Shown here piece by piece: positions 1-64,000 of a stretch of DNA of 64,000 nucleotides. Position 1 is the stretch's first letter. Each line of letters opens with the position of its first letter. The notes beneath the pieces are model-generated. The model was not told the DNA's origin, made no database searches, and worked only from the letters and a program-made list of their open reading frames with translations. The stretch comes from Solwaraspora sp. WMMD791 (GTDB taxonomy: Bacteria; Actinomycetota; Actinomycetes; Mycobacteriales; Micromonosporaceae), in NCBI RefSeq assembly GCF_029581195.1, contig NZ_CP120737.1, positions 3,139,001 through 3,203,000 of the forward strand, given 5' to 3'. Made by a program: the position numbers and the translations under genes.

Positions 1-894
1 GCCAGCTACCAGCAGCTACTGGCGGTGGCCCGATGCGCCGAGGACGCCGGCTACGACGCGTTCTTCCGCTCCGACCACTACCTGGTGATGGGCGACGCCG
101 ACGGCCTGCCCGGCCCGACCGACGCCTGGACCACCCTGGCCGGGCTGGCCCGCGAGACCAGCCGGATCCGGCTCGGCACCCTGATGACCGCCGCCACCTT
201 CCGGTATCCGGGCCCGCTGGCTATCACCGTGGCCCAGGTCGACGAGATGAGCGGCGGTCGGGTCGAGTTCGGCCTCGGCGCCGGCTGGTTCGAAGCCGAA
301 CACACCGCGTACGCCGTCCCGTTCCCGCCGCTGGCTGAACGGTTCGACCGGCTGGAGGAGCAGCTGGCGATCATCACCGGGCTGTGGGAGACGCCGGTCG
401 GCGACACGTTCGACTACTCGGGCCGGTACTACCAGGTCACCGACTCGCCCGCGCTGCCCAAACCGGTCCAGCGGCCCCGACCGCCGGTGCTGATCGGCGG
501 CAAGGGACGCAAGCGGACCCCGCAGCTGACGGCCCGCTACGCCGACGAGTTCAACGTCCCGTTCGAGAGTGTCGCCGAGTCGGCCCGCCTGTTCGCGCAG
601 GTCCGCGCCGCGTGCGCGGAAGGCGGCCGCAACCCGGACAGCCTCCGGCTGTCCAACGCACTGATCCTGTGCTGTGGACGCGACGACGCCGAGGTCGCGC
701 GGCGGGCGGCGGCGATCGGCCGGGAGCCGGACGAGCTGCGCGAGAACGGTCTGGCCGGCACGCCGGCCGAGGTCGTGGAGAAGATCGGCCGGTACGCCGA
801 GATCGGCGCCCAGCGCATCTACCTGCAGGTGCTGGACCTGGCCGACCTCGACCACCTCGAACTCGTCGCCGCCGAGGTCGCCCCGCAACTGTGA
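1..894 (+). CDS. LLM-class F420-dependent oxidoreductase (5' end cut by window)
   Basis: The frame is open from base 1, so the true start lies outside the window; the GTG at 25 is internal, because in-frame codons before it already encode protein-like sequence. The product has the luciferase-like TIM-barrel pattern: an N-terminal RSDHYL segment, a typical LGTLMTAATFRYPGPLAI stretch, a GRVEFGLGAGWFEAEH motif that in this family lines the cofactor pocket, and PPVLIGGKGRKRTPQLTARYAD near the middle. Family members use coenzyme F420 to reduce or oxidise small substrates in the cytoplasm; the substrate cannot be told from sequence. The stop faces the degenerate minus-strand gene 12 bases away. Confidence 0.85.
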   Translation, partial: ASYQQLLAVARCAEDAGYDAFFRSDHYLVMGDADGLPGPTDAWTTLAGLARETSRIRLGTLMTAATFRYPGPLAITVAQVDEMSGGRVEFGLGAGWFEAEHTAYAVPFPPLAERFDRLEEQLAIITGLWETPVGDTFDYSGRYYQVTDSPALPKPVQRPRPPVLIGGKGRKRTPQLTARYADEFNVPFESVAESARLFAQVRAACAEGGRNPDSLRLSNALILCCGRDDAEVARRAAAIGREPDELRENGLAGTPAEVVEKIGRYAEIGAQRIYLQVLDLADLDHLELVAAEVAPQL

Positions 895-906
895 CAGCGA
901 ACGGCG

Positions 907-1970
907 TCACCGCGAGTGAACGGCAAGGTAGACGGTGCCACTCGCCAGATCGAGGAACACTCGACCGCCGAACCGGTTCGTCCGGACCTCCGGCTCGTAC
1001 TGATCGCTGTGCCGCCCGTCACCGGCGGCCGGCGCGTACGGCCGCAGATCCGCGCTCATGGCGGTGTCCCAGTCCGTACCGGCAGGCCGCCACTGGTATC
1101 TGTCGCGCAGTTCCGAGTCCTGAAATGTAGTGTGCGTATGTTGCAGTCGCATCGTCGAGATCAGGCAGGCCTAGTTGAGCGGCCCTGAGCATTCCGCGCC
1201 ACTTGTTCCAGCTCGCGTAGTCCGCTGGCGTTAGCCGCTACGGTCGGATCGTAGGGAAAGTCGTTGTCGAATTGCAGGGCCAACGGGCCAGGCGGGCCAC
1301 GACGGTGTCGCGTTCCCGGCGGTGGAACCTCCTTCCCGACGGCAGCGTCGACAATCTGGGCACTCACCTTCGAGTTCGCCAGGAAGTCGGGGAGCATCCG
1401 GTACGCGTGGTCAAGCTGATCGACCGCGTACCGGCGTCACCGACTCGATCCGAGCCGCGTCGTCGTACGCGACAGTGGCCAGGTCCCACAACCTGTCGGC
1501 GTCGGGGCGAATCCGATCGATCACGTCGCGGTGCCCGACCTCGGCAAGGAGATCCATCGCGCCGGTCACCCGACACAGGTCGTTCCACTGGCGCAACGGA
1601 TCCGACCGACGCACCACGATGGACTGTGTTGCCACCACGTCAGCTATCAGCGCACCGAGGGCGGCCTCGGCCGCCACACCGGCATGCAGCCGCGCCAGGG
1701 CACGGGTCTGCGCGTCGGCGTACGCCACGAGTGCATGGCCGGCCTTGTCGAAGCCGCATACAACCCTTCGGCTATCTGCACGGCCTCGGTCAGCCGTCGC
1801 TCATAGAGCGCTCCGGCGTCGGATCGCCATTCGATCCGACCCGACATCGACATCAGCTCGGGCAGGACTGATCGCAGCGCTCCGGTCATCCGGTTGCATT
1901 CCGCACCGACCGCACCGACATACCCCGGCAGCATCTTCTCGATGTGTGCGAGGGCATCCCGGTAGGCCAT
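907..1970 (-). pseudogene. Degenerate gene broken by about three frameshifts
   Basis: Four overlapping minus-strand fragments in different frames read as one continuous protein. The ATG at 1970 begins MAYRDALAHIEKMLPGYVGA; the frame shifts near 1740-1765 to a helical stretch with the ADAQTRALARLHAG segment, again near 1410-1430 (before LDHAYRMLPDFLANSK), and again near 1160-1190 (before MRLQHTHTTFQDSELRDRY), ending at the TGA at 907. The fragments have ordinary amino-acid composition, unlike the Arg/Pro-rich shadow frames. The ATG sits 3 bases after the stop of the small upstream gene, so the two formed an operon. I do not recognise the family; the helical N-terminus beside a small helical partner resembles ESX-type gene pairs only in layout. 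Sequencing error is possible but three separate shifts favour decay. Confidence 0.6.
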
Positions 1971-1973
1971 CTT

Positions 1974-2183
1974 TCATGCTGGCCGCTGGTCCGCTGACAA
2001 CCTGGCGAACTCACAGAACATGCGCATTTTCGCAGCGACCTGCGGGTGGCTTGCTGGAGCCGCGGCCCAGTCGAGAAGGAAGAGATCAAACTGACTGCCC
2101 TGCAGATTCTGGGCCAGATCGTGGAGCAGCAGGGCGTGGCCAAGTAACGCCTCCGGATCCAGCTCGACATCTGGCGGCGGCAT
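1974..2183 (-). CDS. Small helical protein of unknown function
   Basis: This 69-residue protein starts at an ATG (2181-2183) behind a near-perfect AAGGAGG ribosome site, which rules out the longer ATG start at 2225. It is acidic at the N-terminus (MPPPDVELDPEALLGHALLL) and predicted largely helical, with an LLDWAAAP turn in the middle. It has no transmembrane segment or signal peptide. Its stop is followed after 3 bases by the ATG of the frameshifted gene, suggesting the pair was co-translated. No canonical WXG motif is visible, so an ESX assignment is not justified. With its partner broken, it may itself be on the way to loss. Confidence 0.55.
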   Translation of the reverse strand: MPPPDVELDPEALLGHALLLHDLAQNLQGSQFDLFLLDWAAAPASHPQVAAKMRMFCEFARLSADQRPA

Positions 2184-2381
2184 CACACCTCCTTGACGAC
2201 TCGTGCCACCATACGATTTCGACACCTTCCCACGGCAATGTCGCTCATCTCTATCGACAGATACACGACGCCTCCAACCATTGATCTTGATTTGATGTCG
2301 GTCGATCGTGGTCCCGGCGCTCGAATCCGGCGGGCACCGTGGGCCACCCCACCGGGTGCGGGCGACAGCCGCCGCCGCTGA

Positions 2382-2400
2382 CTGACATGTAAAATGTCAG
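2382..2400. promoter_or_regulatory. Palindromic operator over the -10 of the GntR gene
   Basis: A perfect inverted repeat has arms CTGACAT (2382-2388) and ATGTCAG (2394-2400) separated by five bases. It contains a -10-like TAAAAT at 2390-2395, and the GTG start of the regulator is at 2402, the distance expected if transcription starts at the start codon. No ribosome site precedes the GTG, so a leaderless mRNA under direct autorepression is likely. No good -35 is visible. Confidence 0.65.
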
Positions 2401-2401
2401 C

Positions 2402-3055
2402 GTGCCGTTGAAGCCCGTACCCCGAACGCTGCTGCGCGACAGCGCGTACGCGGCGATCCGTGACGCCGTCGTACGCGGTGACCTCGCGCCCGGCACCGCC
2501 GTGCGCGACTCAGACCTCGCCGAACAGCTCGGCCTGTCCCGGGCACCGGTGCGCGACGCTCTCGCCCGGCTTGCCGACGAAGGTCTCGTCGAACGCAAGC
2601 CGCAGAGCCACACCCGGGTCACCCCGCTGGTGCCGCACGAGGTCCGGGACGCCGCCGCCGTGGTGCGCGCGATGCACGAACTCGCCGCCCGCACCGGCGT
2701 ACCGGCCCTCACCGACGCACAGGTGGCCACGATGCGGGCCACCAACCGCCGGTTCGCGGCGGCCTGCGCGGCCGGCGACCTCGACGCGGCGTTGGCCGCC
2801 GACGACGACCTGCATCAGGTCCTGGCCGACGCGGCCGGCAACCGGGCCGCCGCCGCGACCATCGCCCGCTACACGCCGCTGATCCGCCGGTTGGAGCGGC
2901 ACCAGTTCAGCCCGGCCGGAGCCACCCGGTCGGTCGCCCTGCACGAGCAGCTGATCGACGCGTGCGCCGACCGCGACGCCGTACGCGCCACCGAGATCAC
3001 CGCGCTGATCTGGCAGTCACTGGTGACCCTCGCCGCCGACCCGACGCTCACCTGA
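2402..3055 (+). CDS. GntR-family (FCD) transcriptional regulator, probable acdS regulator
   Basis: This 217-residue DNA-binding protein has an N-terminal GntR winged helix (about residues 8-75) with the recognition-helix pattern DLAEQLGLSRAPVRDALARL. An all-helical C-terminal FCD ligand domain follows, with metal/ligand-type His residues in DDDLHQVLADAAGN and VALHEQLIDACADRD. FCD regulators sense small carboxylic acids. The gene lies 30 bases upstream of acdS in the same direction, and GntR genes are known neighbours of acdS in actinobacteria, so ACC or a related acid is a reasonable effector (inference). The GTG start lies directly behind a palindrome covering the promoter, implying autoregulation and probably control of acdS by readthrough. 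Confidence 0.85.
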   Translation: MPLKPVPRTLLRDSAYAAIRDAVVRGDLAPGTAVRDSDLAEQLGLSRAPVRDALARLADEGLVERKPQSHTRVTPLVPHEVRDAAAVVRAMHELAARTGVPALTDAQVATMRATNRRFAAACAAGDLDAALAADDDLHQVLADAAGNRAAAATIARYTPLIRRLERHQFSPAGATRSVALHEQLIDACADRDAVRATEITALIWQSLVTLAADPTLT

Positions 3056-3085
3056 TCCCACCTACTGACGCACCGGGAGACCGAC

Positions 3086-4105
3086 ATGTCCATCACCGCG
3101 TTCGCGCGCCACCCACTGCTGTTCGGCCCCTCGCCGGTGCACCGGCTGGACCGGCTCACCCGCCACCTCGGCGGGGCGGCGGTCTGGGCCAAACGCGAGG
3201 ACTGCAACTCCGGCATCGCCTACGGCGGCAACAAGACCCGCAAGCTGGAGTATCTGGTCGCCGACGCGCTCGCCACCGGCTGCGACACGCTGGTGTCGAT
3301 CGGCGGGGTGCAGTCCAACCACACCCGGCAGGTCGCCGCCGTCGCGGCGCACGTCGGGCTGAAGTGCGTGCTGGTGCAGGAGAGCTGGGTCGACTGGCCG
3401 GACGCGGTCTACGACAAGGTCGGCAACATCCTGATCAGCCGGCTCGCCGGGGCGGACGTACGGCTGGTGCGGGCCGGGTTCGACATCGGCTTCCGCGAGA
3501 GCTGGGAGCAGGCGCTGCGGGAGATCACCGAGGCCGGTGGGCGGCCGTACCCGATCCCGGCCGGGGCCTCCGACCACCGTCTCGGTGGTCTCGGCTTCGC
3601 CAACTGGGCGTACGAGGTGGCGCAGCAGGAACAGCAGCTCGGTGTCTTCTTCGACACCATCGTCGTCTGCTCGGTCACCGGCAGCACCCAGGCAGGTATG
3701 GTCGCCGGTTTCGCCGCGCTGGCCGAGGCAGGCGGGCGGCCCCGGCGGGTGCTCGGCGTCGACGCCTCGGCGGCCCCGGCGCGGACCCGTGAGCAGGTGA
3801 CCCGGATCGCCCGGCAGACCGCCGAGCTGATCGGCGTCGCCCGGCCGATCGCTGCCGACGACGTCGAGCTGGACGAGCGCTACCACGCCGGGGTGTACGG
3901 CATCCCCGACGACACCACCCTGGACGCGATGCGGCTCGCTGCCCGTACCGAGGGGATGGTCACCGACCCGGTGTACGAGGGCAAGTCGATGGCGGCGCTG
4001 ATCGACCTGGTCGGCCGGGGCGAGATCGACCGCGACGCGACCGTGCTCTACGCCCACCTCGGCGGCCAGCCGGCGCTCAACGGTTACAGCGCCTTGTTCT
4101 CCTGA
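3086..4105 (+). CDS. acdS: 1-aminocyclopropane-1-carboxylate (ACC) deaminase
   Basis: This PLP enzyme opens ACC to 2-oxobutanoate and ammonia, removing the plant ethylene precursor. Its 339 residues match the usual length. The PLP lysine is K50 in [25 protein letters not shown] follows as in the fold-type II family. The residues that separate true ACC deaminase from D-cysteine desulfhydrase are present: the Tyr-Glu of [10 protein letters not shown] and the Leu of [11 protein letters not shown] near the C-terminus. It follows the GntR regulator and its last 22 bases overlap the convergent ABC ATPase gene. The product 2-oxobutanoate can enter propionyl-CoA metabolism, whose methylmalonyl-CoA genes lie just downstream. 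Confidence 0.93.
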
Positions 4106-4851
4106 CCGGTCTCCGCTGACTCCTGACCGGTCTCCGCTGGCTCCTGACCGGGGTCGGTGGGCTCCTGGTCCGGGTCGGGCCAGGGCCGGACCAGCTCCGC
4201 CTGGCCGTCGAGCAGGTGCAGCTCGGCGTCGCAGGCGGCGGCCGCCTCCGGATCGTGGGTGGCGAAGACGACGGTGGCACCCCGGTCGGCCTCGGCCCGC
4301 AGCAGTTCGAGAACCAGTTGACGGTTGGCCGCGTCCAGTTCGCTGGTCACCTCGTCGGCGAGCAGGACGTCGCCGCGCAGCGCCAACGCCCGGGCCAGGG
4401 CGGTGCGCTGCTGCTGCCCGCCGGAGAGCTCCTCGACCAGTTGCTCGGCCTGGCCGGCCAGGCCGAGCCGGTCCAGCGCGATTCCGCCGGCGCGGCGGGC
4501 GTCGACCGGGCTCAGCCCGACCGCGATCAACGCGACCTGCAGATTCTCACTGGCGGTCAGGACGGCGGCCAGCCCGTTGTCCTGCGGAACGAGCACCACC
4601 TTGCGGGCGACGGCGTGGTCCCGGTCGCGCAGCGGCTCCCCGCCGACCGACACGGTCCCGGCGGTTGGCCGCAGGGCTCCGGCCAGCGCGGCCAGCAGCG
4701 TGGTCTTGCCGGCGCCGGACGGGCCGGTCACAGCCAGCAGCCGACCCGGTCGCACGGTCAAGGAGACGTCACGCAGCACCGGCTCGGCACCGCCGTAGCC
4801 GAGGGTCACCGCGTCGAGTCGGACGCTCGCGTGATCGACAGTGGTCTGCAC
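4084..4851 (-). CDS. ABC transporter ATP-binding protein (LolD/MacB-like), no adjacent permease
   Basis: A complete ATPase of 255 residues: Walker A GPSGAGKT at 43-50, Q-loop at VPQDN, signature LSGGQQQR at 142-149, Walker B VLLADE at 162-167, and the switch His of ATHD at 199. The spacing resembles LolD/MacB/FtsE-type ATPases. No membrane partner is next to it; it is the last gene of an operon after MeaB, 28 bases away. The C-terminal 35 residues are an acidic tail of imperfect seven-residue repeats ([14 protein letters not shown]) made by a 21-bp tandem repeat, and the end overlaps acdS. Its transported substrate cannot be inferred. The start is a GTG with a weak ribosome site. Confidence 0.85.
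4099..4182. repeat. 21-bp tandem repeat, about four copies
   Basis: Copies start at 4099, 4120, 4141 and 4162, each beginning CTCCTG; the first two differ at one base and the later two are increasingly diverged. The repeat encodes the acidic tail of the ABC ATPase on the minus strand and reaches into the last codons of acdS, so tail growth probably created the convergent overlap. Confidence 0.8.
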
Positions 4852-4879
4852 CCGGTGACCCTAACGCTTCCGGCTGTCG

Positions 4880-5865
4880 TCAGCTGCCCCGCGTCAGGTC
4901 GTCGAGGAGACGGTCCGCGGCGGCGTACGGATCCAGCCGACCGGCCAGCACGTCGGCGGCGACGCCGGTCAGCAGCGTACCGCCGCGCAGCGCACCGATG
5001 CGTTCCCGCAGCCGGCCCAGCGCGATCGCCTCGACCTCGGCGGCGGCCCGCCGGGCCCGACGCGCGGTGAGCTCGCCGCGGCCGGTCAGCCAGTCCCGGT
5101 GCCGACCGATCGCCTCGGCCAGCTCGGCGACACCCTCGCCACGGGCGGCGGCGGCGCGCACCACCGGCGGACGCCAGCCGCCGGGGCCGGTCGCGGTCAA
5201 CGCCAACATCCCCTTGAGGTCCCGCACGGTGGCCTCCGCGCCGTCGCGGTCGGCCTTGTTGACCACGAAGATGTCGGCGATCTCCAGGATGCCGGCCTTG
5301 ACCGCCTGGACGGCGTCGCCCATGCCGGGGGCGAGCAGGACCACCGTGGTGTCGGCCAGCCCGGCGATCTCGACCTCCGCCTGACCGACGCCGACGGTCT
5401 CGATCAGTACGACGTCGCAGCCGACGCCGTCGAGAACCCGCACCGCCGCAGGGGTGGCCGACGCCAGCCCGCCGAGATGGCCACGGCTGGACATCGATCG
5501 GATGTAGACCCCCGGGTCGGTGGCGTGTTCCTGCATCCGGACCCGGTCGCCGAGGATCGCCCCGCCGGTGAACGGGCTGGACGGGTCGACGGCGAGGACG
5601 CCGACCCGTTGGCCGCTGGTACGCAGCTGCCGGACCAGTTCGCTGGTGGTGGTGGACTTGCCCACCCCTGGCGCCCCGGTCAGGCCGACCACCACGGCGT
5701 TGCCGGTGAACGGCGCGAGCGCGGCGGCGACCTGCGGCAGTTGCGGCGCACCCGACTCGACCAGGGTGATCAGCCGGGCGACCGACCGGGGGTCGCCGTC
5801 GCGGGCCCGGCGGACGAGTCCGGGTACGTCGTGGGAGCCGGCCCTGGTCGTCCGGTCGATGCTGG

Positions 5866-5869
<4 letters not shown>
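4880..5869 (-). CDS. meaB: Methylmalonyl-CoA mutase-associated GTPase MeaB
   Basis: MeaB is the G3E-family P-loop GTPase that gates adenosylcobalamin delivery to, and protects, methylmalonyl-CoA mutase. Its 329 residues carry Walker A GAPGVGKS (65-72), the family [22 protein letters not shown] block, a switch segment [12 protein letters not shown] and the guanine-specificity NKAD (204-207). The GTG start overlaps the thiolase stop as GTGA, so it is translationally coupled. The mutase subunits are not in the window, but methylmalonyl-CoA epimerase is divergently encoded 1.3 kb away and a cob(I)alamin adenosyltransferase lies near 62 kb. Confidence 0.93.
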
Positions 5870-7039
<1,170 letters not shown>

Positions 7040-7053
<14 letters not shown>

Positions 7054-7079
7054 GGGAACATCACCGAGGTCATGGGAAC
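7040..7079 (-). promoter_or_regulatory. 20-bp tandem duplication creating a 7-codon leader ORF
   Basis: Bases 7040-7059 and 7060-7079 are identical. On the minus strand the upstream copy carries an ATG (7071-7073) preceded by GGAGG about 10 bases away, and reads MTSVMFP then TGA (7050-7052). That TGA overlaps the thiolase ATG (7051-7053). The only good ribosome site serves the leader ORF, so the thiolase may depend on coupled re-initiation. Confidence 0.6.
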
Positions 7080-7153
7080 TTCGCCTCCGCGCGGTGTGGG
7101 GAAAGGCCGGAGTGCCGGCGACAACTTAACGATAGTTCGGTCAGACTAGCGCC

Positions 7154-7633
7154 ATGACCGAAGATGCTCCCGCCGAGGCCGCTGCCGACTACGTCACAGA
7201 CATCGGCCTGCTGCGGATCGACCATGTCGGCATCGCCGTGGCCGATCTGGACACCGCGATCGATTTCTACACCCGTACGTTCGGCATGCGCTGCGTGCAC
7301 ACCGAGGTCAACCACGCCCAGGGGGTACGCGAGGCGATGCTCGCCGTGGGACCGGTGCCCGACGGCGGCCAGGTGCAGTTGCTCGCCCCGTTGTCGGCCG
7401 ACTCGACGATCGCCCGGTTCCTGGACCGCTGGGGCCCCGGGGTGCAGCAGGTCGCCTACACCGTGGTGGACATCGACGCGGCCTGCGCGGCGCTGCGTGA
7501 GCGCGGGCTGCGACTGCTCTACGATGCGCCCCGGCCGGGGACCGCCGGATCCCGGATCAACTTCGTGCACCCCAAGGACGCCGGCGGGGTGCTGGTGGAA
7601 CTGGTGCAGCCGGCCGGGCCGCCGATTCCGTAG
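7154..7633 (+). CDS. mce: Methylmalonyl-CoA epimerase
   Basis: This VOC-fold metalloenzyme interconverts (2R)- and (2S)-methylmalonyl-CoA between propionyl-CoA carboxylase and the B12-dependent mutase. Of 159 residues, the first 20 are a non-conserved extension; the fold begins at LLRIDHVGIAVADLDTAIDFY with metal ligand H24. The HTEVNHAQGVREAML segment and the C-terminal GSRINFVHPKDAGGVLVELVQ (another His and Glu ligand) match the family. It is divergent from the thiolase-meaB operon with about 100 bases between, which supports shared control of propionate/methylmalonyl-CoA metabolism. Confidence 0.93.
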   Translation: MTEDAPAEAAADYVTDIGLLRIDHVGIAVADLDTAIDFYTRTFGMRCVHTEVNHAQGVREAMLAVGPVPDGGQVQLLAPLSADSTIARFLDRWGPGVQQVAYTVVDIDAACAALRERGLRLLYDAPRPGTAGSRINFVHPKDAGGVLVELVQPAGPPIP

Positions 7634-7990
7634 TCGTGGTCGGGGCGACGGACCGCCGGCCTGCGGTGTCGAATCACGTCCGGGTGAATACCGAAAGAAA
7701 ACCGTCGGCGCGGCCGCGTCAATTCTGGCCGGCGGTGCCACCGCCGACGGCACACCGCGGGCACCCGGCCCGCCCGGAGCCGTCGACAGCCGCCGTGAGC
7801 TGCGTAAACACTCGCCGATGGCGACCGCATCGGACGGCCTTCGACACCAACAAACTCCGCTGCGTATGCAACCGCCTACAATTTGTGCACCGATCGCCGG
7901 ACGGCCAGGGAAAGATGACCATGTCGGCTATCGTGGTGACGGGCAGTCCGCTCTTGCGAAGCCCCCTGGTGTGTCTGCCACTATGTCTCA
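7634..7990. other. Intergenic region upstream of the first coiled-coil gene
   Basis: No gene is supported here; open frames are Arg/Pro-rich shadows. Just before the ATG at 7991 there is no ribosome site. A weak promoter-like pair, TTGCGA (7954-7959) and CACTAT (7979-7984), ends six bases before the ATG and would give a leaderless transcript; this is tentative. A TACAAT hexamer also occurs at 7877-7882 without a convincing -35. Confidence 0.35.
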
Positions 7991-9238
7991 ATGCCCCAGC
8001 AGCAGTCCTCCCTTGCGTTCTTCGATAACGCCAGCGCTCCGCACGACTTCACCGTCGTGCTTCGTGGCTATGACCGCAGCCAGGTGGATGACCACCTGCA
8101 ACGGCTGGTAGCCGCCCTCACCCAGTCGGAGCAGGCTCGAGCTGAGGCCGAGCAGCGGATGAACGACGCGCAGCGCCGGCTCCGCCAGGCCGAGCAGCGC
8201 CTCAGCTCCCTCGAGCAGAAGCTCACCGACACCAACAAGCAGCTCGAGGAGAACAACCGACCCACCCTCTCCGGACTGGGCACCCGGGTCGAGCAGATCC
8301 TGCGACTCGCCGAGGAGCAGGCCAACGATCACCGTGGTGAGGCGAAGCGGGAGTCGGAGGGCATCCTGTCCGCCGCGCGGCTGGAGGCGCGGGAGATCAC
8401 CGACAAGGCGCGGGCGGAGGCGGCGGCCATGAAGGCCGGCGCCGAGCGCGAAGCGGGCAGCGTACGGACCGCAGCCGAGCGGGAGGCGGCCGAGGTCCGG
8501 GTGCAGGCCCGCCGGGAGGCGGACACGCTACGGGCCGACGCGGAGCGGGAGACCAAGCAGCTGCGGGCGGTCACCGCCCACGAGGTGGCCGAGCTGAAGT
8601 CGACCGTGGAGCGCGAGGTCGCCACGCTGCGGGCCACCGCCGAGCGCGAGATCACCCAGCTGCGGGCGAAGGCCGCACGGGAGGCCGAGGAGAAGCGCGC
8701 CGAGGCCACCAAGCTGCTGACCGATGCCCGGGACAAGCGGGACAAGGACCTGCAGGCCCTGGAGCTGCAGCTGGCCGAGCGGCGAGAGAAGGCCGAGCGG
8801 GAGGAGTCCGAGCGGCACGCCGCCCAGGTGGCGCAGACCCAGCGGCTGGTCGCCGAGGCCGAGGGCCGGGCCCGGGCCGCCGAGGACCGGGCCAAGGAGA
8901 TCGAGCAGCGGGCCGAGGCCCGCCGCATCGAGTCCGAACGGTCCGCTCAGGAGACCGTGGACAAGGCCAAGGCGCTGGCGGACAAGACCCTCAGCGAGGC
9001 ACGGGCCGAGGCGAACCGCCAGCTGACCGAGGCCCGTACCGAGGCCGAGCTGACCACTCAGGCGGCCCGCCGCGAGGTGGAGGACCTGACCCGGCAGAAG
9101 GACGCGGTCACCTCGCAGCTCGGGCAGATGCTCTCCGGCCTGGCTGGCATCGTTCCCGGCGTGCCGGGCGGTGGCGACGCCAAGAAGGGCGACGCCAGCG
9201 AGAGCACCGACCGGGTCGACGCCAAGTCGGCAGGCTGA
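7991..9238 (+). CDS. Coiled-coil cytoskeletal protein with DivIVA-like N-terminus (FilP-like)
   Basis: A 415-residue protein that is almost entirely coiled coil. A short N-terminal DivIVA-type motif (FTVVLRGYDRSQVDDHLQRL, about 20-39) is followed by heptad-rich helix broken at the LGTRVEQILRLAEEQAND segment (about 95-111), then a long array of 11-residue-like AEREA repeats to about 385 and a Gly/Ser-rich tail. This layout is that of FilP/Scy proteins of filamentous actinomycetes, which form intermediate-filament-like structures and organise the hyphal tip with DivIVA. A longer relative follows in tandem, as filP and scy lie side by side in Streptomyces. Older annotations of such proteins as cellulose-binding are not supported by any domain here. 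Confidence 0.8.
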   Translation: MPQQQSSLAFFDNASAPHDFTVVLRGYDRSQVDDHLQRLVAALTQSEQARAEAEQRMNDAQRRLRQAEQRLSSLEQKLTDTNKQLEENNRPTLSGLGTRVEQILRLAEEQANDHRGEAKRESEGILSAARLEAREITDKARAEAAAMKAGAEREAGSVRTAAEREAAEVRVQARREADTLRADAERETKQLRAVTAHEVAELKSTVEREVATLRATAEREITQLRAKAAREAEEKRAEATKLLTDARDKRDKDLQALELQLAERREKAEREESERHAAQVAQTQRLVAEAEGRARAAEDRAKEIEQRAEARRIESERSAQETVDKAKALADKTLSEARAEANRQLTEARTEAELTTQAARREVEDLTRQKDAVTSQLGQMLSGLAGIVPGVPGGGDAKKGDASESTDRVDAKSAG

Positions 9239-9279
9239 GCACCGCACCGCACCAGGCACACCGCACCACGCGACACGAT

Positions 9280-9323
9280 GGTCGGACGGGCCGCGCCGGG
9301 ACACCGGCGCGGCCCGTCCGACC
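9280..9323 (+). terminator. Hairpin terminator, 20-bp perfect stem
   Basis: Arms at 9280-9299 and 9304-9323 are perfectly complementary around a four-base loop (GACA). The hairpin lies 42 bases after the stop of the FilP-like gene and 196 before the next start. No T-run follows, as is usual for long GC-rich actinomycete terminators. It implies the two coiled-coil genes have separate transcripts. Confidence 0.85.
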
Positions 9324-9518
9324 GTTGCGCCGCACCTGCGACCCGATACGCCCAGCCGGCGCGCCCCGTCGACGTCGCGGCCCGCGCTGTTCGCCCGACG
9401 TTCCGGCGTACCCGCCGGACGAACCGTTCACACCTGGCAATTCCTCCGAAGTGACGCGCGTCCTTCCAGGAGCGTGGGTATCGCCGCGCAACGGGGCGCT
9501 GCGTGTGAGGATGGAGCC

Positions 9519-11372
9519 ATGGCGCAAGGCGAAGAAATCTTCACGCTCGACGGCGACACCCGGTCCGGGCCGGACTTCGAGCTGGCCCTGCGTGGGTATG
9601 AAAGAAGCCAGGTCAACAGGTACGTCGCCCGGACCGAGAACGAACTGGCCACCCTGGCTGCCGAGCGCGAACAGGCATACGTGCAGCTGCACACCCTGGC
9701 CGCGCAGATCGAGCAACTCCAGGCCGAGCTGACCGAGTCACGCCGCGAGGCGAGCTTCATCGACCAGGTGTCGTTCCGTCACCTCGGTCCCCGGGTCGAA
9801 CACATTCTCACCCTCGCCGAGGAGCAGGCCGACGAGATCCGGTTCCACGCCGCCGAGGAGATCAGCTCCCGCCGCGCCGAAGCCGAGCAGGTGCTGGCCG
9901 ACGCCCGGCAGCAGGCCGACACCGCCATCCGCGACTTCGAGTTGGCCCTCGCCGCCCGCCGGACCGAGGAGGAGAAGGCCAACGCCGCCCGCCGTGCCGA
10001 GGCCGAGGCGACCGTGGCCGCCGCCCGCGAGGAGGCCGAGAACCTGCGGATCGCGGCCGAGGCCGGCCTGACCGCCGCCCGCGAGGAGGCCGACCGCGTC
10101 GTCGCCACCGCCGGGCAACAGGCCGCCGACACGGTCCACGCGGCGCAACGGGAGGCCGACGAGACCATCAAGGCCGCGCAACGACAGGCCCGGGACACCG
10201 TCACCGCCGCGCAGGAACAGGCCGACACCACGGTCGCCACCGCACAGGAGAGCGCCGACCGTACGATGGCCGACGCCAGCGCCGAGGCGGAACGCCTGGT
10301 CACCCAGGCGCGGATGGAAGCCAGCCGGATGGTCACCGCCGCCCAGGAAGAGGCCACCAACCTGCGGGACGCCGCCGAAGCGGCGGTCGCGGCGGCCCGG
10401 CAGGAGGCCGAACGCATCCGTACGGAGGCCGAGGCGGCCGCCGACGCGGCCCGGCGCGAGGCCGCCGAGGCGGTCGAATCGGCGACCGAGTACGTCACCC
10501 GTACCCACGCCGAGACCGATGCCTTCGTCGCGCAGACCCGCTCCGAGCTCGACCAGGAGGTGACGGCCCGCCGCGACACCGTCGAAGCGGAGGTGACCGC
10601 GCTGCGTGCCGAGGTGCAGCAGGAGGTCGACCAGCGGCGCGCCACGATGGAGCAGGAGATCGGTGAGCTGCGCAGCACCGCCGAGCAGGAGGTGGAGCAG
10701 TGGCGCACCGCCGCGCAGGAGATCATCGCCAACCAGCGCGGCGAAGCCGAGGAGTACGCCACGCACCTGCGCTCGCGCGCCGAGGAGCAGGCGGTGACCA
10801 TCCGCCAGCAGGCCGAGGAGTATGCGTTGAGCACCCGGGGCAGCGCCGACGAACACGCCGCCAGCGTCCGACGGCTCTCCGAGGAACACGCGGCGATCGC
10901 CCAGCGGCAGCTGGCCAGCAGCCAGCAGCAGGTGGCGTCCGCGCAGCGTGAGGTGGTCGCCGCCGGCCAGCAGCTGACCGAGGTGCTGCAGGAGGTCGCC
11001 GAGGCCCAGCAGGCATTGGCCGACCTGCGGCACCAGATGGTGGTGACCCGGCAGGAGTCCGACGAGGCCCGCCGGACGCTCACCGCGGTCCAGGCCGAGC
11101 TGGCCGCCGAACAGCAACGGCTCGCCGGGATGCGTCAGGACGAGCCGGCGGCCGACGCTGCGTCGCCGAGCAAGCCGGCACCGGCACCGCAGGTCGCGAC
11201 GCCGGCGGTGCCGGTGGGCGCGGCAGCGGCGCAGGAGGCGGACGAGGAAGACACCGTGCCGGAGGATGCGCTGCCGGTCGACGCGGTACCCGCCGAGGCG
11301 GTGTCGGTCGAGCAGACCGCCGAGAAGGTCGCGGCGGGTGCCAGCGAGCCGGAGCGCCGGACCCACGCCTGA
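9519..11372 (+). CDS. Large coiled-coil polarity protein (Scy-like)
   Basis: The ATG at 9519, eight bases after GAGG, is chosen over the much longer open frame because protein-like sequence begins there (MAQGEEIFTLDGDTRSGPDF). The 617-residue product opens with the same DivIVA-like motif as the preceding gene (FELALRGYERSQVNRYVART), then an LGPRVEHILTLAEEQADEI segment, then about 420 residues of regular coiled coil rich in AxxEAE repeats. The tail (about 545-617) is acidic and Pro/Ala-rich. By analogy with Scy it may act as a scaffold for the tip-growth complex. It is shorter than Streptomyces Scy (over 1,000 residues), so equivalence is not certain. Confidence 0.78.
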   Translation: MAQGEEIFTLDGDTRSGPDFELALRGYERSQVNRYVARTENELATLAAEREQAYVQLHTLAAQIEQLQAELTESRREASFIDQVSFRHLGPRVEHILTLAEEQADEIRFHAAEEISSRRAEAEQVLADARQQADTAIRDFELALAARRTEEEKANAARRAEAEATVAAAREEAENLRIAAEAGLTAAREEADRVVATAGQQAADTVHAAQREADETIKAAQRQARDTVTAAQEQADTTVATAQESADRTMADASAEAERLVTQARMEASRMVTAAQEEATNLRDAAEAAVAAARQEAERIRTEAEAAADAARREAAEAVESATEYVTRTHAETDAFVAQTRSELDQEVTARRDTVEAEVTALRAEVQQEVDQRRATMEQEIGELRSTAEQEVEQWRTAAQEIIANQRGEAEEYATHLRSRAEEQAVTIRQQAEEYALSTRGSADEHAASVRRLSEEHAAIAQRQLASSQQQVASAQREVVAAGQQLTEVLQEVAEAQQALADLRHQMVVTRQESDEARRTLTAVQAELAAEQQRLAGMRQDEPAADAASPSKPAPAPQVATPAVPVGAAAAQEADEEDTVPEDALPVDAVPAEAVSVEQTAEKVAAGASEPERRTHA

Positions 11373-11406
11373 CCCGGCCGGCCGCCGGACTGCATATGAT
11401 CCTGCG

Positions 11407-12153
11407 GTGCCGACCGTCGACGACCCGGAGCCGGCCGGGCTGTGCTGGCTCACGCTGGTGGCGACCGACCGGGTCGCCGCGCTGCGCGACTTCGTCGCCG
11501 GCTGGTACGCCGACGTGCCGGCTCACCCGACTGCAACTGACGAGGCCGATCGGAGCGACGTCGCCGTACCGCCGCCGTTGCGCCAGTTCTACCGGGCCGC
11601 CGCCGGACGGGCGGTCGTGCACGGGGTGCAGAACGTCATCCGGCCGGTCGACCGGCTGGTCCCGGACGCCGACGGCTGGGTGAGCTTCGCCGACGAGAAC
11701 CAGGGCGCGTTCACCCTGCGGTACCGGCCAGGAGCCGTCGACCCGCCGGTGCGGTGCGACGACGGACGTACGGCAGGCGACGAGGCCGAGCCGCTGAGCG
11801 GCGTACTGCTGCAGTTCGTGCTCTCGGAGGCGGCGGTCGGCGCACCGGTCGGCGGATTCGGCTGGCTCGGACCGACCGCGCTGGGCCGGCTGACCTCTGC
11901 GCTGCGTACGGTGCCGCTCGCCCCGGCCGGTTGGCTCGGCGGACCGGTCAGCCTCCACGTCGGACCCGGCCTGGTGGTCGCCGTGGCGGCCGCCGACTCC
12001 GACGGCGACCACCACGTGTTCGTCGGTGCCCGCCACCGGCCGGCGTTGGACCGACTTCGCCCGCTCGACCTGCCGTGGGAGGAGCTCGACGCCCCGACAC
12101 CCACGGAACAGAACGACGCGGCCCGAGGTACGGCCGGGGTCACTCCTCGGTGA
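11407..12153 (+). CDS. SMI1/KNR4 (SUKH)-like protein
   Basis: The GTG at 11407 begins VPTVDDPEPAGLCWLTLVAT; earlier codons in the frame are Arg/Pro-rich and unlikely to be translated. The 248-residue product has features of SUKH-fold proteins: PPLRQFYRAAAG near residue 55, WVSFADENQGAFTLRY at about 97-112, then DPPVRC and a PLSGVLLQFVLSEA helix. SUKH proteins in bacteria are often immunity proteins against contact-dependent toxins, but many are solitary with unknown roles. No toxin gene is adjacent. Its last 14 bases overlap the convergent acyltransferase gene. The family call rests on motif resemblance only. Confidence 0.55.
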   Translation: MPTVDDPEPAGLCWLTLVATDRVAALRDFVAGWYADVPAHPTATDEADRSDVAVPPPLRQFYRAAAGRAVVHGVQNVIRPVDRLVPDADGWVSFADENQGAFTLRYRPGAVDPPVRCDDGRTAGDEAEPLSGVLLQFVLSEAAVGAPVGGFGWLGPTALGRLTSALRTVPLAPAGWLGGPVSLHVGPGLVVAVAAADSDGDHHVFVGARHRPALDRLRPLDLPWEELDAPTPTEQNDAARGTAGVTPR

Positions 12154-12784
12154 GCAGCCCGTCGTGTTCGACGTAGCGCTGCCCGGTCCGGGGGCAGACG
12201 AACCGGCCGGCACCGTCGGCGACCAGCGGTACGCCGGCCCGCCCGACCCAGCCGACCCGGCGCGCCGGCACCCCCACGACCAGCGCGAAGTCCGGTACGT
12301 CGCGGGTGACCACGGCACCGGCGGCGACGGTCGCCCAGCGGCCGATGTGCACCGGGGCGACGCAGACCGCCCGGGCACCGATCGCCGCACCGGTGCCGAC
12401 GGTGACGCCGACCGCAGTCCAGTCGTCGCCGGTCTTCAGCCGCCCGTCCGGGGTGACGGCGCGGGGGTACTCGTCGTTGGTGAGTACCGCCGCCGGGCCG
12501 ACGAACACCCCGTCGTCGAGCTGCGCCGGCTCGTACACCAGGGCGTAGTTCTGCAGTTTCACGTTGTCGCCCAGGCGGACCCCCGGCCCGACGTACGCCC
12601 CCCGGCCGATGATGCAGTCGCGGCCCACCCTCGCGTCCTCGCGGATCTGGGCCAGGTGCCAGACACGGGTGCCGGCACCGATGCGTGCCGCGTCGGCCAC
12701 GTCGGCGGAACCGGCGACGGTGACGCCCGGGTGTGGCCCGGAGCCGGCGTCGGCGGCGTCCCGGTCTGGTGTGGTGGCGGCCAT
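12140..12784 (-). CDS. Left-handed beta-helix N-acetyltransferase (WlbB/WbpD-like)
   Basis: A 214-residue hexapeptide-repeat transferase. Repeats run from about residue 20 to 180, with the subgroup hallmark RVWHLAQIREDARVGRDCII, KLQNYALVYEPAQLDDGVFVG and a TNDEYPRA loop. This pattern belongs to enzymes that acetylate the 3-amino group of UDP-2-acetamido-3-amino-2,3-dideoxy-hexuronic acids (WlbB/WbpD). That fits the dehydrogenase and aminotransferases encoded divergently next door. The C-terminal 25 residues include VCPRTGQRYVEHDG. The ATG has a GGGAGGA site about 10 bases upstream. It is the only minus-strand gene of the sugar block. Confidence 0.82.
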   Translation of the reverse strand: MAATTPDRDAADAGSGPHPGVTVAGSADVADAARIGAGTRVWHLAQIREDARVGRDCIIGRGAYVGPGVRLGDNVKLQNYALVYEPAQLDDGVFVGPAAVLTNDEYPRAVTPDGRLKTGDDWTAVGVTVGTGAAIGARAVCVAPVHIGRWATVAAGAVVTRDVPDFALVVGVPARRVGWVGRAGVPLVADGAGRFVCPRTGQRYVEHDGLLTEE

Positions 12785-13163
12785 CAGCAGCGATCCTCCC
12801 TGGTCACCGGCAGTCTGTCAGAGCTGCCGGAGGTGCGGCGCACACGGTAGGCGCTCGCCGCCGCCACCGATGTCGGGAACCTGACCCTGCAGCCGGGCAC
12901 AGCCCGAGGATCCGAGCGCGAGGGGACCGACTCTCCGGGCCGGCACTGGCCGACAGGCGGGCCCGGGTCGCCGAAGGTACCTCGTGACCTCCCGGTTGTG
13001 CCGGGTTTACGTCACAGCGCTAGCGTCGGGCCGGCAACGCTCGGTAGCTTCGCCGACGGACCCTCTCCGCCGGGCCGGCCGGTGGGCTGCGCACACGCCC
13101 TTCGGTGGCCCGGGTCTCCCGGCCGTGTCCGGGTCAGCATGCCCCCCGACGAAATGGACATCC
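12785..13163. other. Divergent intergenic region of the sugar-nucleotide genes
   Basis: Between the minus-strand acyltransferase and the plus-strand dehydrogenase no gene is supported. The minus side carries a ribosome site (GGGAGGA) near 12795. No convincing promoter pair or long inverted repeat was found by eye; an 8-bp palindrome CGCTAGCG near 13018-13025 is too short to call. Confidence 0.3.
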
Positions 13164-14237
13164 GTGACTCATCCGCCTGCCACGCCGGACGAGCCCATCG
13201 GCGTAGCCGTCATCGGCGCCGGCTACTGGGGCCCCAACCTGGTCCGCAACTTCATGTCCAGCCCGGCGTTCCGGCTGCGCTGGCTCTGTGACCTCGATCT
13301 CGGCCGGGCCCGTACGGTGCTCGGCGACTACTCCACGATCGGCGCGACCGACGACCTGGCGCAGGTGCTCGCCGACGACGCGGTACGGGCCGTGGCGATC
13401 GCCACGCCCGCCGGCACCCACCTCGACGTCGCGTCCGCCGCGCTGCGCGCCGGCAAGCACGTGCTGGTCGAGAAGCCGCTCGCCGCCAACCACGCCGACG
13501 GCGCCGCCCTGGTCGCCGAGGCCGAGCAGCGCGGTCTGACGTTGATGTGCGACCACACCTACTGCTACACCCCGGCGGTGCTGCGGATCCGCGAGATGCT
13601 GCACGCCGGTGACCTGGGTGAGCTGCACTACCTCGACTCGGTACGGATCAACCTGGGCCTGGTGCAGCGCGACATCGACGTGATCTGGGACCTCGCCCCG
13701 CACGACCTGTCGATCCTCGATTTCATCCTGCCGCCGGGGGTACGCCCGGTGGCGGTCGCGGCGCACGGCGCCGACGGCATCGGCGCCGGCCGGGCCTGCG
13801 TGGCGTACCTCACGCTACGGCTGAGCACCGGTGCCATCGCCCACGTGCACGTCAACTGGCTCTCCCCGGTCAAGATCCGCACCACGATCGTCGGCGGGTC
13901 CAAGCGCACCCTGGTCTGGGACGACCTGAACCCGGGCCAGCGGCTGGCCCTGTTCGACCGGGGCGTCGACGTCGCCACCTCCGACGAGCTCGGCTCCGAG
14001 GCGCGCCGCGACATGCTGGTGTCGTACCGCTCCGGCGATATGGTCGCTCCGGCGCTGACCGAACGGGAAGCGCTGCGCACCATGGTCGAGGAGTACGCCC
14101 GCGCCATCCGTACCGGCACCCCCGCCCTCACCGACGGCCGCTCCGGCCTGCGGGTGCTGGCCATCCTGGAAGCCGCCACCCGCAGCCTCGCCGCCGGCGG
14201 CACGATGATCCCGCTGGACGAGGAGTCCGCCGCATGA
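13164..14237 (+). CDS. Gfo/Idh/MocA-family sugar-nucleotide dehydrogenase
   Basis: The GTG at 13164 gives 357 residues with the Rossmann motif VIGAGYWGPN right after a ten-residue leader; the open frame extends upstream but in non-conserved sequence. EKPLAANHADG (103-113) is the family catalytic-lysine motif, and DHTYCYTPAVLRIREML and WDLAPHDLSILDF follow. Members close to this type oxidise the 3-position of UDP-HexNAc or its uronic acid, making the 3-keto sugar that a DegT aminotransferase aminates. Its stop overlaps the next start (ATGA), starting a five-gene translationally coupled operon. Confidence 0.85.
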   Translation: MTHPPATPDEPIGVAVIGAGYWGPNLVRNFMSSPAFRLRWLCDLDLGRARTVLGDYSTIGATDDLAQVLADDAVRAVAIATPAGTHLDVASAALRAGKHVLVEKPLAANHADGAALVAEAEQRGLTLMCDHTYCYTPAVLRIREMLHAGDLGELHYLDSVRINLGLVQRDIDVIWDLAPHDLSILDFILPPGVRPVAVAAHGADGIGAGRACVAYLTLRLSTGAIAHVHVNWLSPVKIRTTIVGGSKRTLVWDDLNPGQRLALFDRGVDVATSDELGSEARRDMLVSYRSGDMVAPALTEREALRTMVEEYARAIRTGTPALTDGRSGLRVLAILEAATRSLAAGGTMIPLDEESAA

Positions 14238-15277
14238 CCGCCGCATCCTCCGCCGCCACCGCCCCGGCGGTCGACCTGGCCAACGCCACCGTCCTGGTGA
14301 CCGGCGGTGCCGGCTTCATCGGCTCGCACCTGGCCGAGCATCTCGTCTGTCTCGGGGCACGGGTCGTGGTGCTGGACAACTTCCGCAACGGCACCCGGGA
14401 GAATCTGGCGTTCCCCGGTGCGGAGTCGATGCGGGTGATCGAGGGCGACATCTGCGACCCGCAGACCTGTGTCGACGCGATGACCGGTGTCGACGTCGTC
14501 TTCCACCTGGCCTGTCTCGGGGTACGCCACTCGCTGCACAGCCCGGTGGAGAACCACCAGGTCAACGCCCTCGGCACGCTCAACGTGCTGGAGGCGGCGC
14601 GGGCCGCCCAGGTGTCCCGGCTGCTGTACGTGTCGACCTCGGAGATCTACGGCCGGGCACTGGAGTTCCCGATCACCGAGGAGACCACCCCCTGGCCGTT
14701 GACCGTCTACGGCAGCAGCAAACTCGCCGGCGAGCACTACGCCCGCTCGTACCTGGAGTGCTGGGGGCTGCCGGTGGTCTGCGTCCGGCCGTTCAACAAC
14801 TACGGGCCGCGCTCGCACTTCGAGGGCGACTCCGGCGAGGTGATCCCCCGGTTCATCCTGCGGGCGCTGGCCGGGCAGCCGCCGGTGGTCTTCGGCGACG
14901 GCGGCGTCACCCGGGACTTCCTCTACGTGAAGGACTGCGTCGAGACGCTGGCCCGGGTCGCCGAGTCGACCGAACTGGTCGGCGAGGTGGTCAACCTCGG
15001 GTACGGCGAGGAGCTGACCATCGGCCTGCTGGCCGAGACCGTGCTGGCCGCCGTCGGCCGTACCGACCTGCGGCCGGTCTTCGAGGCACCGCGCCCGGCC
15101 GACGTGCCCCGGCTGTGGGTGGACACCTCCAAGCTGCGCAAGACCATCGACTTCGCGCCCCGGGTGTCGCTGGCCGAGGGGATCGGCCACACCCTCGAGT
15201 ACTTCCAGCGGTTGCTGCGCGAGCAGCCCGGTGCGCTGGAGCGGATGCAGACGAAGAACTGGAGCCAGCCGGCATGA
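14234..15277 (+). CDS. NAD-dependent epimerase/dehydratase (extended SDR)
   Basis: A 347-residue extended SDR acting on a nucleotide sugar. It has TGGAGFIGSHLAEHL (23-37) for NAD binding, an Asp-initiated DNFRNGTRENL, VSTSEIYG, and the catalytic YGSSK (Tyr159, Lys163). PFNNYGPRSH and GVTRDFLYVKDC are typical of UDP-glucose 4-epimerase or dehydratase relatives; the precise reaction (epimerase or 4,6-dehydratase) is not settled by these motifs. Start and stop both overlap neighbours by four bases, so it is co-translated with the dehydrogenase and the aminotransferase. Confidence 0.85.
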   Translation: MTAASSAATAPAVDLANATVLVTGGAGFIGSHLAEHLVCLGARVVVLDNFRNGTRENLAFPGAESMRVIEGDICDPQTCVDAMTGVDVVFHLACLGVRHSLHSPVENHQVNALGTLNVLEAARAAQVSRLLYVSTSEIYGRALEFPITEETTPWPLTVYGSSKLAGEHYARSYLECWGLPVVCVRPFNNYGPRSHFEGDSGEVIPRFILRALAGQPPVVFGDGGVTRDFLYVKDCVETLARVAESTELVGEVVNLGYGEELTIGLLAETVLAAVGRTDLRPVFEAPRPADVPRLWVDTSKLRKTIDFAPRVSLAEGIGHTLEYFQRLLREQPGALERMQTKNWSQPA

Positions 15278-16422
15278 GCGAAACCGGTCCCCGCCGCATC
15301 CAGGTGATGCTGCCGATGCTCGGCGAGGAGGAGGAGCAGGCCGCCGCCGCGGCGATCCGCTCCGGCTGGGTGGCCCAGGGCCCCCGGGTGGCGCAGTTCG
15401 AACGCGAGTTCGCCGCCGCCGTCGGCGCCGACCACGGGGTCGCGGTCAGCTCCTGCACCACCGCACTGCACCTGGCGCTGGTGCTGCACGGCGTCGGCCC
15501 CGGCGACGAGGTCGTCGTGCCGTCGCTGTCGTTCATCGCCACCGCCAACGCGGTCCGCCACGCCGGTGCCGAGCCGGTCTTCGCCGACGTCGACCTGGCC
15601 ACCGGGAACCTGACCGTCGAGACGGTCGAGGCGGTCCGCACGCCGCGTACCCGGGCGGTGATCGCGGTCCACCAGGGCGGCGTGCCGTTCGACACGGTCG
15701 CGCTGCGTACGGCGGCCGCCGGCTGGGGCGTACCGCTGATCGAGGACGCCGCCTGCGCGGCCGGTTCCCGCGCGTACGGGCAGCCGGTGGGTGCCGGCGC
15801 GGCGATCTCGGCCTGGTCGTTCCACCCCCGCAAGGTGATCACCACCGGGGAGGGCGGCATGCTGACGCTGGACGACGCCGACGGTGCCGTCCGGCTGCGC
15901 CGGCTGCGCGAACACGGGATGAACGTCTCCGCCGCCGACCGGCACGCCAGCACCCAGCCGGTGCTGGAGGCGTACCTGGAGCCGGCGTTCAACTACCGAA
16001 TGACCGACATCCAGGCCGCGGTCGGCCTGGTCCAGGTGGGCCGGCTACCCGGTCTCATCGCCGGCCGCCGGGCGCTGGCCGCCCGCTACCACGCGCTGCT
16101 GGCCGACATCGACGGGCTGGTGCCGGTGGTCGACCCGGCGTACGGCGAGACCAGCTACCAGTCGTTCTGGGTGCGCATCGACCCGGCGTACGGGGTGGCC
16201 CGCGACGACGTACTGGCCGGGTTGGCCGACGCCGGGGTCTCCGCGCGGCGCGGCATCATGGCCGCCCACCTGGAGCCGGCGTACGCCCACCTCACCCCGG
16301 CCCCGCTGCCGGTGACCGAGCGGCTGACCCGCGACTCGCTGATCCTGCCGCTGCATCACGCACTCACCGAGGCCGACCAGGACCACATCGTCGCGGTGCT
16401 GCGCAAACTGGCCGGGCGATGA
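15274..16422 (+). CDS. DegT/DnrJ/EryC1/StrS aminotransferase (first copy)
   Basis: This 382-residue PLP enzyme transfers an amino group from glutamate to a keto sugar nucleotide. SSCTTALHLALVLHG (59-73) binds the phosphate, IEDAACAAGS holds the Asp that contacts the PLP nitrogen, and K187 in WSFHPRKVITTGEGGML is the Schiff-base lysine. The start at 15274 overlaps the previous stop as ATGA. The SFHPRKVITTGEGG version of the motif is typical of enzymes aminating the 4-keto position (PseC/PglE-like), whereas the second copy downstream has the other common form, so the two probably act at different carbons (inference). Confidence 0.88.
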   Translation: MSETGPRRIQVMLPMLGEEEEQAAAAAIRSGWVAQGPRVAQFEREFAAAVGADHGVAVSSCTTALHLALVLHGVGPGDEVVVPSLSFIATANAVRHAGAEPVFADVDLATGNLTVETVEAVRTPRTRAVIAVHQGGVPFDTVALRTAAAGWGVPLIEDAACAAGSRAYGQPVGAGAAISAWSFHPRKVITTGEGGMLTLDDADGAVRLRRLREHGMNVSAADRHASTQPVLEAYLEPAFNYRMTDIQAAVGLVQVGRLPGLIAGRRALAARYHALLADIDGLVPVVDPAYGETSYQSFWVRIDPAYGVARDDVLAGLADAGVSARRGIMAAHLEPAYAHLTPAPLPVTERLTRDSLILPLHHALTEADQDHIVAVLRKLAGR

Positions 16423-17150
16423 GGGACCTGCTGATCGTCGGTGCCGGCGGTTTCGCCCGGGAGACCGCCGCCGCCGTCGCGGCGGTCAACGCGGTGACGC
16501 CGACCTGGCGGCTGCGGGGCTTCCTCGACGACGACCCGGCGCTGCACGGCACCCGGCGGGTCGACGTACCGGTGATCGGCGGCACCGACCTGGTCGCCGA
16601 GCTGGCTGACGCGGCCGTGGTGGTCTGCGTCGGCAACCCCCGGAACTACCGGTCCCGGCAGCGGCTGGTCGACCGGTTCGGCCTGCCTGAGCAGCGGTAC
16701 GCCACCATCGTGCACCCGAGCGCCCGGGTCGGGGTCGGCTGCACCGTCGGCGCGGGCAGCGTGCTGCTGGCCGGGGTGGACCTGACCGCCGACGTCGCCG
16801 TCGGCGCGCACGTCGCGGTGATGCCGCAGGTGGTGCTGACCCACGACACGGTGATCGGGCCGTACGCCACGATCGCCTCCGGGGTGCGCCTCGGCGGCGG
16901 GGCGCGCCTCGGCGACGGCGTCTACGTCGGTGCCGGCGCGCTGCTGCGCGACGGTGTCTCCGTCGGTGCCTGGTCGCAGCTGGGCATGGGCGCGGTGGTG
17001 CTGCGCGACGTGCCCGCCGGTGAGGTGTGGGTCGGCGCGCCGGCCCGTTTCCTGCGCCCGGCCCACGGTCCGGCCGATCGCCCGGCCCACGGTCGCGTCG
17101 ACCGCCCGGCCGACCGAACGAACGAGTCCCAGTTGAGGAGTCCCGCGTGA
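16419..17150 (+). CDS. PglD/NeuD-like sugar O/N-acyltransferase
   Basis: A 243-residue transferase with the two-domain PglD plan: an N-terminal Rossmann-like nucleotide-sugar domain beginning DLLIVGAGGFARETAAAV, then a left-handed beta helix from about residue 95 (HPSARVGVGCTVGAGSVLL) with the catalytic His region VVLTHDTVIGPYATIASGV. Such enzymes acetylate the amine placed on the sugar by the preceding aminotransferase, here the gene directly upstream with ATGA overlap. The last 30 residues are a repetitive Pro/Arg/His-rich tail (HGPADRPAHGRVDRPADR) with no known role. A GTGA overlap couples it to the next gene. Confidence 0.85.
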   Translation: MRDLLIVGAGGFARETAAAVAAVNAVTPTWRLRGFLDDDPALHGTRRVDVPVIGGTDLVAELADAAVVVCVGNPRNYRSRQRLVDRFGLPEQRYATIVHPSARVGVGCTVGAGSVLLAGVDLTADVAVGAHVAVMPQVVLTHDTVIGPYATIASGVRLGGGARLGDGVYVGAGALLRDGVSVGAWSQLGMGAVVLRDVPAGEVWVGAPARFLRPAHGPADRPAHGRVDRPADRTNESQLRSPA

Positions 17151-18277
17151 GCAGCATCCCCCTCGTCGACCTGGCCGCCGCCCACGCCGAAGTGGCCGAG
17201 GAGGTCGACGCCGGCTTCAAACGGGTCATCGCCGGCACCGCGTTCATCGGCGGTGCCGAGGTCGCCGCCTTCGAGGCCGAGTACGCCGCATTCAGCGGCG
17301 TAGCGCACTGCGTCGGCGTGGCCAACGGCACCGACGCGCTGGAGCTGGCCCTGCGGGCGGTCGGGGTCGGGCCGGGCAGTGAGGTGATCCTGCCGGCCAA
17401 CACGTTCATCGCCACCGCCGAGGCCGTCGCCCGGGCCGGTGCCCGGGTGGTGCTGGTCGACTGCGATCCGGCGACGTACCTGATCGACGTCGACGCCGCG
17501 CTGGCCGCGGTCACCCCGGCGACCCGGGCGATCGCCCCGGTGCACCTGTACGGCCAGCTCGCCGACGTGCCCCGGCTGCGGGCCGGGCTCGCCAGCGTCT
17601 CCGCCACCGGGCAGGAGATCGCGATCGTCGAGGACGCCGCGCAGTGCCAGGGCGCCACCCGCCACGGCGTCGGCGCTGGTGCCGACGGGATCGCCGCCAC
17701 CAGCTTCTACCCGGGCAAGAACCTCGGCGCGTACGGCGACGCCGGGGCGGTGGTCACCGCCGACGCCGGACTCGCCGCCGACGTCCGGCGGATGTCGGCG
17801 CACGGCAGTGTCCGCAAGTACGTCCACGAGGTGGTCGGCTTCAACAGCCGCCTCGACGGGCTGCAGGCCGTGGTGCTGCGGGCCAAGCTTGCCCGGCTGG
17901 CCAGCGGCAACGACCGGCGCCGGGCGATCGCGGCCCGCTACGACACGCTGCTGGCCGACCTCGACGTGGTCCGCCCGGTGACGCTGGCCGGCAACGTGCA
18001 CGTCTGGCACATCTACTGCGTCCGGGTGCCCGGTGGGGCGCAGCGTCGCGACGCGGTCCTGGCCGCGATGAACGCGGCCGGAATCGGTGCCGCCATCCAC
18101 TACCCGGTGCCGGTGCACCTGACGCCGGCCTTCGCCGACCTCGGCTACCCGGCCGGGTCGTTCCCGCACGCCGAGTCGACCGCCCCGCAGCTGCTGTCGC
18201 TGCCGATCTACCCGCAGCTGACCGCGGCGCAGCAGGACCGGGTCGTCGAGGTGCTGGCCGCCGCGCTGGCAGCCTGA
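17147..18277 (+). CDS. DegT/DnrJ/EryC1/StrS aminotransferase (second copy, WbpE/WlbC-like)
   Basis: A 376-residue PLP aminotransferase starting at a GTG that overlaps the previous stop; TTGAGGAG upstream is a good ribosome site. It opens with IPLVDLAAAHAEVAEEV and carries FIGGAEVAAFEAEYAAF, GVANGTDALELALRA (57-71), VEDAAQCQGA and K191 in SFYPGKNLGAYGDAGAV. This form matches the 3-amino-transferring WbpE/WlbC/DesV/TylB group. With the Gfo/Idh/MocA dehydrogenase and the WlbB-like acetyltransferase it would complete 3-acetamido sugar formation. It ends the tightly coupled run; the transporter begins 14 bases later. Confidence 0.87.
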   Translation: MSSIPLVDLAAAHAEVAEEVDAGFKRVIAGTAFIGGAEVAAFEAEYAAFSGVAHCVGVANGTDALELALRAVGVGPGSEVILPANTFIATAEAVARAGARVVLVDCDPATYLIDVDAALAAVTPATRAIAPVHLYGQLADVPRLRAGLASVSATGQEIAIVEDAAQCQGATRHGVGAGADGIAATSFYPGKNLGAYGDAGAVVTADAGLAADVRRMSAHGSVRKYVHEVVGFNSRLDGLQAVVLRAKLARLASGNDRRRAIAARYDTLLADLDVVRPVTLAGNVHVWHIYCVRVPGGAQRRDAVLAAMNAAGIGAAIHYPVPVHLTPAFADLGYPAGSFPHAESTAPQLLSLPIYPQLTAAQQDRVVEVLAAALAA

Positions 18278-18291
18278 ACGGTTCACCGACC

Positions 18292-19563
18292 GTGTACGTC
18301 ACCCTGCGCGACCGTCCCGGAGCGGACGAGCACACCCCTGGTCGCCAGGTCAGGCGGCGGGTGTCCGGCACCGTGCTGCTGCTCGGCACGGTCAGCCTGC
18401 TCACCGACGTCTCCTCGGAGATGGTCGCTTCGGTGCTGCCGCTGTACCTGACGGTGGTGGTCGGGCTCAGCCCGGTGGCGTACGGCTTCCTCGACGGCGT
18501 CTACCAGGGGGTCAGCGCCCTGGTCCGGATCGCCGGCGGATACGCCGGGGACCGGGGCGGGCGGCCCAAGTGGGTGGCGGTGGCCGGGTACGCGGCGTCG
18601 GCGGTGAGCCGGATCGCGATGCTGCCGGCGCAGGGCTTCGCCGCGATCACCGCGGTGATCACCATGGACCGGCTCGGCAAAGGGCTGCGGACCGCGCCCC
18701 GGGACGCGCTGATCGCCGCGTCGTCGGACCCGGCGGCGCTGGGCCGGGCGTTCGGCGTACACCGGGCGTTGGACACCTTCGGTGCCGCGCTCGGCCCGCT
18801 GGTCGCATTCGCCCTGCTCGCCGCCGTGCCGGGCAGCTACGACTCGGTGTTCGGGGTGTCGTTCGCGTTCGCGCTGGTGGGTGTGGCGGTCCTGGTGCTG
18901 TTCGTGCCGAACCTGGCGACGGCCGCCGGGACGGCACGCCTCGGCGTACGGCGGATGGTGGCCGAGGTGACCGGGGCCCGGCTGCGTCGGCCGCTGCTCG
19001 CCGCCGGTGTACTCGGGTTGGTGACCGTCGGCGACGGGTTCCTCTACCTGACGTTGCAGGACCGCGACGAGTTCGCCGCGTTGTACTTCCCGCTGCTGTT
19101 CGTCGGCACCAACGTGGCGTACCTGCTTCTCGCGGTGCCGATGGGACGGCTGGCCGACCGGGTGGGCCGGGCGAAGGTGCTGGTCGCCGGGCACGGCGCG
19201 CTGCTCGCCTGCTATCTGCTGGCCGCCGCGCCGGCCGGCGGCGTCGGGCTGACCGTCGCCGTCCTGCTGCTGCTCGGCGTCTTCTACGCGGCCACCGACG
19301 GGGTGCTGGCGGCGCTGGTCGCCAAGCTGACGCCGGCCCAGGCGCGGGGCAGCGGGATCGCCGCCGCGCAGACGGTGGTGGTGCTGACCCGGTTCGCCTC
19401 CTCGGTCGCCTTCGGGTTGCTGTGGTCGGCCGCCGGGCCGGGTACGGCGGTGCTGCTCTTCGCAGCGGCGTTGACCGTCGCCATCCCGGCCGCCGGTTGG
19501 CTGCTGCGCGGCGTGGACCGGGCACCGGCGGCCGGCGACGCCGTACCGGTGGGTGGGTCCTGA
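18292..19563 (+). CDS. MFS transporter
   Basis: A 423-residue polytopic membrane protein with about 12 predicted helices. LLGTVSLLTDVSSEMVASVLP opens helix 1, GGYAGDRGGRPKWVAV is the loop 2-3 motif A and LGKGLRTAPRDALIA is the loop 4-5 motif seen in a group of MFS exporters of unknown substrate. PMGRLADRVGRAKVLVAGHG is the second-half motif A. The GTG start follows the aminotransferase by 14 bases and its stop overlaps the next ATG (TGATG). Being inside the sugar locus suggests export of a related metabolite or drug, but polysaccharide units are normally moved by the Wzx-type protein encoded further along. Confidence 0.82.
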   Translation: MYVTLRDRPGADEHTPGRQVRRRVSGTVLLLGTVSLLTDVSSEMVASVLPLYLTVVVGLSPVAYGFLDGVYQGVSALVRIAGGYAGDRGGRPKWVAVAGYAASAVSRIAMLPAQGFAAITAVITMDRLGKGLRTAPRDALIAASSDPAALGRAFGVHRALDTFGAALGPLVAFALLAAVPGSYDSVFGVSFAFALVGVAVLVLFVPNLATAAGTARLGVRRMVAEVTGARLRRPLLAAGVLGLVTVGDGFLYLTLQDRDEFAALYFPLLFVGTNVAYLLLAVPMGRLADRVGRAKVLVAGHGALLACYLLAAAPAGGVGLTVAVLLLLGVFYAATDGVLAALVAKLTPAQARGSGIAAAQTVVVLTRFASSVAFGLLWSAAGPGTAVLLFAAALTVAIPAAGWLLRGVDRAPAAGDAVPVGGS

Positions 19564-20582
19564 TGGGGCTGCGGACCCGGCTGGCGATCCTCCTCGCCGT
19601 CGTGCTGCTGGCGGCGGCCGGCGCCGGCGGCTACGTCTGGCAGGTCCGGCAGGCGCAGGCCCGGGTGCAGGCGCAGGCCAGCCCGGTGCCGGTACGGACG
19701 GACCTGGCGGCGGTCCGGGCCCAGCCGCACCTGGTGTTCCGCTCCACGGCGCTGGGCGACGGCTACGGGGAGGTCGCGGTGACCCCGTTGAGCGACCCGG
19801 ACGGGCCGCGGGCGTTGACCGGCCGCTCCTGCGAGCGGGTGTACGCGACCCGCACGCAGACCATCTGTCTGTCCGCCGAACGCGGGCTGCTCACCGTCTA
19901 CCGGGCACAGTTGCTCGACGCCGAGTTCGCCCCGGCGCAGGATCTGCCGTTGACCGGCATCCCGTCGCGGGCCCGGCTGTCGCGGGCCGGCACCCTCGCC
20001 GCCACCACGTCGTTCGTCGCTGGTGACTCCTACGCCAACCCGGGCGAGTTCTCCACCCGTACGGTGATCAGCCGCACCGGCGGGGCGGTGATCGGCGACA
20101 TCGAGCAGTTCCCGCTCTACGTCGACGGCGAACTGGTCACCGCGATCGACAAGAACCTGTGGGGCGTCACCTTCGCCGACGACGACCGGTTCTACGCCAC
20201 CGCCGCCTCCGGCGGCACGACCTGGCTGGTCGAAGGCAGCATCAGCGGCCGCCGTGTGGAGGCGCTGCGCGCCGACGCCGAGTGCCCGTCGTTGTCACCC
20301 GACGGCACCCGGGTGGCGTTCAAGAAGCGCGGCGACCTGCCGCCGGGCCAGTGGCGGCTGGCCGTCTACGACCTGGCGACCGGCGCGGAGACGCTGCTGG
20401 CCGAGACCCGCAGCGTCGACGACCAGGTGGAGTGGCTCGACGACGACCAGGTCGTCTACGGCCTGCCGCGCAGCGGTAGCGGTGGCGCGGCGACCAGTGA
20501 CGTGTGGCGGGTCCCCGCCGACGGCTCGGGCTCGCCGCAGGTGCTGGTACACGACGCATGGTCCCCGGCGGTGGTCCGGTGA
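19563..20582 (+). CDS. Exported beta-propeller (TolB-like) protein
   Basis: A 339-residue protein with an N-terminal membrane anchor or signal (LAILLAVVLLAAAGAGGYVW, 8-27) and an extracytoplasmic domain made of repeated blades. The clearest blade signatures are CPSLSPDGTRVAFKKRG and WRLAVYDLATGAETLLAET, followed by VEWLDDDQVVYGLPRS and DVWRVPADGSG, which are WD40/TolB-like. No catalytic motif is apparent. It is coupled to the MFS gene by a TGATG overlap and may be followed by a GTGA overlap with the next gene. A role in binding or sensing the secreted product is only inference. Confidence 0.65.
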   Translation: MGLRTRLAILLAVVLLAAAGAGGYVWQVRQAQARVQAQASPVPVRTDLAAVRAQPHLVFRSTALGDGYGEVAVTPLSDPDGPRALTGRSCERVYATRTQTICLSAERGLLTVYRAQLLDAEFAPAQDLPLTGIPSRARLSRAGTLAATTSFVAGDSYANPGEFSTRTVISRTGGAVIGDIEQFPLYVDGELVTAIDKNLWGVTFADDDRFYATAASGGTTWLVEGSISGRRVEALRADAECPSLSPDGTRVAFKKRGDLPPGQWRLAVYDLATGAETLLAETRSVDDQVEWLDDDQVVYGLPRSGSGGAATSDVWRVPADGSGSPQVLVHDAWSPAVVR

Positions 20583-20614
20583 CCTACCGGCCCCTGGAGA
20601 GGAATCCGAATCCG

Positions 20615-21481
20615 ATGAAGCGGTTGGACATCATCACGCCGAGTTTCGCGCCTGACTTCGAGCTCTGCGCCGACCTGCACCGGTCGGTGCTGGCGTGCAC
20701 TCCCGATTCGGTACGGCAGCAGATCATCGTGCCGCAGCGCGATCTGGCACTGTTCGCGCAGTTGGCCGGGCCTCGGGTGCAGGTGCATCCGGTGGCCGAG
20801 TTCCTGCCCCGGTCGCTGGTGGCGGTACCGGGCGTGAACGGCTGGGTGAACCTGCGCCGGCCGTTTCCGCCGCTGCGGGGATGGATCACCCAGCAGATCG
20901 TGAAGTTGGCGGCCGCCGCCCGTTCCGACGCGGACGTGGTGCTGCTGGTCGATTCGGACATCGAGTTCGTCAGGCCGTTCGACGCTGACGTGTTCTGCGC
21001 CGACGACGTGGTCCGGTTCTACCGCAAGCCGCACGAGATCGACCAGCGCCTACCGCGCCACGTTCGGTGGCACGAGGTGTCCCGTCAGCTGCTCGGTCTG
21101 CCGCCGCTGACGCAGCTGCCGCTGCCGGACTACATCTGCTGGCCGGCGCCGTGGGATCCCCGGTTGGTACGGGAACTGCTGAACCGGGTCGAGGAGGTCA
21201 CCGGCCGGCCCTGGCCGACGGCGATCGGGTCGCAGCTGCACTTCTCCGAGGAGATCCTGTACGGGGTGTACCTGGACGAGGTGGTGGGTGGCGCGGCGGT
21301 CAGCTATGCCACGGACGACATGCTTTGCCACGACTACTCGGCGGAGGAGCCGCTGGACGCGACGGGAATCCGCGCCTTCCTGGACGGGATCGGCCCGGCC
21401 GACATCGCGGTGATGATCTCGGCCAAGTCACGTACACCGATGGATGTCCGCCGCGCCGCGATGGCGGAGCTGGCCGGCTGA
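20615..21481 (+). CDS. DUF6492-like protein, putative glycosyltransferase-fold
   Basis: The ATG at 20615 starts the conserved part (MKRLDIITPSFAPDFELCAD); a GTG at 20579 would add 12 residues and overlap the previous stop, so either is possible. The 288-residue product has a GT-A-like order: an initial ITPSFAPDFE strand, a DVVLLVDSDIEFVRPFD segment with a DSD-type metal motif (about 110-114), then a C-terminal half with QLHFSEEILYGVYLDEV. It resembles the family labelled DUF6492 in actinobacteria. A nucleotide-sugar transferase role is plausible but unproven. It ends 36 bases from the convergent secreted-protein gene. Confidence 0.6.
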   Translation: MKRLDIITPSFAPDFELCADLHRSVLACTPDSVRQQIIVPQRDLALFAQLAGPRVQVHPVAEFLPRSLVAVPGVNGWVNLRRPFPPLRGWITQQIVKLAAAARSDADVVLLVDSDIEFVRPFDADVFCADDVVRFYRKPHEIDQRLPRHVRWHEVSRQLLGLPPLTQLPLPDYICWPAPWDPRLVRELLNRVEEVTGRPWPTAIGSQLHFSEEILYGVYLDEVVGGAAVSYATDDMLCHDYSAEEPLDATGIRAFLDGIGPADIAVMISAKSRTPMDVRRAAMAELAG

Positions 21482-21517
21482 GCTGCCCGGTCGACTGAGC
21501 CGGTCGGCTGGCCGGCG

Positions 21518-22939
21518 TCAGTACGCACCGCAGCTGGAGCCGCCGTCGATGCGGTAGATGTGCACGGCGTTGCCGTCGATGAACGAGTCGGTGAAGGTGC
21601 CGTCGTCGGCCGACAACGTACGCCCCTCGTCGAGCACCTCGACCCGGGCGTCCCCGACACAGGGCAGCTGGAACGTCGCCTCGGCCACGCTGCTGCCGGC
21701 CGAACCGGCGATCAGGTAGAAGTGACCGTCGTGCCACTTGGTGGCGAGGTCGACGCCGGCGGAGACGGTGGCCACCCCGTCGGCGTACGGCGCGTTGAGT
21801 ACCGGCGCGAGGCGGGTGACGCGCTCGTTGACGGCGGTGACGGCGGCGCGCTCCGCCGCGTAGCAGGCTTCGCGCAGCGCGTGCTGTGTCTGGCAGGGAC
21901 CGCTGAAGCTGTGGTTGAAGTAGACGATCCCCCGGGCCCCGTGGATGAGGCTGCTCCACACCGCGGCGGTCACGTCCTCCGGGGTGATCGACGGATAGTG
22001 TTCCTCGGCGAAGGGGCGCCCGACCTCGATGAAGTTCCAGACCGGCACGCTGCCCCGGGGCTCGATCAGCTCCCGTACCCGGTCGACGGTCCGGCCGTAG
22101 TTGGCGGCGCGGTGGCACAGCTCGGCCGGTAGCCGCTGGACGCCGTCGACAGTCACCATCTGGTCCGGGTCGAAGAACTTGCCTCCCTCGCTGTGCCCGC
22201 AGATCGCGCCGTCGGTAAACCAGTAGGTGTCGATCGAGACGATGTCGGCGTAGTCGTTGACGAACCGGGCCGCCGCCGCGTCGTCCTGCCAGAAGGCGAC
22301 GCCCTTGCCGTAGTTGGCGAGCCGGAGCCGGTCGTCGGTGGGCAGCCGGTCGACGGTCTGCTGCTGGACGGTGTAGCCGCAACTGCCGGTGGGCGGCTGA
22401 CAGATGTCGCCCTGACCGGGGTAGTTGCCGGTCCATGCGTCGTAACCGGGACCGGCCCACATGTCCACCTCGTCGGAGATGAACCAGCCTGCGGTCTCGG
22501 TGTCGTGCGGACCGGAGGTAGGGCTGGTGATAGCGTGCATCCCGGCGGCCCGGACCAGGTCGATGTTGCTGGTCTCGGTCAGCTCGACATAGGTGTTGAT
22601 GCCCGCCGCGGCGTCGGTCGCAGTGTCCACCGGGTCGGTCACGCTCTCCAGCCACACCCCGATCGGGAAGAACTCCGGATCGGCCGGCAGGGAGGGTGAG
22701 AACCCGGCGTAGTAGTCGGCACCGCCGTCGACCGGCCGCAGGCGGGCCCCGGCCCCGCCGGGGCTGGCCGTGGTGCCGGGACCGATCTGGCTCGCGGCCG
22801 GCCGGCCGAAGCCGGCGTCGGCGAGCAACCGGACCACGACGACCCCGAGGAGTACGGCGGCGACGGTGACCAGGGCGAGGACGAGGGTGACCCGCGTGGG
22901 GCGAGCGGCCCGCTCGGTGCTCCCGGTCATCGACGCCAT
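21518..22939 (-). CDS. Secreted or anchored protein with unassigned glycosidase-like domain (short paralogue)
   Basis: A 473-residue protein with an N-terminal membrane segment (about 17-40) and a long outer domain. From about residue 75 it shares ordered motifs with the C-terminal half of the protein at 36362-38503: YYAGFSPSLP, EFFPIGVWLE, INTYVELTETS, WFISDEVDMWAGPGYDAWTG, LANYGKGVAFWQDD, FIEVGRPFAEEH and ARGIVYFNHSFSGPC. The barrel-like order, acidic DEVDMW and late EVG motif suggest a TIM-barrel hydrolase, but I cannot place it in a named glycoside hydrolase family. Paired Cys residues suit an extracellular location. Its promoter region is the 153-base gap upstream. Confidence 0.65.
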   Translation of the reverse strand: MASMTGSTERAARPTRVTLVLALVTVAAVLLGVVVVRLLADAGFGRPAASQIGPGTTASPGGAGARLRPVDGGADYYAGFSPSLPADPEFFPIGVWLESVTDPVDTATDAAAGINTYVELTETSNIDLVRAAGMHAITSPTSGPHDTETAGWFISDEVDMWAGPGYDAWTGNYPGQGDICQPPTGSCGYTVQQQTVDRLPTDDRLRLANYGKGVAFWQDDAAAARFVNDYADIVSIDTYWFTDGAICGHSEGGKFFDPDQMVTVDGVQRLPAELCHRAANYGRTVDRVRELIEPRGSVPVWNFIEVGRPFAEEHYPSITPEDVTAAVWSSLIHGARGIVYFNHSFSGPCQTQHALREACYAAERAAVTAVNERVTRLAPVLNAPYADGVATVSAGVDLATKWHDGHFYLIAGSAGSSVAEATFQLPCVGDARVEVLDEGRTLSADDGTFTDSFIDGNAVHIYRIDGGSSCGAY

Positions 22940-23092
22940 CCCATCAACGTACGGCGATCATCGCGACACTCCATGCACACCAGATGCTAACAGCAAAAAC
23001 CATGACAAATTGTCCGTTTTGGACATTAGCCGGCAGTGATGACCGGCCTGTTGTCCAGTAACCGACAACCTCATCCGCACAGCGAGCCGGCG

Positions 23093-24235
23093 TCAGGCCA
23101 GCCCGAGCGCACCTGCCACCAGTTCGGCACGCGCCGGCCAGCTGTGCCGCTCGGCGAACACGCGCCGGTGCGCGGCGGCCTGCGGATCGACCGGGTGCAC
23201 CGCCAGGTCCCGGGCCGCCCGGCCGAACTCGGCGCGATCGCTGGTGATCCGGATCAGGTCGGTGTCGAGCCACCGGGTCGCCGGCAGGTCGGTGCTCACC
23301 GCCGGCAGTCCGGCGCCGAGGTACTCCAGCGTCTTGAGCGGGAACGCCGCCCGGTTGAAGGCGCTGTCCTGGTACGGCGTCAGACCCACGTTCAGGTGGC
23401 GCAGATAGCGCGGCATCTGCTCATACGGACGCGGACCGACCCATTGCACCTCCGGCCGGGCGCAGAGCCGGTGGAACCGGTCCGGGGCCCACCGGGAGTC
23501 GTACGGGCCCACGAGCAGCAGCGCGCAGCCCGCGTCGACGACCGCCTCCAGCATCTCGATGTCGATGCGGGCGGACAGGTGGCCGACCACCCCGGCGATC
23601 GGCGGCGACAGGCGGACGTCGTCCGCCGGCTCGACCGCGGCGAGATCCCGGTAGGCCGCTGTCTGCACCCCGTTCGGCACCAGCAGGACCGTGGCCCCCA
23701 TTGCGGTCCACCGCTGCTGCAAGGTGGTGGAGACCGCCAGCACCAGGTCGGACTGGGCGAGCGCCACGCGCTCCTCCTCCTTGACCTGGGCCACCCGTCG
23801 GCCCATCAGCTGCGCCCCGGCGACGAAGTCGTCGGTGCCGTACAACACGTTGCGCACCGCCGGGCCCCAACCGCCGAGCAGCCGGCCGAGCCGGCAGTCG
23901 ACCACGGCGTACGGCTGCGCCCGCAGCCGGCGCAACGCGGCGACGATCTGCCGCCGTACCAGGTGCGGCGTGACGCGCCGGACGCCGGCCCGGCTGTGCA
24001 ACGGAGCGACCCACGGCGTCATCCGGACGATCCGCGGATGCACCGGCACCAGCTCCGGAGCCGGCCGGAGCCGGCGCACCGCCGCCGGGTTCGCCAGAGA
24101 CACCGGAGGGTCGACCCAGAGCACCCGGGCGTACCGGGTCAACGCGGTGGTCAGCAGCCGGTCCGAACCAGCCGGCCCGTCCCACGGCGTACCCGCGCAG
24201 ACGACCAGCAGCGGACCGTCGTCCACCGCACTCAT
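23093..24235 (-). CDS. Glycosyltransferase, GT-B fold (family 1/4-like)
   Basis: A 380-residue transferase starting at the ATG (24233-24235) that overlaps the upstream GT2 stop as ATGA; longer starts run through shadow-like sequence. It reads LLVVCAGTPWDGPAGSDRLL at the start, VLWVDPPVSLANPAA, an acceptor-domain end LVLAVSTTLQQRW, then VLLVPNGVQTAAY and GVVGHLSARIDIEML, with FPLKTLEYLGAGLPAVSTDLPA as the donor-binding Glu loop of GT-B enzymes. It acts on the cytoplasmic face to extend the lipid-linked repeat unit. It is the last gene of the minus-strand run from 29261. Confidence 0.82.
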   Translation of the reverse strand: MSAVDDGPLLVVCAGTPWDGPAGSDRLLTTALTRYARVLWVDPPVSLANPAAVRRLRPAPELVPVHPRIVRMTPWVAPLHSRAGVRRVTPHLVRRQIVAALRRLRAQPYAVVDCRLGRLLGGWGPAVRNVLYGTDDFVAGAQLMGRRVAQVKEEERVALAQSDLVLAVSTTLQQRWTAMGATVLLVPNGVQTAAYRDLAAVEPADDVRLSPPIAGVVGHLSARIDIEMLEAVVDAGCALLLVGPYDSRWAPDRFHRLCARPEVQWVGPRPYEQMPRYLRHLNVGLTPYQDSAFNRAAFPLKTLEYLGAGLPAVSTDLPATRWLDTDLIRITSDRAEFGRAARDLAVHPVDPQAAAHRRVFAERHSWPARAELVAGALGLA

Positions 24236-25353
24236 ACGCCGGCCCGTACCCAGCGGCGGTACCGGACCTCCCGCTGCACCCGGCGCCACACCACGCTCGC
24301 GGCGAACGGCGGCAGCATCGGCGCCAGCCGGGCACCCACCCGGCTGCGCCGCTGCAGCGCCCGCCACTGCGGCAGGCGCTGGTAGTCGGCGCAGGTCTCG
24401 CGGGCGAAATCCACGAAACTCGGCACGTCCACGTCGGCGGTACGGCCGCGGTCGTAGGCGTGCGACGCGATTTGCAACGCCTCGCCCGCCAACGCCCGCT
24501 GGGCTGTACGGTGCAACTCCGTCGCCTGTGCCAGTTGCCCGCCAGGACCGTCGAACAGGGTGTCGAACACCGTCCGGCGCTCCTGCAGGTCGAGCAACTG
24601 GCCGGAGCCGGTGGTGACGCTCATGCTCGCCGCGTGGTCACGGTGCCAGGCCTGATCGGGCCCGTCGATGCGACCGACGTCGGACACCGCCGCCACCCGC
24701 AACCAATACTCCATGTCCTGGGCGAACTTCAGTCGCAGACTCAACGGTCCGATCTCGCTCACGACGCTCGCCCGGACCACAGCTTCCGGGGTGGTGATGC
24801 AGTTGACCCCCCGACGGCACCGTTCACCGATCCAGTCTGCCCCGGACCAGACCGTCCAGGACCGTACGGTGGACTGCGCCGGCGGTGGCGGCGAGGTGAC
24901 GAAGTGTCGGGGATGGCCGTAGACCAGCCCGACGGAGGGAAACTCCTCGAACAACGCCACGGCCCGCGCCAATGCCCCGGGGGTGAGCAGATCGTCGGCG
25001 TCCAACCGATGGATGTAGGCGCCGGACGCCTCGGCCAGCCCATCGTTGAACGCCACGACGTGACCGGTGTTGTCTCGGTGGCGGATCAGACGGACCCGCG
25101 GGTCGGCCCGGACGAACTCCTCGGCGACCCTGGCGCTGTCGTCGGTGGAGGCATCGTCGACGATGATCACCTCGACGTCGACCCCCTCCTGCGACAACGC
25201 GCTCGGCACGCTCTCCGGCAGGAAGTGACCGTAGTTATAGCAAGGGATGATCACCGAAACGGTACGCCGCTCGGCAGGGGGCTGCGGCACCGGTGCCATG
25301 ACGACTGACTTGCTGGTCAGCCGCCGGGACCGCGCGCTCCGGTCGCTGTTCAC
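24232..25353 (-). CDS. Glycosyltransferase family 2
   Basis: A 373-residue GT-A enzyme. TVSVIIPCYNYGHFLPESV (31-49) begins the nucleotide-sugar domain, VIIVDDASTDDS follows, and the metal-binding motif is HRLDADDLLTPGALARA (around 115). A later KFAQDMEYWLRVAA holds the ED-type acceptor base. The GTG at 25353 has AAAGG about nine bases upstream; the ATG 18 codons later is an alternative start. The C-terminal 100 residues are helical and Arg-rich, probably membrane-associated. It is coupled by ATGA to the following GT-B gene and preceded by a 103-base gap after the flippase. Confidence 0.85.
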   Translation of the reverse strand: MNSDRSARSRRLTSKSVVMAPVPQPPAERRTVSVIIPCYNYGHFLPESVPSALSQEGVDVEVIIVDDASTDDSARVAEEFVRADPRVRLIRHRDNTGHVVAFNDGLAEASGAYIHRLDADDLLTPGALARAVALFEEFPSVGLVYGHPRHFVTSPPPPAQSTVRSWTVWSGADWIGERCRRGVNCITTPEAVVRASVVSEIGPLSLRLKFAQDMEYWLRVAAVSDVGRIDGPDQAWHRDHAASMSVTTGSGQLLDLQERRTVFDTLFDGPGGQLAQATELHRTAQRALAGEALQIASHAYDRGRTADVDVPSFVDFARETCADYQRLPQWRALQRRSRVGARLAPMLPPFAASVVWRRVQREVRYRRWVRAGV

Positions 25354-25456
25354 TTTCGTCGCCTTTCACGGTGGACGCCGACGACGGACCGCGTCGGACG
25401 CCGGGTGGATACGCTTGTTCAGGACACGGTGGACGATTATCTGGTCGCGATGCCGG

Positions 25457-26992
25457 TCACGAGGTCCGGTGCCCGGCACCAGCCGGACCGGCGACCAGCA
25501 CCGGTTCGCCGTTGTCGGGGTCGGCTGATTCGGGCGGCGGCCCAGCAGTACTGCCTCGCAGCTCCCGGAACCGGCGCGGCAGCCACCTGGCCAGCGGTGC
25601 GACGAACAGCACAGTGGTGAGCATCCCGCCGACGAGCAACGCCAGGAGACGGTTGTCGAACAGACCGGAGACGCCGATGCCGACGACCGCTGCAGGGAGC
25701 ACCGCGAGCACCGGGACCAGCAGGTGGCCCAGCACCACGCCGGTCCGTACCGCGTACGGCCGGACCAGCGCCAGATGCAACGGCAGCACCACGACCAGCG
25801 CGACGACCAGATGCGCCCAGCCCGCGCCGGCGATCCCCCAGTACCGCACGCCGACGACCATCGCGGGAACGAGCGCCACCAGCCACGACAACTGCGCCCA
25901 GAGCACCGTACGGGGGGCACCGACCGCGATCAGGAACGAACTCAGCAGGTCGGTCACCACCCGTACCGCCCCGAACAGGCCGAGTCCCACCAACGCGGCG
26001 GCGGCCGGCAACCAACGGGCACCGTACACCAGCGGAATCAGCACCGTCGCCAGCCCGGAGAGCAGCACCCCAGCCAGCAACGCCCCACTCCAACTCAGCG
26101 CTACCGCGGCGTGCAGCGCGGCGGCCCGTGGGGACGGGTCGGTCAGCCGGGCGAACGCCGGCAGGGCGACCGCCCGGACCGCTGCGCCGAGAGCACCCAT
26201 CGGCCAACTGGAGATGTTGAAGGCCATCACGTAGAAGCCGAGCAGGACCGCGCCGAGCGCGCTGCCGACAATCATGTAGTCGACGGTGAGCACCGCCCAG
26301 GAGACGACGTTCGCCGAAGCCAGCGGCAGGCCGAACCTGACCAGCCCGATCGCCATCGTTCGGTCGAAGCCGAACCGGGGCCAGACCCGGGCCAGCCGGA
26401 ACTGCAGGGCACAGGCACCCGCCTGGGACACCACCCGGGCGATCGCCAACGCCATCGCACCGAACCCGAGCAGGATCAGCAGGACCGTGACGATCGCGTT
26501 GAGCACCAGGCTCAACCCGTCGACGGACATCTGTGCGGACTGGCGGAACTCGCGTTGCAGGACCGCGTACGGCACGACCGAGAAGCCGCTGAGAATCAGC
26601 GTCACCGACATCACCTGAACCACGGAGGTCGCCTCCGGGCTGCCCATGGCCATCGCGATCGGTCCGGCGAGCAGGCACATCGCGACCGCGAGCAGAGCGC
26701 TGCTGGCGGTGGCGACGGTGGTGGCGGTGCCGGCCCGCTCGGCGATGTTGCCCTTGCGGATCAGGTCAGCGCTCAAGCCGAGTTCGGCGAACGCCACCAC
26801 GATCGTCTGGACGGTCAGCGCCACCGCGTAGACGCCGAACTCGCTGGGCGCTAGCAGTCGGGCGAGCATGATGCTCACCCCGAAGCTGCCCAGTCGGATG
26901 GCTATGTTGTTGAACGCGCTCCAGGCCAGCGCCCGCCGGACCCGGCCGCCGAGCCCCGCCAACTCTGCGGTCGGGGTGGTTGCCTCAGCCAT
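25457..26992 (-). CDS. Wzx-like polysaccharide flippase (MOP superfamily)
   Basis: A 511-residue membrane protein with about 14 hydrophobic segments. The start (ATG 26990-26992) overlaps the upstream stop by 8 bases. ALAWSAFNNIAIRLGSFGVSIMLARLLAPSEFG is the Polysacc_synt N-terminus typical of Wzx and WzxC-type flippases, and VPYAVLQREFRQSAQMSVDG and DYMIVGSALGAVLLGFYVMAF follow the same family. It would move the undecaprenyl-linked repeat unit across the membrane for polymerisation. A Pro/Gly/Asp-rich cytoplasmic tail of about 40 residues ends the protein. Its company of glycosyltransferases and Wzy supports the call. Confidence 0.88.
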   Translation of the reverse strand: MAEATTPTAELAGLGGRVRRALAWSAFNNIAIRLGSFGVSIMLARLLAPSEFGVYAVALTVQTIVVAFAELGLSADLIRKGNIAERAGTATTVATASSALLAVAMCLLAGPIAMAMGSPEATSVVQVMSVTLILSGFSVVPYAVLQREFRQSAQMSVDGLSLVLNAIVTVLLILLGFGAMALAIARVVSQAGACALQFRLARVWPRFGFDRTMAIGLVRFGLPLASANVVSWAVLTVDYMIVGSALGAVLLGFYVMAFNISSWPMGALGAAVRAVALPAFARLTDPSPRAAALHAAVALSWSGALLAGVLLSGLATVLIPLVYGARWLPAAAALVGLGLFGAVRVVTDLLSSFLIAVGAPRTVLWAQLSWLVALVPAMVVGVRYWGIAGAGWAHLVVALVVVLPLHLALVRPYAVRTGVVLGHLLVPVLAVLPAAVVGIGVSGLFDNRLLALLVGGMLTTVLFVAPLARWLPRRFRELRGSTAGPPPESADPDNGEPVLVAGPAGAGHRTS

Positions 26993-29261
26993 CGTTGCCT
27001 CCCAGCCGGTGCCGTCGCAGGGCCGACGCCGTGCTGCGGAAGATCGCGTATCCCTGCTCGTGGCCAGGGTCATGGTCGATCAGCAGGTACCGGGGGTCGG
27101 CAAGCAGTCGACGGCAGAGCGTGAATCCCGCCGCGCCGTTGAGATAGTTGACGACAACGAAGTTGGCGTTGGCCATGTGATCGGCCGGCGGCTCGGCCCC
27201 ACTGCCGGGATCAGCGATCCAGAGCAGGTCGAAGGCGGCCACCCCGTAGGCGGCAGCGAGCTCGGGCAGCAGTCCGGCGCTCCTGTCGTCGCCACGTTCG
27301 GCGGTCGCCGGACCGTCCGGCGGAGCCTGGACGATCAGCGGCCGGTTGGGGTTCGCCCGCAATCCGCCGAGCAGCGCTTCGCGGGCGGCGCCAGTCTGCG
27401 GATCCGACGAGGTCTCGTCGAGCAGCAACGCCGAGCTGATGTCCTCCTTCTCCGCCAGCTCGGCGAGTCGCCGCAGCAGCGGATCGGACGGCTGGTTGCG
27501 GGACCGGAGCCGGCTCAGCTCATAGTCGAGCCGGCGTTGCACCTTGCGGCCCAGGAGCCGGCCCTTGGCCAGCATCTCGGTGGGTCGGCCGACCGTGACC
27601 GGCCCTACCGGGCCGGCGACGGTCGAAGTCACCGACGGTTCGAACCGGCCGGCGGTGGCGGCGTACTCCTGCAGTCGAACCGCGAGCCTGACCTGGCCGG
27701 CGCGGTCCAGCATCGTGACGAAGCCGGTGATCCAGGCCGGCAACGGCGGCTCCGGCAGCAGGTGCACGGACCGCCGTACCGGCTGCTCGTGGACCTCGAC
27801 CGGGCTGCCGGCGAGCAGACTCACCACGACGCGGGTCCGGTCGAGCTCCGGATGCCGCAGCCCCGGGTACTGACGGGCCCGATTGGCCCCGTCGGCGACC
27901 CGTCCCGCACACAACAGTGCCCGGACGAGGTACGCCCACTCCACCGGATCGGGCTCGGCCGCGCGATGGGTGAGCAGGGTGCCTTCGATCGTCTGGTTGA
28001 GCCAGTCCATGGCGGTGGTCGGGCGCCCCTGCTCAAGTGCGCACACCGCGAGCCGCAGCACCGGCTCGGGCATGAAGTGGTAGTTCAGACACCGCCGGTA
28101 CAGGTTCTCGGCGTCGGCGTACCGCCCCTGTCGCACCGCCTCGTCGCCCTGAGCGAGCAGCACCCGGTCGAGGCCACCGCTAACCAACGGGGCGACGGTG
28201 GTCCCCGCGTCGGCGATCTCCAACGGGGCGAACGGGCGGCGCTGGACGATCCGTTGGCCGGGCCGCAGGGCTCGCCGCAAGGTGTACCACTGGAGTATCT
28301 CGTCGCGCTGGGCCGCAGTGTGCCGACTGTGCACCAGCTGGTGACCGGCGTCGGTGATCCTGGCCAGCTCCTCAGGGTGCTCGAAGAGGTGGTCGAGCTT
28401 GTCGAGCACGTCGTTCTCGTCGGCGACCACACAGTTGACCATGTCGACGAACCCAGCGGCTTCGACTGACGCCGCGCGTTCGGTCAGCAGGCAGGATCGA
28501 GCAGCGGGGATCTCGAAGTGCTTGCGAACGACTTCCTTGGCGATCGTGCCGCAGGTGGGTACGACCTGCGCGGCGTTGAGCATCCGGGCGTACCGCTCGC
28601 CGAAGATCATCCGGGCCGACTTGCGGTTGCTGAACCAGCCGCCGTGCGGAGTGGTCAACGACGGGTACGCCGCCGCGACCGTCCGGTTGATCCGGTTGCG
28701 CCATGGATAGTGGATCGCCTGGCTGCCAGCGAAGAACACTGGGACGATCTTCGACTCGCCGTAGTCCCGGTAGAGGCCCGGATCGACGAAGTTGGGCCAG
28801 ACGAACATGTCGTCGGCGATGTCGGGGGTGTATTCAGCCATCGCGACCGAGATACTGACGAAGCTCTCCACCCCCCACTGCGCCATGTCTGACAGCGAGG
28901 CTGCCCGGGACAGGCAGTAGGCGTCCGAGTGGATGAAGCCGAGCTTGGGCACCTGCGGGTGGGCCGAGGTGCCCGTGATGCGCCGCTTGCCGGCATAGGC
29001 CCCGGACTCGAACAGTGTCAGATCCGGCTGGAACCGCTCACAGATCTCGCCGTAGTCGCACTCGTCGGTGACCACCGTCACGTCGAAGAACTGCGCGAGA
29101 CAGTCGACTTGCTCCCGCAGGTGCAGCTGGATGAACCCCGGTAGCTCCGGCTGCAGCATGCGGAAGAAGACCATCCGCGGCTTTTCCCGAGGTGGGGAAG
29201 CCTGTTCCACCGTCGTGGGCCCCTTCGTGTCGAAGTCGATCGCTTCGTGGAGTGGTTCCAT
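26985..29261 (-). CDS. Glycosyltransferase with TPR-like middle and unassigned C-terminal domain
   Basis: A 758-residue multidomain protein. Residues about 28-335 resemble CgeB/GT-B proteins: MVFFRMLQPELPGFIQLHLREQ, LTLFESGAY, VPVFFAGSQAIHYPWRNRINR and HGGWFSNRKSARMIFGERYARMLN, then VPTCGTIAKEVVRKHFEIPA for donor binding. Residues about 365-450 hold TPR-like pairs (GDEAVRQGRYADAENLYRRCL, AVCALEQGRPTTAMDWL). The last 160 residues (ANPNRPLIVQAPP through YLLIDHDPGHEQGYAIFR) form a separate domain I do not recognise. It is the first gene after the terminator at 29306-29340 and is coupled to the flippase gene. Confidence 0.7.
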   Translation of the reverse strand: MEPLHEAIDFDTKGPTTVEQASPPREKPRMVFFRMLQPELPGFIQLHLREQVDCLAQFFDVTVVTDECDYGEICERFQPDLTLFESGAYAGKRRITGTSAHPQVPKLGFIHSDAYCLSRAASLSDMAQWGVESFVSISVAMAEYTPDIADDMFVWPNFVDPGLYRDYGESKIVPVFFAGSQAIHYPWRNRINRTVAAAYPSLTTPHGGWFSNRKSARMIFGERYARMLNAAQVVPTCGTIAKEVVRKHFEIPAARSCLLTERAASVEAAGFVDMVNCVVADENDVLDKLDHLFEHPEELARITDAGHQLVHSRHTAAQRDEILQWYTLRRALRPGQRIVQRRPFAPLEIADAGTTVAPLVSGGLDRVLLAQGDEAVRQGRYADAENLYRRCLNYHFMPEPVLRLAVCALEQGRPTTAMDWLNQTIEGTLLTHRAAEPDPVEWAYLVRALLCAGRVADGANRARQYPGLRHPELDRTRVVVSLLAGSPVEVHEQPVRRSVHLLPEPPLPAWITGFVTMLDRAGQVRLAVRLQEYAATAGRFEPSVTSTVAGPVGPVTVGRPTEMLAKGRLLGRKVQRRLDYELSRLRSRNQPSDPLLRRLAELAEKEDISSALLLDETSSDPQTGAAREALLGGLRANPNRPLIVQAPPDGPATAERGDDRSAGLLPELAAAYGVAAFDLLWIADPGSGAEPPADHMANANFVVVNYLNGAAGFTLCRRLLADPRYLLIDHDPGHEQGYAIFRSTASALRRHRLGGNDG

Positions 29262-29305
29262 GGCTGCCGGCGTCTCCGTGGGCGACCGGCACTGGGCACG
29301 CTCAA

Positions 29306-29340
29306 GGATCGAGCCGAAGGCGTCGCCTTCGGCTCGATCC
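29306..29340 (-). terminator. Hairpin terminator, 16-bp perfect stem
   Basis: Arms 29306-29321 and 29325-29340 pair perfectly around a GTC loop. The hairpin lies between the stop of the 1290-residue protein gene (29358) and the start of the glycosyltransferase gene (29261), both on the minus strand, so it separates the secreted-protein transcript from the flippase and transferase operon or attenuates between them. Confidence 0.85.
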
Positions 29341-29357
29341 GTCGAGCACGTGCCGGG

Positions 29358-32300
29358 TTACTCCTCGTCGGGCTCGAATACCACGTCGACCCAGTAGTTG
29401 TGCACCGAGGTGTCGCTGGGGAAGCCTCCGCCGTACCGGTAGACCGCACCGGAGGCCGGCACGTGCAGCGGCGGCTGGTCCAGCCCCACCCCGGAGAAGG
29501 TGTTCAAGGTGACCGCGTAGAAGCCTACGGGGGTGAAGTACGAGGCGACATAAGTCGATCCGGCGACAATCGCAACCGGTTGGCTGAACGTCACGGTCTG
29601 CCAACCGTCCGGAGTTTCGTCGGTGAACTCAGCGGTCGCCAGCAACGTACCGTCAGCAGTCCAGAGTGTCCCGATATGGGTGCCATCGTTCTGCCAGCCC
29701 TTGAAGAAGCGCACCCCTGTGACCACGCCGTCCGTGTCCGCAGTGAACCGAACTCCGACCTCGATCGCGTTGTGGTCCGCCCAGTTGGCGGAGTCCGGAA
29801 CCGCCGACGGACCGAAGATCGTCATCCCGCTCGACGTCGGACTCGGCTCCGGCGTCGGACTCGGGCTCGGCTGCGGCGACGGCGACGGCGACGGACTTGA
29901 CGTCGGACTCGGGCTGCCACTCGGGCTCGGCTCCGTCGACGGGGACGGACTCGGGCTGTCACTCGGGCTCGGCGACGGTGAGCCTGTCGGATCGGGATCC
30001 GGGTTCTCCTCGCCGCCGAGGCCGGGGGCGAAGATCGGGTCGACCCAGTAGTTCGTCGACTGCCAACTATCGCTCGGGAAGCCGCTGCCGCCGTACCGGT
30101 ACACCCCGTTGCTGCCACTCGGCGCGCTCAGCACGCCGTTGGTGTGTCCCGAACTGAAGTACATGCCGGTCGACGAGTAGTAGCCGTTGGAGGCGTGGTA
30201 TGACACGACGTAGGTCGTCCCGGGCGTGATCGTCACCGGAGTGTCGAACATCCCGATCTGCCAGCCGACGCCGCCGGGGTCGTCGAAGGTCAGCCGGGCC
30301 AGCAACTGACCGTCCGCCGCCCAGAGCGACCCGCTGTGCGAACCGCTGTTCGCCGGGCCCCGGTAGAACCGCATGCCGACGACCGCACCGTCGACGGTCG
30401 CGGTGAATTTCACACCCAGCTCGACGGCGTTTCCGTCCGCCACCGAGACGTTCTGCGGAGCGGAGTCCGACGCGAAGAGCGTGACCAGGGACCCGTCCAG
30501 ATCGGTGTGGAACGACCAGGTCATCGGGGCGGTCATGGGGTTGCCCAGGTCGTCAGTGGCCGTCACCGTGGCGGTGTACCCGGTGGTGGATGCCAGGGAC
30601 GACGCCGGAGTGAACGAGGCCGTCCGGGAGCCGGCAACGTAGCCGACGGCTCCGTCAACCTCCACCGCGTCCTCGTCCACCACAGTGAACTCGATCGACT
30701 CCGGGTCGAGCTCCTTGGAGAAGGTCGCCGAGACGACCGTCGACACCGGGGCAGCGGTGGCGTCTGGTAGCGGGCTGACCGACGTCGCGATCGGCGGCGC
30801 GTCGGCGCTGACCACGAACGTGACGTCAACGTAGTAGTTGGTGTCGTTGTACGACTCGGTCGGGAAGCCAGACCCGAAGCTGAACAGACCGCTGCGCTGT
30901 CCGCTCACCGACCTCGGCACCGACAACGGGCCAGCCCGCCAGTCGTCGACGCTGAAGGCGTACTGGTCGGCCGGGTAGTGGCCCTGCGGTGCCAGGTAGG
31001 AGGCGACGTAGTCGACCCCGGCCGCGACCTGCACCGGGGAGGTGAACCGTAGCTGCTGCCATCCGGTGGCCGATTCGTTGGTGAAGGTGCCGTCGGCGAG
31101 CAGGCTGCCGGTGGACGTCCACAACCGGCCGCGGTGGGTCCCGCCGTTGCCGGCACCCTTGTAGAAACGGATCCCGGTGATCAGACCATCGACCTGCGGG
31201 GTGAACCGGACACCGAGCTCGTAGGCGTCACCGTTGCCGGCGACGGGCGTGGTCGGCTCCAGGTCACCGAACAGGGTGTGCTCGCCGGTGAGGTTGATCG
31301 TCAGGGGAACCGTCGGCTCACCTAGGTTGACACTGTCGTCGACGGCCCGGGCAAGCACCTGCTGGGTGCCGATGCCGCTGGCGTGGAACTCGTACGACCA
31401 GGTGTCGGTGCCTTCCGCCGGGTGCCAGCGCTGGCCCCCGTCGGTTGAGACCTCGATGCCGGCGACCTGCCCACCGACGTCGGTCGCGGTCCCGGTGACG
31501 GTGACGAGCGTGCCACGGGCCACCGTGGTGCCGGCTGCCGGCGCGGTGATCACCGCCGTCGGCGCCGTAACGTCACTTGACGGCGCGGCGGGCGTCAGAG
31601 CGCTCATCAGGGTGTCCGGTTGCACTCCCATGTCGGCGAAGAGGTTCACCGTGGCCTGCTGCATCGCCGAATCGGCGGGGGGCTGCCGGCCGTCGTGCTC
31701 GGCGTCCAGACCCCAGGCCCACTGGATGGTGCCGGCGGAGAAGACCAGGGCGCCGCTGGCGGCCCGGTAGAGGGTCACATGGTGGGTGGTCTGCGCTGGG
31801 GCGGTCTCCTGCGGGTTACCGAAGCCGAACAGGTACTCAGGGGTGTATCCGACACTCGTGGACAGCCGGATCAACCCGGCCGGTCGGAACCCGTTGTCGA
31901 GGTCCTCGTTCGACTCGTAGCCGACCGTGTGCTCGGCCAGCGTGGCCACCTGGCCGGGTGCCTGGCCGGCAGCGACGGTGCCCCGCCAGAAGCGGTTGCG
32001 CCCCTGTTCGGCGGGGACCTCGATCGGCATGTCGTTGTGGTTGGCCTTGTATGCCGTACCGGTCAGAGCGTTCTCTGGACGGCCACCGTCACTCGGCGGG
32101 CTGAACTGAGGGTCGCGCCAGGTGCCGGTCCACTCCTCGGAAGGATCGATCTTGGCGCCGGCCCAGGTCTCCTTGTAGCAGACAAGGGTCCGGTACGGGG
32201 TGCCGTTGCCGTCCTGGCTCTCCTCCCAGCGGGTCTTCCAGTACACCTCGTTGCCACTGAAGAACGCGAGGTTCACCCCGTGCTCACGGGCGGCCTCGAC

Positions 32301-33230
32301 GTGTTCGCGTTGGGCACCCGACCAGTACTCGTCGTGGCCGGTCGACAGGAATACCTTGTGGTTCTTGATCAGCTCACCACGACGGTCGGAATCCACGCCG
32401 GTGGTGTAGCTGATGTCGTATCCGTTCCGCTCGAGGAATCGGATCATTGGGTACTCGTTGCTGAAGAGGAAGTCACGGCCGGAATTGTCGCCACGGGTGG
32501 CGAAGGGGCGGTTGTAGCTGACCTTGTACGCCCGACCATTGGCACCGCCGCCATAGAAGTCGGAGCCACCGTAGTTGTTGTACGCCTGCCAGGTCGTGTC
32601 GGAGGTTTGGAAGAACAGGTCGGAGGTGCTGGAATCGTCCCGCACGATGAACGGAATGTGGCTCTCACCGCCGGTGTCCGAACGGATCAGCCGCGCGATG
32701 AAGACGCCGGAGACAGCATCGCCGGGCACCGTCCAACTGGCCGAAGGCGCCCAGTTGCCGCAGTCGAAGATCTCGGTGGTCGGATCGGTGACGCACGCCG
32801 GCTGTTGTTGAGGCAACGCAGCGGACGGCGAGACGGTCGCCCACTCACGGGCTCCGTCACCGTCGTACCAGCCGAGCCGATAGATCTTGATCGAGTAGTC
32901 CGCCGCATCTGTGTCGATCTTGAAGACGACCTGTTCGCCCAGATTGGCACTTATGTCAGTGGCAAACCCCTGGATGCTGGGGTCTCCGGCACCGTCGATG
33001 TCCCAGACCGAGGCTGGCACCCCAGGCTTGCTGTTCTCACAGACGACCGGGTTGACCGGCGCGACACACGGGCCGACCGCCGCCGAGGCGGGCGGAATGC
33101 CCATCAGAGTCCCGCCGACGATCGCCACGGCGACGAAGGCCGTCAGTGATCGCCTCGAACCACGTACGAAGCGCCGCTCGCGTATCCGGGTCAACGGTAC
33201 GCGGGCTCGCCTACGCCAATCGGCACCCAC
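29358..33230 (-). CDS. Secreted multidomain protein: N,N-dimethylformamidase-beta-like, Ig-like and three DUF4082 modules
   Basis: The GTG at 33230 follows GGGGAGG by seven bases. The 1290 residues begin with an Arg-rich signal peptide ending at PPASA (about 50). Residues about 97-530 resemble the large-subunit domain of N,N-dimethylformamidase, with LSTGHDEYWSGAQREHVE near 298 and FFSGNEVYWKTRW near 323; that family uses iron held by Tyr and Glu ligands. An Ig-like domain (550-650), DUF4082 module 1 (652-805), a Big_5-like Ig domain (812-915), DUF4082 module 2 (918-1070), a Pro/Ser linker (1078-1135) and DUF4082 module 3 (1137-1288) follow. It is extracellular and probably binds or modifies the polysaccharide of this locus (inference). 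Confidence 0.8.
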   Translation of the reverse strand: MGADWRRRARVPLTRIRERRFVRGSRRSLTAFVAVAIVGGTLMGIPPASAAVGPCVAPVNPVVCENSKPGVPASVWDIDGAGDPSIQGFATDISANLGEQVVFKIDTDAADYSIKIYRLGWYDGDGAREWATVSPSAALPQQQPACVTDPTTEIFDCGNWAPSASWTVPGDAVSGVFIARLIRSDTGGESHIPFIVRDDSSTSDLFFQTSDTTWQAYNNYGGSDFYGGGANGRAYKVSYNRPFATRGDNSGRDFLFSNEYPMIRFLERNGYDISYTTGVDSDRRGELIKNHKVFLSTGHDEYWSGAQREHVEAAREHGVNLAFFSGNEVYWKTRWEESQDGNGTPYRTLVCYKETWAGAKIDPSEEWTGTWRDPQFSPPSDGGRPENALTGTAYKANHNDMPIEVPAEQGRNRFWRGTVAAGQAPGQVATLAEHTVGYESNEDLDNGFRPAGLIRLSTSVGYTPEYLFGFGNPQETAPAQTTHHVTLYRAASGALVFSAGTIQWAWGLDAEHDGRQPPADSAMQQATVNLFADMGVQPDTLMSALTPAAPSSDVTAPTAVITAPAAGTTVARGTLVTVTGTATDVGGQVAGIEVSTDGGQRWHPAEGTDTWSYEFHASGIGTQQVLARAVDDSVNLGEPTVPLTINLTGEHTLFGDLEPTTPVAGNGDAYELGVRFTPQVDGLITGIRFYKGAGNGGTHRGRLWTSTGSLLADGTFTNESATGWQQLRFTSPVQVAAGVDYVASYLAPQGHYPADQYAFSVDDWRAGPLSVPRSVSGQRSGLFSFGSGFPTESYNDTNYYVDVTFVVSADAPPIATSVSPLPDATAAPVSTVVSATFSKELDPESIEFTVVDEDAVEVDGAVGYVAGSRTASFTPASSLASTTGYTATVTATDDLGNPMTAPMTWSFHTDLDGSLVTLFASDSAPQNVSVADGNAVELGVKFTATVDGAVVGMRFYRGPANSGSHSGSLWAADGQLLARLTFDDPGGVGWQIGMFDTPVTITPGTTYVVSYHASNGYYSSTGMYFSSGHTNGVLSAPSGSNGVYRYGGSGFPSDSWQSTNYWVDPIFAPGLGGEENPDPDPTGSPSPSPSDSPSPSPSTEPSPSGSPSPTSSPSPSPSPQPSPSPTPEPSPTSSGMTIFGPSAVPDSANWADHNAIEVGVRFTADTDGVVTGVRFFKGWQNDGTHIGTLWTADGTLLATAEFTDETPDGWQTVTFSQPVAIVAGSTYVASYFTPVGFYAVTLNTFSGVGLDQPPLHVPASGAVYRYGGGFPSDTSVHNYWVDVVFEPDEE

Positions 33231-33511
33231 TGGCCGACCTCCCCTGGCATGTCAACTATATATATTTCTCTATATTGGAATACTCGAGCAAGTCTGCCTA
33301 CCCTATGACCGCTCCCAGTCGCCCCCCAGTCAACTGCCCTAACGCTGCCATGCCGAACGGCATCGACGCAATTGTGCTTCCACCCGGATACGCAGGCGGC
33401 ATGGCCAAGGCAGGTCCGCCATTCGGACATCCGACCACACCATTGGGCAGGCACACACGGCCCGTAACGGGTCAGTCGCGCCTCATCCTCGATCCGACCA
33501 CGGTCGACCGG
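33231..33511. promoter_or_regulatory. AT-rich leader and promoter region of the 1290-residue protein gene
   Basis: This 281-base gap separates the Wzy-like gene from the next minus-strand gene. Bases about 33250-33300 are strikingly AT-rich (TATATATATTTCTCTATATT) inside GC-rich DNA and lie 20-70 bases before the GTG, next to a strong ribosome site at 33238-33244. A promoter or structured leader is likely; I cannot fix -10 and -35 elements with confidence. Confidence 0.45.
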
Positions 33512-34888
33512 TCACCCCACGCGACCAAGCCATGGCGCCGAGGTACGAACCTGCCGCTTCGGGTGCGTGAATCGCCACACAGTGCCACAAAGCCCGAGCA
33601 TCAACGAAAGGACCATGACATAACTGCTGAAACTGAACGAGTCAAAGGTCACCCCGACGAACATGCCAACCAGCTGTGCCGCGACCAGTGCGGCACAGAG
33701 GTGCCGGTCGGCGTACGTGGTCGACCGGCGCATCGCGATCAGCGCCAGAACGACCCCGGTGAGGTGCAGCGCGGCCAGCATGCCCACACCCACCAGGCCG
33801 TTGGTCAACGCGGTCGCCAGCCACTGGTTGTCGAGGTACTGATACTGCGGCCACACCCAGGTGCCGGTCCCTCGACCGAACCACGGGCGCTGCGCGAAGT
33901 AGTAGTTCACCATCTCGTACCGCTTGGTTCGAGCCGTGATGCTCGGATCGTCGGCGGCACCGGCGAACATCCCGTTGATCGTGCTCCACACCGCCGGTTT
34001 CGCCACGATCATCGCAGCGACCATGCAGGTGCCAAGGGCCAGTAGGTTGTACCGCATCCGCCAGCCCCAGATGGGTAGCATGACCAGGATGACGATCGCC
34101 AATCCGATGAACCCGGTCCGCGACATCGTCGCAGGTACGGCCGCCGCGACACACAGCGCCGCCACGGCGAACAACTGGCGACGTAGCCGGGTGTCGGAGA
34201 AGACCGCGAAGTGGATTGCAAACGGCAACGCGATCGCCATGATCGTGCTGAATTCGATGTAGTGGGAGGTGGTGCTCGCCACCCGGATGCCCGAGCCTCT
34301 GATCTCCAACTCCGGCACCCAGCCCTTCGCCTCCAGGCCAGGCACCGTGATGAACTGGGTAACATCCATGTACAGAATGAACTGCAGCAACCCGATGACC
34401 GCCATCATGCTGCAGCACCAGACGAACACCTGCAGCACCGACTTCATCCTGGCCCAGTTCGGCAGCCCGTCGGCAGCCATCAGGATCACCCCGACGAACA
34501 CCGCGGCGCTCAACAACGCACGGTCGGCACTGTTCGCCTCGATCGTGGTCAGCCCTCGGAGCAGCCCGATCGGGTACGAAACGAGCATCGACATCAGATA
34601 GCCGAACACCGCCCACCGCATCGGCTGGGGGCCGAGCAGCACCAGTCGGGGGTTGAGCCGGGCCACCACCCACCAGACGAACAGCAGCATGCCGACGATC
34701 AGAGCCGGCCGCCCCAGGTCGGTCATGTTGGGCACGATCAGCCAGGCCGGGATCAGTGTCAGCAGGACGATCATGAGGCTGATCACCGTCGCGGCATCGA
34801 TCCGGGTGAACCGACGCCGCGTGATGTAGGTGCGGTCAGCGACCAGAGACGGCTCAAAGTCTGCCGGATGCACCGCCGGAGCGGTCAA
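33512..34888 (-). CDS. Wzy-like O-antigen polymerase/ligase family protein
   Basis: A 458-residue protein with about ten transmembrane helices. The large outer loop and the Wzy/WaaL-type motifs are recognisable: EIRGSGIRVASTTSHYIEFSTIM in the middle and TARTKRYEMVNYYFAQRPWFGRGTGTW in the late loop. The first 30 residues are cytoplasmic. It would polymerise flipped repeat units on the outer face. Its start overlaps the Wzz-like stop by four bases, an ordinary Wzz-Wzy pairing. No ligase-acceptor system (lipid A) exists in an actinomycete, so polymerase is the better reading. Confidence 0.83.
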   Translation of the reverse strand: MTAPAVHPADFEPSLVADRTYITRRRFTRIDAATVISLMIVLLTLIPAWLIVPNMTDLGRPALIVGMLLFVWWVVARLNPRLVLLGPQPMRWAVFGYLMSMLVSYPIGLLRGLTTIEANSADRALLSAAVFVGVILMAADGLPNWARMKSVLQVFVWCCSMMAVIGLLQFILYMDVTQFITVPGLEAKGWVPELEIRGSGIRVASTTSHYIEFSTIMAIALPFAIHFAVFSDTRLRRQLFAVAALCVAAAVPATMSRTGFIGLAIVILVMLPIWGWRMRYNLLALGTCMVAAMIVAKPAVWSTINGMFAGAADDPSITARTKRYEMVNYYFAQRPWFGRGTGTWVWPQYQYLDNQWLATALTNGLVGVGMLAALHLTGVVLALIAMRRSTTYADRHLCAALVAAQLVGMFVGVTFDSFSFSSYVMVLSLMLGLCGTVWRFTHPKRQVRTSAPWLGRVG

Positions 34889-36042
34889 TGGGGCTTGCTC
34901 CCGTTGCTCTTCGCGACCCAGCGGTCACCGGTCGCCCGGGGCAGCACCATCGTCGCGTCATCCGACTGGATCGCAATCACCGCGGTGTCGTCGGTGGCCG
35001 GCGTCCGATCGATGCGATCAGTCTGTGGCTCCGCGCCGCCCATGTTCGACCGGTACTCGTTGCCGGCCTTGCGTGGTCCCGGGACCGGGGTGCCAGCTGC
35101 CGGAACTCCGTCCGCGGCCCGCAACGGCCCACTCAGGCCCGCAGCACCAGGCAGCTCGGTCGCGAGGCCGACACCACGTTTCTCCGCAGGTCCTGCGGCC
35201 GCCGTGGTCTGGGGCGGCGTCGCTCCTACCGGCTGGCTGTGAGCGGACTGCCAACTCTTCGCGGAGACCGGCTCGGCGCTCTCGGCACGCTGGCCGTTCA
35301 TCGGCAGCGGTGTCGGGCGGCCGCTGGCAGCGACATCTGTCGTGTCCGTCCGCGACGCCGAACGATCAGCGACCCCGCCGCCCGGACCCTCGGTCGGATC
35401 GATCTCACCAGCCGCGATCGCCCTACGGCGGGCACGCCGGCGCAGCCAGGCGTCGATCGCTACGGTGATACCCGCGCTCAGCAGGACGCCGGCACCGGCG
35501 ATGGCGACAAGCGCCCGCTTGATCTTGGACGTCGACTCGGTGAGGTTGTCGCCCAGGTCGAGTCGTCGGGTGGTGATCGACTCGTCGCCGGACACTCCGT
35601 ACTCGCTCTGCAGCGCGGCGACGCTCTCACTGAAACGCCGGACCAGCTCCTCGGTGGTCTCGGTCGCCTGCTGTTCGGTGTCGCCGATCACCTCGAACGT
35701 GATCACCGGCAGCTGGGTGTCGAACCCGATGGTGAAGTTGGTGCTGTACCCGTCCTCTTCCAACTGGTCCAGCACCGTCTGATCCTGCACCGTGATGATC
35801 GCGGCCCGGCTGAGCGACCCCAAACCAAGATCGAACCATGGGTTCCGCGGTGCCGGGGCCGCGTCCGGGTCTTCCGGATCGGCTGTCGCGGTCGGTGGGA
35901 TCAGCTGTACGTAGCTGGTCGACACGTAGTCCGGCTGAATCGTGACGGCGACGACACCGGTACTGGCTGCGGCGAGGAGCAACAGCGGCGCGGCGATGTA
36001 CCACCGCCGAAACAACAGCTTGGTGAGGTCCCAAAAATCCAC
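34885..36042 (-). CDS. Wzz/chain-length determinant-like protein without kinase domain
   Basis: A 385-residue protein with the Wzz plan: an N-terminal DFWDLTKLLFRRWYIAAPLLLL segment entering helix 1 (about 14-36), an outer loop of about 135 residues containing YVSTSYVQLIPP and a coiled stretch (ATETTEELVRRFSESVAALQ), then helix 2 (about 174-196). It lacks the Walker motifs and Tyr cluster of BY-kinases; instead the last 185 residues are a disordered, Pro/Ala/Thr-rich cytoplasmic tail. It probably sets polymer length with the Wzy-like protein. The GTG start has AGAGGA six bases upstream. Confidence 0.8.
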   Translation of the reverse strand: MDFWDLTKLLFRRWYIAAPLLLLAAASTGVVAVTIQPDYVSTSYVQLIPPTATADPEDPDAAPAPRNPWFDLGLGSLSRAAIITVQDQTVLDQLEEDGYSTNFTIGFDTQLPVITFEVIGDTEQQATETTEELVRRFSESVAALQSEYGVSGDESITTRRLDLGDNLTESTSKIKRALVAIAGAGVLLSAGITVAIDAWLRRRARRRAIAAGEIDPTEGPGGGVADRSASRTDTTDVAASGRPTPLPMNGQRAESAEPVSAKSWQSAHSQPVGATPPQTTAAAGPAEKRGVGLATELPGAAGLSGPLRAADGVPAAGTPVPGPRKAGNEYRSNMGGAEPQTDRIDRTPATDDTAVIAIQSDDATMVLPRATGDRWVAKSNGSKPH

Positions 36043-36107
36043 TGCTGTCCTCTCGTGGCGGGCAAGGGGCGGCTCAAGATGACCAGGCTGTGTCTAGCCA
36101 GACGGAG

Positions 36108-36126
36108 GTGCGCGCGCCGCGCGCAC
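36108..36126. repeat. 19-base palindrome upstream of the wzz-like gene
   Basis: Arms GTGCGCGCG (36108-36116) and CGCGCGCAC (36118-36126) flank one base. It lies 66-84 bases upstream of the GTG and could be an operator or a leader hairpin. GC-alternating sequence makes chance occurrence less unlikely in this genome. Confidence 0.4.
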
Positions 36127-36305
36127 GCCGTGACCGGGTCCAGTGTCCCGGCGTGCCGACCGCATCCGCAAGGCCGCGATGTCACAGCTTGTGCCCGAGC
36201 TTCCGACAAAGGCCCGCATGACGACCCTAGCCGAGCCGGTCGGGTCGTCAACGCGACAGCTGGCGCGATCCCGTTGACGGATGGCCACCGTCAGGTACCC
36301 GAAAC

Positions 36306-36346
36306 GGCGGGCCCGGGCGGTGCTGACAGCACCGCCCGGGCCCGCC
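36306..36346 (-). terminator. Hairpin terminator, 19-bp perfect stem
   Basis: Arms 36306-36324 and 36328-36346 pair perfectly around a GAC loop, 15 bases after the stop of the DUF4082 protein gene. No T-run follows. It separates that gene from the wzz-wzy pair. Confidence 0.88.
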
Positions 36347-36361
36347 CGGCGCTACTCTCCG

Positions 36362-38503
36362 TCAGGGAGTGATCTTGTAGATGTGGTAAGTGAACTCTTG
36401 GGAAAATCCGTCCTGGATCACCCCGTCCGCGATGGCGACGGTGCGGTTCTCGAACAGCACCTCCGCCTTGCTCGCGGACAGACCTGGCGGCAGTTTCAGC
36501 TGCTGAGGCCCGGTGGTGCCGTCACGGCCCAGCATGGCGAAGACGTAGTAGGAGCCGTCGTAGGCCTTCAGCATCGTGTCCAGCCGTGGGTTGAACTCCC
36601 ACTCGTACGACTGGGTGTTCAGTACCGGGGCGAGCGCGGTGACCCGCTTGTTGAGCTCGGTGACGGCCGGACGCACCGCCCGACCACAGGTGTCACGCAA
36701 CACGTGCTGGGAGATACAGGAGCCACCGAAGTTGTGGTTGAAGTAGAGGATCCCCCGTGCCTCGTGGATGAGGGAGTTCATCACCGCACCGGCGATCTGG
36801 TCACCGTTGATGGTCGGTGCGTCGTTCTCGGTGAACGGGTGGCCGACCTCGACGAACGCGTAGATCGGCTGCCGCTTGCCGTCCATCGCGTCGAGTTCAC
36901 GCATCCGGTCCATGGTCAGCCCGTAGTTCGCCGCCCGCCGGCAGGTGGCCGCCGTGACGCCCATGCTCGGTCCCTCCGAGGACGAGTAGCAGACGTTCGG
37001 GTCGGTGTACCAGTAGATGTCGTTGGAGATGATGTCGGTGTAGTTGTTCACGAACCGGGCCGCGTCGCCGTCCGACTGCCAGAACATGACGCCCTTGCCG
37101 TAGTTCGTGTACCTCATCCGGGTACGGTCCGGCAGCCGTTCGGTGAGCGTGTCCATGACGTCGAAGCCGCAGTCGTGCTTGTTGGGTGTGACGCAGGGAT
37201 GACCCTGACCTGGATACTTGCCGGTCCAGGTGCCATCGCCGGCACCACCCCACATGTCGACCTCGTCCTGCAGGATCCACCCGATGCTCTCGTCACCCTG
37301 ACCGCTGCGGCTGCCCATGGTCATCGCGGTCATTCCGTTACGCCGGATCAGTCCTAGATCAGACTGGTCGGTCAGCATCACGTAGGTGTTGAGGCCAACT
37401 TCCCGGTCCTTGTCGATCTCGCTCTGCGTGTAGACGCCTTCGTACCAGACGCCGATCGGGAAGAACGACGGGTTCGTCCAGCCGGAGGCCGTGGCATGCG
37501 GGAACGCCGCGTAGTAGGAGGGGCCACCTTCCCAACCGACCCGGGGCAAGTCCAGCGTCGGAGCGGTCGCGGTCGGTTGCGGCGCGACTGTCGGCGCGAT
37601 CGTCGGCGCGACGGTGGGAGCGACAGTCGGCGAGGCGCTGGGCGTCGGGATCGGCGATGCAGACGCGCTCGGGCCTGGCTCCGGGCGGCCAGGCCCGCGT
37701 GCTTTCTGGAACGTCAGGTCGACCCAGTAGTTGCTCGCCTCCCAGGTCTGCTCGGGAAACCCGCCCGACCCGTAGGCATAGACCCCGGCTGCGCCGACGG
37801 TAGTCAACGGACCCGCGCTGATCGGCTGGGCGAAGTACTGCTGACTCGCCCGGTAACGGGAGGTGTGATACGAGACCACGTACATTTCGCCAGCGACGAC
37901 ATCGACCGGCTTCGGCAGGGTGACCTGCTGCCAACCGGAGCGGGACTCCCTCGTCGGGATTGCCGACGCAAGACGCTTGCCGCGCGCGTTCCAGACGCTG
38001 ACCCGGTGTGCGCTGCGGTCGCCCTTGGCCTTGAGGAACCGGACCGAGGTGATCGTACCGTCGGCGCTCGAGGTGAACCGTAGTCCCAGCTCCACCGGTT
38101 TACTGTCCGGGTCGACCGCCACCTTGGACACGTCGCTGTCAGCGAAGAAGGTGTAGCCGTTCACCTGTTCGCCAGCGACCGAGGCGGTGACCACTGTCGC
38201 GGTAGCGAAGAAGCTGAGTACCACCGCGCCGATCAGCGCCAGCCGGCCCCGGCGACCGGTAGGGCGCCGTAGCACTCGCCGACGACCCTGCCCGGACCCG
38301 CTGGTGCTCGCATGCCGCGCGGTCGCCTCGGCCCCGGCGGTGCGCCGGGGCCGAGGCGACGGCCGACGGGACCGACGCGGCGCCGGGCGCGCGTCCCCAC
38401 GGGCGCGCGGCGACCCGGGTAAATCGGGCGAACTGTGCATGGACGATTTCGGGAACGATTCGTCCCGCCCCCCGTCCGTCTCGTAAGAATCCTTGCTCAC
38501 CAC
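36362..38503 (-). CDS. Membrane-anchored DUF4082 protein with unassigned glycosidase-like domain (long paralogue)
   Basis: Of two adjacent GTG codons, the one at 38501-38503 lies 10 bases after GAGAGG and is preferred (713 residues). Residues 1-87 are cytoplasmic and Arg/Pro-rich, 88-111 form a signal anchor (LALIGAVVLSFFATATVVTA), 115-266 are a DUF4082 module ending SNYWVDLTF, and 268-320 are a Pro/Thr/Ala linker with repeated PTVAPTIAPT. Residues 322-713 match the protein at 21518-22939: YYAAFPHATASG, FFPIGVWYEG, LNTYVMLTDQS, WILQDEVDMWGG, TNYGKGVMFWQSD, FVEVGHPFTEND and ARGILYFNHNFGG. The enzyme-like domain faces outward; DUF4082 probably holds it on the polymer (inference). Confidence 0.72.
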   Translation of the reverse strand: MVSKDSYETDGGRDESFPKSSMHSSPDLPGSPRARGDARPAPRRSRRPSPRPRRTAGAEATARHASTSGSGQGRRRVLRRPTGRRGRLALIGAVVLSFFATATVVTASVAGEQVNGYTFFADSDVSKVAVDPDSKPVELGLRFTSSADGTITSVRFLKAKGDRSAHRVSVWNARGKRLASAIPTRESRSGWQQVTLPKPVDVVAGEMYVVSYHTSRYRASQQYFAQPISAGPLTTVGAAGVYAYGSGGFPEQTWEASNYWVDLTFQKARGPGRPEPGPSASASPIPTPSASPTVAPTVAPTIAPTVAPQPTATAPTLDLPRVGWEGGPSYYAAFPHATASGWTNPSFFPIGVWYEGVYTQSEIDKDREVGLNTYVMLTDQSDLGLIRRNGMTAMTMGSRSGQGDESIGWILQDEVDMWGGAGDGTWTGKYPGQGHPCVTPNKHDCGFDVMDTLTERLPDRTRMRYTNYGKGVMFWQSDGDAARFVNNYTDIISNDIYWYTDPNVCYSSSEGPSMGVTAATCRRAANYGLTMDRMRELDAMDGKRQPIYAFVEVGHPFTENDAPTINGDQIAGAVMNSLIHEARGILYFNHNFGGSCISQHVLRDTCGRAVRPAVTELNKRVTALAPVLNTQSYEWEFNPRLDTMLKAYDGSYYVFAMLGRDGTTGPQQLKLPPGLSASKAEVLFENRTVAIADGVIQDGFSQEFTYHIYKITP
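38322..38360 (-). repeat. Perfect 18-bp hairpin inside the coding start of the DUF4082 anchor protein
   Basis: Arms 38322-38339 and 38343-38360 are perfectly complementary around a GTG loop, as strong as the terminators of this locus, yet the hairpin lies about 145-180 bases inside the gene (residues about 48-61). It encodes part of the Arg/Pro-rich cytoplasmic tail and could act as an intragenic attenuator. Confidence 0.75.
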
Positions 38504-38698
38504 GAGATGTACACCTCTCGGGACAAAGGTCCGTAGTCGGTATCGCGTTTGGTGGATCTCCCCCAGGCACTCCGACCCCGACGCCACGGCAGCGACCCAC
38601 GCCACCCGTTCAGGGCCGAGGCCGACGGTAGCCCAGCCCACAGACCTTCCCAAGGAACTTAATGCTCTCTTATGGCAACCTGGCAGGACGAAGATCAC

Positions 38699-38782
38699 TC
38701 ACCCGTTCATCGGCGAATGATGAGGTTTCTTCGCGGCAAGGATCGACGGATCGAGATCGTTGATCTTATCCTCGTCCGACAT
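38699..38782 (-). CDS. Possible 27-residue small protein
   Basis: An ATG at 38782 opens MSDEDKINDLDPSILAAKKP and stops after 27 codons. Its acidic, Ile/Asn/Lys-containing composition differs from the Arg/Gly/Pro-rich shadow frames nearby. The start lies within the last codons of the GT2 gene (17-base overlap), with GGTGGG upstream. It could be a real small protein of the operon or chance in a lower-GC gap. Confidence 0.25.
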   Translation of the reverse strand: MSDEDKINDLDPSILAAKKPHHSPMNG

Positions 38783-39695
38783 CGGAGCTACCCACCGTTG
38801 ACTGTGGATCATCAGTGGCGCCGCGGGGATTCGGTCCGCCGCCACCGGGGCGGCCCCAGCCGGACCGCTCGTTCCACCCAGGAGAACGACGCATGAACTC
38901 TGCGGCAACAGTGATCGTTACATAACAGAATGCCGCAGGAACAAGTCGGGGAGTCGTCAGCACCACTCGGCGCAACCACGACCACGGGCTGGATCCAGGC
39001 ACCGGATCGAGCGCAAGATCCGCGCCGCGCGGGTCGGTCCGGACGAAATGCCAGAATTCCGCATTGCCCGCCCGGGAGCGGGCCACCCGGCGGACAAGTT
39101 CGCCGGTACGGCGTGGAGCCACCACCCGTACGGGCAGGTCAACGTCGCGCTTCTCGGTCGACCGCACCACAGCGTCAAGAAACATGTCGTCGGCGATAAT
39201 GTCCGGAAAATTGGTGAATCGCGCACGTGCCTCGGCCGACAATGCGATCAGACCCCGGCCGAACAGTCGGCCACTGAAGACCGGCAGGCGCGAGTTGATC
39301 GCGTAGTAGGCACGCACCGGCCACGTGCTGCCCGACGCGTCGATCACCGGCCGGGGTGCCGCCGCCTCCACACCGGGTTCGGCGATCGCGGCCGCCAGCG
39401 CGCGCAGCAACTCGACCGGCGCGGCGATGTCGGCATCGAGATAGATCCGTACGTCTCCGTCGGCGATCGCGTCGGCTGCGTTCAGCGCGGCGATTTTGGA
39501 CGGAGTGGCGATCTCCAGGACCCGGACGCCGCAGGCGCGAGCAACCTCCGCCGTGCGGTCGCTGCAGCCGTTCGCGGCCACGATAATGTCGATGTCCGGC
39601 CCAAAGTGTGGAGATTCGGTCATTGCACGCAAGGCCGCGCCGATCCCCTCTTCCTCGTTGAAGGCCGGCATGATGACAGTAATCTGCACAGGCAC
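38766..39695 (-). CDS. Glycosyltransferase family 2
   Basis: The GTG at 39695 starts just before VQITVIMPAFNEEEGIGAALR; an ATG 17 codons upstream is possible, but GGAA lies at the right distance for the GTG. The 309-residue enzyme has IDIIVAANGCSDRTAEVA, the metal motif IYLDADIAAPVELL (about 83) and FPDIIADDMFLDAVVRS as the acceptor-base region. The C-terminal 60 residues include a hydrophobic stretch (VVLTTPRLVPAAFCYVTITVAA) suggesting membrane contact. It is divergent from the TagA/WecG-like gene, with a 15-base palindrome in the shared gap. Confidence 0.82.
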   Translation of the reverse strand: MPVQITVIMPAFNEEEGIGAALRAMTESPHFGPDIDIIVAANGCSDRTAEVARACGVRVLEIATPSKIAALNAADAIADGDVRIYLDADIAAPVELLRALAAAIAEPGVEAAAPRPVIDASGSTWPVRAYYAINSRLPVFSGRLFGRGLIALSAEARARFTNFPDIIADDMFLDAVVRSTEKRDVDLPVRVVAPRRTGELVRRVARSRAGNAEFWHFVRTDPRGADLALDPVPGSSPWSWLRRVVLTTPRLVPAAFCYVTITVAAEFMRRSPGWNERSGWGRPGGGGPNPRGATDDPQSTVGSSDVGRG

Positions 39696-39763
39696 GATGC
39701 TTCCATTTCTGGGGGATACGGCAACCAGTCGAATGGGCAACCTCACTATCGCCTAGCTGACAC

Positions 39764-39778
39764 CGGATGGACCATCCG
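39764..39778. promoter_or_regulatory. Palindrome in the divergent gap of two glycosyltransferase genes
   Basis: CGGATGG and CCATCCG flank one base, and GGACCATCC recurs at 39781. The site lies 33 bases before the TagA/WecG-like GTG. A TACCGT hexamer at 39797-39802 ends eight bases before that GTG and might be the -10 of a nearly leaderless transcript. Confidence 0.35.
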
Positions 39779-39810
39779 TTGGACCATCCCGGCAAGTACC
39801 GTGTGCTGCT

Positions 39811-40722
39811 GTGCCCCATGACCAGGACACCATCACCCCAAATAGGCGCCGCATTACTCTGTGTGACGTCAGTTTCGATCACGTCCGCGAGCAGGACGTG
39901 GTCGACGAGGTGGTCACCGCGCTCGATGCTGGGCGGGGTGGGCAGATCATCACCCCGAACGTGGACATTCTGCGCCGCGCGAGCCGCGAACCGGAGTGCC
40001 GCAAACACGTAGAGTCATCAACTCTGGTGGTGGCGGACGGCGCCCCGCTGATCTGGGCCAGTCGCCTCCAGGGCGACCCGCTGCCGGCCCGGGTCCCCGG
40101 CTCCGACCTGATCTGGAGCCTGTCGGCCGCCCTCGGTGCCCGGGGCCGGTCGGTCTACCTGCTCGGCGGCGAGCCCGGCACCGCCGTACGGGCGGCCGAG
40201 GTGCTGCGCGCCGCGTTCCCGCAGCTGGTGATCGCTGGCGAGCTGAGCCCGCCGTTCGGGTTCGACACCTCCGAGGAGCAGCTCGCTGCGATCTGCGCCG
40301 AGGTGACCGCTGCCGCACCTGACCTGGTCTACGTCGGTCTCGGTTTCCCCAAGCAGGAGCGGCTGATCGCCCGGCTCCGTCCGCTGCTGCCCGGGACCTG
40401 GTTCATGGGCTGCGGTGCGGCGATCGGCTTCGTCGCCGGAGTGCACCGTCGCGCCCCGCGCTGGATGCAGCGCACCGGGTTGGAATGGGTGCACCGGCTG
40501 CTCGGCGAACCGCACCGTCTGATGCGCCGCTACCTGCTGCACGACGTACCGTTCGCGTTGCGGCTGCTCGGCGGTAGCGCCCGGAACCGGTTGCGGCCCG
40601 GCCGCCCGGCGGCGGAGGCACCGACGGAGGTCTCGGCCGCGCCGACCCGGCGGATCCCGGCCCCACGGGGCGGCCGGCGGCAGCGTCGGCCCGACACGGT
40701 GGGCACCGGGAGGCGGCGGTGA
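39811..40722 (+). CDS. TagA/WecG/CpsF-family glycosyltransferase (GT26)
   Basis: A 303-residue enzyme of the family that adds a hexosamine such as ManNAc to undecaprenyl-PP-GlcNAc as the second sugar. The conserved core is seen: IITPNVDILRRA (46-57), LVVADGAPLIWASRLQGDPLP with catalytic-type D76, RVPGSDLIWSL, SVYLLGGEPGTA, and DLVYVGLGFPKQERLIARLRP with GCGAAIGFVAG after it. The C-terminus (about 235-303) is basic and would lie on the membrane. Its role implies a lipid-linked first sugar made by an enzyme not encoded in this window. The GTG start has no clear ribosome site. Confidence 0.88.
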   Translation: MPHDQDTITPNRRRITLCDVSFDHVREQDVVDEVVTALDAGRGGQIITPNVDILRRASREPECRKHVESSTLVVADGAPLIWASRLQGDPLPARVPGSDLIWSLSAALGARGRSVYLLGGEPGTAVRAAEVLRAAFPQLVIAGELSPPFGFDTSEEQLAAICAEVTAAAPDLVYVGLGFPKQERLIARLRPLLPGTWFMGCGAAIGFVAGVHRRAPRWMQRTGLEWVHRLLGEPHRLMRRYLLHDVPFALRLLGGSARNRLRPGRPAAEAPTEVSAAPTRRIPAPRGGRRQRRPDTVGTGRRR

Positions 40723-41708
40723 GCCGCCCGGACGTCTCGGTCGTCATCGTCTCGTACAACACCCGCGAGCTGATCCTGCGCTGCCTGACCGAGCTGTACG
40801 CCAGCCTGGCCACCGCACCGTCGGTGTCGGTCACCGCCGAGGTGGTGGTCGTCGACAACGCCTCGACCGACGGGTCGGCCGACGCCGTCGCCGAACGGTT
40901 CCCCCAGGTCCGACTCGTCCGGCTCACCGACAACGTCGGGTTCGGCCGGGGCGTCAACCGGGGTGCGCTGGTCAGCTCCGGCCGCTACCTGCTCTGCCTC
41001 AACCCGGACACCGAGCCGGTCGGCAACCCGGTCGCCGCGCTGGTCGACTTCGCCGACCGGCACCCCGGCCATGGCATGTACACCGGCCGGACGCTGCGCC
41101 CGGACGGCACCGACGACAACTACTCGTGCTGGGGCCTACCGACGTTGTGGAGCACGGTCGGGTTCGCCACCGGGCTGTCGACCGTCCTGCGCGGCCGGGC
41201 CTGGGCGGATCCGGAAGGGCTGCCCAACTACGACCGGCGGACCGTCCGCGAGGTGCCGGCGCTGTCCGGCTGTCTGCTGCTGATCGAACGGGAGCTGTTC
41301 GGACGGCTCGGCGGCTTCGACCCGCGCTATTTCCTCTACAGCGAGGACATCGACCTGAGCACCCGGGCCCGGGCGCTCGGGGCCCGACCGGTGCTCACCC
41401 CGGACGCGCAGGTCGTCCACCTTGTCGGTGCCTCGTCCAGCTCCGAAGGGCAGCGCATCCGGTTGCTCCGCGGCCGGTCCACCTACCTGCGGCAACACTG
41501 GTCACCGACGCGCGCCCGGCTGGGGATCGGGTTGCTGACCGCCGGCGTCGGGCTCCGCGCGCTCGGCAGGACGCTGCTGGGCCGCGACCGGTCCCGGGGA
41601 GTCGATTGGGTCGACGTCTGGCGGTCCCGGGGCGACTGGGCACCCGGATATCCGCCCGTCGACGAGGACCGGCCGACCACCGAGCGGCTCGCCAGCGTCC
41701 CCCACTGA
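40719..41708 (+). CDS. Glycosyltransferase family 2 (rhamnosyltransferase WbbL-like)
   Basis: A 329-residue GT2 coupled to the preceding gene by GTGA overlap. VSVVIVSYNTRELILRCL (6-23), VVVVDNASTDGSADAVAERFP, VGFGRGVNRGALVSSGRYLLCLNPDTEP and SGCLLLIERELFGRLGGFDPRYFLYSEDIDLSTRA are the WbbL/rhamnosyltransferase signature series, with ED of YSEDIDL as base. The real donor sugar could still be something other than rhamnose, as no dTDP-rhamnose genes are in the window. It is the last gene of the polysaccharide locus; the convergent hydrolase gene follows after 72 bases. Confidence 0.85.
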   Translation: MSRPDVSVVIVSYNTRELILRCLTELYASLATAPSVSVTAEVVVVDNASTDGSADAVAERFPQVRLVRLTDNVGFGRGVNRGALVSSGRYLLCLNPDTEPVGNPVAALVDFADRHPGHGMYTGRTLRPDGTDDNYSCWGLPTLWSTVGFATGLSTVLRGRAWADPEGLPNYDRRTVREVPALSGCLLLIERELFGRLGGFDPRYFLYSEDIDLSTRARALGARPVLTPDAQVVHLVGASSSSEGQRIRLLRGRSTYLRQHWSPTRARLGIGLLTAGVGLRALGRTLLGRDRSRGVDWVDVWRSRGDWAPGYPPVDEDRPTTERLASVPH

Positions 41709-41780
41709 CAGACCGGACCCGGACCCGGGCGGCCCGTGCCCGACGCAGGCTGACCGGTGGGTACGACACCGGCCGACCGG

Positions 41781-42596
41781 TCAGGCCGGGTCGGCGTCGC
41801 GCTGTGCCGGGCCGGTGACCGGCACGTCCGCGAATGCGGCCACCGTACGGTCGGCGTACGCACTGGAGTCACCGACCTCCATCGGGCCGTCCCAGCTGGT
41901 CGGCAGCGGCACCGGCACCTGTGGCGCGACCCGCCGCACCACCTCGTCGAGCACCCGTTCGACGTCGCCGACCCACAGGTGCCGGGCACCCGGCACCCCG
42001 ACCACCTCCGCCTGGCTGATCGCGGCGAACCGTTCGGTCGCCGCCGCCGGTCGCAGGTAGTCGTCCAGCTCCGGCACCAGGGCGGTCACCGGCTTGCCCG
42101 ACTCCGACCAGGTGGCCAGGTCCGCGTCGGTGGCGAAGCGCAGCGGCGGGGAGAGCAGGACGGCCCCGGCGACCGCCGGGTCGCAGCCGTACCGCAGGGC
42201 CAGGTCGGTGCCGAACGACCAGCCGACCAGCCAGATCCGGGGCAGCTCGGCGAACTCGGCGTACTCGATGGCCGCCGCGACGTCGTACCGCTCCCCCTCG
42301 GCGTTGTCGAAGCTGCCCTCGCTGGTGCCGCGTTCACTGGCCGTACCCCGGGTGTTGAACCGCAGCACGGCCAGCCCGGCCAGCGCCGGCAGCCGCCAGG
42401 CCGCCTTGCGGAACACGTGGCTGTCCATCATGCCGCCGTGGGTCGGCAGCGGATGCAGGCAGATCAGCGTGGCGACCGGTGGGCGGTCGACCGGCAGCGC
42501 CAGCTCGCCGACCAGGGTGAGCCCGTCGGCGGTGTGCAACTCGATGTCGCGGCGCTCGGCGGGCAGGATCGACATGGACCGGATCGGCTCGCTCAC
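41781..42596 (-). CDS. Alpha/beta-hydrolase family protein
   Basis: A 271-residue cytoplasmic hydrolase. TLICLHPLPTHGGMMDSHVFR gives the oxyanion HP loop, LAVLRFNTRGTASERGTSEG follows, and the nucleophile elbow is GWSFGTDLA (Ser about 124). The late GVPGARHLWVGD carries the catalytic His and VPELDDY the likely acid. Proteins of this type near central genes in actinomycetes are annotated as alpha/beta hydrolases of unknown substrate. A stem with 9-bp arms (41750-41758 and 41776-41784) overlaps its stop and may serve as a weak terminator. Confidence 0.8.
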   Translation of the reverse strand: MSEPIRSMSILPAERRDIELHTADGLTLVGELALPVDRPPVATLICLHPLPTHGGMMDSHVFRKAAWRLPALAGLAVLRFNTRGTASERGTSEGSFDNAEGERYDVAAAIEYAEFAELPRIWLVGWSFGTDLALRYGCDPAVAGAVLLSPPLRFATDADLATWSESGKPVTALVPELDDYLRPAAATERFAAISQAEVVGVPGARHLWVGDVERVLDEVVRRVAPQVPVPLPTSWDGPMEVGDSSAYADRTVAAFADVPVTGPAQRDADPA

Positions 42597-42639
42597 CGGA
42601 CCAGTCTGCCACCGTCGCGACCGGGTCGGCCGTAGCGGG

Positions 42640-43005
42640 TCAGCCGTAGCGGGGTGCGGATCGGGAGCGCTCGATCCCGGGCTGCCGCTGCTGGCGGGCC
42701 CGCCAGCAGCCGGTGTGCCAGTGCCGCCGGTCGGTCAGGTCACCGCGGCCGTCCACCGGCCAGGCGACCAGGTGCGGCACCCCGGGGCGGATCTCCTGCA
42801 CGCAACCGGGACACCGGTACGTCTTGGTCGCCGCCGGTCCCGGCACCGACCGGACCATCCAGTCGCCGTCGGACCACGACTGCACCGCGGCGACGCCCCG
42901 GCGTACCCGCTCCGGGTCGATCGGCTCGGGCTGACCTGCCGCGCCGGGCCCGGAACGGCCGCCGGAGCCGGTCCGGCGGACCGGACGGTTGCGGCGCGGA
43001 CTCAT
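42640..43005 (-). CDS. Small zinc-ribbon-like actinobacterial protein
   Basis: A 121-residue basic protein. The N-terminus is Arg/Gly-rich and disordered; residues about 60-105 hold a metal-binding pattern YRCPGCVQEIRPGVPHLVAWP followed by RRHWHTGCWRARQQR, giving CxxC and HxxC ligands. Such proteins are widely labelled ATP/GTP-binding in actinobacteria, but there is no P-loop here, so that label is not adopted. It is 31 bases upstream (in gene order, after) of the 3-hydroxyacyl-CoA dehydrogenase gene, and no specific role can be assigned. Confidence 0.7.
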   Translation of the reverse strand: MSPRRNRPVRRTGSGGRSGPGAAGQPEPIDPERVRRGVAAVQSWSDGDWMVRSVPGPAATKTYRCPGCVQEIRPGVPHLVAWPVDGRGDLTDRRHWHTGCWRARQQRQPGIERSRSAPRYG

Positions 43006-43036
43006 GGTCGCAAGGGTACGTCGGTTGGTCGCCCGG

Positions 43037-44749
43037 TCAGCTCTGCGGGTACGGCCGGAACCCGTGGCCGACGTGCCGGCCGAGCCGGCCGGCGGTCACC
43101 AGGTGCCGCAGCAGCGGCGCCGGGGCGAGGCCCGGTTCCCGCGTCTCGTCGTACAGCGCCCGCGCGACGGCCAGGACGGTGTCCAGGCCGAGGGTGTCGA
43201 TCAGCGCGAACGGGCCGGTCGGGTAGCCGCAGCCGAGGGTCATCGCCGCGTCGATGTCGTCGGCCGTCGCGTACCCGGCCTCCAGCATCCGCACGGCGTC
43301 GTTGAGGTACGGCGTCAGCAGTGCCCCGACCAGCTGACCGGCCCGGTCGTCGCAGGTCACCACGGTCTTGCCGAGGCCGGTGCAGAACCCTGCGACGGTG
43401 GCGACGGCCTGCGGGGCGGCGCGGATCGTGCGGACGAGCTCGACGAGGTCGCCCTGCGGGGCCGGGGCGGGCAGGTGCAGCCCGAGCACCTGCTCCGGCC
43501 GGCCGGTGGCCATCGCCAGGTCGACGACGGACAGCGTCGAGGTCGTGGTGGCCAGGACGGCGGCCGGCTGGCAGACGGTGTCCAGCGCGGCGAGCAGCGC
43601 CCGGGTGGTCGCCAGGTCCCCGGCGAGCGTCTCGACGACCAGGTCGGCGTCGGCGAGTCCGGCCAGGTCGGTGCCGGGGCCGTCGTAGGCGACAGCGACG
43701 ACGGTGTGCCCGGCGGCGACGCAGGCCGCCGTGAGGTGGTCGGCGGTCGGTCCGCCGCCGACGATCCCGACGGTACGCACCGCCACCGCGCCACCGGCCG
43801 GCTCCGAACCGGCCGGCTGCTGAGCGGTTGGGCCGGCCGGACCGGCCGGCGGGGTCCGGTCGTCGGCGACGAGCCGCGCCGAACCGGGCGCTTCGTAGGT
43901 GTAGAACCCCCGCCCTGACTTGCGACCCAGCAGCCCGGCGGTGACCATCTGGCGCAGCAGCGGAGCCGGGGCGTGCCGGCGGTCCCGGCCACCCCGGCGA
44001 TACATGGTGTCCAGCACCTCGTAGGCGGTGTCCAGGCCGATCAGGTCGAGCAGCGCGAGCGGGCCCATCGGCAGCCGGCAGCCCAGTCGCATCGCGGTGT
44101 CGATGTCCTCGCGGCTGGCGTACCGGGACTCGTACATCCCGATCGCCTGGTTGAGGTAGCCGAACAGCAGCCAGTTGGCGATGAAACCGGCCCGGTCGCC
44201 GACCGTCACGCCGACCTTGCCGAGCCGCCGACAGAGCGCTTCGACGTCGGCGACGACCGCCGGGTCGGTGACCACCGTCCGGACCACCTCGACGAGTCTC
44301 ATCACCGGCGCCGGGTTGAAGAAGTGCAGGCCGACGACCCGTTCGGGGCGGCCGGTGGCGACCGCGATCTCGGTGACGCTCAGCGAGGAGGTGTTGGTGG
44401 CCAGGATCGCGTCCGGCTTGCAGGTGTGGTCGAGCGCGGCGAGCAGGCGTTGTTTGAGGTCGAGCCGCTCCGGGACGGCCTCGACGACCAGGTCGACCTC
44501 GCTCAGCGCGGCCAGCCCCACGGCGAAGGTGACCCGGGCGTGCAGGGCGTCGCGGTCGGCCGGGTCGAGCTTGCCCCGGGCGACGGCCCGGTCGGTGGAG
44601 GCGGCCAGGTTGGCCCGGCCCCGGTCCAGCGCCGCCTGGTCGATCTCGACCGCGACCACCGGTACGCCGTTGCGGGCGAAGACCTCCACGATCCCCGCGC
44701 CCATCGTGCCGAGTCCGACGACTCCGACCGTGCTGCACTCGCGCGCCAT
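43037..44749 (-). CDS. Tandem-duplicated 3-hydroxyacyl-CoA dehydrogenase
   Basis: A 570-residue fusion of two 3-hydroxyacyl-CoA dehydrogenase units joined by a Pro/Ala linker (about 300-325). The first unit is intact: VGLGTMGAGIVEVF, NTSSLSVTEIA, the His-Glu dyad in GLHFFNPAPVMRLVEVV, Asn in AGFIANWLL, and the LGCRLPMGPLALLDL helix. The second unit keeps the His and Glu (GLHLPAPAPQGDLVELV) but has GGGPTA in place of the NAD-binding pattern, TTSTLSV for NTSS and AGQLVGALL for the substrate Asn. The second half is probably structural or altered. It oxidises 3-hydroxyacyl-CoA in fatty-acid or butanoate metabolism. Confidence 0.87.
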   Translation of the reverse strand: MARECSTVGVVGLGTMGAGIVEVFARNGVPVVAVEIDQAALDRGRANLAASTDRAVARGKLDPADRDALHARVTFAVGLAALSEVDLVVEAVPERLDLKQRLLAALDHTCKPDAILATNTSSLSVTEIAVATGRPERVVGLHFFNPAPVMRLVEVVRTVVTDPAVVADVEALCRRLGKVGVTVGDRAGFIANWLLFGYLNQAIGMYESRYASREDIDTAMRLGCRLPMGPLALLDLIGLDTAYEVLDTMYRRGGRDRRHAPAPLLRQMVTAGLLGRKSGRGFYTYEAPGSARLVADDRTPPAGPAGPTAQQPAGSEPAGGAVAVRTVGIVGGGPTADHLTAACVAAGHTVVAVAYDGPGTDLAGLADADLVVETLAGDLATTRALLAALDTVCQPAAVLATTTSTLSVVDLAMATGRPEQVLGLHLPAPAPQGDLVELVRTIRAAPQAVATVAGFCTGLGKTVVTCDDRAGQLVGALLTPYLNDAVRMLEAGYATADDIDAAMTLGCGYPTGPFALIDTLGLDTVLAVARALYDETREPGLAPAPLLRHLVTAGRLGRHVGHGFRPYPQS

Positions 44750-44826
44750 GCCGCCTCCACCCGCCGTGCCTGAACGTCAGCTGAGCCTTGCCGGGCAGTC
44801 TGCCACGTCCCAGGCCGCGACACCGC

Positions 44827-45366
44827 TCAGGTGATGACCACGACCAGCCAGGTGACCCAGCCGACCAGGAACACTGCGGCGAGGCCGGCCATCAGCATCA
44901 GGCTGGGCCGACGGGACGGTCGCATCGCCTGGGTGGGTTCGCCGAGCGCGGCGTGCAGCGGCGACCGCAGGCCGGTGGTCGGCCGGACCGGTACGCCCGA
45001 CGGCGCGGCGGTCGGCAGCGGTATCCGGGTGCCGACCGGGTCGGTCAGGGCCGACGCGGGGTCGTAGTAACGCAGCTCGATCCCGCCGATACGGATCCGG
45101 TCGCCGTCGCGCAGCTCGGTGGGCTGGGCGATCCGCAGCTCGTTGACCCAGGTCCCGTTGGTCGAGGCCTGGTCGGTGAGGACGGTGCGGCCACCGCCCA
45201 CCTCGATCGTGGCGTGACACCGGCTGACCTTGACGTCGTCGATCGTGATGTCCAGGCCGGTGTCCCGGCCGATCACCCGGTTGCCGGCGGAGAGGCGGTA
45301 GCTGGCCCCGGGGGTCGGGCCGTTGACGATCTGCAGGAGAGGTAACAGCGACTGATGTTCGGACAT
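44827..45366 (-). CDS. FHA-domain membrane protein
   Basis: The ATG at 45366 (MSEHQSLLPLLQIVNGPTPG) is chosen because upstream codons are Arg-rich. The 179-residue protein has a forkhead-associated domain at about 12-100 with the phosphothreonine-binding pattern VIGRDTGLDITIDD, KVSRCHATIEV and DQASTNGTWVN. After a Pro-rich linker, one C-terminal helix (MLMAGLAAVFLVGWVTWLVVV, about 157-177) anchors it with the FHA domain in the cytoplasm. It would dock onto proteins phosphorylated by Ser/Thr kinases. It is divergent from the aldehyde dehydrogenase, with 286 bases between. Confidence 0.88.
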   Translation of the reverse strand: MSEHQSLLPLLQIVNGPTPGASYRLSAGNRVIGRDTGLDITIDDVKVSRCHATIEVGGGRTVLTDQASTNGTWVNELRIAQPTELRDGDRIRIGGIELRYYDPASALTDPVGTRIPLPTAAPSGVPVRPTTGLRSPLHAALGEPTQAMRPSRRPSLMLMAGLAAVFLVGWVTWLVVVIT

Positions 45367-45652
45367 CTGCTGGTGTGGCGCCCTTCCACCCTCGATCGCG
45401 ACGCACGTCGCGTCACCGATGCAGCTTGCCAGGTCGCCCCAGACGTAGCCACGGTCCCTCGTCCGGTGTTGGCTACCGGGCGGGCCAGCGCCGCGCCACC
45501 GGTTCGGCGACCGCCTGCGACAACCGGACACTCGACGCAACGACACCCGGTCAGCCGTGCCAATACATTGCCATGAATCAACGTCCGATTACCTGCGAGT
45601 ATCTTTCACGAATACACTTCGGGTCGGCCCCGACGAGCGACGAGGAGCAGCG

Positions 45653-47155
45653 TTGACAGCGGTACGGATTCCCGGTCAGCCGGAGCTCATCGACGGGTTC
45701 CTTCTCTCCTCCCACCCGGCCACCGGCGCCGAGGTCGGCCGGTTCCCGGTCGCCGACGCCGCCGGTGTCGCCACGGCGGTGACCGCCGCCCGGGCCGCTG
45801 GTGCCTGGTGGGTCGGGCTCGGCCACGCGCAGCGCCGCCGCCGGCTGCTGCGCTGGCGGTCGCTGATCGCCAACCGGATGACCGAGCTCGCCGAGGTGGT
45901 CAACCGGGAGGGCGGCAAGCCGGTCGCCGACGCGGTCGTCGAGATCGCCGCCGCCGTCGAGCACATCGACTGGGCGGCGCACCATGCCAAGCGGGTGCTC
46001 GGCCACCGGCGGACCCGAACCCGGCTGGTCACCGCCGAGTTCAGCGGTCACCTCGAGTACCAGCCGCTCGGCGTGGTCGGGGTCATCGGCCCGTGGAACT
46101 ACCCGGTGGTGACCCCGATCGGTTCGATCGCGTACGCGCTGGCCGCCGGCAACGCCGTCGTCTTCAAGCCCAGCGAGTACACCCCGGGCATCGGTCAGTG
46201 GCTGGTCGACACGTTCGCCGAGGTGGTCGGCGAGCACCCCGTACTGCAGATCGTGCACGGGCTCGGCGACGTCGGCGCCGCGCTCTGCGGCGCGGGCGTC
46301 GACAAGATCGCGTTCACCGGCTCGTCGCGCACCGGCCGGGCGGTGATGGCCGCCTGCGCGCAGACCCTCACCCCGGTGCTGATCGAAGCCGGCGGCAAGG
46401 ACGCGATGATCGTCGACGACGACGCCGACATCGAGGCGGCGGCCGAGGCGTGCGTCTGGGGCGCGATGACCAACGCCGGGCAGAGCTGCATCGGCATCGA
46501 GCGGGTGTACGTGCTCGACACGGTGCACGACGCGTTCGTCACCGCCGTGGTGGACCGGGCCGCCCGGCTGACCGTCGGCACCGACCCGACCGACCAGCTC
46601 GGCCCGATCACCATGCCCGGTCAGATCGACGTGATCCGCCGACACATCGACGACGCGATCGCCAGCGGCGGCCGGGCGGTGCTCGGCGGCCCGGCTGCGG
46701 TCCGCCCGCCGTTCGTGCACCCGACGGTGCTGGTCGACGTGCCGCACGACTGCGCCGCGGCCCGGGAGGAGACCTTCGGCCCCACCGTCGTGATCAACCG
46801 GGTCGCCGACATCGACGAGGCGATCGCCCGGACCAACGACAGCCGGTACGGGCTCGGCGGCGCGGTCTTCGGCAAGCGCCGGGCGATCGCGGTCGCCCGG
46901 CGGATCCGCAGCGGCATGGTCTCGGTCAACTCCACGCTGACCTTCGCCGGCTTCAGCGAGCTGCCGTTCGGCGGGGTCGGCGACTCCGGGTTCGGTCGCA
47001 TCCACGGCGAGGACGGCCTGAAGGAGTTCGCCCGGGCCAAGGCGATCACCTACCGGCGGGCCCCGTCGCTGCTGCCGACGACGACCTTCGAACGTACGGC
47101 GGCGGACGTGGCCCGGATCGTCACCGCGATCCGGCTGCGCTACGGCCGCTGGTGA
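45653..47155 (+). CDS. NAD(P)-dependent aldehyde dehydrogenase
   Basis: The TTG at 45653 follows GAGGAG by five bases and gives 500 residues; the open frame upstream is not conserved. The product has GVVGVIGPWNYPVVTPIGS, FKPSEYTP, FTGSSRTGRAV, the general base Glu in IEAGGKDAM and the nucleophile Cys in NAGQSCIGIERV. EETFGPTVVINRV and ELPFGGVGDSGFGRIHGEDGL complete the fold. The pattern is that of class 3-type or succinate-semialdehyde-like enzymes with a long hydrophobic-helix-like C-terminus; the substrate is not defined. The upstream gap is rich in direct AT tracts but no promoter is called. Confidence 0.87.
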   Translation: MTAVRIPGQPELIDGFLLSSHPATGAEVGRFPVADAAGVATAVTAARAAGAWWVGLGHAQRRRRLLRWRSLIANRMTELAEVVNREGGKPVADAVVEIAAAVEHIDWAAHHAKRVLGHRRTRTRLVTAEFSGHLEYQPLGVVGVIGPWNYPVVTPIGSIAYALAAGNAVVFKPSEYTPGIGQWLVDTFAEVVGEHPVLQIVHGLGDVGAALCGAGVDKIAFTGSSRTGRAVMAACAQTLTPVLIEAGGKDAMIVDDDADIEAAAEACVWGAMTNAGQSCIGIERVYVLDTVHDAFVTAVVDRAARLTVGTDPTDQLGPITMPGQIDVIRRHIDDAIASGGRAVLGGPAAVRPPFVHPTVLVDVPHDCAAAREETFGPTVVINRVADIDEAIARTNDSRYGLGGAVFGKRRAIAVARRIRSGMVSVNSTLTFAGFSELPFGGVGDSGFGRIHGEDGLKEFARAKAITYRRAPSLLPTTTFERTAADVARIVTAIRLRYGRW

Positions 47156-47184
47156 CGGCCGGGCCGGCCAGTGGCCGTCGCCCG

Positions 47185-47255
47185 GCGTCAGCGGATGACC
47201 GGCCCGCCTTGCGTCAGCGGATGACCGGCCCGCCTTGCGTCAGCGGGTGACCGGC
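47185..47255. repeat. 26-bp tandem repeat, 2.7 copies
   Basis: Two identical units (47185-47210 and 47211-47236, each starting GCGTCAGCGG) and a partial third (47237-47255, one mismatch) lie between the aldehyde dehydrogenase stop and the end of the DUF2786 gene. The third copy encodes the last residues and stop of the DUF2786 protein, so the extra copies look like duplications of its 3' end. Confidence 0.85.
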
Positions 47256-48613
47256 GCGCGCGTGCCCAGGCTGGCCTGGTCGGCGGCGGCCGTACCGGCG
47301 ACCCAGCCGGCCTGGTTGTTGCCGGAGATCATCCGCGCACCCAGCTCCGGGAAGAGCTGCTCGGTGGTCTGTCGGACCTGCTCGTCGCGGGCTGCCAGCA
47401 CGGGCACCAGGTCGGTGCCGGTCCGGGTGGCCGCCGCCCGGCCGGCGTCGTCGGCGACCGTGCTCAGCCGCTGGCCGATCCGGACCGCGTACGCCTCCAG
47501 GAACGACTGGCGGAACGACCGGGTCGTCGACTGCCCACCCCGCCCCCGCTGCGACCCGTTGCGCAGCATCGCCGCTGTCGCCTGGACCAGTAGCGACGTG
47601 TGCAGCAGCTCCACCGACTCGCAGTCCGCGGCGAACCCGACCACGGTGGCGAAGCCGAGCCGCCCCGACCACACCGACCGGCACCGGTTCGCCTCCGCGA
47701 CCTGCTGCAGCAGGAATGCCTTGGCCTGCTCGTACGGCGCGTCGAGGCCGACCCGTACGGCGATCGGGGTCGGCGCGGTGTCCCCGGAGCGGGCGGCGGC
47801 CAGCAGCGCGTGGTCGATGCTGTGCCGGGTCATCAGTTCCTGGGCCTTGGCCGACAACGCCTCGGCCTCCTCCGGGAACTCGGTGGACTCGGCCTTGGCC
47901 AGCAACGCCCGGATCCGGCCGAGCTGACGTTCGTCCACGCTGGAGACATCTGGCCTGGCCGGCCGTGCTCCACGGTCCGGGCCGGCGGCGCCGGGGCGGA
48001 CGGTGCCCGGGGGTGGGGCGACCGGCTCCAACGACGGCAGGCCCGAGAGCAGGGCGAGTGCCTGTGCCGCCGCCGTCAGGGCCGCCGTACGGTCCAGGTT
48101 GGACCGACCGGCCCAGGCGGTCAGCCGGTGATCGACCGGGTCGGTGCCCCAGACGTCGATCTCCAGCTCCCGCAACTGCCGGTGCCAGCGCTCGGCGACG
48201 GTCGCCGCCGCGTACCCGCGCAGTTGCGCCGCCAGCTGCCCGGCGACCAGGCCGACCGGGCGTTTGCCGTGCTCGCGCCGGACCACCCGCAGCAGGTCGG
48301 CGGGCATCCAGCCGTGCCGCCACAGGGCGGCGAGGAGCAGCGTGAAGGCGGCATCCACCACCTGGTCGACGAGCCGGTCGTCGGCGGCGACCAGCGCCGC
48401 GACGGCGTCGTCGAACACCTCGGCCCGGTCCTCGGCCATCGCGTGCGCGGCCGCGCGCAGCAGGTCGTCGATCCGGTCCGCCTCGGTGGGCGCGGCGAAG
48501 GCGCCGAACGGCGGATACCCCGTGCCGCCAGCGGTGGCCTCCTGCCGGATGCGCTGACGATGCTCGCGGGCCTTCTTCTTGGCCGCGCGACGCTGCTGGT
48601 TGCGAATGCCCAC
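47240..48613 (-). CDS. DUF2786-domain protein
   Basis: The GTG at 48613 lies six bases after GAGGAGG, so the ATG 16 codons upstream is not used. The 457-residue protein begins with a Lys/Arg-rich segment (RNQQRRAAKKKAREHRQRIR) and has a helical region to about 220. The DUF2786 pattern follows at about 245-285 (RIRALLAKAESTEFPEEAEALSAKAQELMTRHSID), then a conserved LLHTSLLVQATAAM and SFRQSFLEAYAVRIGQRL region. DUF2786 proteins are cytoplasmic and of unknown function, sometimes near DNA-processing genes. NucS is the next gene upstream on the same strand. Confidence 0.85.
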   Translation of the reverse strand: MGIRNQQRRAAKKKAREHRQRIRQEATAGGTGYPPFGAFAAPTEADRIDDLLRAAAHAMAEDRAEVFDDAVAALVAADDRLVDQVVDAAFTLLLAALWRHGWMPADLLRVVRREHGKRPVGLVAGQLAAQLRGYAAATVAERWHRQLRELEIDVWGTDPVDHRLTAWAGRSNLDRTAALTAAAQALALLSGLPSLEPVAPPPGTVRPGAAGPDRGARPARPDVSSVDERQLGRIRALLAKAESTEFPEEAEALSAKAQELMTRHSIDHALLAAARSGDTAPTPIAVRVGLDAPYEQAKAFLLQQVAEANRCRSVWSGRLGFATVVGFAADCESVELLHTSLLVQATAAMLRNGSQRGRGGQSTTRSFRQSFLEAYAVRIGQRLSTVADDAGRAAATRTGTDLVPVLAARDEQVRQTTEQLFPELGARMISGNNQAGWVAGTAAADQASLGTRAPVTR

Positions 48614-48687
48614 GCTGGACCTCCTCGGGTCGGCACCGTTGTCCGGTCTCGACGGAGTCAACGGCGCGACCCGCCCGCTGGTGCCGG

Positions 48688-49344
48688 TCAGAACAGGGTC
48701 AGCTCGTCACGTTCGATGCCCCGCAGCTTGTCGTAGTCGACGACCACGCAGCGGATGCCCCGGTCCTCGGCGAGGACCCGGGCCTGGGGCTTGATCTCCT
48801 GAGCGGCGAAGATGCCGGCCACCGGGGCGAGCAACGGATCCCGGTTGAGCAGCTCCAGGTAGCGGGTGAGCTGCTCGACCCCGTCGATCTCGCCCCGCCG
48901 CTTGACCTCGATCGCGACGGTGGCGGCACCGTCGCGGCAGAGCAGGTCGACCGGGCCGATCGCGGTCATGTACTCCCGTCGGACCAGGGTGAACCCGTCC
49001 CCGAAGGTGGTCGGGTTGGCCGCCAGCAGCTCCTGCAGGTGGGCCTCCACACCGTCCTTGCGCAACCCCGGGTCGACACCGAGATCGTACGAGGTGTCGT
49101 GAATGATCTCCTCGATGGTGATCCGCAGCTCCTCGCCGGCCTTGTTCACCACCCGCCAGACCCCGGGCGACTCGGTCAGCCGGCACGGCGGGCTCATCCA
49201 GTTCAACGGCTTGTAGGCCCGGTCGTCGGCGTGGATCGACACGGACCCGTCCGCCTTGACCATCAGCAGTCGGGTCGCCGGCGGCAGATGCGCCGAGAGT
49301 CGACCGACGTAGTCCACCGCACACCGCGCAATCACCAGCCGCAC
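48688..49344 (-). CDS. nucS: Mismatch-specific endonuclease NucS
   Basis: NucS (EndoMS) cleaves both strands at mismatches and is the basis of non-canonical mismatch repair in actinobacteria lacking MutS/MutL. The 218-residue protein has the N-terminal dimerisation half ([26 protein letters not shown]) and the nuclease half with [10 protein letters not shown], the PD-(D/E)xK-type [22 protein letters not shown] and [13 protein letters not shown]. The C-terminal ELTLF resembles the short motif that binds the sliding clamp in this family. It is divergent from the DUF4126 gene. Confidence 0.93.
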
Positions 49345-49414
49345 CCGACGAGGGTAGCGGCAGCGGCGGCTGCTCGCCGCGCAGGGCTGGCGCGGCGGTG
49401 CGATCCTGGATCAT

Positions 49415-50032
49415 GTGTTCGAACTGCTGACCGGGACCGGGCTGGCGGCGTCCGCCGGGCTCAACGCGTACATCCCGCTGCTGACCGTGGGGCTGCTGGC
49501 CCGCTACACCAGCCTGATCACGCCGCCCGACGGGTGGCAGTGGATCAGCAACGGCTGGGTGCTGGCCATCCTCGCCGGGCTGCTCGCCGTCGAACTGGTC
49601 GCCGACAAGGTGCCGGTGGTCGACCACGTCAACGACGTGGTGCAGACAGTGGTGCGGCCGACCGCGGGCGGACTGGCGTTCGGCGCGGGCTCGTCGTCGG
49701 AGACCGTGACGGTCAGCGATCCCGGCGAGTTCTTCACCTCGAACCAGTGGATTCCGGTGGTGGTCGGGGTGCTGATCGCGCTCGGCGTGCACACCCTCAA
49801 GGCCACCGCCCGCCCGGTGATCAACACAGCGACCGCCGGGGTCGGCGCTCCGGTGGCGAGCACCGCCGAGGACGTCACCAGCGTGGTGATGTCGGTGGTG
49901 GCCATCCTGTTGCCGGTGCTGGTCCTGGTATTCCTGGTCGTGCTGGTGATCGGTGGGCCGCTGCTGATCCGTCGGGCCGTACACCGCCGCCGGGAACGCA
50001 GGGCCGCCCGCGCCGCCGGGTACCGGGTCTGA
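49415..50032 (+). CDS. DUF4126 membrane protein
   Basis: A 205-residue protein with about four to five transmembrane helices. It starts LLTGTGLAASAGLNAYIPLLTVGLLARYT, the conserved opening of DUF4126 proteins, followed by LAVELVADKVPVVDHVNDVVQT. A second half has LIALGVHTLKATARPVINTATAG and a final hydrophobic helix before a basic tail. The function of the family is unknown. The GTG start has no strong ribosome site, and it is divergent from nucS across 70 bases. Confidence 0.85.
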   Translation: MFELLTGTGLAASAGLNAYIPLLTVGLLARYTSLITPPDGWQWISNGWVLAILAGLLAVELVADKVPVVDHVNDVVQTVVRPTAGGLAFGAGSSSETVTVSDPGEFFTSNQWIPVVVGVLIALGVHTLKATARPVINTATAGVGAPVASTAEDVTSVVMSVVAILLPVLVLVFLVVLVIGGPLLIRRAVHRRRERRAARAAGYRV

Positions 50033-50039
50033 CCGGGCA

Positions 50040-50081
50040 CCCCACCCTGAACTGACCGCGCCCCACCCTGAACTGACCGCG
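50040..50081. repeat. 21-bp tandem repeat, two identical copies
   Basis: Units 50040-50060 and 50061-50081 (each starting CCCCACCCTGAACTGACC) are identical and lie directly after the DUF4126 stop. There is no internal symmetry, so this is a simple tandem duplication rather than a terminator. Confidence 0.85.
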
Positions 50082-50180
50082 CCGGGCCATGACCCGACCG
50101 CGCCGATCCTGCGCGCCGAACGGTCGAAAACGCGAGGACCCGTTCATCATCGCCCGACCCGGCCTGCGACGATCTCCGCC

Positions 50181-51101
50181 GTGGGTTCACGTTCGGCGGC
50201 ACTGGCGGCGGCGACGGCGGTCGCCGTCGTCGGCCTCGGCGCGATCGCCGTCGGCCTGGTCACCACCGGAGACGGCGCGGCCGCCGAGGACCCGGCGGTC
50301 GCCGGCACCGTCGGCCCGGCACCGTCGACGGGTGGTCCGGGCGACGACACCGGTACGCCGGTCCCGCCGACAGCCGCACCGTCCGCCCCGCCCGGCCCGG
50401 CCGAGCAGCCCGGTGCGACCCGGCCCGGGACCCGCCCACCCGTGGTCGATCACGGACCGCGCACCGGCAACCTGGTCGCGTTGACCTTCGACGCGGACAT
50501 GACCGAGGGAATGCGATACAGCCTGCGCAGCGGCGAGGTCCGCTCGTACGCGAACCTGGCCATCGTCGAGCTGCTGGAACGCGAGCAGGTGCCGGCGACC
50601 TTCTTCCTCACCGGCATGTGGGTCGAGGAGTACCCGGATCTGACCCGCCGGCTGGCCGCCAACCCCCGGTTCGAGCTGGCCAACCACACGTACGACCACG
50701 CGGCGTTCACCGCCGACTGTTACGGCCTGCCGCAGGTGCCGGCGAACGCGATGACCGCCGACGTGGCGAAGACCTTCGACGTGATCGCACCGTACGGCGG
50801 CCGGCAGACCCGCTACTTCCGGTTCCCCGGGCTGTGCCACGACGGGGCGGCGCTGGCCGCGCTCGCCCCGCTCGGGCTGACCGTGGTCGACGGCGACGTG
50901 ATCAGTGGCGACCCGTTCGCCACCGCCTGGCAACCGATCGTCGACGCGGTGCTGTCCGGCGTACGGCCAGGCTCGGTGGTGGTGCTGCATGTCACCGAGG
51001 CCAACGCCGCGATGACCGACGAGGCGTTGCCGCACATCCTGGCCGGGTTGCGGGACCGGGGGCTGACCCCGGCCACCCTGTCGGAGGTGCTGGCCGGATA
51101 G
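50181..51101 (+). CDS. Exported polysaccharide deacetylase (NodB domain)
   Basis: A 306-residue carbohydrate esterase 4-type protein. Residues 1-35 form a signal or anchor segment, 36-95 a Pro/Gly-rich linker, and the NodB domain follows with LTFDADMTEG (motif 1, catalytic Asp and metal Asp), ANHTYDHAAF (H169, H173), TRYFRFPGLCHDGAAL (motif 3) and a final VVLHVTEAN (His of motif 5). It would remove N-acetyl groups from a cell-surface or secreted sugar polymer. It lies 8 kb outside the polysaccharide locus, so a link with that product is not shown. Confidence 0.88.
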   Translation: MGSRSAALAAATAVAVVGLGAIAVGLVTTGDGAAAEDPAVAGTVGPAPSTGGPGDDTGTPVPPTAAPSAPPGPAEQPGATRPGTRPPVVDHGPRTGNLVALTFDADMTEGMRYSLRSGEVRSYANLAIVELLEREQVPATFFLTGMWVEEYPDLTRRLAANPRFELANHTYDHAAFTADCYGLPQVPANAMTADVAKTFDVIAPYGGRQTRYFRFPGLCHDGAALAALAPLGLTVVDGDVISGDPFATAWQPIVDAVLSGVRPGSVVVLHVTEANAAMTDEALPHILAGLRDRGLTPATLSEVLAG

Positions 51102-51108
51102 TGCCGGC

Positions 51109-51852
51109 TCACCTCCACCGGAACAAGCGGGCGGCCAGCACTCCCGCGCCGACCAGGTAGCCGACCAGCACCAGCAGGTGCAGTGGCCGCACCGGGCCGC
51201 CCGTCCAGGTGGCCTGCATGCTCTGGCTGAGCGCGCCGAGCGGCGTGACGTCGGCGATCCGGCGGATCGTCTCGGGCATCAGCGGCCCCGGCGTCCACAC
51301 CCCGGCGAAGAACAGCATCGGGAAGTACAGCAGCATGCTGACCGCGTTCGCCGATCTGCTCGTCGGCACCAGGGCGGCGACCAGCAGGCCGATGGCGAAG
51401 GTGGCCGCCGCACCGAGCAGGAAGACCACTGCGAAGCTGGCCGGCCGGGCCGGCAGCGGCACCCGGAACCCGACCGCGGCCGCCGCGACCGCCAGGCCGA
51501 TCGCGACCGTGGTGGCGGCCACCGCGACGATCAACTGCGCGCCGAGCAGCTTCCCCGGACGCACCGGGGTGGTCGCCATCCGGCGCAGCACTCCGCGCTC
51601 CCGGTAGGCGGCCACCGTGGTGGGCAGCGAGTTGAGCGCGACGGTGGCCACCGACAGGGCGACGACCACCGGCAGGTAGAGGTCGATCGGGCGCAGCCCG
51701 TCGAGCTCCGGGACCGGGGTACGGAAGCCCGGCATCACCGCGCCCAGCACGATGATCAGCAGCATCGGGAAGACCAGCGCCATCACCACCGCCGCCGGAT
51801 CCCGCAGCAGCAGCTTGGCCTCCATCACGGTGAGTCGCCGCAGCGCGGTCAT
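51109..51852 (-). CDS. ABC-2 type transporter permease
   Basis: A 247-residue membrane protein with six predicted helices. It starts LTVMEAKLLLRDPAAVVMALVFPMLLIIVLG, the standard N-terminus of DrrB-like permeases, then AAYRERGVLRRMATTPVRPGKLLGAQL, the cytoplasmic coupling segment, and YFPMLFFAGVWTPGPLMPETIRRIADVTPLG, the conserved last loop. It pairs with the ATPase gene directly upstream (4-base overlap). Substrates of such pairs include drugs and lipids. It is the last gene of the YtrA-controlled operon. Confidence 0.88.
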   Translation of the reverse strand: MTALRRLTVMEAKLLLRDPAAVVMALVFPMLLIIVLGAVMPGFRTPVPELDGLRPIDLYLPVVVALSVATVALNSLPTTVAAYRERGVLRRMATTPVRPGKLLGAQLIVAVAATTVAIGLAVAAAAVGFRVPLPARPASFAVVFLLGAAATFAIGLLVAALVPTSRSANAVSMLLYFPMLFFAGVWTPGPLMPETIRRIADVTPLGALSQSMQATWTGGPVRPLHLLVLVGYLVGAGVLAARLFRWR

Positions 51853-52751
51853 CGGTGGCCTCCGGTGAGTACCAGGAACGCGTCGTCCAGGGTGGCCTGC
51901 TGCATCCGCAGTTCGCGTGGGGTCACGTCGTGGCGCGACAACGCCGCCACCACCGCGAGCAGCAGGTCCGCCGTACCGTCGACGACGACCTCGCGCCCGT
52001 CGACGGTGACCGCCGTGACCTGCGGCAGCCCGGCCAGCAGCGCCGGGTCGATCGGTCGGTCCACGACGAACCGGATCCGCTGCCCGGCTTCGACGCTGGC
52101 GGCCAGCCCGGCCGGGGTGTCGACGGCGACCACCCGGCCGGCGTCGATCACCGCGACCCGGTCACAGAGCCGCTCCGCCTCCTCCATCAGGTGGGTGACC
52201 AGCACGAGGGTGACGCCCTGGTTGCGGACCGACTCGATCAGCGACCAGGTGTCCCGGCGGGCCGCCGGGTCCAGCCCGGTGGTCAACTCGTCGAGGAACG
52301 CCACCTGAGGGTTGCCGACCAGGGCCAGCGCGACCGACAGCCGCTGCTTCTGCCCGCCGGAGAGTTGGCCGAACCGGGTGTCGTGTCGCGACGACAGGCC
52401 GAGCAGGTCGAGCAGCTCGCGCCAGTCGGCCGGCGAGCGGTAGAAGGAGCTGTAGAGCTCCAACGCCTCCCATACCTTCAACCGCTCCGGCAGCTGGCTC
52501 TCCTGCAACTGGGCGCCGAGGCGGTGGCGCAGTGCCGCGCCGTCGCGCTGCGGGTCCATCCCGAGCACCCGTACGGTGCCCCGGTCCGGCCGGCGCAGCC
52601 CGAGCGCGCACTCCACGGTGGTGGTCTTGCCGGCACCGTTGCGGCCCAGGATGCCGAAGATCTCCCCTTCGTCGACGGTGAACGACACGTCGTCCACCGC
52701 GACCAGGTCGCCGTACCGTTTGTGCAGGTGTTCGACCTCGATGACGGGCAT
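51849..52751 (-). CDS. ABC transporter ATP-binding protein (DrrA-like)
   Basis: The ATG at 52751 is five bases behind GAGGAGG, better than the GTG just before it. The 300-residue ATPase has Walker A GRNGAGKTT, signature LSGGQKQRLS, Walker B VAFLDELTTGLDP (Leu-Thr where Pro-Thr is usual) and switch VTHLMEEAE. The C-terminal 80 residues form the regulatory extension seen in DrrA-type ATPases. It is coupled to the permease gene. It follows the unrelated-looking membrane gene by ten bases in the same operon. Confidence 0.9.
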   Translation of the reverse strand: MPVIEVEHLHKRYGDLVAVDDVSFTVDEGEIFGILGRNGAGKTTTVECALGLRRPDRGTVRVLGMDPQRDGAALRHRLGAQLQESQLPERLKVWEALELYSSFYRSPADWRELLDLLGLSSRHDTRFGQLSGGQKQRLSVALALVGNPQVAFLDELTTGLDPAARRDTWSLIESVRNQGVTLVLVTHLMEEAERLCDRVAVIDAGRVVAVDTPAGLAASVEAGQRIRFVVDRPIDPALLAGLPQVTAVTVDGREVVVDGTADLLLAVVAALSRHDVTPRELRMQQATLDDAFLVLTGGHR

Positions 52752-52761
52752 CACGGCCTCC

Positions 52762-53487
52762 TCAGCCGGTGATCTTCTTGAGCGGCAGCCGGCGGATCAG
52801 CACCCAGGTGACCGCGCAGGCGACCAGCAACGTCGCCACGGCGACGACCGAGCCGGTGCCGAGGTGTCCCTCGTCGCCGAGGCCGAGCAGCCGGCCGAGC
52901 ACGACACCGGCCCACTCGGTGCGGAAGCCGATCTCGACCACGAACGCCGGCAGCAGCACGACCGGCAGCAGCAACGTCGCCCACCAGGGGCTGAGCACGT
53001 GGTAGGCGATCGCGCAGAGCACGCCGGCCGCCGTGTATGCAAGGTTGATCAGTCCGAACTCCAGCCAGATCGCGGCGGCCCCGCCCGCCGAGTCGACCGG
53101 GTACGGCTCGGTCAGCCCGCCGAGCAGCCCGAGCGCGTCGAACGTCAGGTACTCGACGCCGAATCCGATCGTCGTCACGGCGGCGAAGCCGACGGCGTAC
53201 GGCAGCAGGAAACCCCAGGCCCCGACGAGCGCGTCCCGCCGGGTGACGCCGTGGGCGACGAACACCGGCAGGTACGCGCCGACGGCGGTGATGCCGAAGA
53301 CGAAGGTGAACCAGCGTGGTGCCTGCAGTCCGATGTTCTCCCACATGCTGACCTCGATGGTCCCGAGCCGTGACGTCAGGCCGATCACCACGGCCCAGGC
53401 CAGGTAGAGAATCACCCAGTACCACCCGGCCAGCGGCAGCGACCGGCGCAGCAGCGTCCGGCTGACGGTCCATGCGGTGGCGCTCAT
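52762..53487 (-). CDS. Membrane protein, probable permease partner of the YtrA-linked ATPase
   Basis: A 241-residue protein with six hydrophobic segments: LAGWYWVILYLAWAVVIGLTS, WFTFVFGITAVGAYLPVFVAHG, LVGAWGFLLPYAVGFAAVTTIG, AAIWLEFGLINLAYTAAGVL, WWATLLLPVVLLPAFVVEI and VVAVATLLVACAVTWVLI. There is no known motif. Its start overlaps the stop of the ATPase upstream by four bases, which marks it as the membrane component for that ATPase, as in ytr operons. It ends with LPLKKITG, ten bases from the DrrA-like gene. Confidence 0.75.
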   Translation of the reverse strand: MSATAWTVSRTLLRRSLPLAGWYWVILYLAWAVVIGLTSRLGTIEVSMWENIGLQAPRWFTFVFGITAVGAYLPVFVAHGVTRRDALVGAWGFLLPYAVGFAAVTTIGFGVEYLTFDALGLLGGLTEPYPVDSAGGAAAIWLEFGLINLAYTAAGVLCAIAYHVLSPWWATLLLPVVLLPAFVVEIGFRTEWAGVVLGRLLGLGDEGHLGTGSVVAVATLLVACAVTWVLIRRLPLKKITG

Positions 53488-54416
53488 CGCCGCGCCTCCT
53501 TCTTGGTGTCTGTGGCGCCGGCGGCCGTGCGGTCGGTGGTGCCGGCGGTATCGGCCGTGAGGTGTACGAACAGGTCCTGCAGCCCGATCGGGCCGAGCTC
53601 AAGGCCGGCGGCGCGGGCGGCCGTCCGGTCGGTGTCGTCGAGGGTGCCGAAGACGGTGGTGGAGCGGGTGCCGCCGAGCTGCTGGCTGCCGAGCACGGTG
53701 CGCCCGGCGACGAACGTGTCGACGGCGGCGGCCGGGCCGGTCACCGTGGTCCCCCGGGCCCGCAGCGTCTCGGTCTCCTCGTGGGCGACCAGCCGGCCCC
53801 GGTGCAGGATCACCACCTCCTCGAACAGCGCGCCGACCTCCTCGATGAGGTGGGTGGAGAGCACGATGGTGCGCGGGTGGGCGACGTAGTCGGCCAGTAC
53901 CTCGTCGTAGAAGGCGTACCGGCTGGGGGCGTCGAGGCCGAGGTAGGCCTCGTCGAAAATGGTCAGTGGTGCCCGCGCGGCCAGCCCGAGGGTGACGCTG
54001 AGCGCGGACTTCATGCCCCGGCTCAGTCCGTTGAGCCGCTTGCGCAGCGGCAGGTCGAAGCGCTCGATCAGGCGTTCGGCGTAGGCGGCGTCCCAGTTGG
54101 GGCGCAACGTCGCGGCGAGGTCCAGGATGCAGCCAACGCGGTCGGTGTCCTGGGCGTCGACCCGGTCCCGGACGAACGCGATCTGCGACATGATCGCCGC
54201 GTTCTCGTACGGGTCGGCGTCGCCGACCTGCACGATGCCGCTGGTCGCCTGCCGGAAGGCGGCCAGTACGGCGAGCAGGCTGGTCTTTCCGGAGCCGTTG
54301 CGCCCGAGCAGTCCGTAGATCTTGTCGGGGGCGAGGGTGAGGTCGAGCGAGTCGACGGCGACGGTATCGCCGTAGCGGATGGTGAGCCCGCTGGTGGAGA
54401 TACCGAGGCCGGTCAC
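53484..54416 (-). CDS. ABC transporter ATP-binding protein (YtrB-like)
   Basis: A 310-residue ATPase following the GntR gene with 4-base overlap. Walker A is GRNGSGKTSLLA; the signature is LNGLSRGMKSALS instead of LSGGQ, as is usual for YtrB/BcrA-like ATPases; Walker B is LTIFDEAYLGLDAPSR and the switch is LSTHLIEEVG. The tail (about 225-310) has low complexity with Thr/Ala runs. Ytr-type systems respond to cell-wall antibiotics in Firmicutes; whether this one does is inference. A 6-gene set with the regulator and two transporter halves suggests a stress-export unit. Confidence 0.87.
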   Translation of the reverse strand: MTGLGISTSGLTIRYGDTVAVDSLDLTLAPDKIYGLLGRNGSGKTSLLAVLAAFRQATSGIVQVGDADPYENAAIMSQIAFVRDRVDAQDTDRVGCILDLAATLRPNWDAAYAERLIERFDLPLRKRLNGLSRGMKSALSVTLGLAARAPLTIFDEAYLGLDAPSRYAFYDEVLADYVAHPRTIVLSTHLIEEVGALFEEVVILHRGRLVAHEETETLRARGTTVTGPAAAVDTFVAGRTVLGSQQLGGTRSTTVFGTLDDTDRTAARAAGLELGPIGLQDLFVHLTADTAGTTDRTAAGATDTKKEARR

Positions 54417-54781
54417 TGCTGCTCTCCTTCTGCTGCTTGCTGGATACGGGCGACGACGTCGGCGAGCGGGATGCCGATGATCCGGGCCTCGGCGAGCATC
54501 GGGTCGACGACCTCGGCGAAGAACCGGTCGCGGCGCTGGCCGCGCAGGGTCTCGCGGGCGTTGGGGCTGACGAACATGCCGATGCCGCGCTTCTTGAACA
54601 GCACACCTTCGTCGATGAGCTGGTGGAAGCCCTTGGCGGCGGTGGCGGGGTTGATCCGGTAGTAGCTGGCGTACTGGTTGGTGGACATGACCTGCTCGCC
54701 CTCCTGCAGCGCCCCGCTCAGGATGTCGTTTTTGATCTTGTCGGCTATCTGCTGATAGATCGGACTTCGATCATCGAACAC
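54413..54781 (-). CDS. GntR-family regulator, YtrA subfamily
   Basis: A 122-residue repressor: winged helix at about 8-75 with PIYQQIADKIKNDILSGALQEGEQVMSTNQYASYYRINPATAAKGFHQLIDEGVLF, then a short dimerisation helix. The YtrA subfamily is defined by this small size and by control of adjacent ABC genes. The GTG start lies five bases after AGAGGTG. Directly upstream (54802-54825) is a perfect 10-bp-arm inverted repeat, its likely operator. The operator also lies before the divergent ABC pair at 54927. Confidence 0.92.
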   Translation of the reverse strand: MFDDRSPIYQQIADKIKNDILSGALQEGEQVMSTNQYASYYRINPATAAKGFHQLIDEGVLFKKRGIGMFVSPNARETLRGQRRDRFFAEVVDPMLAEARIIGIPLADVVARIQQAAEGEQQ

Positions 54782-54797
54782 GGGAGCACCTCTGGTT

Positions 54798-54845
54798 CAC
54801 TGGTTCATTACTCGTGTAATGAACCGTAGCACCGATGAACCAGTG
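54798..54845. promoter_or_regulatory. GntR (YtrA) operator with nested inverted repeats
   Basis: GGTTCATTAC (54802-54811) and GTAATGAACC (54816-54825) form a perfect repeat with a TCGT spacer. A second pair, CACTGGTTCAT (54798-54808) and ATGAACCAGTG (54835-54845), shares the left half and forms a perfect 11-bp outer repeat. A further GGTTCA half-site is at 54794. The site sits 17-40 bases before the GntR GTG and 80-130 before the divergent ATPase gene, so it may control both. Confidence 0.8.
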
Positions 54846-54926
54846 CGGTCCAGCTCCCGGCGGCCTCCGTCACCTCCCCGACACCCGGCCGCCCCCGCCT
54901 ACCCGACAGGGGCGATAGTTGACGCC

Positions 54927-55787
54927 ATGAGCGACAAGGCAGCGGACCTGCCGGCCATCGAGGTGCGCGGACTACGCAAGACGTACGGTGGATCGGCGGC
55001 GGTGGACGGAGTCGACCTCAGCGTCCAGCGCGGCGAGGTCTTCGCCCTGCTCGGCCCGAACGGCGCCGGCAAGACCACCACCGTGGAGATCCTGGAGGGC
55101 TACCGCCGCCGCGACGCCGGCGAGGTCCGGGTGCTCGGCGTCGACCCCGACCCCGGTACGCCGCAGTGGCGCTCCCGCATCGGCATCGTGCTGCAGGGCA
55201 CCGGCGAGTTCGACGAACTGACCGTCGGCGAGGTCGTCGAACACTTCGCCGCCTTCTATCCGGCGCCGGACGACCCGGCGACGGTGATCGACCGGGTCGG
55301 CCTGTCCGCCAAGGCGAAGGCCCGCACCCACACCCTCTCCGGCGGGCAGAAGCGCCGCCTCGACGTGGCACTCGGCATCGTCGGTCGCCCCGAGCTGCTC
55401 TTCCTCGACGAGCCGACCACCGGCTTCGACCCGGAGGCGCGACGCGAATTCTGGGAGCTGATCCGGGCACTCGCCGCCGGCGGCACCACGATCCTGCTGA
55501 CCACCCACTACCTCGACGAGGCGGAAGCCCTCGCCGACCGGGTCGGGGTGATCGCCGCCGGCCGGCTCGTCGAGGTGGCACCGCCGGCCGAGCTGGGCGG
55601 CCGGCGCGATGCCCTGGCCACCGTCTCCTGGCGTACCGCCGACGGGACCACGCGGCACGAGGAGAGCGCGACGCCGACGGCGCTGATCGCCGACCTGGCC
55701 GCGCGCTTCGACGGCGAGGTCCCCGGCCTGACCGTCACCCGCCCCACCCTGGAAGACGTGTACCTGCGGATGATTGGACACAAGTGA
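54927..55787 (+). CDS. ABC transporter ATP-binding protein
   Basis: The ATG at 54927 starts the conserved part (MSDKAADLPAIEVRGLRKTYG); preceding codons are Arg/Pro-rich. The 286-residue ATPase has Walker A GPNGAGKTT, signature LSGGQKRRLD, Walker B LLFLDEPTTGFDP and switch TTHYLDEAE. It has the Drr/CcmA-type extension of about 70 residues with TRPTLEDVYLRMIGHK at the end. The following permease overlaps by four bases (GTGA). It is divergent from the YtrA operon and shares the intergenic region with its operator. Confidence 0.91.
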   Translation: MSDKAADLPAIEVRGLRKTYGGSAAVDGVDLSVQRGEVFALLGPNGAGKTTTVEILEGYRRRDAGEVRVLGVDPDPGTPQWRSRIGIVLQGTGEFDELTVGEVVEHFAAFYPAPDDPATVIDRVGLSAKAKARTHTLSGGQKRRLDVALGIVGRPELLFLDEPTTGFDPEARREFWELIRALAAGGTTILLTTHYLDEAEALADRVGVIAAGRLVEVAPPAELGGRRDALATVSWRTADGTTRHEESATPTALIADLAARFDGEVPGLTVTRPTLEDVYLRMIGHK

Positions 55788-56632
55788 ACGCGACCACTGG
55801 CGGCACCGCCAGCGCCGTCACCCCGCCGGCCGTCGTCCGGGTCGGCCCGACCCGGCTGGGGCTGCGCCAGGGCAAGCTGGAGATCCGGCAGTTCATGCGC
55901 AGCCGCGAGTCGGTCGTCTTCACGATGGCCTTCCCGGTCATCATGATCCTGATCTTCGCGTCGATCTTCACCGGCGAGATCACCGACGGCGTACGGTTCA
56001 CCCAGTACTTCATCACCGGCATGATCGCCACCGGGCTGATGACCGTCGGCTTCCAGAGCCTGGCCATCCAGATCCCCATCGAGCGCGACCGGGGCGTGCT
56101 CAAGCGGCTGCGCGGCACCCCGATGCCGAAATGGGTCTACTTCGCCGGCAAGGTCATCATGGTGGCGGTGATCGGATTCGCTGAAACGGTGCTCCTACTG
56201 GCCGTCGCGACGCTGCTGTTCGACCTGCAGCTACCGGACACGGCGACGAAGTGGTTCACCCTGGGCTGGGTGTCGGTGCTCGGCATCACCGCCTGCACGC
56301 TCTGCGGCATCGCCTTCTCGTCGCTGGCCCGCAGCGGGCGCAGCGCGTCGGCGGTGGCCACCCCGGTCTCGCTGATCCTGCAGTTCACCTCCGGCGTCTT
56401 CTTCGTCTTCACCGCCCTGCCCGGCTGGATGCAGCAGATCGCCGCGCTGTTCCCGCTCAAGTGGATGTGCCAGGGGCTGCGCTCGGTCTTCCTGCCGGAG
56501 GCGTTCGGCACCCAGGAGCCGGGCGGCTCGTTCGAGCTCGGCAGGGTCGCGCTGGTGCTCGGCATCTGGTGCGTCATCGGCCTGGTGCTCTGCCTGACCA
56601 CGTTCCGCTGGACCACCAAACGCGACGGCTGA
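55784..56632 (+). CDS. ABC-2 type transporter permease
   Basis: A 282-residue membrane protein with six helices. The soluble N-terminus (about 35 residues) is followed by FMRSRESVVFTMAFPVIMILIF, the cytoplasmic IPIERDRGVLKRLRGTPMPKWVYFAGK coupling loop and VVFFVFTALPGWMQQIAALFPLKWMCQGLRSV-like last loops (the visible core is LPGWMQQIAALFPLKWM). It forms an exporter with the ATPase just upstream. Its substrate is not predictable. The next gene, the P-loop kinase, is convergent ten bases away. Confidence 0.9.
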   Translation: MNATTGGTASAVTPPAVVRVGPTRLGLRQGKLEIRQFMRSRESVVFTMAFPVIMILIFASIFTGEITDGVRFTQYFITGMIATGLMTVGFQSLAIQIPIERDRGVLKRLRGTPMPKWVYFAGKVIMVAVIGFAETVLLLAVATLLFDLQLPDTATKWFTLGWVSVLGITACTLCGIAFSSLARSGRSASAVATPVSLILQFTSGVFFVFTALPGWMQQIAALFPLKWMCQGLRSVFLPEAFGTQEPGGSFELGRVALVLGIWCVIGLVLCLTTFRWTTKRDG

Positions 56633-56642
56633 CCCTGCCCGC

Positions 56643-57224
56643 TCATCGTCCGGCGTTCACGAAAGCGCCGATCTCGTCGAGCCCAGGACGATAGCCGTCG
56701 CTGGCGTCCACCTCGATCTCGGGTACGCCGAGTCGGACCGGCTGGAAGCCGTGGTGGCCGACGGCATGGGTCTGATGGTCACCGAGGTACGCATCGGCGT
56801 GGGCACGCCGGGTTGCGTTCTCGTTCTGCCGTCGCTGGACGCGGTCGAAGGCCGTCTGCGCGGCGACCCGACAGTGCACCACCCGAATGTCGGCGATCCC
56901 GATCAATGGCTGCAGGCCCGGGCGCCACAGGCGGTCCTGGAAAGCTGCCTCGGCGACCGTGGTGACCCCTGCGGTCAGCAGCAGTCGCAGCACGTTGAAG
57001 AAAGTGGGCAGGGTCCGAAGGGTCAGCTCGTCGCTCGGTGCGGCGACGAAGTCGCCGGCCGCATGGACCATGCCCTCCTTGATCTCGTCCCGGCAGATCG
57101 CCGGGCAGCCGATCCGCCGGGCGAGCAGGTGGGCAAGCGTCGTCTTGCCAGCCCCCGGTGGTCCGCTGATGACGACAAGGGTCGGCTTTGTTTCCACCAC
57201 GTCGTTATAGCTCGACCGGTGCAC
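56643..57224 (-). CDS. P-loop kinase (AAA/zeta-toxin-like)
   Basis: A 193-residue nucleoside-kinase-like protein. Walker A is GPPGAGKTT (about 21-29), LCRDEIKEGMVHAAG-like sequence follows at about 43-57, and the lid HCRVAAQTAFDRVQRRQNENATRRAH is Arg-rich as in gluconate-kinase, chloramphenicol-phosphotransferase and zeta-toxin relatives. The GTG start at 57224 could be replaced by a GTG at residue 9 or 10. No antitoxin gene precedes it. The substrate is unknown. It begins the accessory patch and its codon choice is slightly less GC-biased than its neighbours. Confidence 0.7.
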   Translation of the reverse strand: MHRSSYNDVVETKPTLVVISGPPGAGKTTLAHLLARRIGCPAICRDEIKEGMVHAAGDFVAAPSDELTLRTLPTFFNVLRLLLTAGVTTVAEAAFQDRLWRPGLQPLIGIADIRVVHCRVAAQTAFDRVQRRQNENATRRAHADAYLGDHQTHAVGHHGFQPVRLGVPEIEVDASDGYRPGLDEIGAFVNAGR

Positions 57225-57268
57225 GGCAGGGAGCGACCCCGAGTAGTAGCCGATGCCGAACGGTATCG

Positions 57269-57321
57269 AGGTGACGCCTACGCACGCTAAAACGCGAAAA
57301 TAACGTGCGTAGGCGTCACCT
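57269..57321. repeat. Perfect 18-bp inverted repeat with 17-base A-rich loop
   Basis: Arms 57269-57286 and 57304-57321 are perfectly complementary; the loop (CTAAAACGCGAAAATAA) is A-rich. It lies between the small GntR gene and the kinase gene, both on the minus strand, 56 bases after the GntR stop. It could end the GntR transcript or be a protein-binding site; the long loop is unusual for a terminator. Confidence 0.7.
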
Positions 57322-57376
57322 GATCATGAACTACGGCCGCCCGAGCCACCCCGCACCGCCCAACGGCGACACGCAG

Positions 57377-57595
57377 TCACTTTGGTTCGGCCACGAACAC
57401 TCCGACTCCTTCGAGGGTCTCGGTCAGCCCGGTGGCGCGGAGGATCATCATCGCCTTGCCGACGACGGTGTCCGAGACGTCGTACTCGCGGCAGAGCTGT
57501 GAGCGGCTGGGCAGCTTTGTGCCCGGTGGCCACTCGCCAGACTCGATCTTCGCTCGTAGCTCGTCGGCAAGAACTTGGTACTGCTGCTTGGGCAT
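57377..57595 (-). CDS. Miniature GntR-type winged-helix protein
   Basis: The ATG at 57595 is five bases behind GGGGAG; a GTG two codons earlier is less likely. The 72-residue protein is only a GntR HTH: VLADELRAKIESGEWPPGTKLPSRSQLCREYDVSDTVVGKAMMILRATGLTETLEGVGVFV. There is no effector domain. Such mini-GntR proteins (KorSA-like) are common on actinomycete integrative elements, where they repress transfer or excision genes. No integrase or replication gene is present here. An 8-bp-arm inverted repeat lies inside a promoter 75-100 bases upstream and is its probable target. Confidence 0.8.
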   Translation of the reverse strand: MPKQQYQVLADELRAKIESGEWPPGTKLPSRSQLCREYDVSDTVVGKAMMILRATGLTETLEGVGVFVAEPK

Positions 57596-57601
57596 ACACA
57601 C

Positions 57602-57956
57602 TCCCCGGATGGCATGCCCATTTGATCACGCTTCCACCTCCGACCTCAACCAGTTGCACGTTGCTCGTTGACCTACAACCGGTGGCGATTGTAGGTTGAT
57701 GGCGAACGCCCCCGGATGGCTCTTGGGGCGGTCACCTCCGGTCGGGGCGTGTAGCGAGTCACGCCGCTGGGCGTCCCGGCCCCAAAGGTTTGCCCTGGTC
57801 GCCGTACCGCCAAGGAGGGCTGCGGCGATTGGGGTGGGGGTGGCCATGCCGGCATCGGCAAGCGGCAGGGCCACCCCGTCCACCCGTCGACGACACGACA
57901 CCGACACCTCGACGGCAGCACCAGCGGCAGTAGCGAGCAATGGGGAGGAAGACGAG
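57602..57956. other. Intergenic region of the mini-GntR / DivIVA-like pair
   Basis: The open frame running upstream of the DivIVA-like gene (from 57696) has shadow-type composition and is not called. The region holds the promoter and operator at 57668-57697 and the GGGGAGGAA ribosome site at 57942-57950. The transcript would have a leader of about 250 bases, in which I see no defined structure. Confidence 0.45.
57668..57697 (+). promoter_or_regulatory. Promoter with an embedded inverted repeat, likely mini-GntR operator
   Basis: TTGACC (57668-57673) and TAGGTT (57692-57697) are 18 bases apart, a good vegetative-type promoter for the DivIVA-like gene. ACCTACAA (57671-57678) and TTGTAGGT (57689-57696) form a perfect 8-bp-arm repeat lying almost exactly between and over these elements, so a bound repressor would exclude RNA polymerase. 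Confidence 0.65.
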
Positions 57957-58361
57957 ATGCGTGAACTGTGGCGCCGGTGGCAGGTCCGCCGGCAACGACG
58001 CACCATGGCGACCACACCACCGGCCAGCTGGCCCGCTGGCAGCGCCACCGGCGTCTACCGGGCACCCGGCAACCCCGCCGGCCACAATCAGCGCGGGTCG
58101 GCGTACCGGCCGATCCGGCCCTGGCAGGTCCGCAGCCACCGCTTCCCGACGGTCCCCCGGCGCGGCGGCGGCCGGGGCCTCGACCCCGGCGAGGTCGCCG
58201 CGTTCCTCGACCGCGTCGCCCACGACCTTGGCATCGTGTACGCCGAGCTCGAACGCACCTGGGAGCAGAACGACCGGATCAAGGATGCGTTGCGCCGCTG
58301 GCAGTCCGCCCAGGCAACGCCCACGCGGCACGGCGTCTACCAGGCCGGCGTGCGCCGGTGA
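57957..58361 (+). CDS. Short DivIVA-domain-like protein
   Basis: The ATG at 57957 is seven bases behind GGGGAGGAA. The 134-residue product is basic in its first half (MRELWRRWQVRRQRRTM, Pro/Arg-rich to about 75). A compact DivIVA-like unit follows at about 73-120: RGLDPGEVAAFLDRVAHDLGIVYAELERTWEQNDRIKDALRRWQ, matching the membrane-binding GLDPxEV(x)FL entry and start of a coiled coil. It lacks the long coiled coil of real DivIVA. Such genes recur next to mini-GntR genes in actinomycete accessory regions (inference from general familiarity). It overlaps the GNAT gene as GTGA. Confidence 0.75.
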   Translation: MRELWRRWQVRRQRRTMATTPPASWPAGSATGVYRAPGNPAGHNQRGSAYRPIRPWQVRSHRFPTVPRRGGGRGLDPGEVAAFLDRVAHDLGIVYAELERTWEQNDRIKDALRRWQSAQATPTRHGVYQAGVRR

Positions 58362-59023
58362 CCAGGCCGACGCCAGCGGCCGACAGCAGTGGCGGTCCGG
58401 CGCTGACCGTACGGACCGCCACCGCTGCCGACGTCGGGCCGTTGGCGGAGTTGCTGGCGCAGTCGAGTGTGGTGGATCCGGTGGTGGCATGGCTGATCAA
58501 TGATCACGCGCTGCGGTATCTGACGATGCATCAGTTCTTCACCGCCGAGCTGGAGTTCGCCGTGCGGCACGGAATCGTCGATGTGGTCGGGCACTGCGAC
58601 GGGGTCGCTATCTGGTATCCGCACCCGGCGGACCGGCTCCTCGGAGCGGAGCATCAGCGGCGCAGGTTGCGGTCCTGCGGTGACCGGCACGGACCGTACG
58701 CGCACTACACCTTTGCTGCCGGCCGCCTGGAGCCGACCGGCCGACACCACCACCTGGCGTTCCTGGCGGCAGCGCCCTGGCTACGTCGCCAGGGTATCGG
58801 GTCGACGCTGCTCGCCGCGCATCATGCCCGGCTGGACCGGATCGGGATGCCGGCCGTGGTCGAGGCCAGCAGCCAACGGCAGCGGGCGTTCTACGAACGC
58901 CACGGCTACCGCGTCGTCCGGGCTGCACACCTCCCGGCGGGCGGGCCACCGCTGTGGGCGATGCGCCGCTCCGGCAACCCGGTCGACCAGCCACCCCTGG
59001 CCGCGGCACTGCGCGTCGGCTGA
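58358..59023 (+). CDS. GNAT-family N-acetyltransferase
   Basis: A 221-residue acetyltransferase. The N-terminal VRTATAADVGPLAELLAQ begins the fold; the acetyl-CoA pyrophosphate loop is WLRRQGIGSTLLAAHHARL (about 143-161, R/QxxGxG/A), and VEASSQRQRAFYERHGYRVV closes it. The GTG start overlaps the DivIVA-like stop, so the two are co-translated. The target (small molecule, antibiotic or protein) cannot be told. The C-terminal 20 residues are Pro/Ala-rich. Confidence 0.83.
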   Translation: MTRPTPAADSSGGPALTVRTATAADVGPLAELLAQSSVVDPVVAWLINDHALRYLTMHQFFTAELEFAVRHGIVDVVGHCDGVAIWYPHPADRLLGAEHQRRRLRSCGDRHGPYAHYTFAAGRLEPTGRHHHLAFLAAAPWLRRQGIGSTLLAAHHARLDRIGMPAVVEASSQRQRAFYERHGYRVVRAAHLPAGGPPLWAMRRSGNPVDQPPLAAALRVG

Positions 59024-59036
59024 ACCGGTGCGACCG

Positions 59037-59324
59037 CTACGAGCGGTAGACATCCGCTCGGTGGTCGATGCGGGTGACATGCACTGTTCGCTTGCCCTCG
59101 TCGATCCGATAGACCACCCGATAGGCGCCGCGTCGTGCCGAGTGATAGCCGGTCAGCTCGCGGGTCAACGGCTTGCCGACCACGTACGGCCTTTCCAGGA
59201 GCAGGCCGGTGAGGAACTGACCGACGGCTGCCGCGACGGCCAGTGGCAGGCCGGCAGGTGGCCCCTCGGTCAGGGCCCGCCGGGCAGCGGGTGCCACGGA
59301 AAGTCGGTACGCGTCGTCGCTCAC
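59037..59324 (-). CDS. RelE/ParE-type toxin
   Basis: A 95-residue RelE-fold protein: AYRLSVAPAARRALTEG at the N-terminus, LLLERPYVVGKPLTRELTGYHSARRGAYRVVYRIDEGKRTVHVTRIDHRADVYR at the C-terminus, with the basic catalytic-type residues (Lys of GKPL, the Arg cluster of SARRGAYRVVY, His of RIDHR). RelE toxins cut mRNA on the ribosome. Its start overlaps the antitoxin stop by four bases (standard antitoxin-toxin order). Confidence 0.9.
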   Translation of the reverse strand: MSDDAYRLSVAPAARRALTEGPPAGLPLAVAAAVGQFLTGLLLERPYVVGKPLTRELTGYHSARRGAYRVVYRIDEGKRTVHVTRIDHRADVYRS

Positions 59325-59608
59325 TGCTGCTCGCGCTCCGCGCGGGCAGCAAGCTGGCGTAGCAGTTCGTCGGCGTCGACACCGTGGCCGGCGGCGATGT
59401 CAGCCTCAGCCTGCCGGATCTCCTCCAACGCGCCGGGCGTGGACAGCAGGTCGAGGGTCTCTTCGAGGGCCTCCAGGTCGGATACCGACATGATGACTGC
59501 CTCAGGTCGTCCGTTCCGGGTGATCACCACCCGCCCGTGGGTATCACGGACCTCATCGAGAACGGCAGACAGCCTTGCCTTGGCGTCCGCGAGCGGAATA
59601 GTAGTCAT
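59321..59608 (-). CDS. Phd/YefM-type antitoxin
   Basis: The ATG at 59608 is centred in a 24-base palindrome and is preferred to an in-frame codon six residues upstream. The 95-residue product has the Phd/YefM fold IPLADAKARLSAVLDEVRDTHGRVVITRNGRPEAVIMSVSDLEALEETLDLL, then a toxin-binding tail rich in Ala and Glu. It neutralises the RelE-like toxin and represses the operon. A TAGAAT at 59616-59621 ends seven bases before the ATG, giving a leaderless transcript; the DNA-binding site overlaps the start codon. Confidence 0.92.
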   Translation of the reverse strand: MTTIPLADAKARLSAVLDEVRDTHGRVVITRNGRPEAVIMSVSDLEALEETLDLLSTPGALEEIRQAEADIAAGHGVDADELLRQLAARAEREQQ

Positions 59609-59619
59609 GACTACTATTC
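59596..59619. promoter_or_regulatory. 24-base palindromic operator over the antitoxin start codon
   Basis: The perfect palindrome has 12-base halves, the left being GAATAGTAGTCA, and includes the ATG at its centre plus part of the -10-like TAGAAT. Toxin-antitoxin autorepression normally uses such sites; here operator, promoter and start codon coincide. Confidence 0.85.
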
Positions 59620-59667
59620 TAGTCACGAACCTCGGTCAGGTGGCCATGTCAGTAGCTGTCGGCGAGG

Positions 59668-60516
59668 TCAGTAGCTGTAGAACCCCTGGCCGGTCTTGCG
59701 ACCCAGGTCGCCGGCGGTGACCATGCGCTGCAGCAGCTCCGGCGGGAAGAACTTCTCGTCGGCGGTGTCCGCGTAGATGTTCTTCGACGCGTTCAGCAGC
59801 ACGTCCGCGCCGGTCAGGTCGACGGTGGCCAGCGGGCCCATCGCATGCCCGAAGCCGAGCTTGCAGGCGGTGTCCAGATCCTCGGCGGAGACCACACCGG
59901 ACTCGACCAGCTGCACCGCCTCGACGACCAGCGCGGCGATCAGCCGGGTGGTGACGAACCCGGCAATGTCCCGGTTGACCACCACACAGGTCTTGCCGAT
60001 CTCCTCGGCGAACGCCCGCGCGGTGGCGAGCGTGGCGTCCGAGGTCTTGTAGCCGCGCACCAGCTCGCACAGCTTCATCATCGGCACCGGGGAGAAGAAG
60101 TGCGTACCGACCACCGACTCGGGCCGGTCGGTGACCGCGGCGATCTGGGTCACCGGGATCGCCGACGTGTTGGTGGCCAGGACGGCGTCCGCCTTGCAGA
60201 TCTTGTCCAGTACGCGGAAGACCTCGTGCTTGATTTCGATGCGCTCGAAGACGGCCTCGACGACGATGTCCGCGTCGGCCGCCGCTTCCAGGTCGGTGGT
60301 CGTGGTGATCCGGCCGATCGCCGCTTCGACGTCGTCGGCGCTGATCGTGCCCTTGCTGGCGAACTTCTCCAGGGACCGTCGGATGCCGTCGACGCCCCGG
60401 GCGGTGGCGGCGTCGTCGAGGTCGCGCATCGTGACCTGCCAGCCTGCCTGGGCGGCGACCTGGGCGATGCCCGATCCCATCAACCCGGCACCGATCACTG
60501 CCAGTCGACCCGCCAT
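59668..60516 (-). CDS. 3-hydroxybutyryl-CoA dehydrogenase
   Basis: Of two ATG codons two residues apart, the second (60516) is six bases after GAGGAG. The 282-residue enzyme has VIGAGLMGSGIAQVAAQAG, NTSAIPVTQIAA, the His-Glu dyad in GTHFFSPVPMMKLCELV and FGHAMGPLATVDLTGADVLL, typical of Hbd/FadB2 enzymes. It reduces acetoacetyl-CoA or oxidises 3-hydroxybutyryl-CoA. The usual Asn after the AGF motif is Thr (AGFVTTRL), a mild oddity. It complements the acetyl-CoA acetyltransferase at 5.9 kb. It is followed by the convergent-free gap to the TA operon; murA lies upstream. Confidence 0.9.
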   Translation of the reverse strand: MAGRLAVIGAGLMGSGIAQVAAQAGWQVTMRDLDDAATARGVDGIRRSLEKFASKGTISADDVEAAIGRITTTTDLEAAADADIVVEAVFERIEIKHEVFRVLDKICKADAVLATNTSAIPVTQIAAVTDRPESVVGTHFFSPVPMMKLCELVRGYKTSDATLATARAFAEEIGKTCVVVNRDIAGFVTTRLIAALVVEAVQLVESGVVSAEDLDTACKLGFGHAMGPLATVDLTGADVLLNASKNIYADTADEKFFPPELLQRMVTAGDLGRKTGQGFYSY

Positions 60517-60646
60517 CTGCATCTCCTCGTCCGTGCCTACCCGATCGGAGTCCACGCCGACCCGACGGGATGTGCCCGCCAGCCCCGACGGATGTGCCCG
60601 CCAGCTTAACCGGCAGACCTGAACGATCGGTAACCCGGCCGGGGCG

Positions 60647-62050
60647 TCAGTCGCCGTACCGCTGCACCTGCACCCCGAGGGCGCGCAGGTCGGCAACGTA
60701 GTTCGGGTAGCCACGGTCGATGTGGTGCACCTCGGCGATCTCGGTCACCCCGTCGGCGCAGAGTCCGGCGATCACCAGCCCGGCACCGGCCCGGATGTCG
60801 GTCGCGGTGACCCGCGCCCCGACCAGTCGCTCGCGGCCCCGGACCACCGCATGATGGCCGTCGGTCTTGATGTCCGCGCCGAGCCGCAGCAGCTCGTCGA
60901 CGAAGCCGAACCGGCCGTCGAAGATGTTCTCGGTCACCAGGGAGGCGCCTTCACTGACCGCCGCCAATCCGATCGCCATCGGCAGCAGGTCGGTCGCGAA
61001 GCCCGGGAACGGCAGGGTGACGACGTCCACGGCGCGCGGCCGGCGGTCCATCCGTACCCGGAAGCCGTCGCCGGTCGCCTCGACGCTGGCGCCGGCGGTC
61101 GCCACTTTGTCGAGGGCGACCTCCAGAAACGCCGGATCCACCCCGTGTACGGTGACGTCGCCCCGGGTCATCGCGGCGGCGAAGGCCCACGTCCCGCCGA
61201 CGATCCGATCCCCGATCGTGGCGTGACGCACCGGCTGCAGCTCCGCGACGCCCTCGATGCGCAGGGTCGCCGTACCGGCACCGTCGATCTGCGCCCCCAT
61301 GGCGGTCAGCATCGCGCAGATGTCCACGATCTCCGGCTCCCGCGCCGCGTTGTCGATCTCGGTGATCCCGTCGGCGAGCACCGCCGCCATCACCAGGTTC
61401 TCGGTCGCACCGACGCTGGGAAAGTCCAGGCAGATCGTCGCGCCGTGCAGCCCGCGCGGTGCCGAGGCCACGACCAGGCCGTTCTCCCCGGTGATGTCGG
61501 CGCCCATCCGGGCCAGGCCGGCCACGTGCATGTCGAGCCCACGCGAGCCGATCGCGTCGCCGCCGGGATGCGCGACCCGGACCTGCCCGCACCGGGCCAA
61601 CAACGGTCCGAGTACGCAGATCGACGCCCGCAGCCGCCGCACCAGGTCCACGTCGGGCCGGCAGCCGGGGGCCGCCGGTACGTCGATGGTCACCGTGCTG
61701 GCCCGGGGCGATCCGGTGGCCCGCACACCGGTGAGTTCCGCACCGGCGGCGGTCACCGTGACCTCGCAGCCGAGTCCGCGCAGCACGTCGGCCATGATGG
61801 CGATGTCGGTGATCCGGGGCACGTTGTCGATCACCGTCCGGCCCGGTGCCAGCAGCGCCGCGGCCATCAGCTTCAGGGCCGAGTTCTTCGCCCCCTCCAC
61901 CGGCACCGCGCCGACCAGCCGGCTCCCGCCGGTGACCGAGATGAGGTCGCCCTCGACCGCCGGGACACCGCCGCCGTCGATGGGCGGGGATGACGCTGTC
62001 TCGACACCGACTCTGCCGGTGCGGTGGAGAATCCGTACCCTGTCGCTCAT
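60647..62050 (-). CDS. murA: UDP-N-acetylglucosamine 1-carboxyvinyltransferase MurA
   Basis: MurA makes the first committed peptidoglycan precursor by moving enolpyruvate from PEP to UDP-GlcNAc. From the ATG at 62050 it has 467 residues: a poorly conserved 35-residue N-terminus, the substrate-binding [20 protein letters not shown] (K55, N56), [19 protein letters not shown] and [22 protein letters not shown]. The loop Cys attacked by fosfomycin (Cys115 in E. coli) is Asp165 here (PGGDAIGSR), the change known in mycobacteria and others to give intrinsic fosfomycin resistance. The start may be later, since its first 33 residues resemble nothing known and the ATG interlocks with the divergent gene's. 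Confidence 0.92.
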
Positions 62051-62621
62051 GGCCGTCCACCTCACCCGCATCTACACCAAGGCCGGGGACACCGGCACGA
62101 CCAGGTTGAGCAACAACGAGCAGGTCGCCAAGACCGACCCACGGATCTGCGCGTACGCCGACGTCGACGAGTGCAACGCCGCCATCGGGGTGGCGCTCGC
62201 CCTCGGCGGGCTCGACGAGCCGCTGCGTACGGTGCTCGGGCAGATCCAGAACGACCTGTTCGACGTCGGTGCCGATCTGGCGAACCCGATCGAGCCGGAG
62301 CCGGCGTACCCGCCGCTGCGGGTGACCGAGGCGTACGTGACCCGGCTGGAAGGCTGGTGCGACGAGTACAACTCGCGGCTGGCCAAGCTCGACTCCTTCG
62401 TCCTGCCTGGCGGCACCCCTGGCGCCGCGCTGTTGCACGTGGCACGGACCGTCGCTCGACGGGCCGAGCGCTCCGCGTGGGCACTGATCACTGATGAACC
62501 GGAACGAACCGGCCCCCTTCCGGCAAAGTATCTCAACCGTCTCTCGGATTTGTTGTTCATCCTGGCGAGAACCGCCAACCCGGGCGGCGACGTGCTCTGG
62601 GTGCCCGGCGGCGGCCGCTGA
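62049..62621 (+). CDS. Cob(I)alamin adenosyltransferase (PduO/MMAB type)
   Basis: This 190-residue enzyme transfers the adenosyl group of ATP to cob(I)alamin to make adenosylcobalamin, needed by methylmalonyl-CoA mutase. The ATP-binding N-terminus [13 protein letters not shown] (8-20) and the core [53 protein letters not shown] and [14 protein letters not shown] match PduO-type proteins. It is divergent from murA with start codons overlapping by two bases. No ribosome site is needed if both transcripts are leaderless. It may supply cofactor to the MeaB/epimerase pathway genes of this window. Confidence 0.92.
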
Positions 62622-62636
62622 CCCGGCGAGAAGCGC

Positions 62637-63026
62637 ATGCCGGGACTGCACCACGTCGAGCTGTGGGTACCCGATCTACCCGCAGCTGAACCCGGCTGGG
62701 CCTGGCTGCTGGGTGAACTCGGCTGGCAGCCGTACCAGCGGTGGCCCGCCGGCCGGTCCTGGCGCTACGACGGCACCTACCTGGTGCTGGAGCAGTCTCC
62801 GGCGCTGACGGCCGACATCCACGACCGGTGCGCGCCGGGGCTCAACCATCTGGCGTTCCACGCCGGGACCCGGCAGCGGGTGGATCAGCTGGTCGCGGCC
62901 GCGCCGGCACACGGGTGGTCACTGTTGTTCGCCGACCGGCATCCGTACGCCGGCGGGCCCGACACCTACGCCGGCTACCTGACCGACCGGTACGGCTACG
63001 AGGTGGAGCTGGTGGCCGACCGGTGA
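62637..63026 (+). CDS. VOC-family (glyoxalase-like) protein
   Basis: A 129-residue single-domain VOC protein: HHVELWVPDLPAAEPGWAWLLGELGW at the start, APGLNHLAFHAGTRQRVDQLV in the middle and TDRYGYEVELVADR at the end, which give His, His and Glu as possible metal ligands. This type includes glyoxalases, dioxygenases and resistance proteins; the function here is unknown. It starts 15 bases after the adenosyltransferase stop, so it is likely co-transcribed. Confidence 0.85.
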   Translation: MPGLHHVELWVPDLPAAEPGWAWLLGELGWQPYQRWPAGRSWRYDGTYLVLEQSPALTADIHDRCAPGLNHLAFHAGTRQRVDQLVAAAPAHGWSLLFADRHPYAGGPDTYAGYLTDRYGYEVELVADR

Positions 63027-63033
63027 GCGCCGC

Positions 63034-63471
63034 TCAGGCCGCCAGCCGGCGCGAATCCTCCCCCGGCAGGCTCGCCTCCAGCCAGGAGCTGAACCCGGTC
63101 ACCGTGGACTCGGCCATGGCGATCTCGACCGGGGCGTGATGGCTGGTGCAGCGCAGGATCACCCAGTCGTGCGGCAGGGCCAGCCGCTCCTGGCCACGTG
63201 GGCTGCGGCGGCTCTCCACGGCCAGCCCGCGGCGGGACAGCACCCGCTTGGGGCGCAGCGCGAAACTGAACAGCCGGTACCAGCGCAGCTCGTCGCCGAC
63301 GAAGCGGCCGAAGCCAGGTGACCAGCCCCGGCCGTCGACGATCGTGTTGACCCGGAAACTGAGCTTGATGGTGCCGCGTACCCGAGCCATCAGGGCACGG
63401 CGGACGATCAGCGTCAGGATCGCGACGAGCAGGACGACAACGCCGATCCCGAACCATTCGATGGTCGACAT
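63034..63471 (-). CDS. DUF2550 membrane protein
   Basis: A 145-residue protein with one N-terminal helix (WFGIGVVVLLVAILTLIVRRALM, 6-28) and a cytoplasmic domain with RGTIKLSFRVNT, RWYRLFSFALRPKRVLSRRGLAV and HDWVILRCTSHHAPVEIAMAESTVTGFSSWLEA. DUF2550 genes consistently follow atpC in actinobacteria; the role is unknown. It starts 13 bases after the atpC stop and ends eight bases from the convergent VOC gene. Confidence 0.92.
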   Translation of the reverse strand: MSTIEWFGIGVVVLLVAILTLIVRRALMARVRGTIKLSFRVNTIVDGRGWSPGFGRFVGDELRWYRLFSFALRPKRVLSRRGLAVESRRSPRGQERLALPHDWVILRCTSHHAPVEIAMAESTVTGFSSWLEASLPGEDSRRLAA

Positions 63472-63484
63472 CGACGCCGCCCGC

Positions 63485-63775
63485 TCAGTGGCCGGACGCG
63501 GTGGCGGGGGCGGCCGGGGTGGCTTCCTCGGCGAGAATCGTCACGCCGTCGGTCGTTACCGAGAGAAACCCGCCGGCGACGTCGTAGGCGACCTGTTCGC
63601 GGCCCGGCAGCGTGATCCGCACCTGGCCGGGCTCGGCGAGCTGGCCGAGCATCGGCGCGTGACCGGGCAGTACGCCGAGCTCGCCTTCGGTGGTCCGGGC
63701 GATCACCATCTCGGCCTCGCCGGACCAGACCATCTGCTCGACGGCGACAAGTTCGACGTGCAGTTGCTTAGCCAA
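63485..63775 (-). CDS. atpC: ATP synthase epsilon subunit
   Basis: The TTG at 63775 lies five bases after AAGGAGA and gives a 96-residue protein, shorter than the usual 110-130 because the C-terminal helical hairpin is short or missing, as in several actinobacteria. The beta-sandwich is clear: [42 protein letters not shown], then [34 protein letters not shown]. It forms part of the central stalk of F1. It would be the end of the atp operon; atpD should lie beyond the window edge. Confidence 0.95.
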
Positions 63776-63860
63776 CGCGGTCTCCTTTGGTGGCGAGGTC
63801 GTCTGCGAGTCTAGTCGGGGCGGTCTCCCGTACCCGCGCCGGGTGGCCGGCCGACGACCG

Positions 63861-64000
63861 TCACTTTTCGCGATTGACCAGTTCAGGACGGGTTGCCACG
63901 AACTGGTCGAGAGTTCCGGCGCGCAGCGCCGCGAGGCAGCCGTCGGCATCGGCGGTGAACCGCTCGCCGAGATACTCGCCGTCGCCGCCGGTGACCGCGA
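63861..64000 (-). CDS. C-terminal end of an unrecognised gene (cut by window edge)
   Basis: A minus-strand frame open from base 64000 reads through about 45 codons ending [18 protein letters not shown] and stops at the TGA at 63861. The composition is protein-like ([19 protein letters not shown]). It lies 85 bases upstream of atpC where the end of atpD would be expected, but it does not look like the AtpD C-terminus. It may be a small gene inserted between atpD and atpC. The family is not recognised. Confidence 0.55.

Follow-up and report, generated by a model that had tools for sequence, protein, structure and literature searches.

A polysaccharide gene block of an apparent actinomycete, at positions 12140..41708 of the window (the whole stretch of DNA analysed, 64 kb) combines Wzx, Wzy and Wzz-like proteins, six glycosyltransferases and a six-enzyme sugar set with exported proteins, one of which is headed by a dimethylformamidase (DMFase)-type domain and carries DUF4082 modules. 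We give a probability of about one half to a tailoring model in which an exported iron amidohydrolase would de-N-acylate the polymer of the locus, held there by DUF4082. Under this model the Wzx/Wzy-type locus would build a polymer with an N-acylated amino sugar and export enzymes to tailor it. Outside the cell, the 1290-aa protein would act as a dimethylformamidase-type amidohydrolase with mononuclear iron: once the polymer is complete, it would strip the sugar of N-acyl groups, probably acetyl, leaving free amines. The DUF4082 modules would hold both it and a protein with a glycosidase-like TIM barrel on the polymer. Elsewhere this role falls to NodB-type deacetylases that work with glycosidases (PgaB, PelA); here an unrelated enzyme would perform it.

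The components of the locus are collected in Table 1. An earlier sequence-only reading had claimed at least six transferases together with a Wzx-like flippase and a Wzy-like polymerase, and we could assign six glycosyltransferases by Pfam family, while the flippase and polymerase matched their profiles over the cut-off. The Wzz-like protein has no Pfam match of its own, PF02706 being detected in 3/5 homologues scanned, one of them over the cut-off. That reading had also distributed four DUF4082 modules over three exported proteins; the four modules are indeed present, and in a genome-wide search they are all the DUF4082 in the genome, but only two of the three proteins carry them. Export of the locus proteins was judged by eye from N-terminal hydrophobic stretches. 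The initiating phosphoglycosyltransferase said to be absent from the window was sought with PF02397 and PF00953, neither of which matched there, with 4 and 2 matches respectively elsewhere in the genome (the second PF00953 below cut-off). As a separate observation, a family of ~500 aa occurs in the region of 11 related genomes, its one scanned member being a PF02397 enzyme.

Table 1. Features of the polysaccharide locus, in window positions
Position	Strand	Feature	Basis
12140..12784	-	Hexapeptide (left-handed beta-helix) acetyltransferase, candidate 3-N-acetyltransferase (role inferred)	Pfam Hexapep E 3.7e-20
13164..14237	+	Gfo/Idh/MocA sugar oxidoreductase, candidate C3 dehydrogenase	Pfam; top NCBIfam match UDP-GlcNAc 3-dehydrogenase, 128 bits, under cut-off 450
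14234..15277	+	SDR nucleotide-sugar dehydratase/epimerase	Top NCBIfam match LegB, 216 bits, under cut-off 475
15274..16422	+	DegT aminotransferase 1	Pfam; nearest PDB structures TlmJ, ArnB
16419..17150	+	PglD/NeuD-type sugar N-acetyltransferase	TIGR03570 174 bits, over cut-off 160.8; Pfam
17147..18277 (start about)	+	DegT aminotransferase 2	Pfam; nearest PDB structures include WbpE, QdtB
18274..19563	+	MFS transporter, recurrent neighbour	Pfam MFS_1; recurrence
19563..20582	+	TolB/propeller-like protein, hydrophobic N-terminus, recurrent neighbour	Weak PD40, below cut-off; recurrence
20615..21481	+	DUF6492 protein	Pfam
21518..22939	-	Exported GHx protein without DUF4082	Paralogue of 36362-38698 C-terminal domain
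23093..24235	-	GT4-type glycosyltransferase	Pfam
24232..25299	-	GT2 glycosyltransferase	Pfam
25457..26992	-	Wzx-type flippase	PF13440 E 3.4e-52
26985..29261	-	Glyco_trans_1_2 glycosyltransferase with TPR repeats	Pfam
29358..33230	-	Exported 1290-aa protein	Pfam; signal-peptide-like N-terminus
29388..29798	-	DUF4082 module 3 (1290-aa protein)	Pfam
30042..30464	-	DUF4082 module 2 (1290-aa protein)	Pfam
30828..31256	-	DUF4082 module 1 (1290-aa protein)	Pfam
31599..33047	-	DMFase-type domain, head of 1290-aa protein	Pfam DMFA2_C (PF20254) E 1.2e-108
33512..34888	-	Wzy-type polymerase	Wzy_C PF04932 E 3.5e-13
34885..36042	-	Wzz-like chain-length protein	Homologues' PF02706 matches
36362..38698	-	Exported or membrane-anchored protein: hydrophobic segment, DUF4082, TIM-barrel GHx	Pfam; fold
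36371..37549	-	GHx domain: predicted TIM barrel + beta-sandwich, pLDDT 85	Predicted structure
37721..38128	-	DUF4082 module 4 (36362-38698 protein)	Pfam
38766..39746	-	GT2 glycosyltransferase	Pfam
39811..40722	+	WecG/TagA/CpsF glycosyltransferase	PF03808 E 1e-56
40719..41708	+	GT2 glycosyltransferase	Pfam

The amino-sugar pathway that had been proposed for the locus is borne out by six enzymes, whose product probably carries amino groups at both C3 and C4. The structures nearest to the first DegT aminotransferase are ones that we take to be of the C4 type, and WbpE and QdtB, near the second, are presumably of the C3 type. A UXS-type decarboxylase was considered for the SDR protein; given that NCBIfam places LegB first, below cut-off, and that its PDB matches are mixed, we kept the sugar as either a 3,4-diamino or a 2,3,4-triamino type. 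In the long plus-strand frame at 15231-17150 the first ~390 aa are out of frame. The amino sugars of Psychrobacter, as described in the accessible part of PMC8040287, serve as a comparison for the locus sugar and nothing more.

By the sequence-only reading's own account, a random placement of DUF4082 relative to wzx/wzy would count against it; with wzy as the reference, the placement is not random, since 21/28 DUF4082 clusters have a Wzy_C no more than 20 kb away, where 0.6 are expected. The placement test used 21 of the 35 DUF4082-positive genomes, 7 of them from one genus, and all 21 have a cluster near Wzy_C, at 10 kb or less in 17. A Gfo/Idh orthologue was present in 32 of the 151 genomes searched, 31 of which have DUF4082 (DUF4082 only in 4, Gfo/Idh only in 1, neither in 115; Fisher 1e-26), with corresponding figures by genus of 20/4/0/55 (4e-15); for 30 of the 32 orthologues a DUF4082 lies within 25 kb. 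We noted that this association belongs to the DMFA2_C-DUF4082 fusion rather than to DUF4082 alone. When at least 3 sugar genes or at least one of Wzx, Wzy and Wzz within about 20 kb were scored as locus genes, these were found in 30/35 regions with a DMFA domain versus 1/7 DUF4082-only regions, a small group in which one region was covered on one side only. A six-frame recount with a 100-bit floor again gave 30/35 and 1/7 (the DUF4082 frame of G065:C4 had been missed by the gene caller). Because 6/7 regions with DUF4082 and no DMFA had fewer than 3 sugar genes and no Wz gene, DUF4082 by itself was dropped as a locus marker.

The counts for 79 named loci were 43/43/60 with the 100-bit floor versus 44/44/61 without it, and neither signal lay within 10 kb in 19/79, where some contigs end sooner. 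At 13 loci outside Actinomycetota the sugar genes are kept in 6 and the sugar set is missing in 7, and no Wzx, Wzy or Wzz was recognised within 10 kb with actinobacterial profiles. Among the 396 genomes of a phylum sample, a close Gfo/Idh orthologue was missing from 1/5 DMFA genomes, and 3 genomes had the orthologue without DMFA. Median identity is 62% for both DMFA and Gfo/Idh (66 regions) versus 37% for Wzx (59 regions), as if the DMFase-type enzyme tracked the sugar rather than the remainder of the repeat. Mirror-tree correlations, computed on sets that share some genomes, were weak to moderate (r 0.20-0.40, the SDR value being reached in 8/500 permutations) and are not relied upon. Co-inheritance and gene distance are no proof of a common substrate, and the counts are inflated by shared ancestry. 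The protein could be a working amidohydrolase with some other target, such as peptides, foreign N-acylated glycans or small amides, its position in the locus reflecting surface functions inherited together. The closest solved relatives of its enzymatic domain do act on small amides, and 5/35 DMFA-DUF4082 regions lie apart from locus-type genes; however, the close co-inheritance with one sugar pathway, kept in those 6 loci outside Actinomycetota, and the presence of DUF4082 in a second exported protein of the locus make such a target rather unlikely.

The 1290-aa protein is composed, in order, of a signal-peptide-like N-terminus, DMFA2_C, Big_7, DUF4082, Big_5, DUF4082, a Pro-rich linker and DUF4082. 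Single-sequence phmmer searches with it returned merely Pro-rich low-complexity matches, so a profile was needed to reach its relatives. In a profile search the closest solved relatives of the DMFase-type domain were N-acetyl-(R)-beta-phenylalanine acylase (E 4.9e-16) and DMFase (E 1.5e-9), and Foldseek with the predicted model of the domain (pLDDT 89) recovered the same acylase and DMFase (best E 3.6e-22 and 5.8e-20, TMq 0.60-0.70), the identity to solved enzymes being 14-18%. The iron ligands of DMFase are given as Y399, Y440 and E521, and H519, N547 and E657 as essential, in the accessible part of PMC7686228. Y399, Y440, E521, H519 and N547 all align to residues of the locus domain, in which Tyr217, Tyr226, His299, Glu301, Asn327 and Glu439 (numbering of the 1290-aa protein) are conserved, pointing to a putative iron centre. 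At the aligned DMFase-site positions Tyr, Tyr, Glu and His are seen in 117/117 relatives and Asn in 116/117; after removal of sequences at least 98% alike these values become 113/113 and 112/113. The invariant Glu439 aligns weakly to a Glu of the acylase, and the DMFase alignment ends short of E657. A crude rule detected an AxA-like motif and a hydrophobic stretch ahead of the domain in 33/35 homologues, and 0/35 have an LPxTG or a C-terminal membrane stretch, which makes retention through polymer binding plausible.

Such retention would equally suit a chiefly structural or adhesive matrix protein with an amidase-like domain that is inactive or merely binds, as would the several Ig-like and DUF4082 repeats and the Pro-rich linker. 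The invariant DMFase iron-site positions are, however, what is expected of an active enzyme, and we regard a matrix protein of this kind as improbable. Very improbable indeed is a transamidase that transfers acyl groups, or cross-links polymer chains or peptides via amide bonds, instead of hydrolysing: the chemistry class is identical and a polymer with multiply acylated amines would presumably supply donors and acceptors, but a hydrolase is what DMFase has been described as and what the acylase is named for, and the proposal is otherwise unsupported.

In the tailoring model the DUF4082 modules would also retain a second exported protein, whose C-terminal domain we term GHx. A PDB profile search with DUF4082 found no solved relative, just weak repeat-driven matches, and the literature searched barely mentions it by name. 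GHx is predicted to be a glycosidase-like TIM barrel: its model retrieved amylase- and GH30-type enzymes in Foldseek at TMq 0.40-0.51 among the 50 matches listed, and an Asp and a Glu are conserved. Sequence searches placed it in no known family: Pfam recognised the domain in neither protein, NCBIfam gave no match for 21518-22939, and no PDB match was credible. Modification of the polymer by the domains attached to DUF4082 is plausible in view of the DMFase-type domain with its conserved iron-site residues, the predicted TIM barrel and a weak beta-helix match, the last seen among the attached domains of two genomes, both from a single other genus.

With the large subunit of DMFase and the acylase (PDB 6lvb, 8i5a) the locus protein shares the predicted fold and the Tyr, Tyr, Glu, His and Asn; unlike them, it has a signal-peptide-like start, DUF4082 and Ig-like modules, and linkage to a polysaccharide locus. 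DMFase also has a small subunit. PgaB and PelA are NodB/CE4-type enzymes, and the polysaccharide deacetylase family PF01522 had no Pfam match in the 29358-33230, 36362-38698 and 21518-22939 proteins. As far as the sources at hand describe these de-N-acetylases, they resemble the proposed role in the extracytoplasmic N-deacylation of an amino-sugar polymer and in having a glycosidase domain in the system. The locus has Wzx, Wzy, transferases, nucleotide-sugar genes and, tentatively, a Wzz-like protein in common with Wzx/Wzy-dependent capsule and exopolysaccharide loci, and differs from them in the absence of a PF02397/PF00953 initiating transferase from the window. The imp cluster of Actinoplanes missouriensis, with GimA/GimB, is another actinomycete Wzx/Wzy-type matrix polysaccharide system with an adjoining glycosidase gene (PMC12691653). 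Its seven genes are four for glycosyltransferases and three for membrane proteins, and the accessible part of that description, which mentions no DMFase-type, DUF4082 or amino-sugar genes, does not support identity with the present locus. Nothing in the literature searched joined dimethylformamidase with polysaccharide and glycosyltransferase.

Since related pairings of the putative iron amidase with the sugar genes recur in other bacteria, these proteins may represent an undescribed kind of polymer-tailoring enzyme. More tentatively, we propose that the dimethylformamidase iron centre underlies a class of exopolysaccharide de-N-acylases to which DUF4082 is fused as a novel carbohydrate-binding module. 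These enzymes, inherited together with a single amino-sugar pathway in Actinomycetota and in some members of the Acidobacteria, Proteobacteria and Cyanobacteria, would be an iron-based counterpart of PgaB/PelA. If true, this would provide a function for a widespread exported 'dimethylformamidase-like' family (at least 590 matching stretches) and for DUF4082, predict that these bacteria make an amino-sugar matrix polymer bearing free amines, and add a second chemistry for the deacetylation by which biofilm polymers are shaped.

The proposal of the sequence-only reading, an exopolysaccharide locus interleaved with exported DUF4082 proteins, describes a real locus, and the finding extends past what that reading could see, with its centre in an enzyme of the dimethylformamidase (DMFase) type (DMFA2_C, PF20254; hereafter DMFA) rather than in DUF4082 alone. 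The genome is a single contig of 6.93 Mb, of which the window covers bases 3139001-3203000. The locus holds a six-gene nucleotide-sugar set, an MFS transporter, a propeller-like protein, a DUF6492 protein, six glycosyltransferases (by Pfam family), Wzx, Wzy, a Wzz-like protein and three exported proteins; Wzz, Wzy, Wzx and the exported proteins are all encoded in an uninterrupted minus-strand row of ten genes. Reading the plus-strand frame 15231-17150 as one gene was ruled out by GC at codon positions. The MFS and propeller-like genes occur together within 10 kb in 18 of the 79 DMFA loci described below, at times without the sugar set in reach.

Features of the locus, its flanks and related regions (L and G handles denote regions or contigs of other genomes; all other positions are those of the window)
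Feature	Position	Strand	Basis or remark
Locus	12140-41708		
Row of ten genes	39746 down to 21518	-	
1290-aa exported protein	29358-33230	-	
778-aa exported protein	36362-38698	-	
473-aa exported protein	21518-22939	-	
Aminotransferase	15274-16422	+	GC by codon position
PglD-type transferase	16419-17150	+	GC by codon position
MFS transporter and propeller-like protein	18274-20582		Pair recurs beside DMFA-DUF4082 genes
DivIVA-like coiled-coil protein, then 733-aa protein	7991-11372		Just upstream of locus; DivIVA-like and apolipoprotein-like matches below cut-off
NodB-type polysaccharide deacetylase	50181-51101		About 8.5 kb past locus; PF01522, E 1e-21
DUF4082 proteins, one per genome	L078:6349-8103, L094:6435-8051		Weak right-handed beta-helix match, below cut-off
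Very large DUF4082 proteins	L054:12767-17932, L063:14601-19916		Adjoin a DMFA-DUF4082 gene; match Big_5 and purple-acid-phosphatase-N/fn3
Protein of cluster 7	L071:10864-11988		Weak beta-helix match; group in regions of 9 genomes
Gfo/Idh orthologue of a relative	G030:C4:125083-126132		One in-frame TGA

The 1290-aa protein combines a signal-peptide-like start, the DMFA domain, an Ig-like domain, three DUF4082 modules, a second Ig-like domain and a Pro-rich linker. In the PDB, a profile built from 26 relatives of the DMFA domain matched N-acetyl-(R)-beta-phenylalanine acylase at E 4.9e-16 and dimethylformamidase at E 1.5e-9. A structure search with the predicted model (pLDDT 89, pTM 0.92) recovered the same two enzymes, with best E values of 3.6e-22 and 5.8e-20; behind them, the next match had E 2e-6 and TMq 0.17. 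According to the DMFase study, Y399, Y440 and E521 ligate Fe(III), and the variants Y440A, E521A, H519A, N547A and E657A are inactive (PMC7686228). In our alignment Y399, placed by counting along the printed alignment, corresponds to domain residue 156, and Y440, H519, E521 and N547 correspond to 165, 238, 240 and 266; the same output includes the E521A and Y440A structures, and it is exactly at the aligned E521 and Y440 places that these differ. All 117 aligned DMFA domains agree at residues 156, 165, 238, 240 and 378, and 116 of them at residue 266; dropping sequences at least 98% alike leaves 113 of 113 and 112. For residue 378 (E439 of the protein), the alignment to a Glu of the acylase is weak.

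The 778-aa protein joins a single DUF4082 to a domain without a Pfam match, which recurs in the 473-aa protein and was claimed by none of the sequence families searched. It is predicted to form a TIM barrel plus a beta-sandwich (pLDDT 85, pTM 0.89), and the model resembles amylase- and GH30-type enzymes. Across 19 aligned sequences, two of them the window's own, Glu never varies in an F(V/I)E motif, and conservation of Asp and Glu in a DE(A/V)DMW motif is 90% or higher. DUF4082 is common to amidase-type and TIM-barrel proteins, and one other genus has two genomes in which it lies on proteins near Wzy/Wzz, two per genome; this spread would suit a module with a single shared ligand, its binding being putative.

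The placement of DUF4082 relative to wzx/wzy, earlier proposed as a test and run here with Wzy_C, is not random. All four DUF4082 modules of the genome itself lie inside the locus, and the module occurs in 35 of 151 relatives' genomes (24 of 79 genera). In 21 of these 35, picked for larger contigs and including seven of one genus, a Wzy_C is found no further than 20 kb from 21 of the 28 DUF4082 clusters (0.60 expected), and every genome has at least one such cluster. A Gfo/Idh orthologue (at least 59% identity, the next group reaching at most 45%) was found in 32 of the 151 genomes, within 20 kb of DUF4082 in 28 and within 25 kb in 30. Both occur in 31 genomes, DUF4082 alone in 4, the orthologue alone in 1 and neither in 115; by genus the counts are 20, 4, 0 and 55. 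Across 42 regions from 31 genomes, with gene calls, profiles and thresholds set within this analysis, three or more sugar genes or a Wz gene accompany 30 of 35 DMFA regions (both in 26) versus 1 of 7 without DMFA, and the TIM-barrel domain is present in 15 of the 35 versus none of the 7. All 36 DMFA domains in these regions reside in DUF4082 proteins. The genome and region counts given here are inflated by shared ancestry.

A scan of species genomes gave at least 590 stretches matching the DMFA alignment, and the best 79, which are the closest ones and no random draw, were kept as loci. Within 10 kb, 43 of these 79 have three or more of the six sugar genes, 43 have one or more of Wzx, Wzy and Wzz, 60 have either and 19 neither. 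Thirteen lie outside Actinomycetota by record title. Three or more sugar genes are present in six of them (an Acidobacteria MAG, Rhizobacter, a Burkholderiales MAG, a Bryobacterales MAG, a Steroidobacteraceae MAG and Nostoc linckia) but not in the remaining seven, and our profiles, derived from actinobacterial sequences, gave no Wzx/Wzy/Wzz match within 10 kb in any of the 13. Beyond this phylum, therefore, the link shown is to sugar genes and not to a Wzx/Wzy set. In a phylum sample of 396 genomes including that of the window, DMFA occurs in 5, a close Gfo/Idh (at least 57% identity) in 7 and both in 4 (Fisher 2e-7).

In the literature covered, which leaves out most subscription papers, DUF4082 appears in a single paper, among the labels of a secretome table, and there is no report of dimethylformamidase together with polysaccharide and glycosyltransferase; given that coverage, this absence is weak evidence of novelty. 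The imp cluster of A. missouriensis is likewise an actinomycete Wzx/Wzy matrix locus with an adjoining glycosidase, but the accessible part of its description is without DMFase-type, DUF4082 or amino-sugar genes (PMC12691653). PgaB and PelA act on amino-sugar polymers with both deacetylase and glycosidase activity.

Polymer initiation probably comes from elsewhere in the genome, because the initiating-type matches (four to PF02397 and one strong match to PF00953) fall outside the window. In 11 related genomes the region carries a family of about 500 aa, of which the one member scanned is a PF02397 enzyme. As to the sugar, one aminotransferase is nearest to TlmJ and ArnB, which we take to be C4 enzymes, and the other to a group that includes WbpE and QdtB, presumably C3 enzymes; on these presumed types, the earlier suggestion of a 3-acetamido and probably 4-acetamido sugar is reasonable. 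Candidate assignments for the class of the SDR are mixed. Median identity is 62% for DMFA, 62% for Gfo/Idh and 37% for Wzx; apparently the sugar and the DMFA enzyme are kept and the repeat unit is what varies. Both solved relatives cut amides, the acylase, judged by its name, cutting an N-acetyl group. Read most simply, the exported DMFA enzyme would hydrolyse an N-acyl group of the locus sugar within the polymer, a function that we regard as a supported hypothesis.
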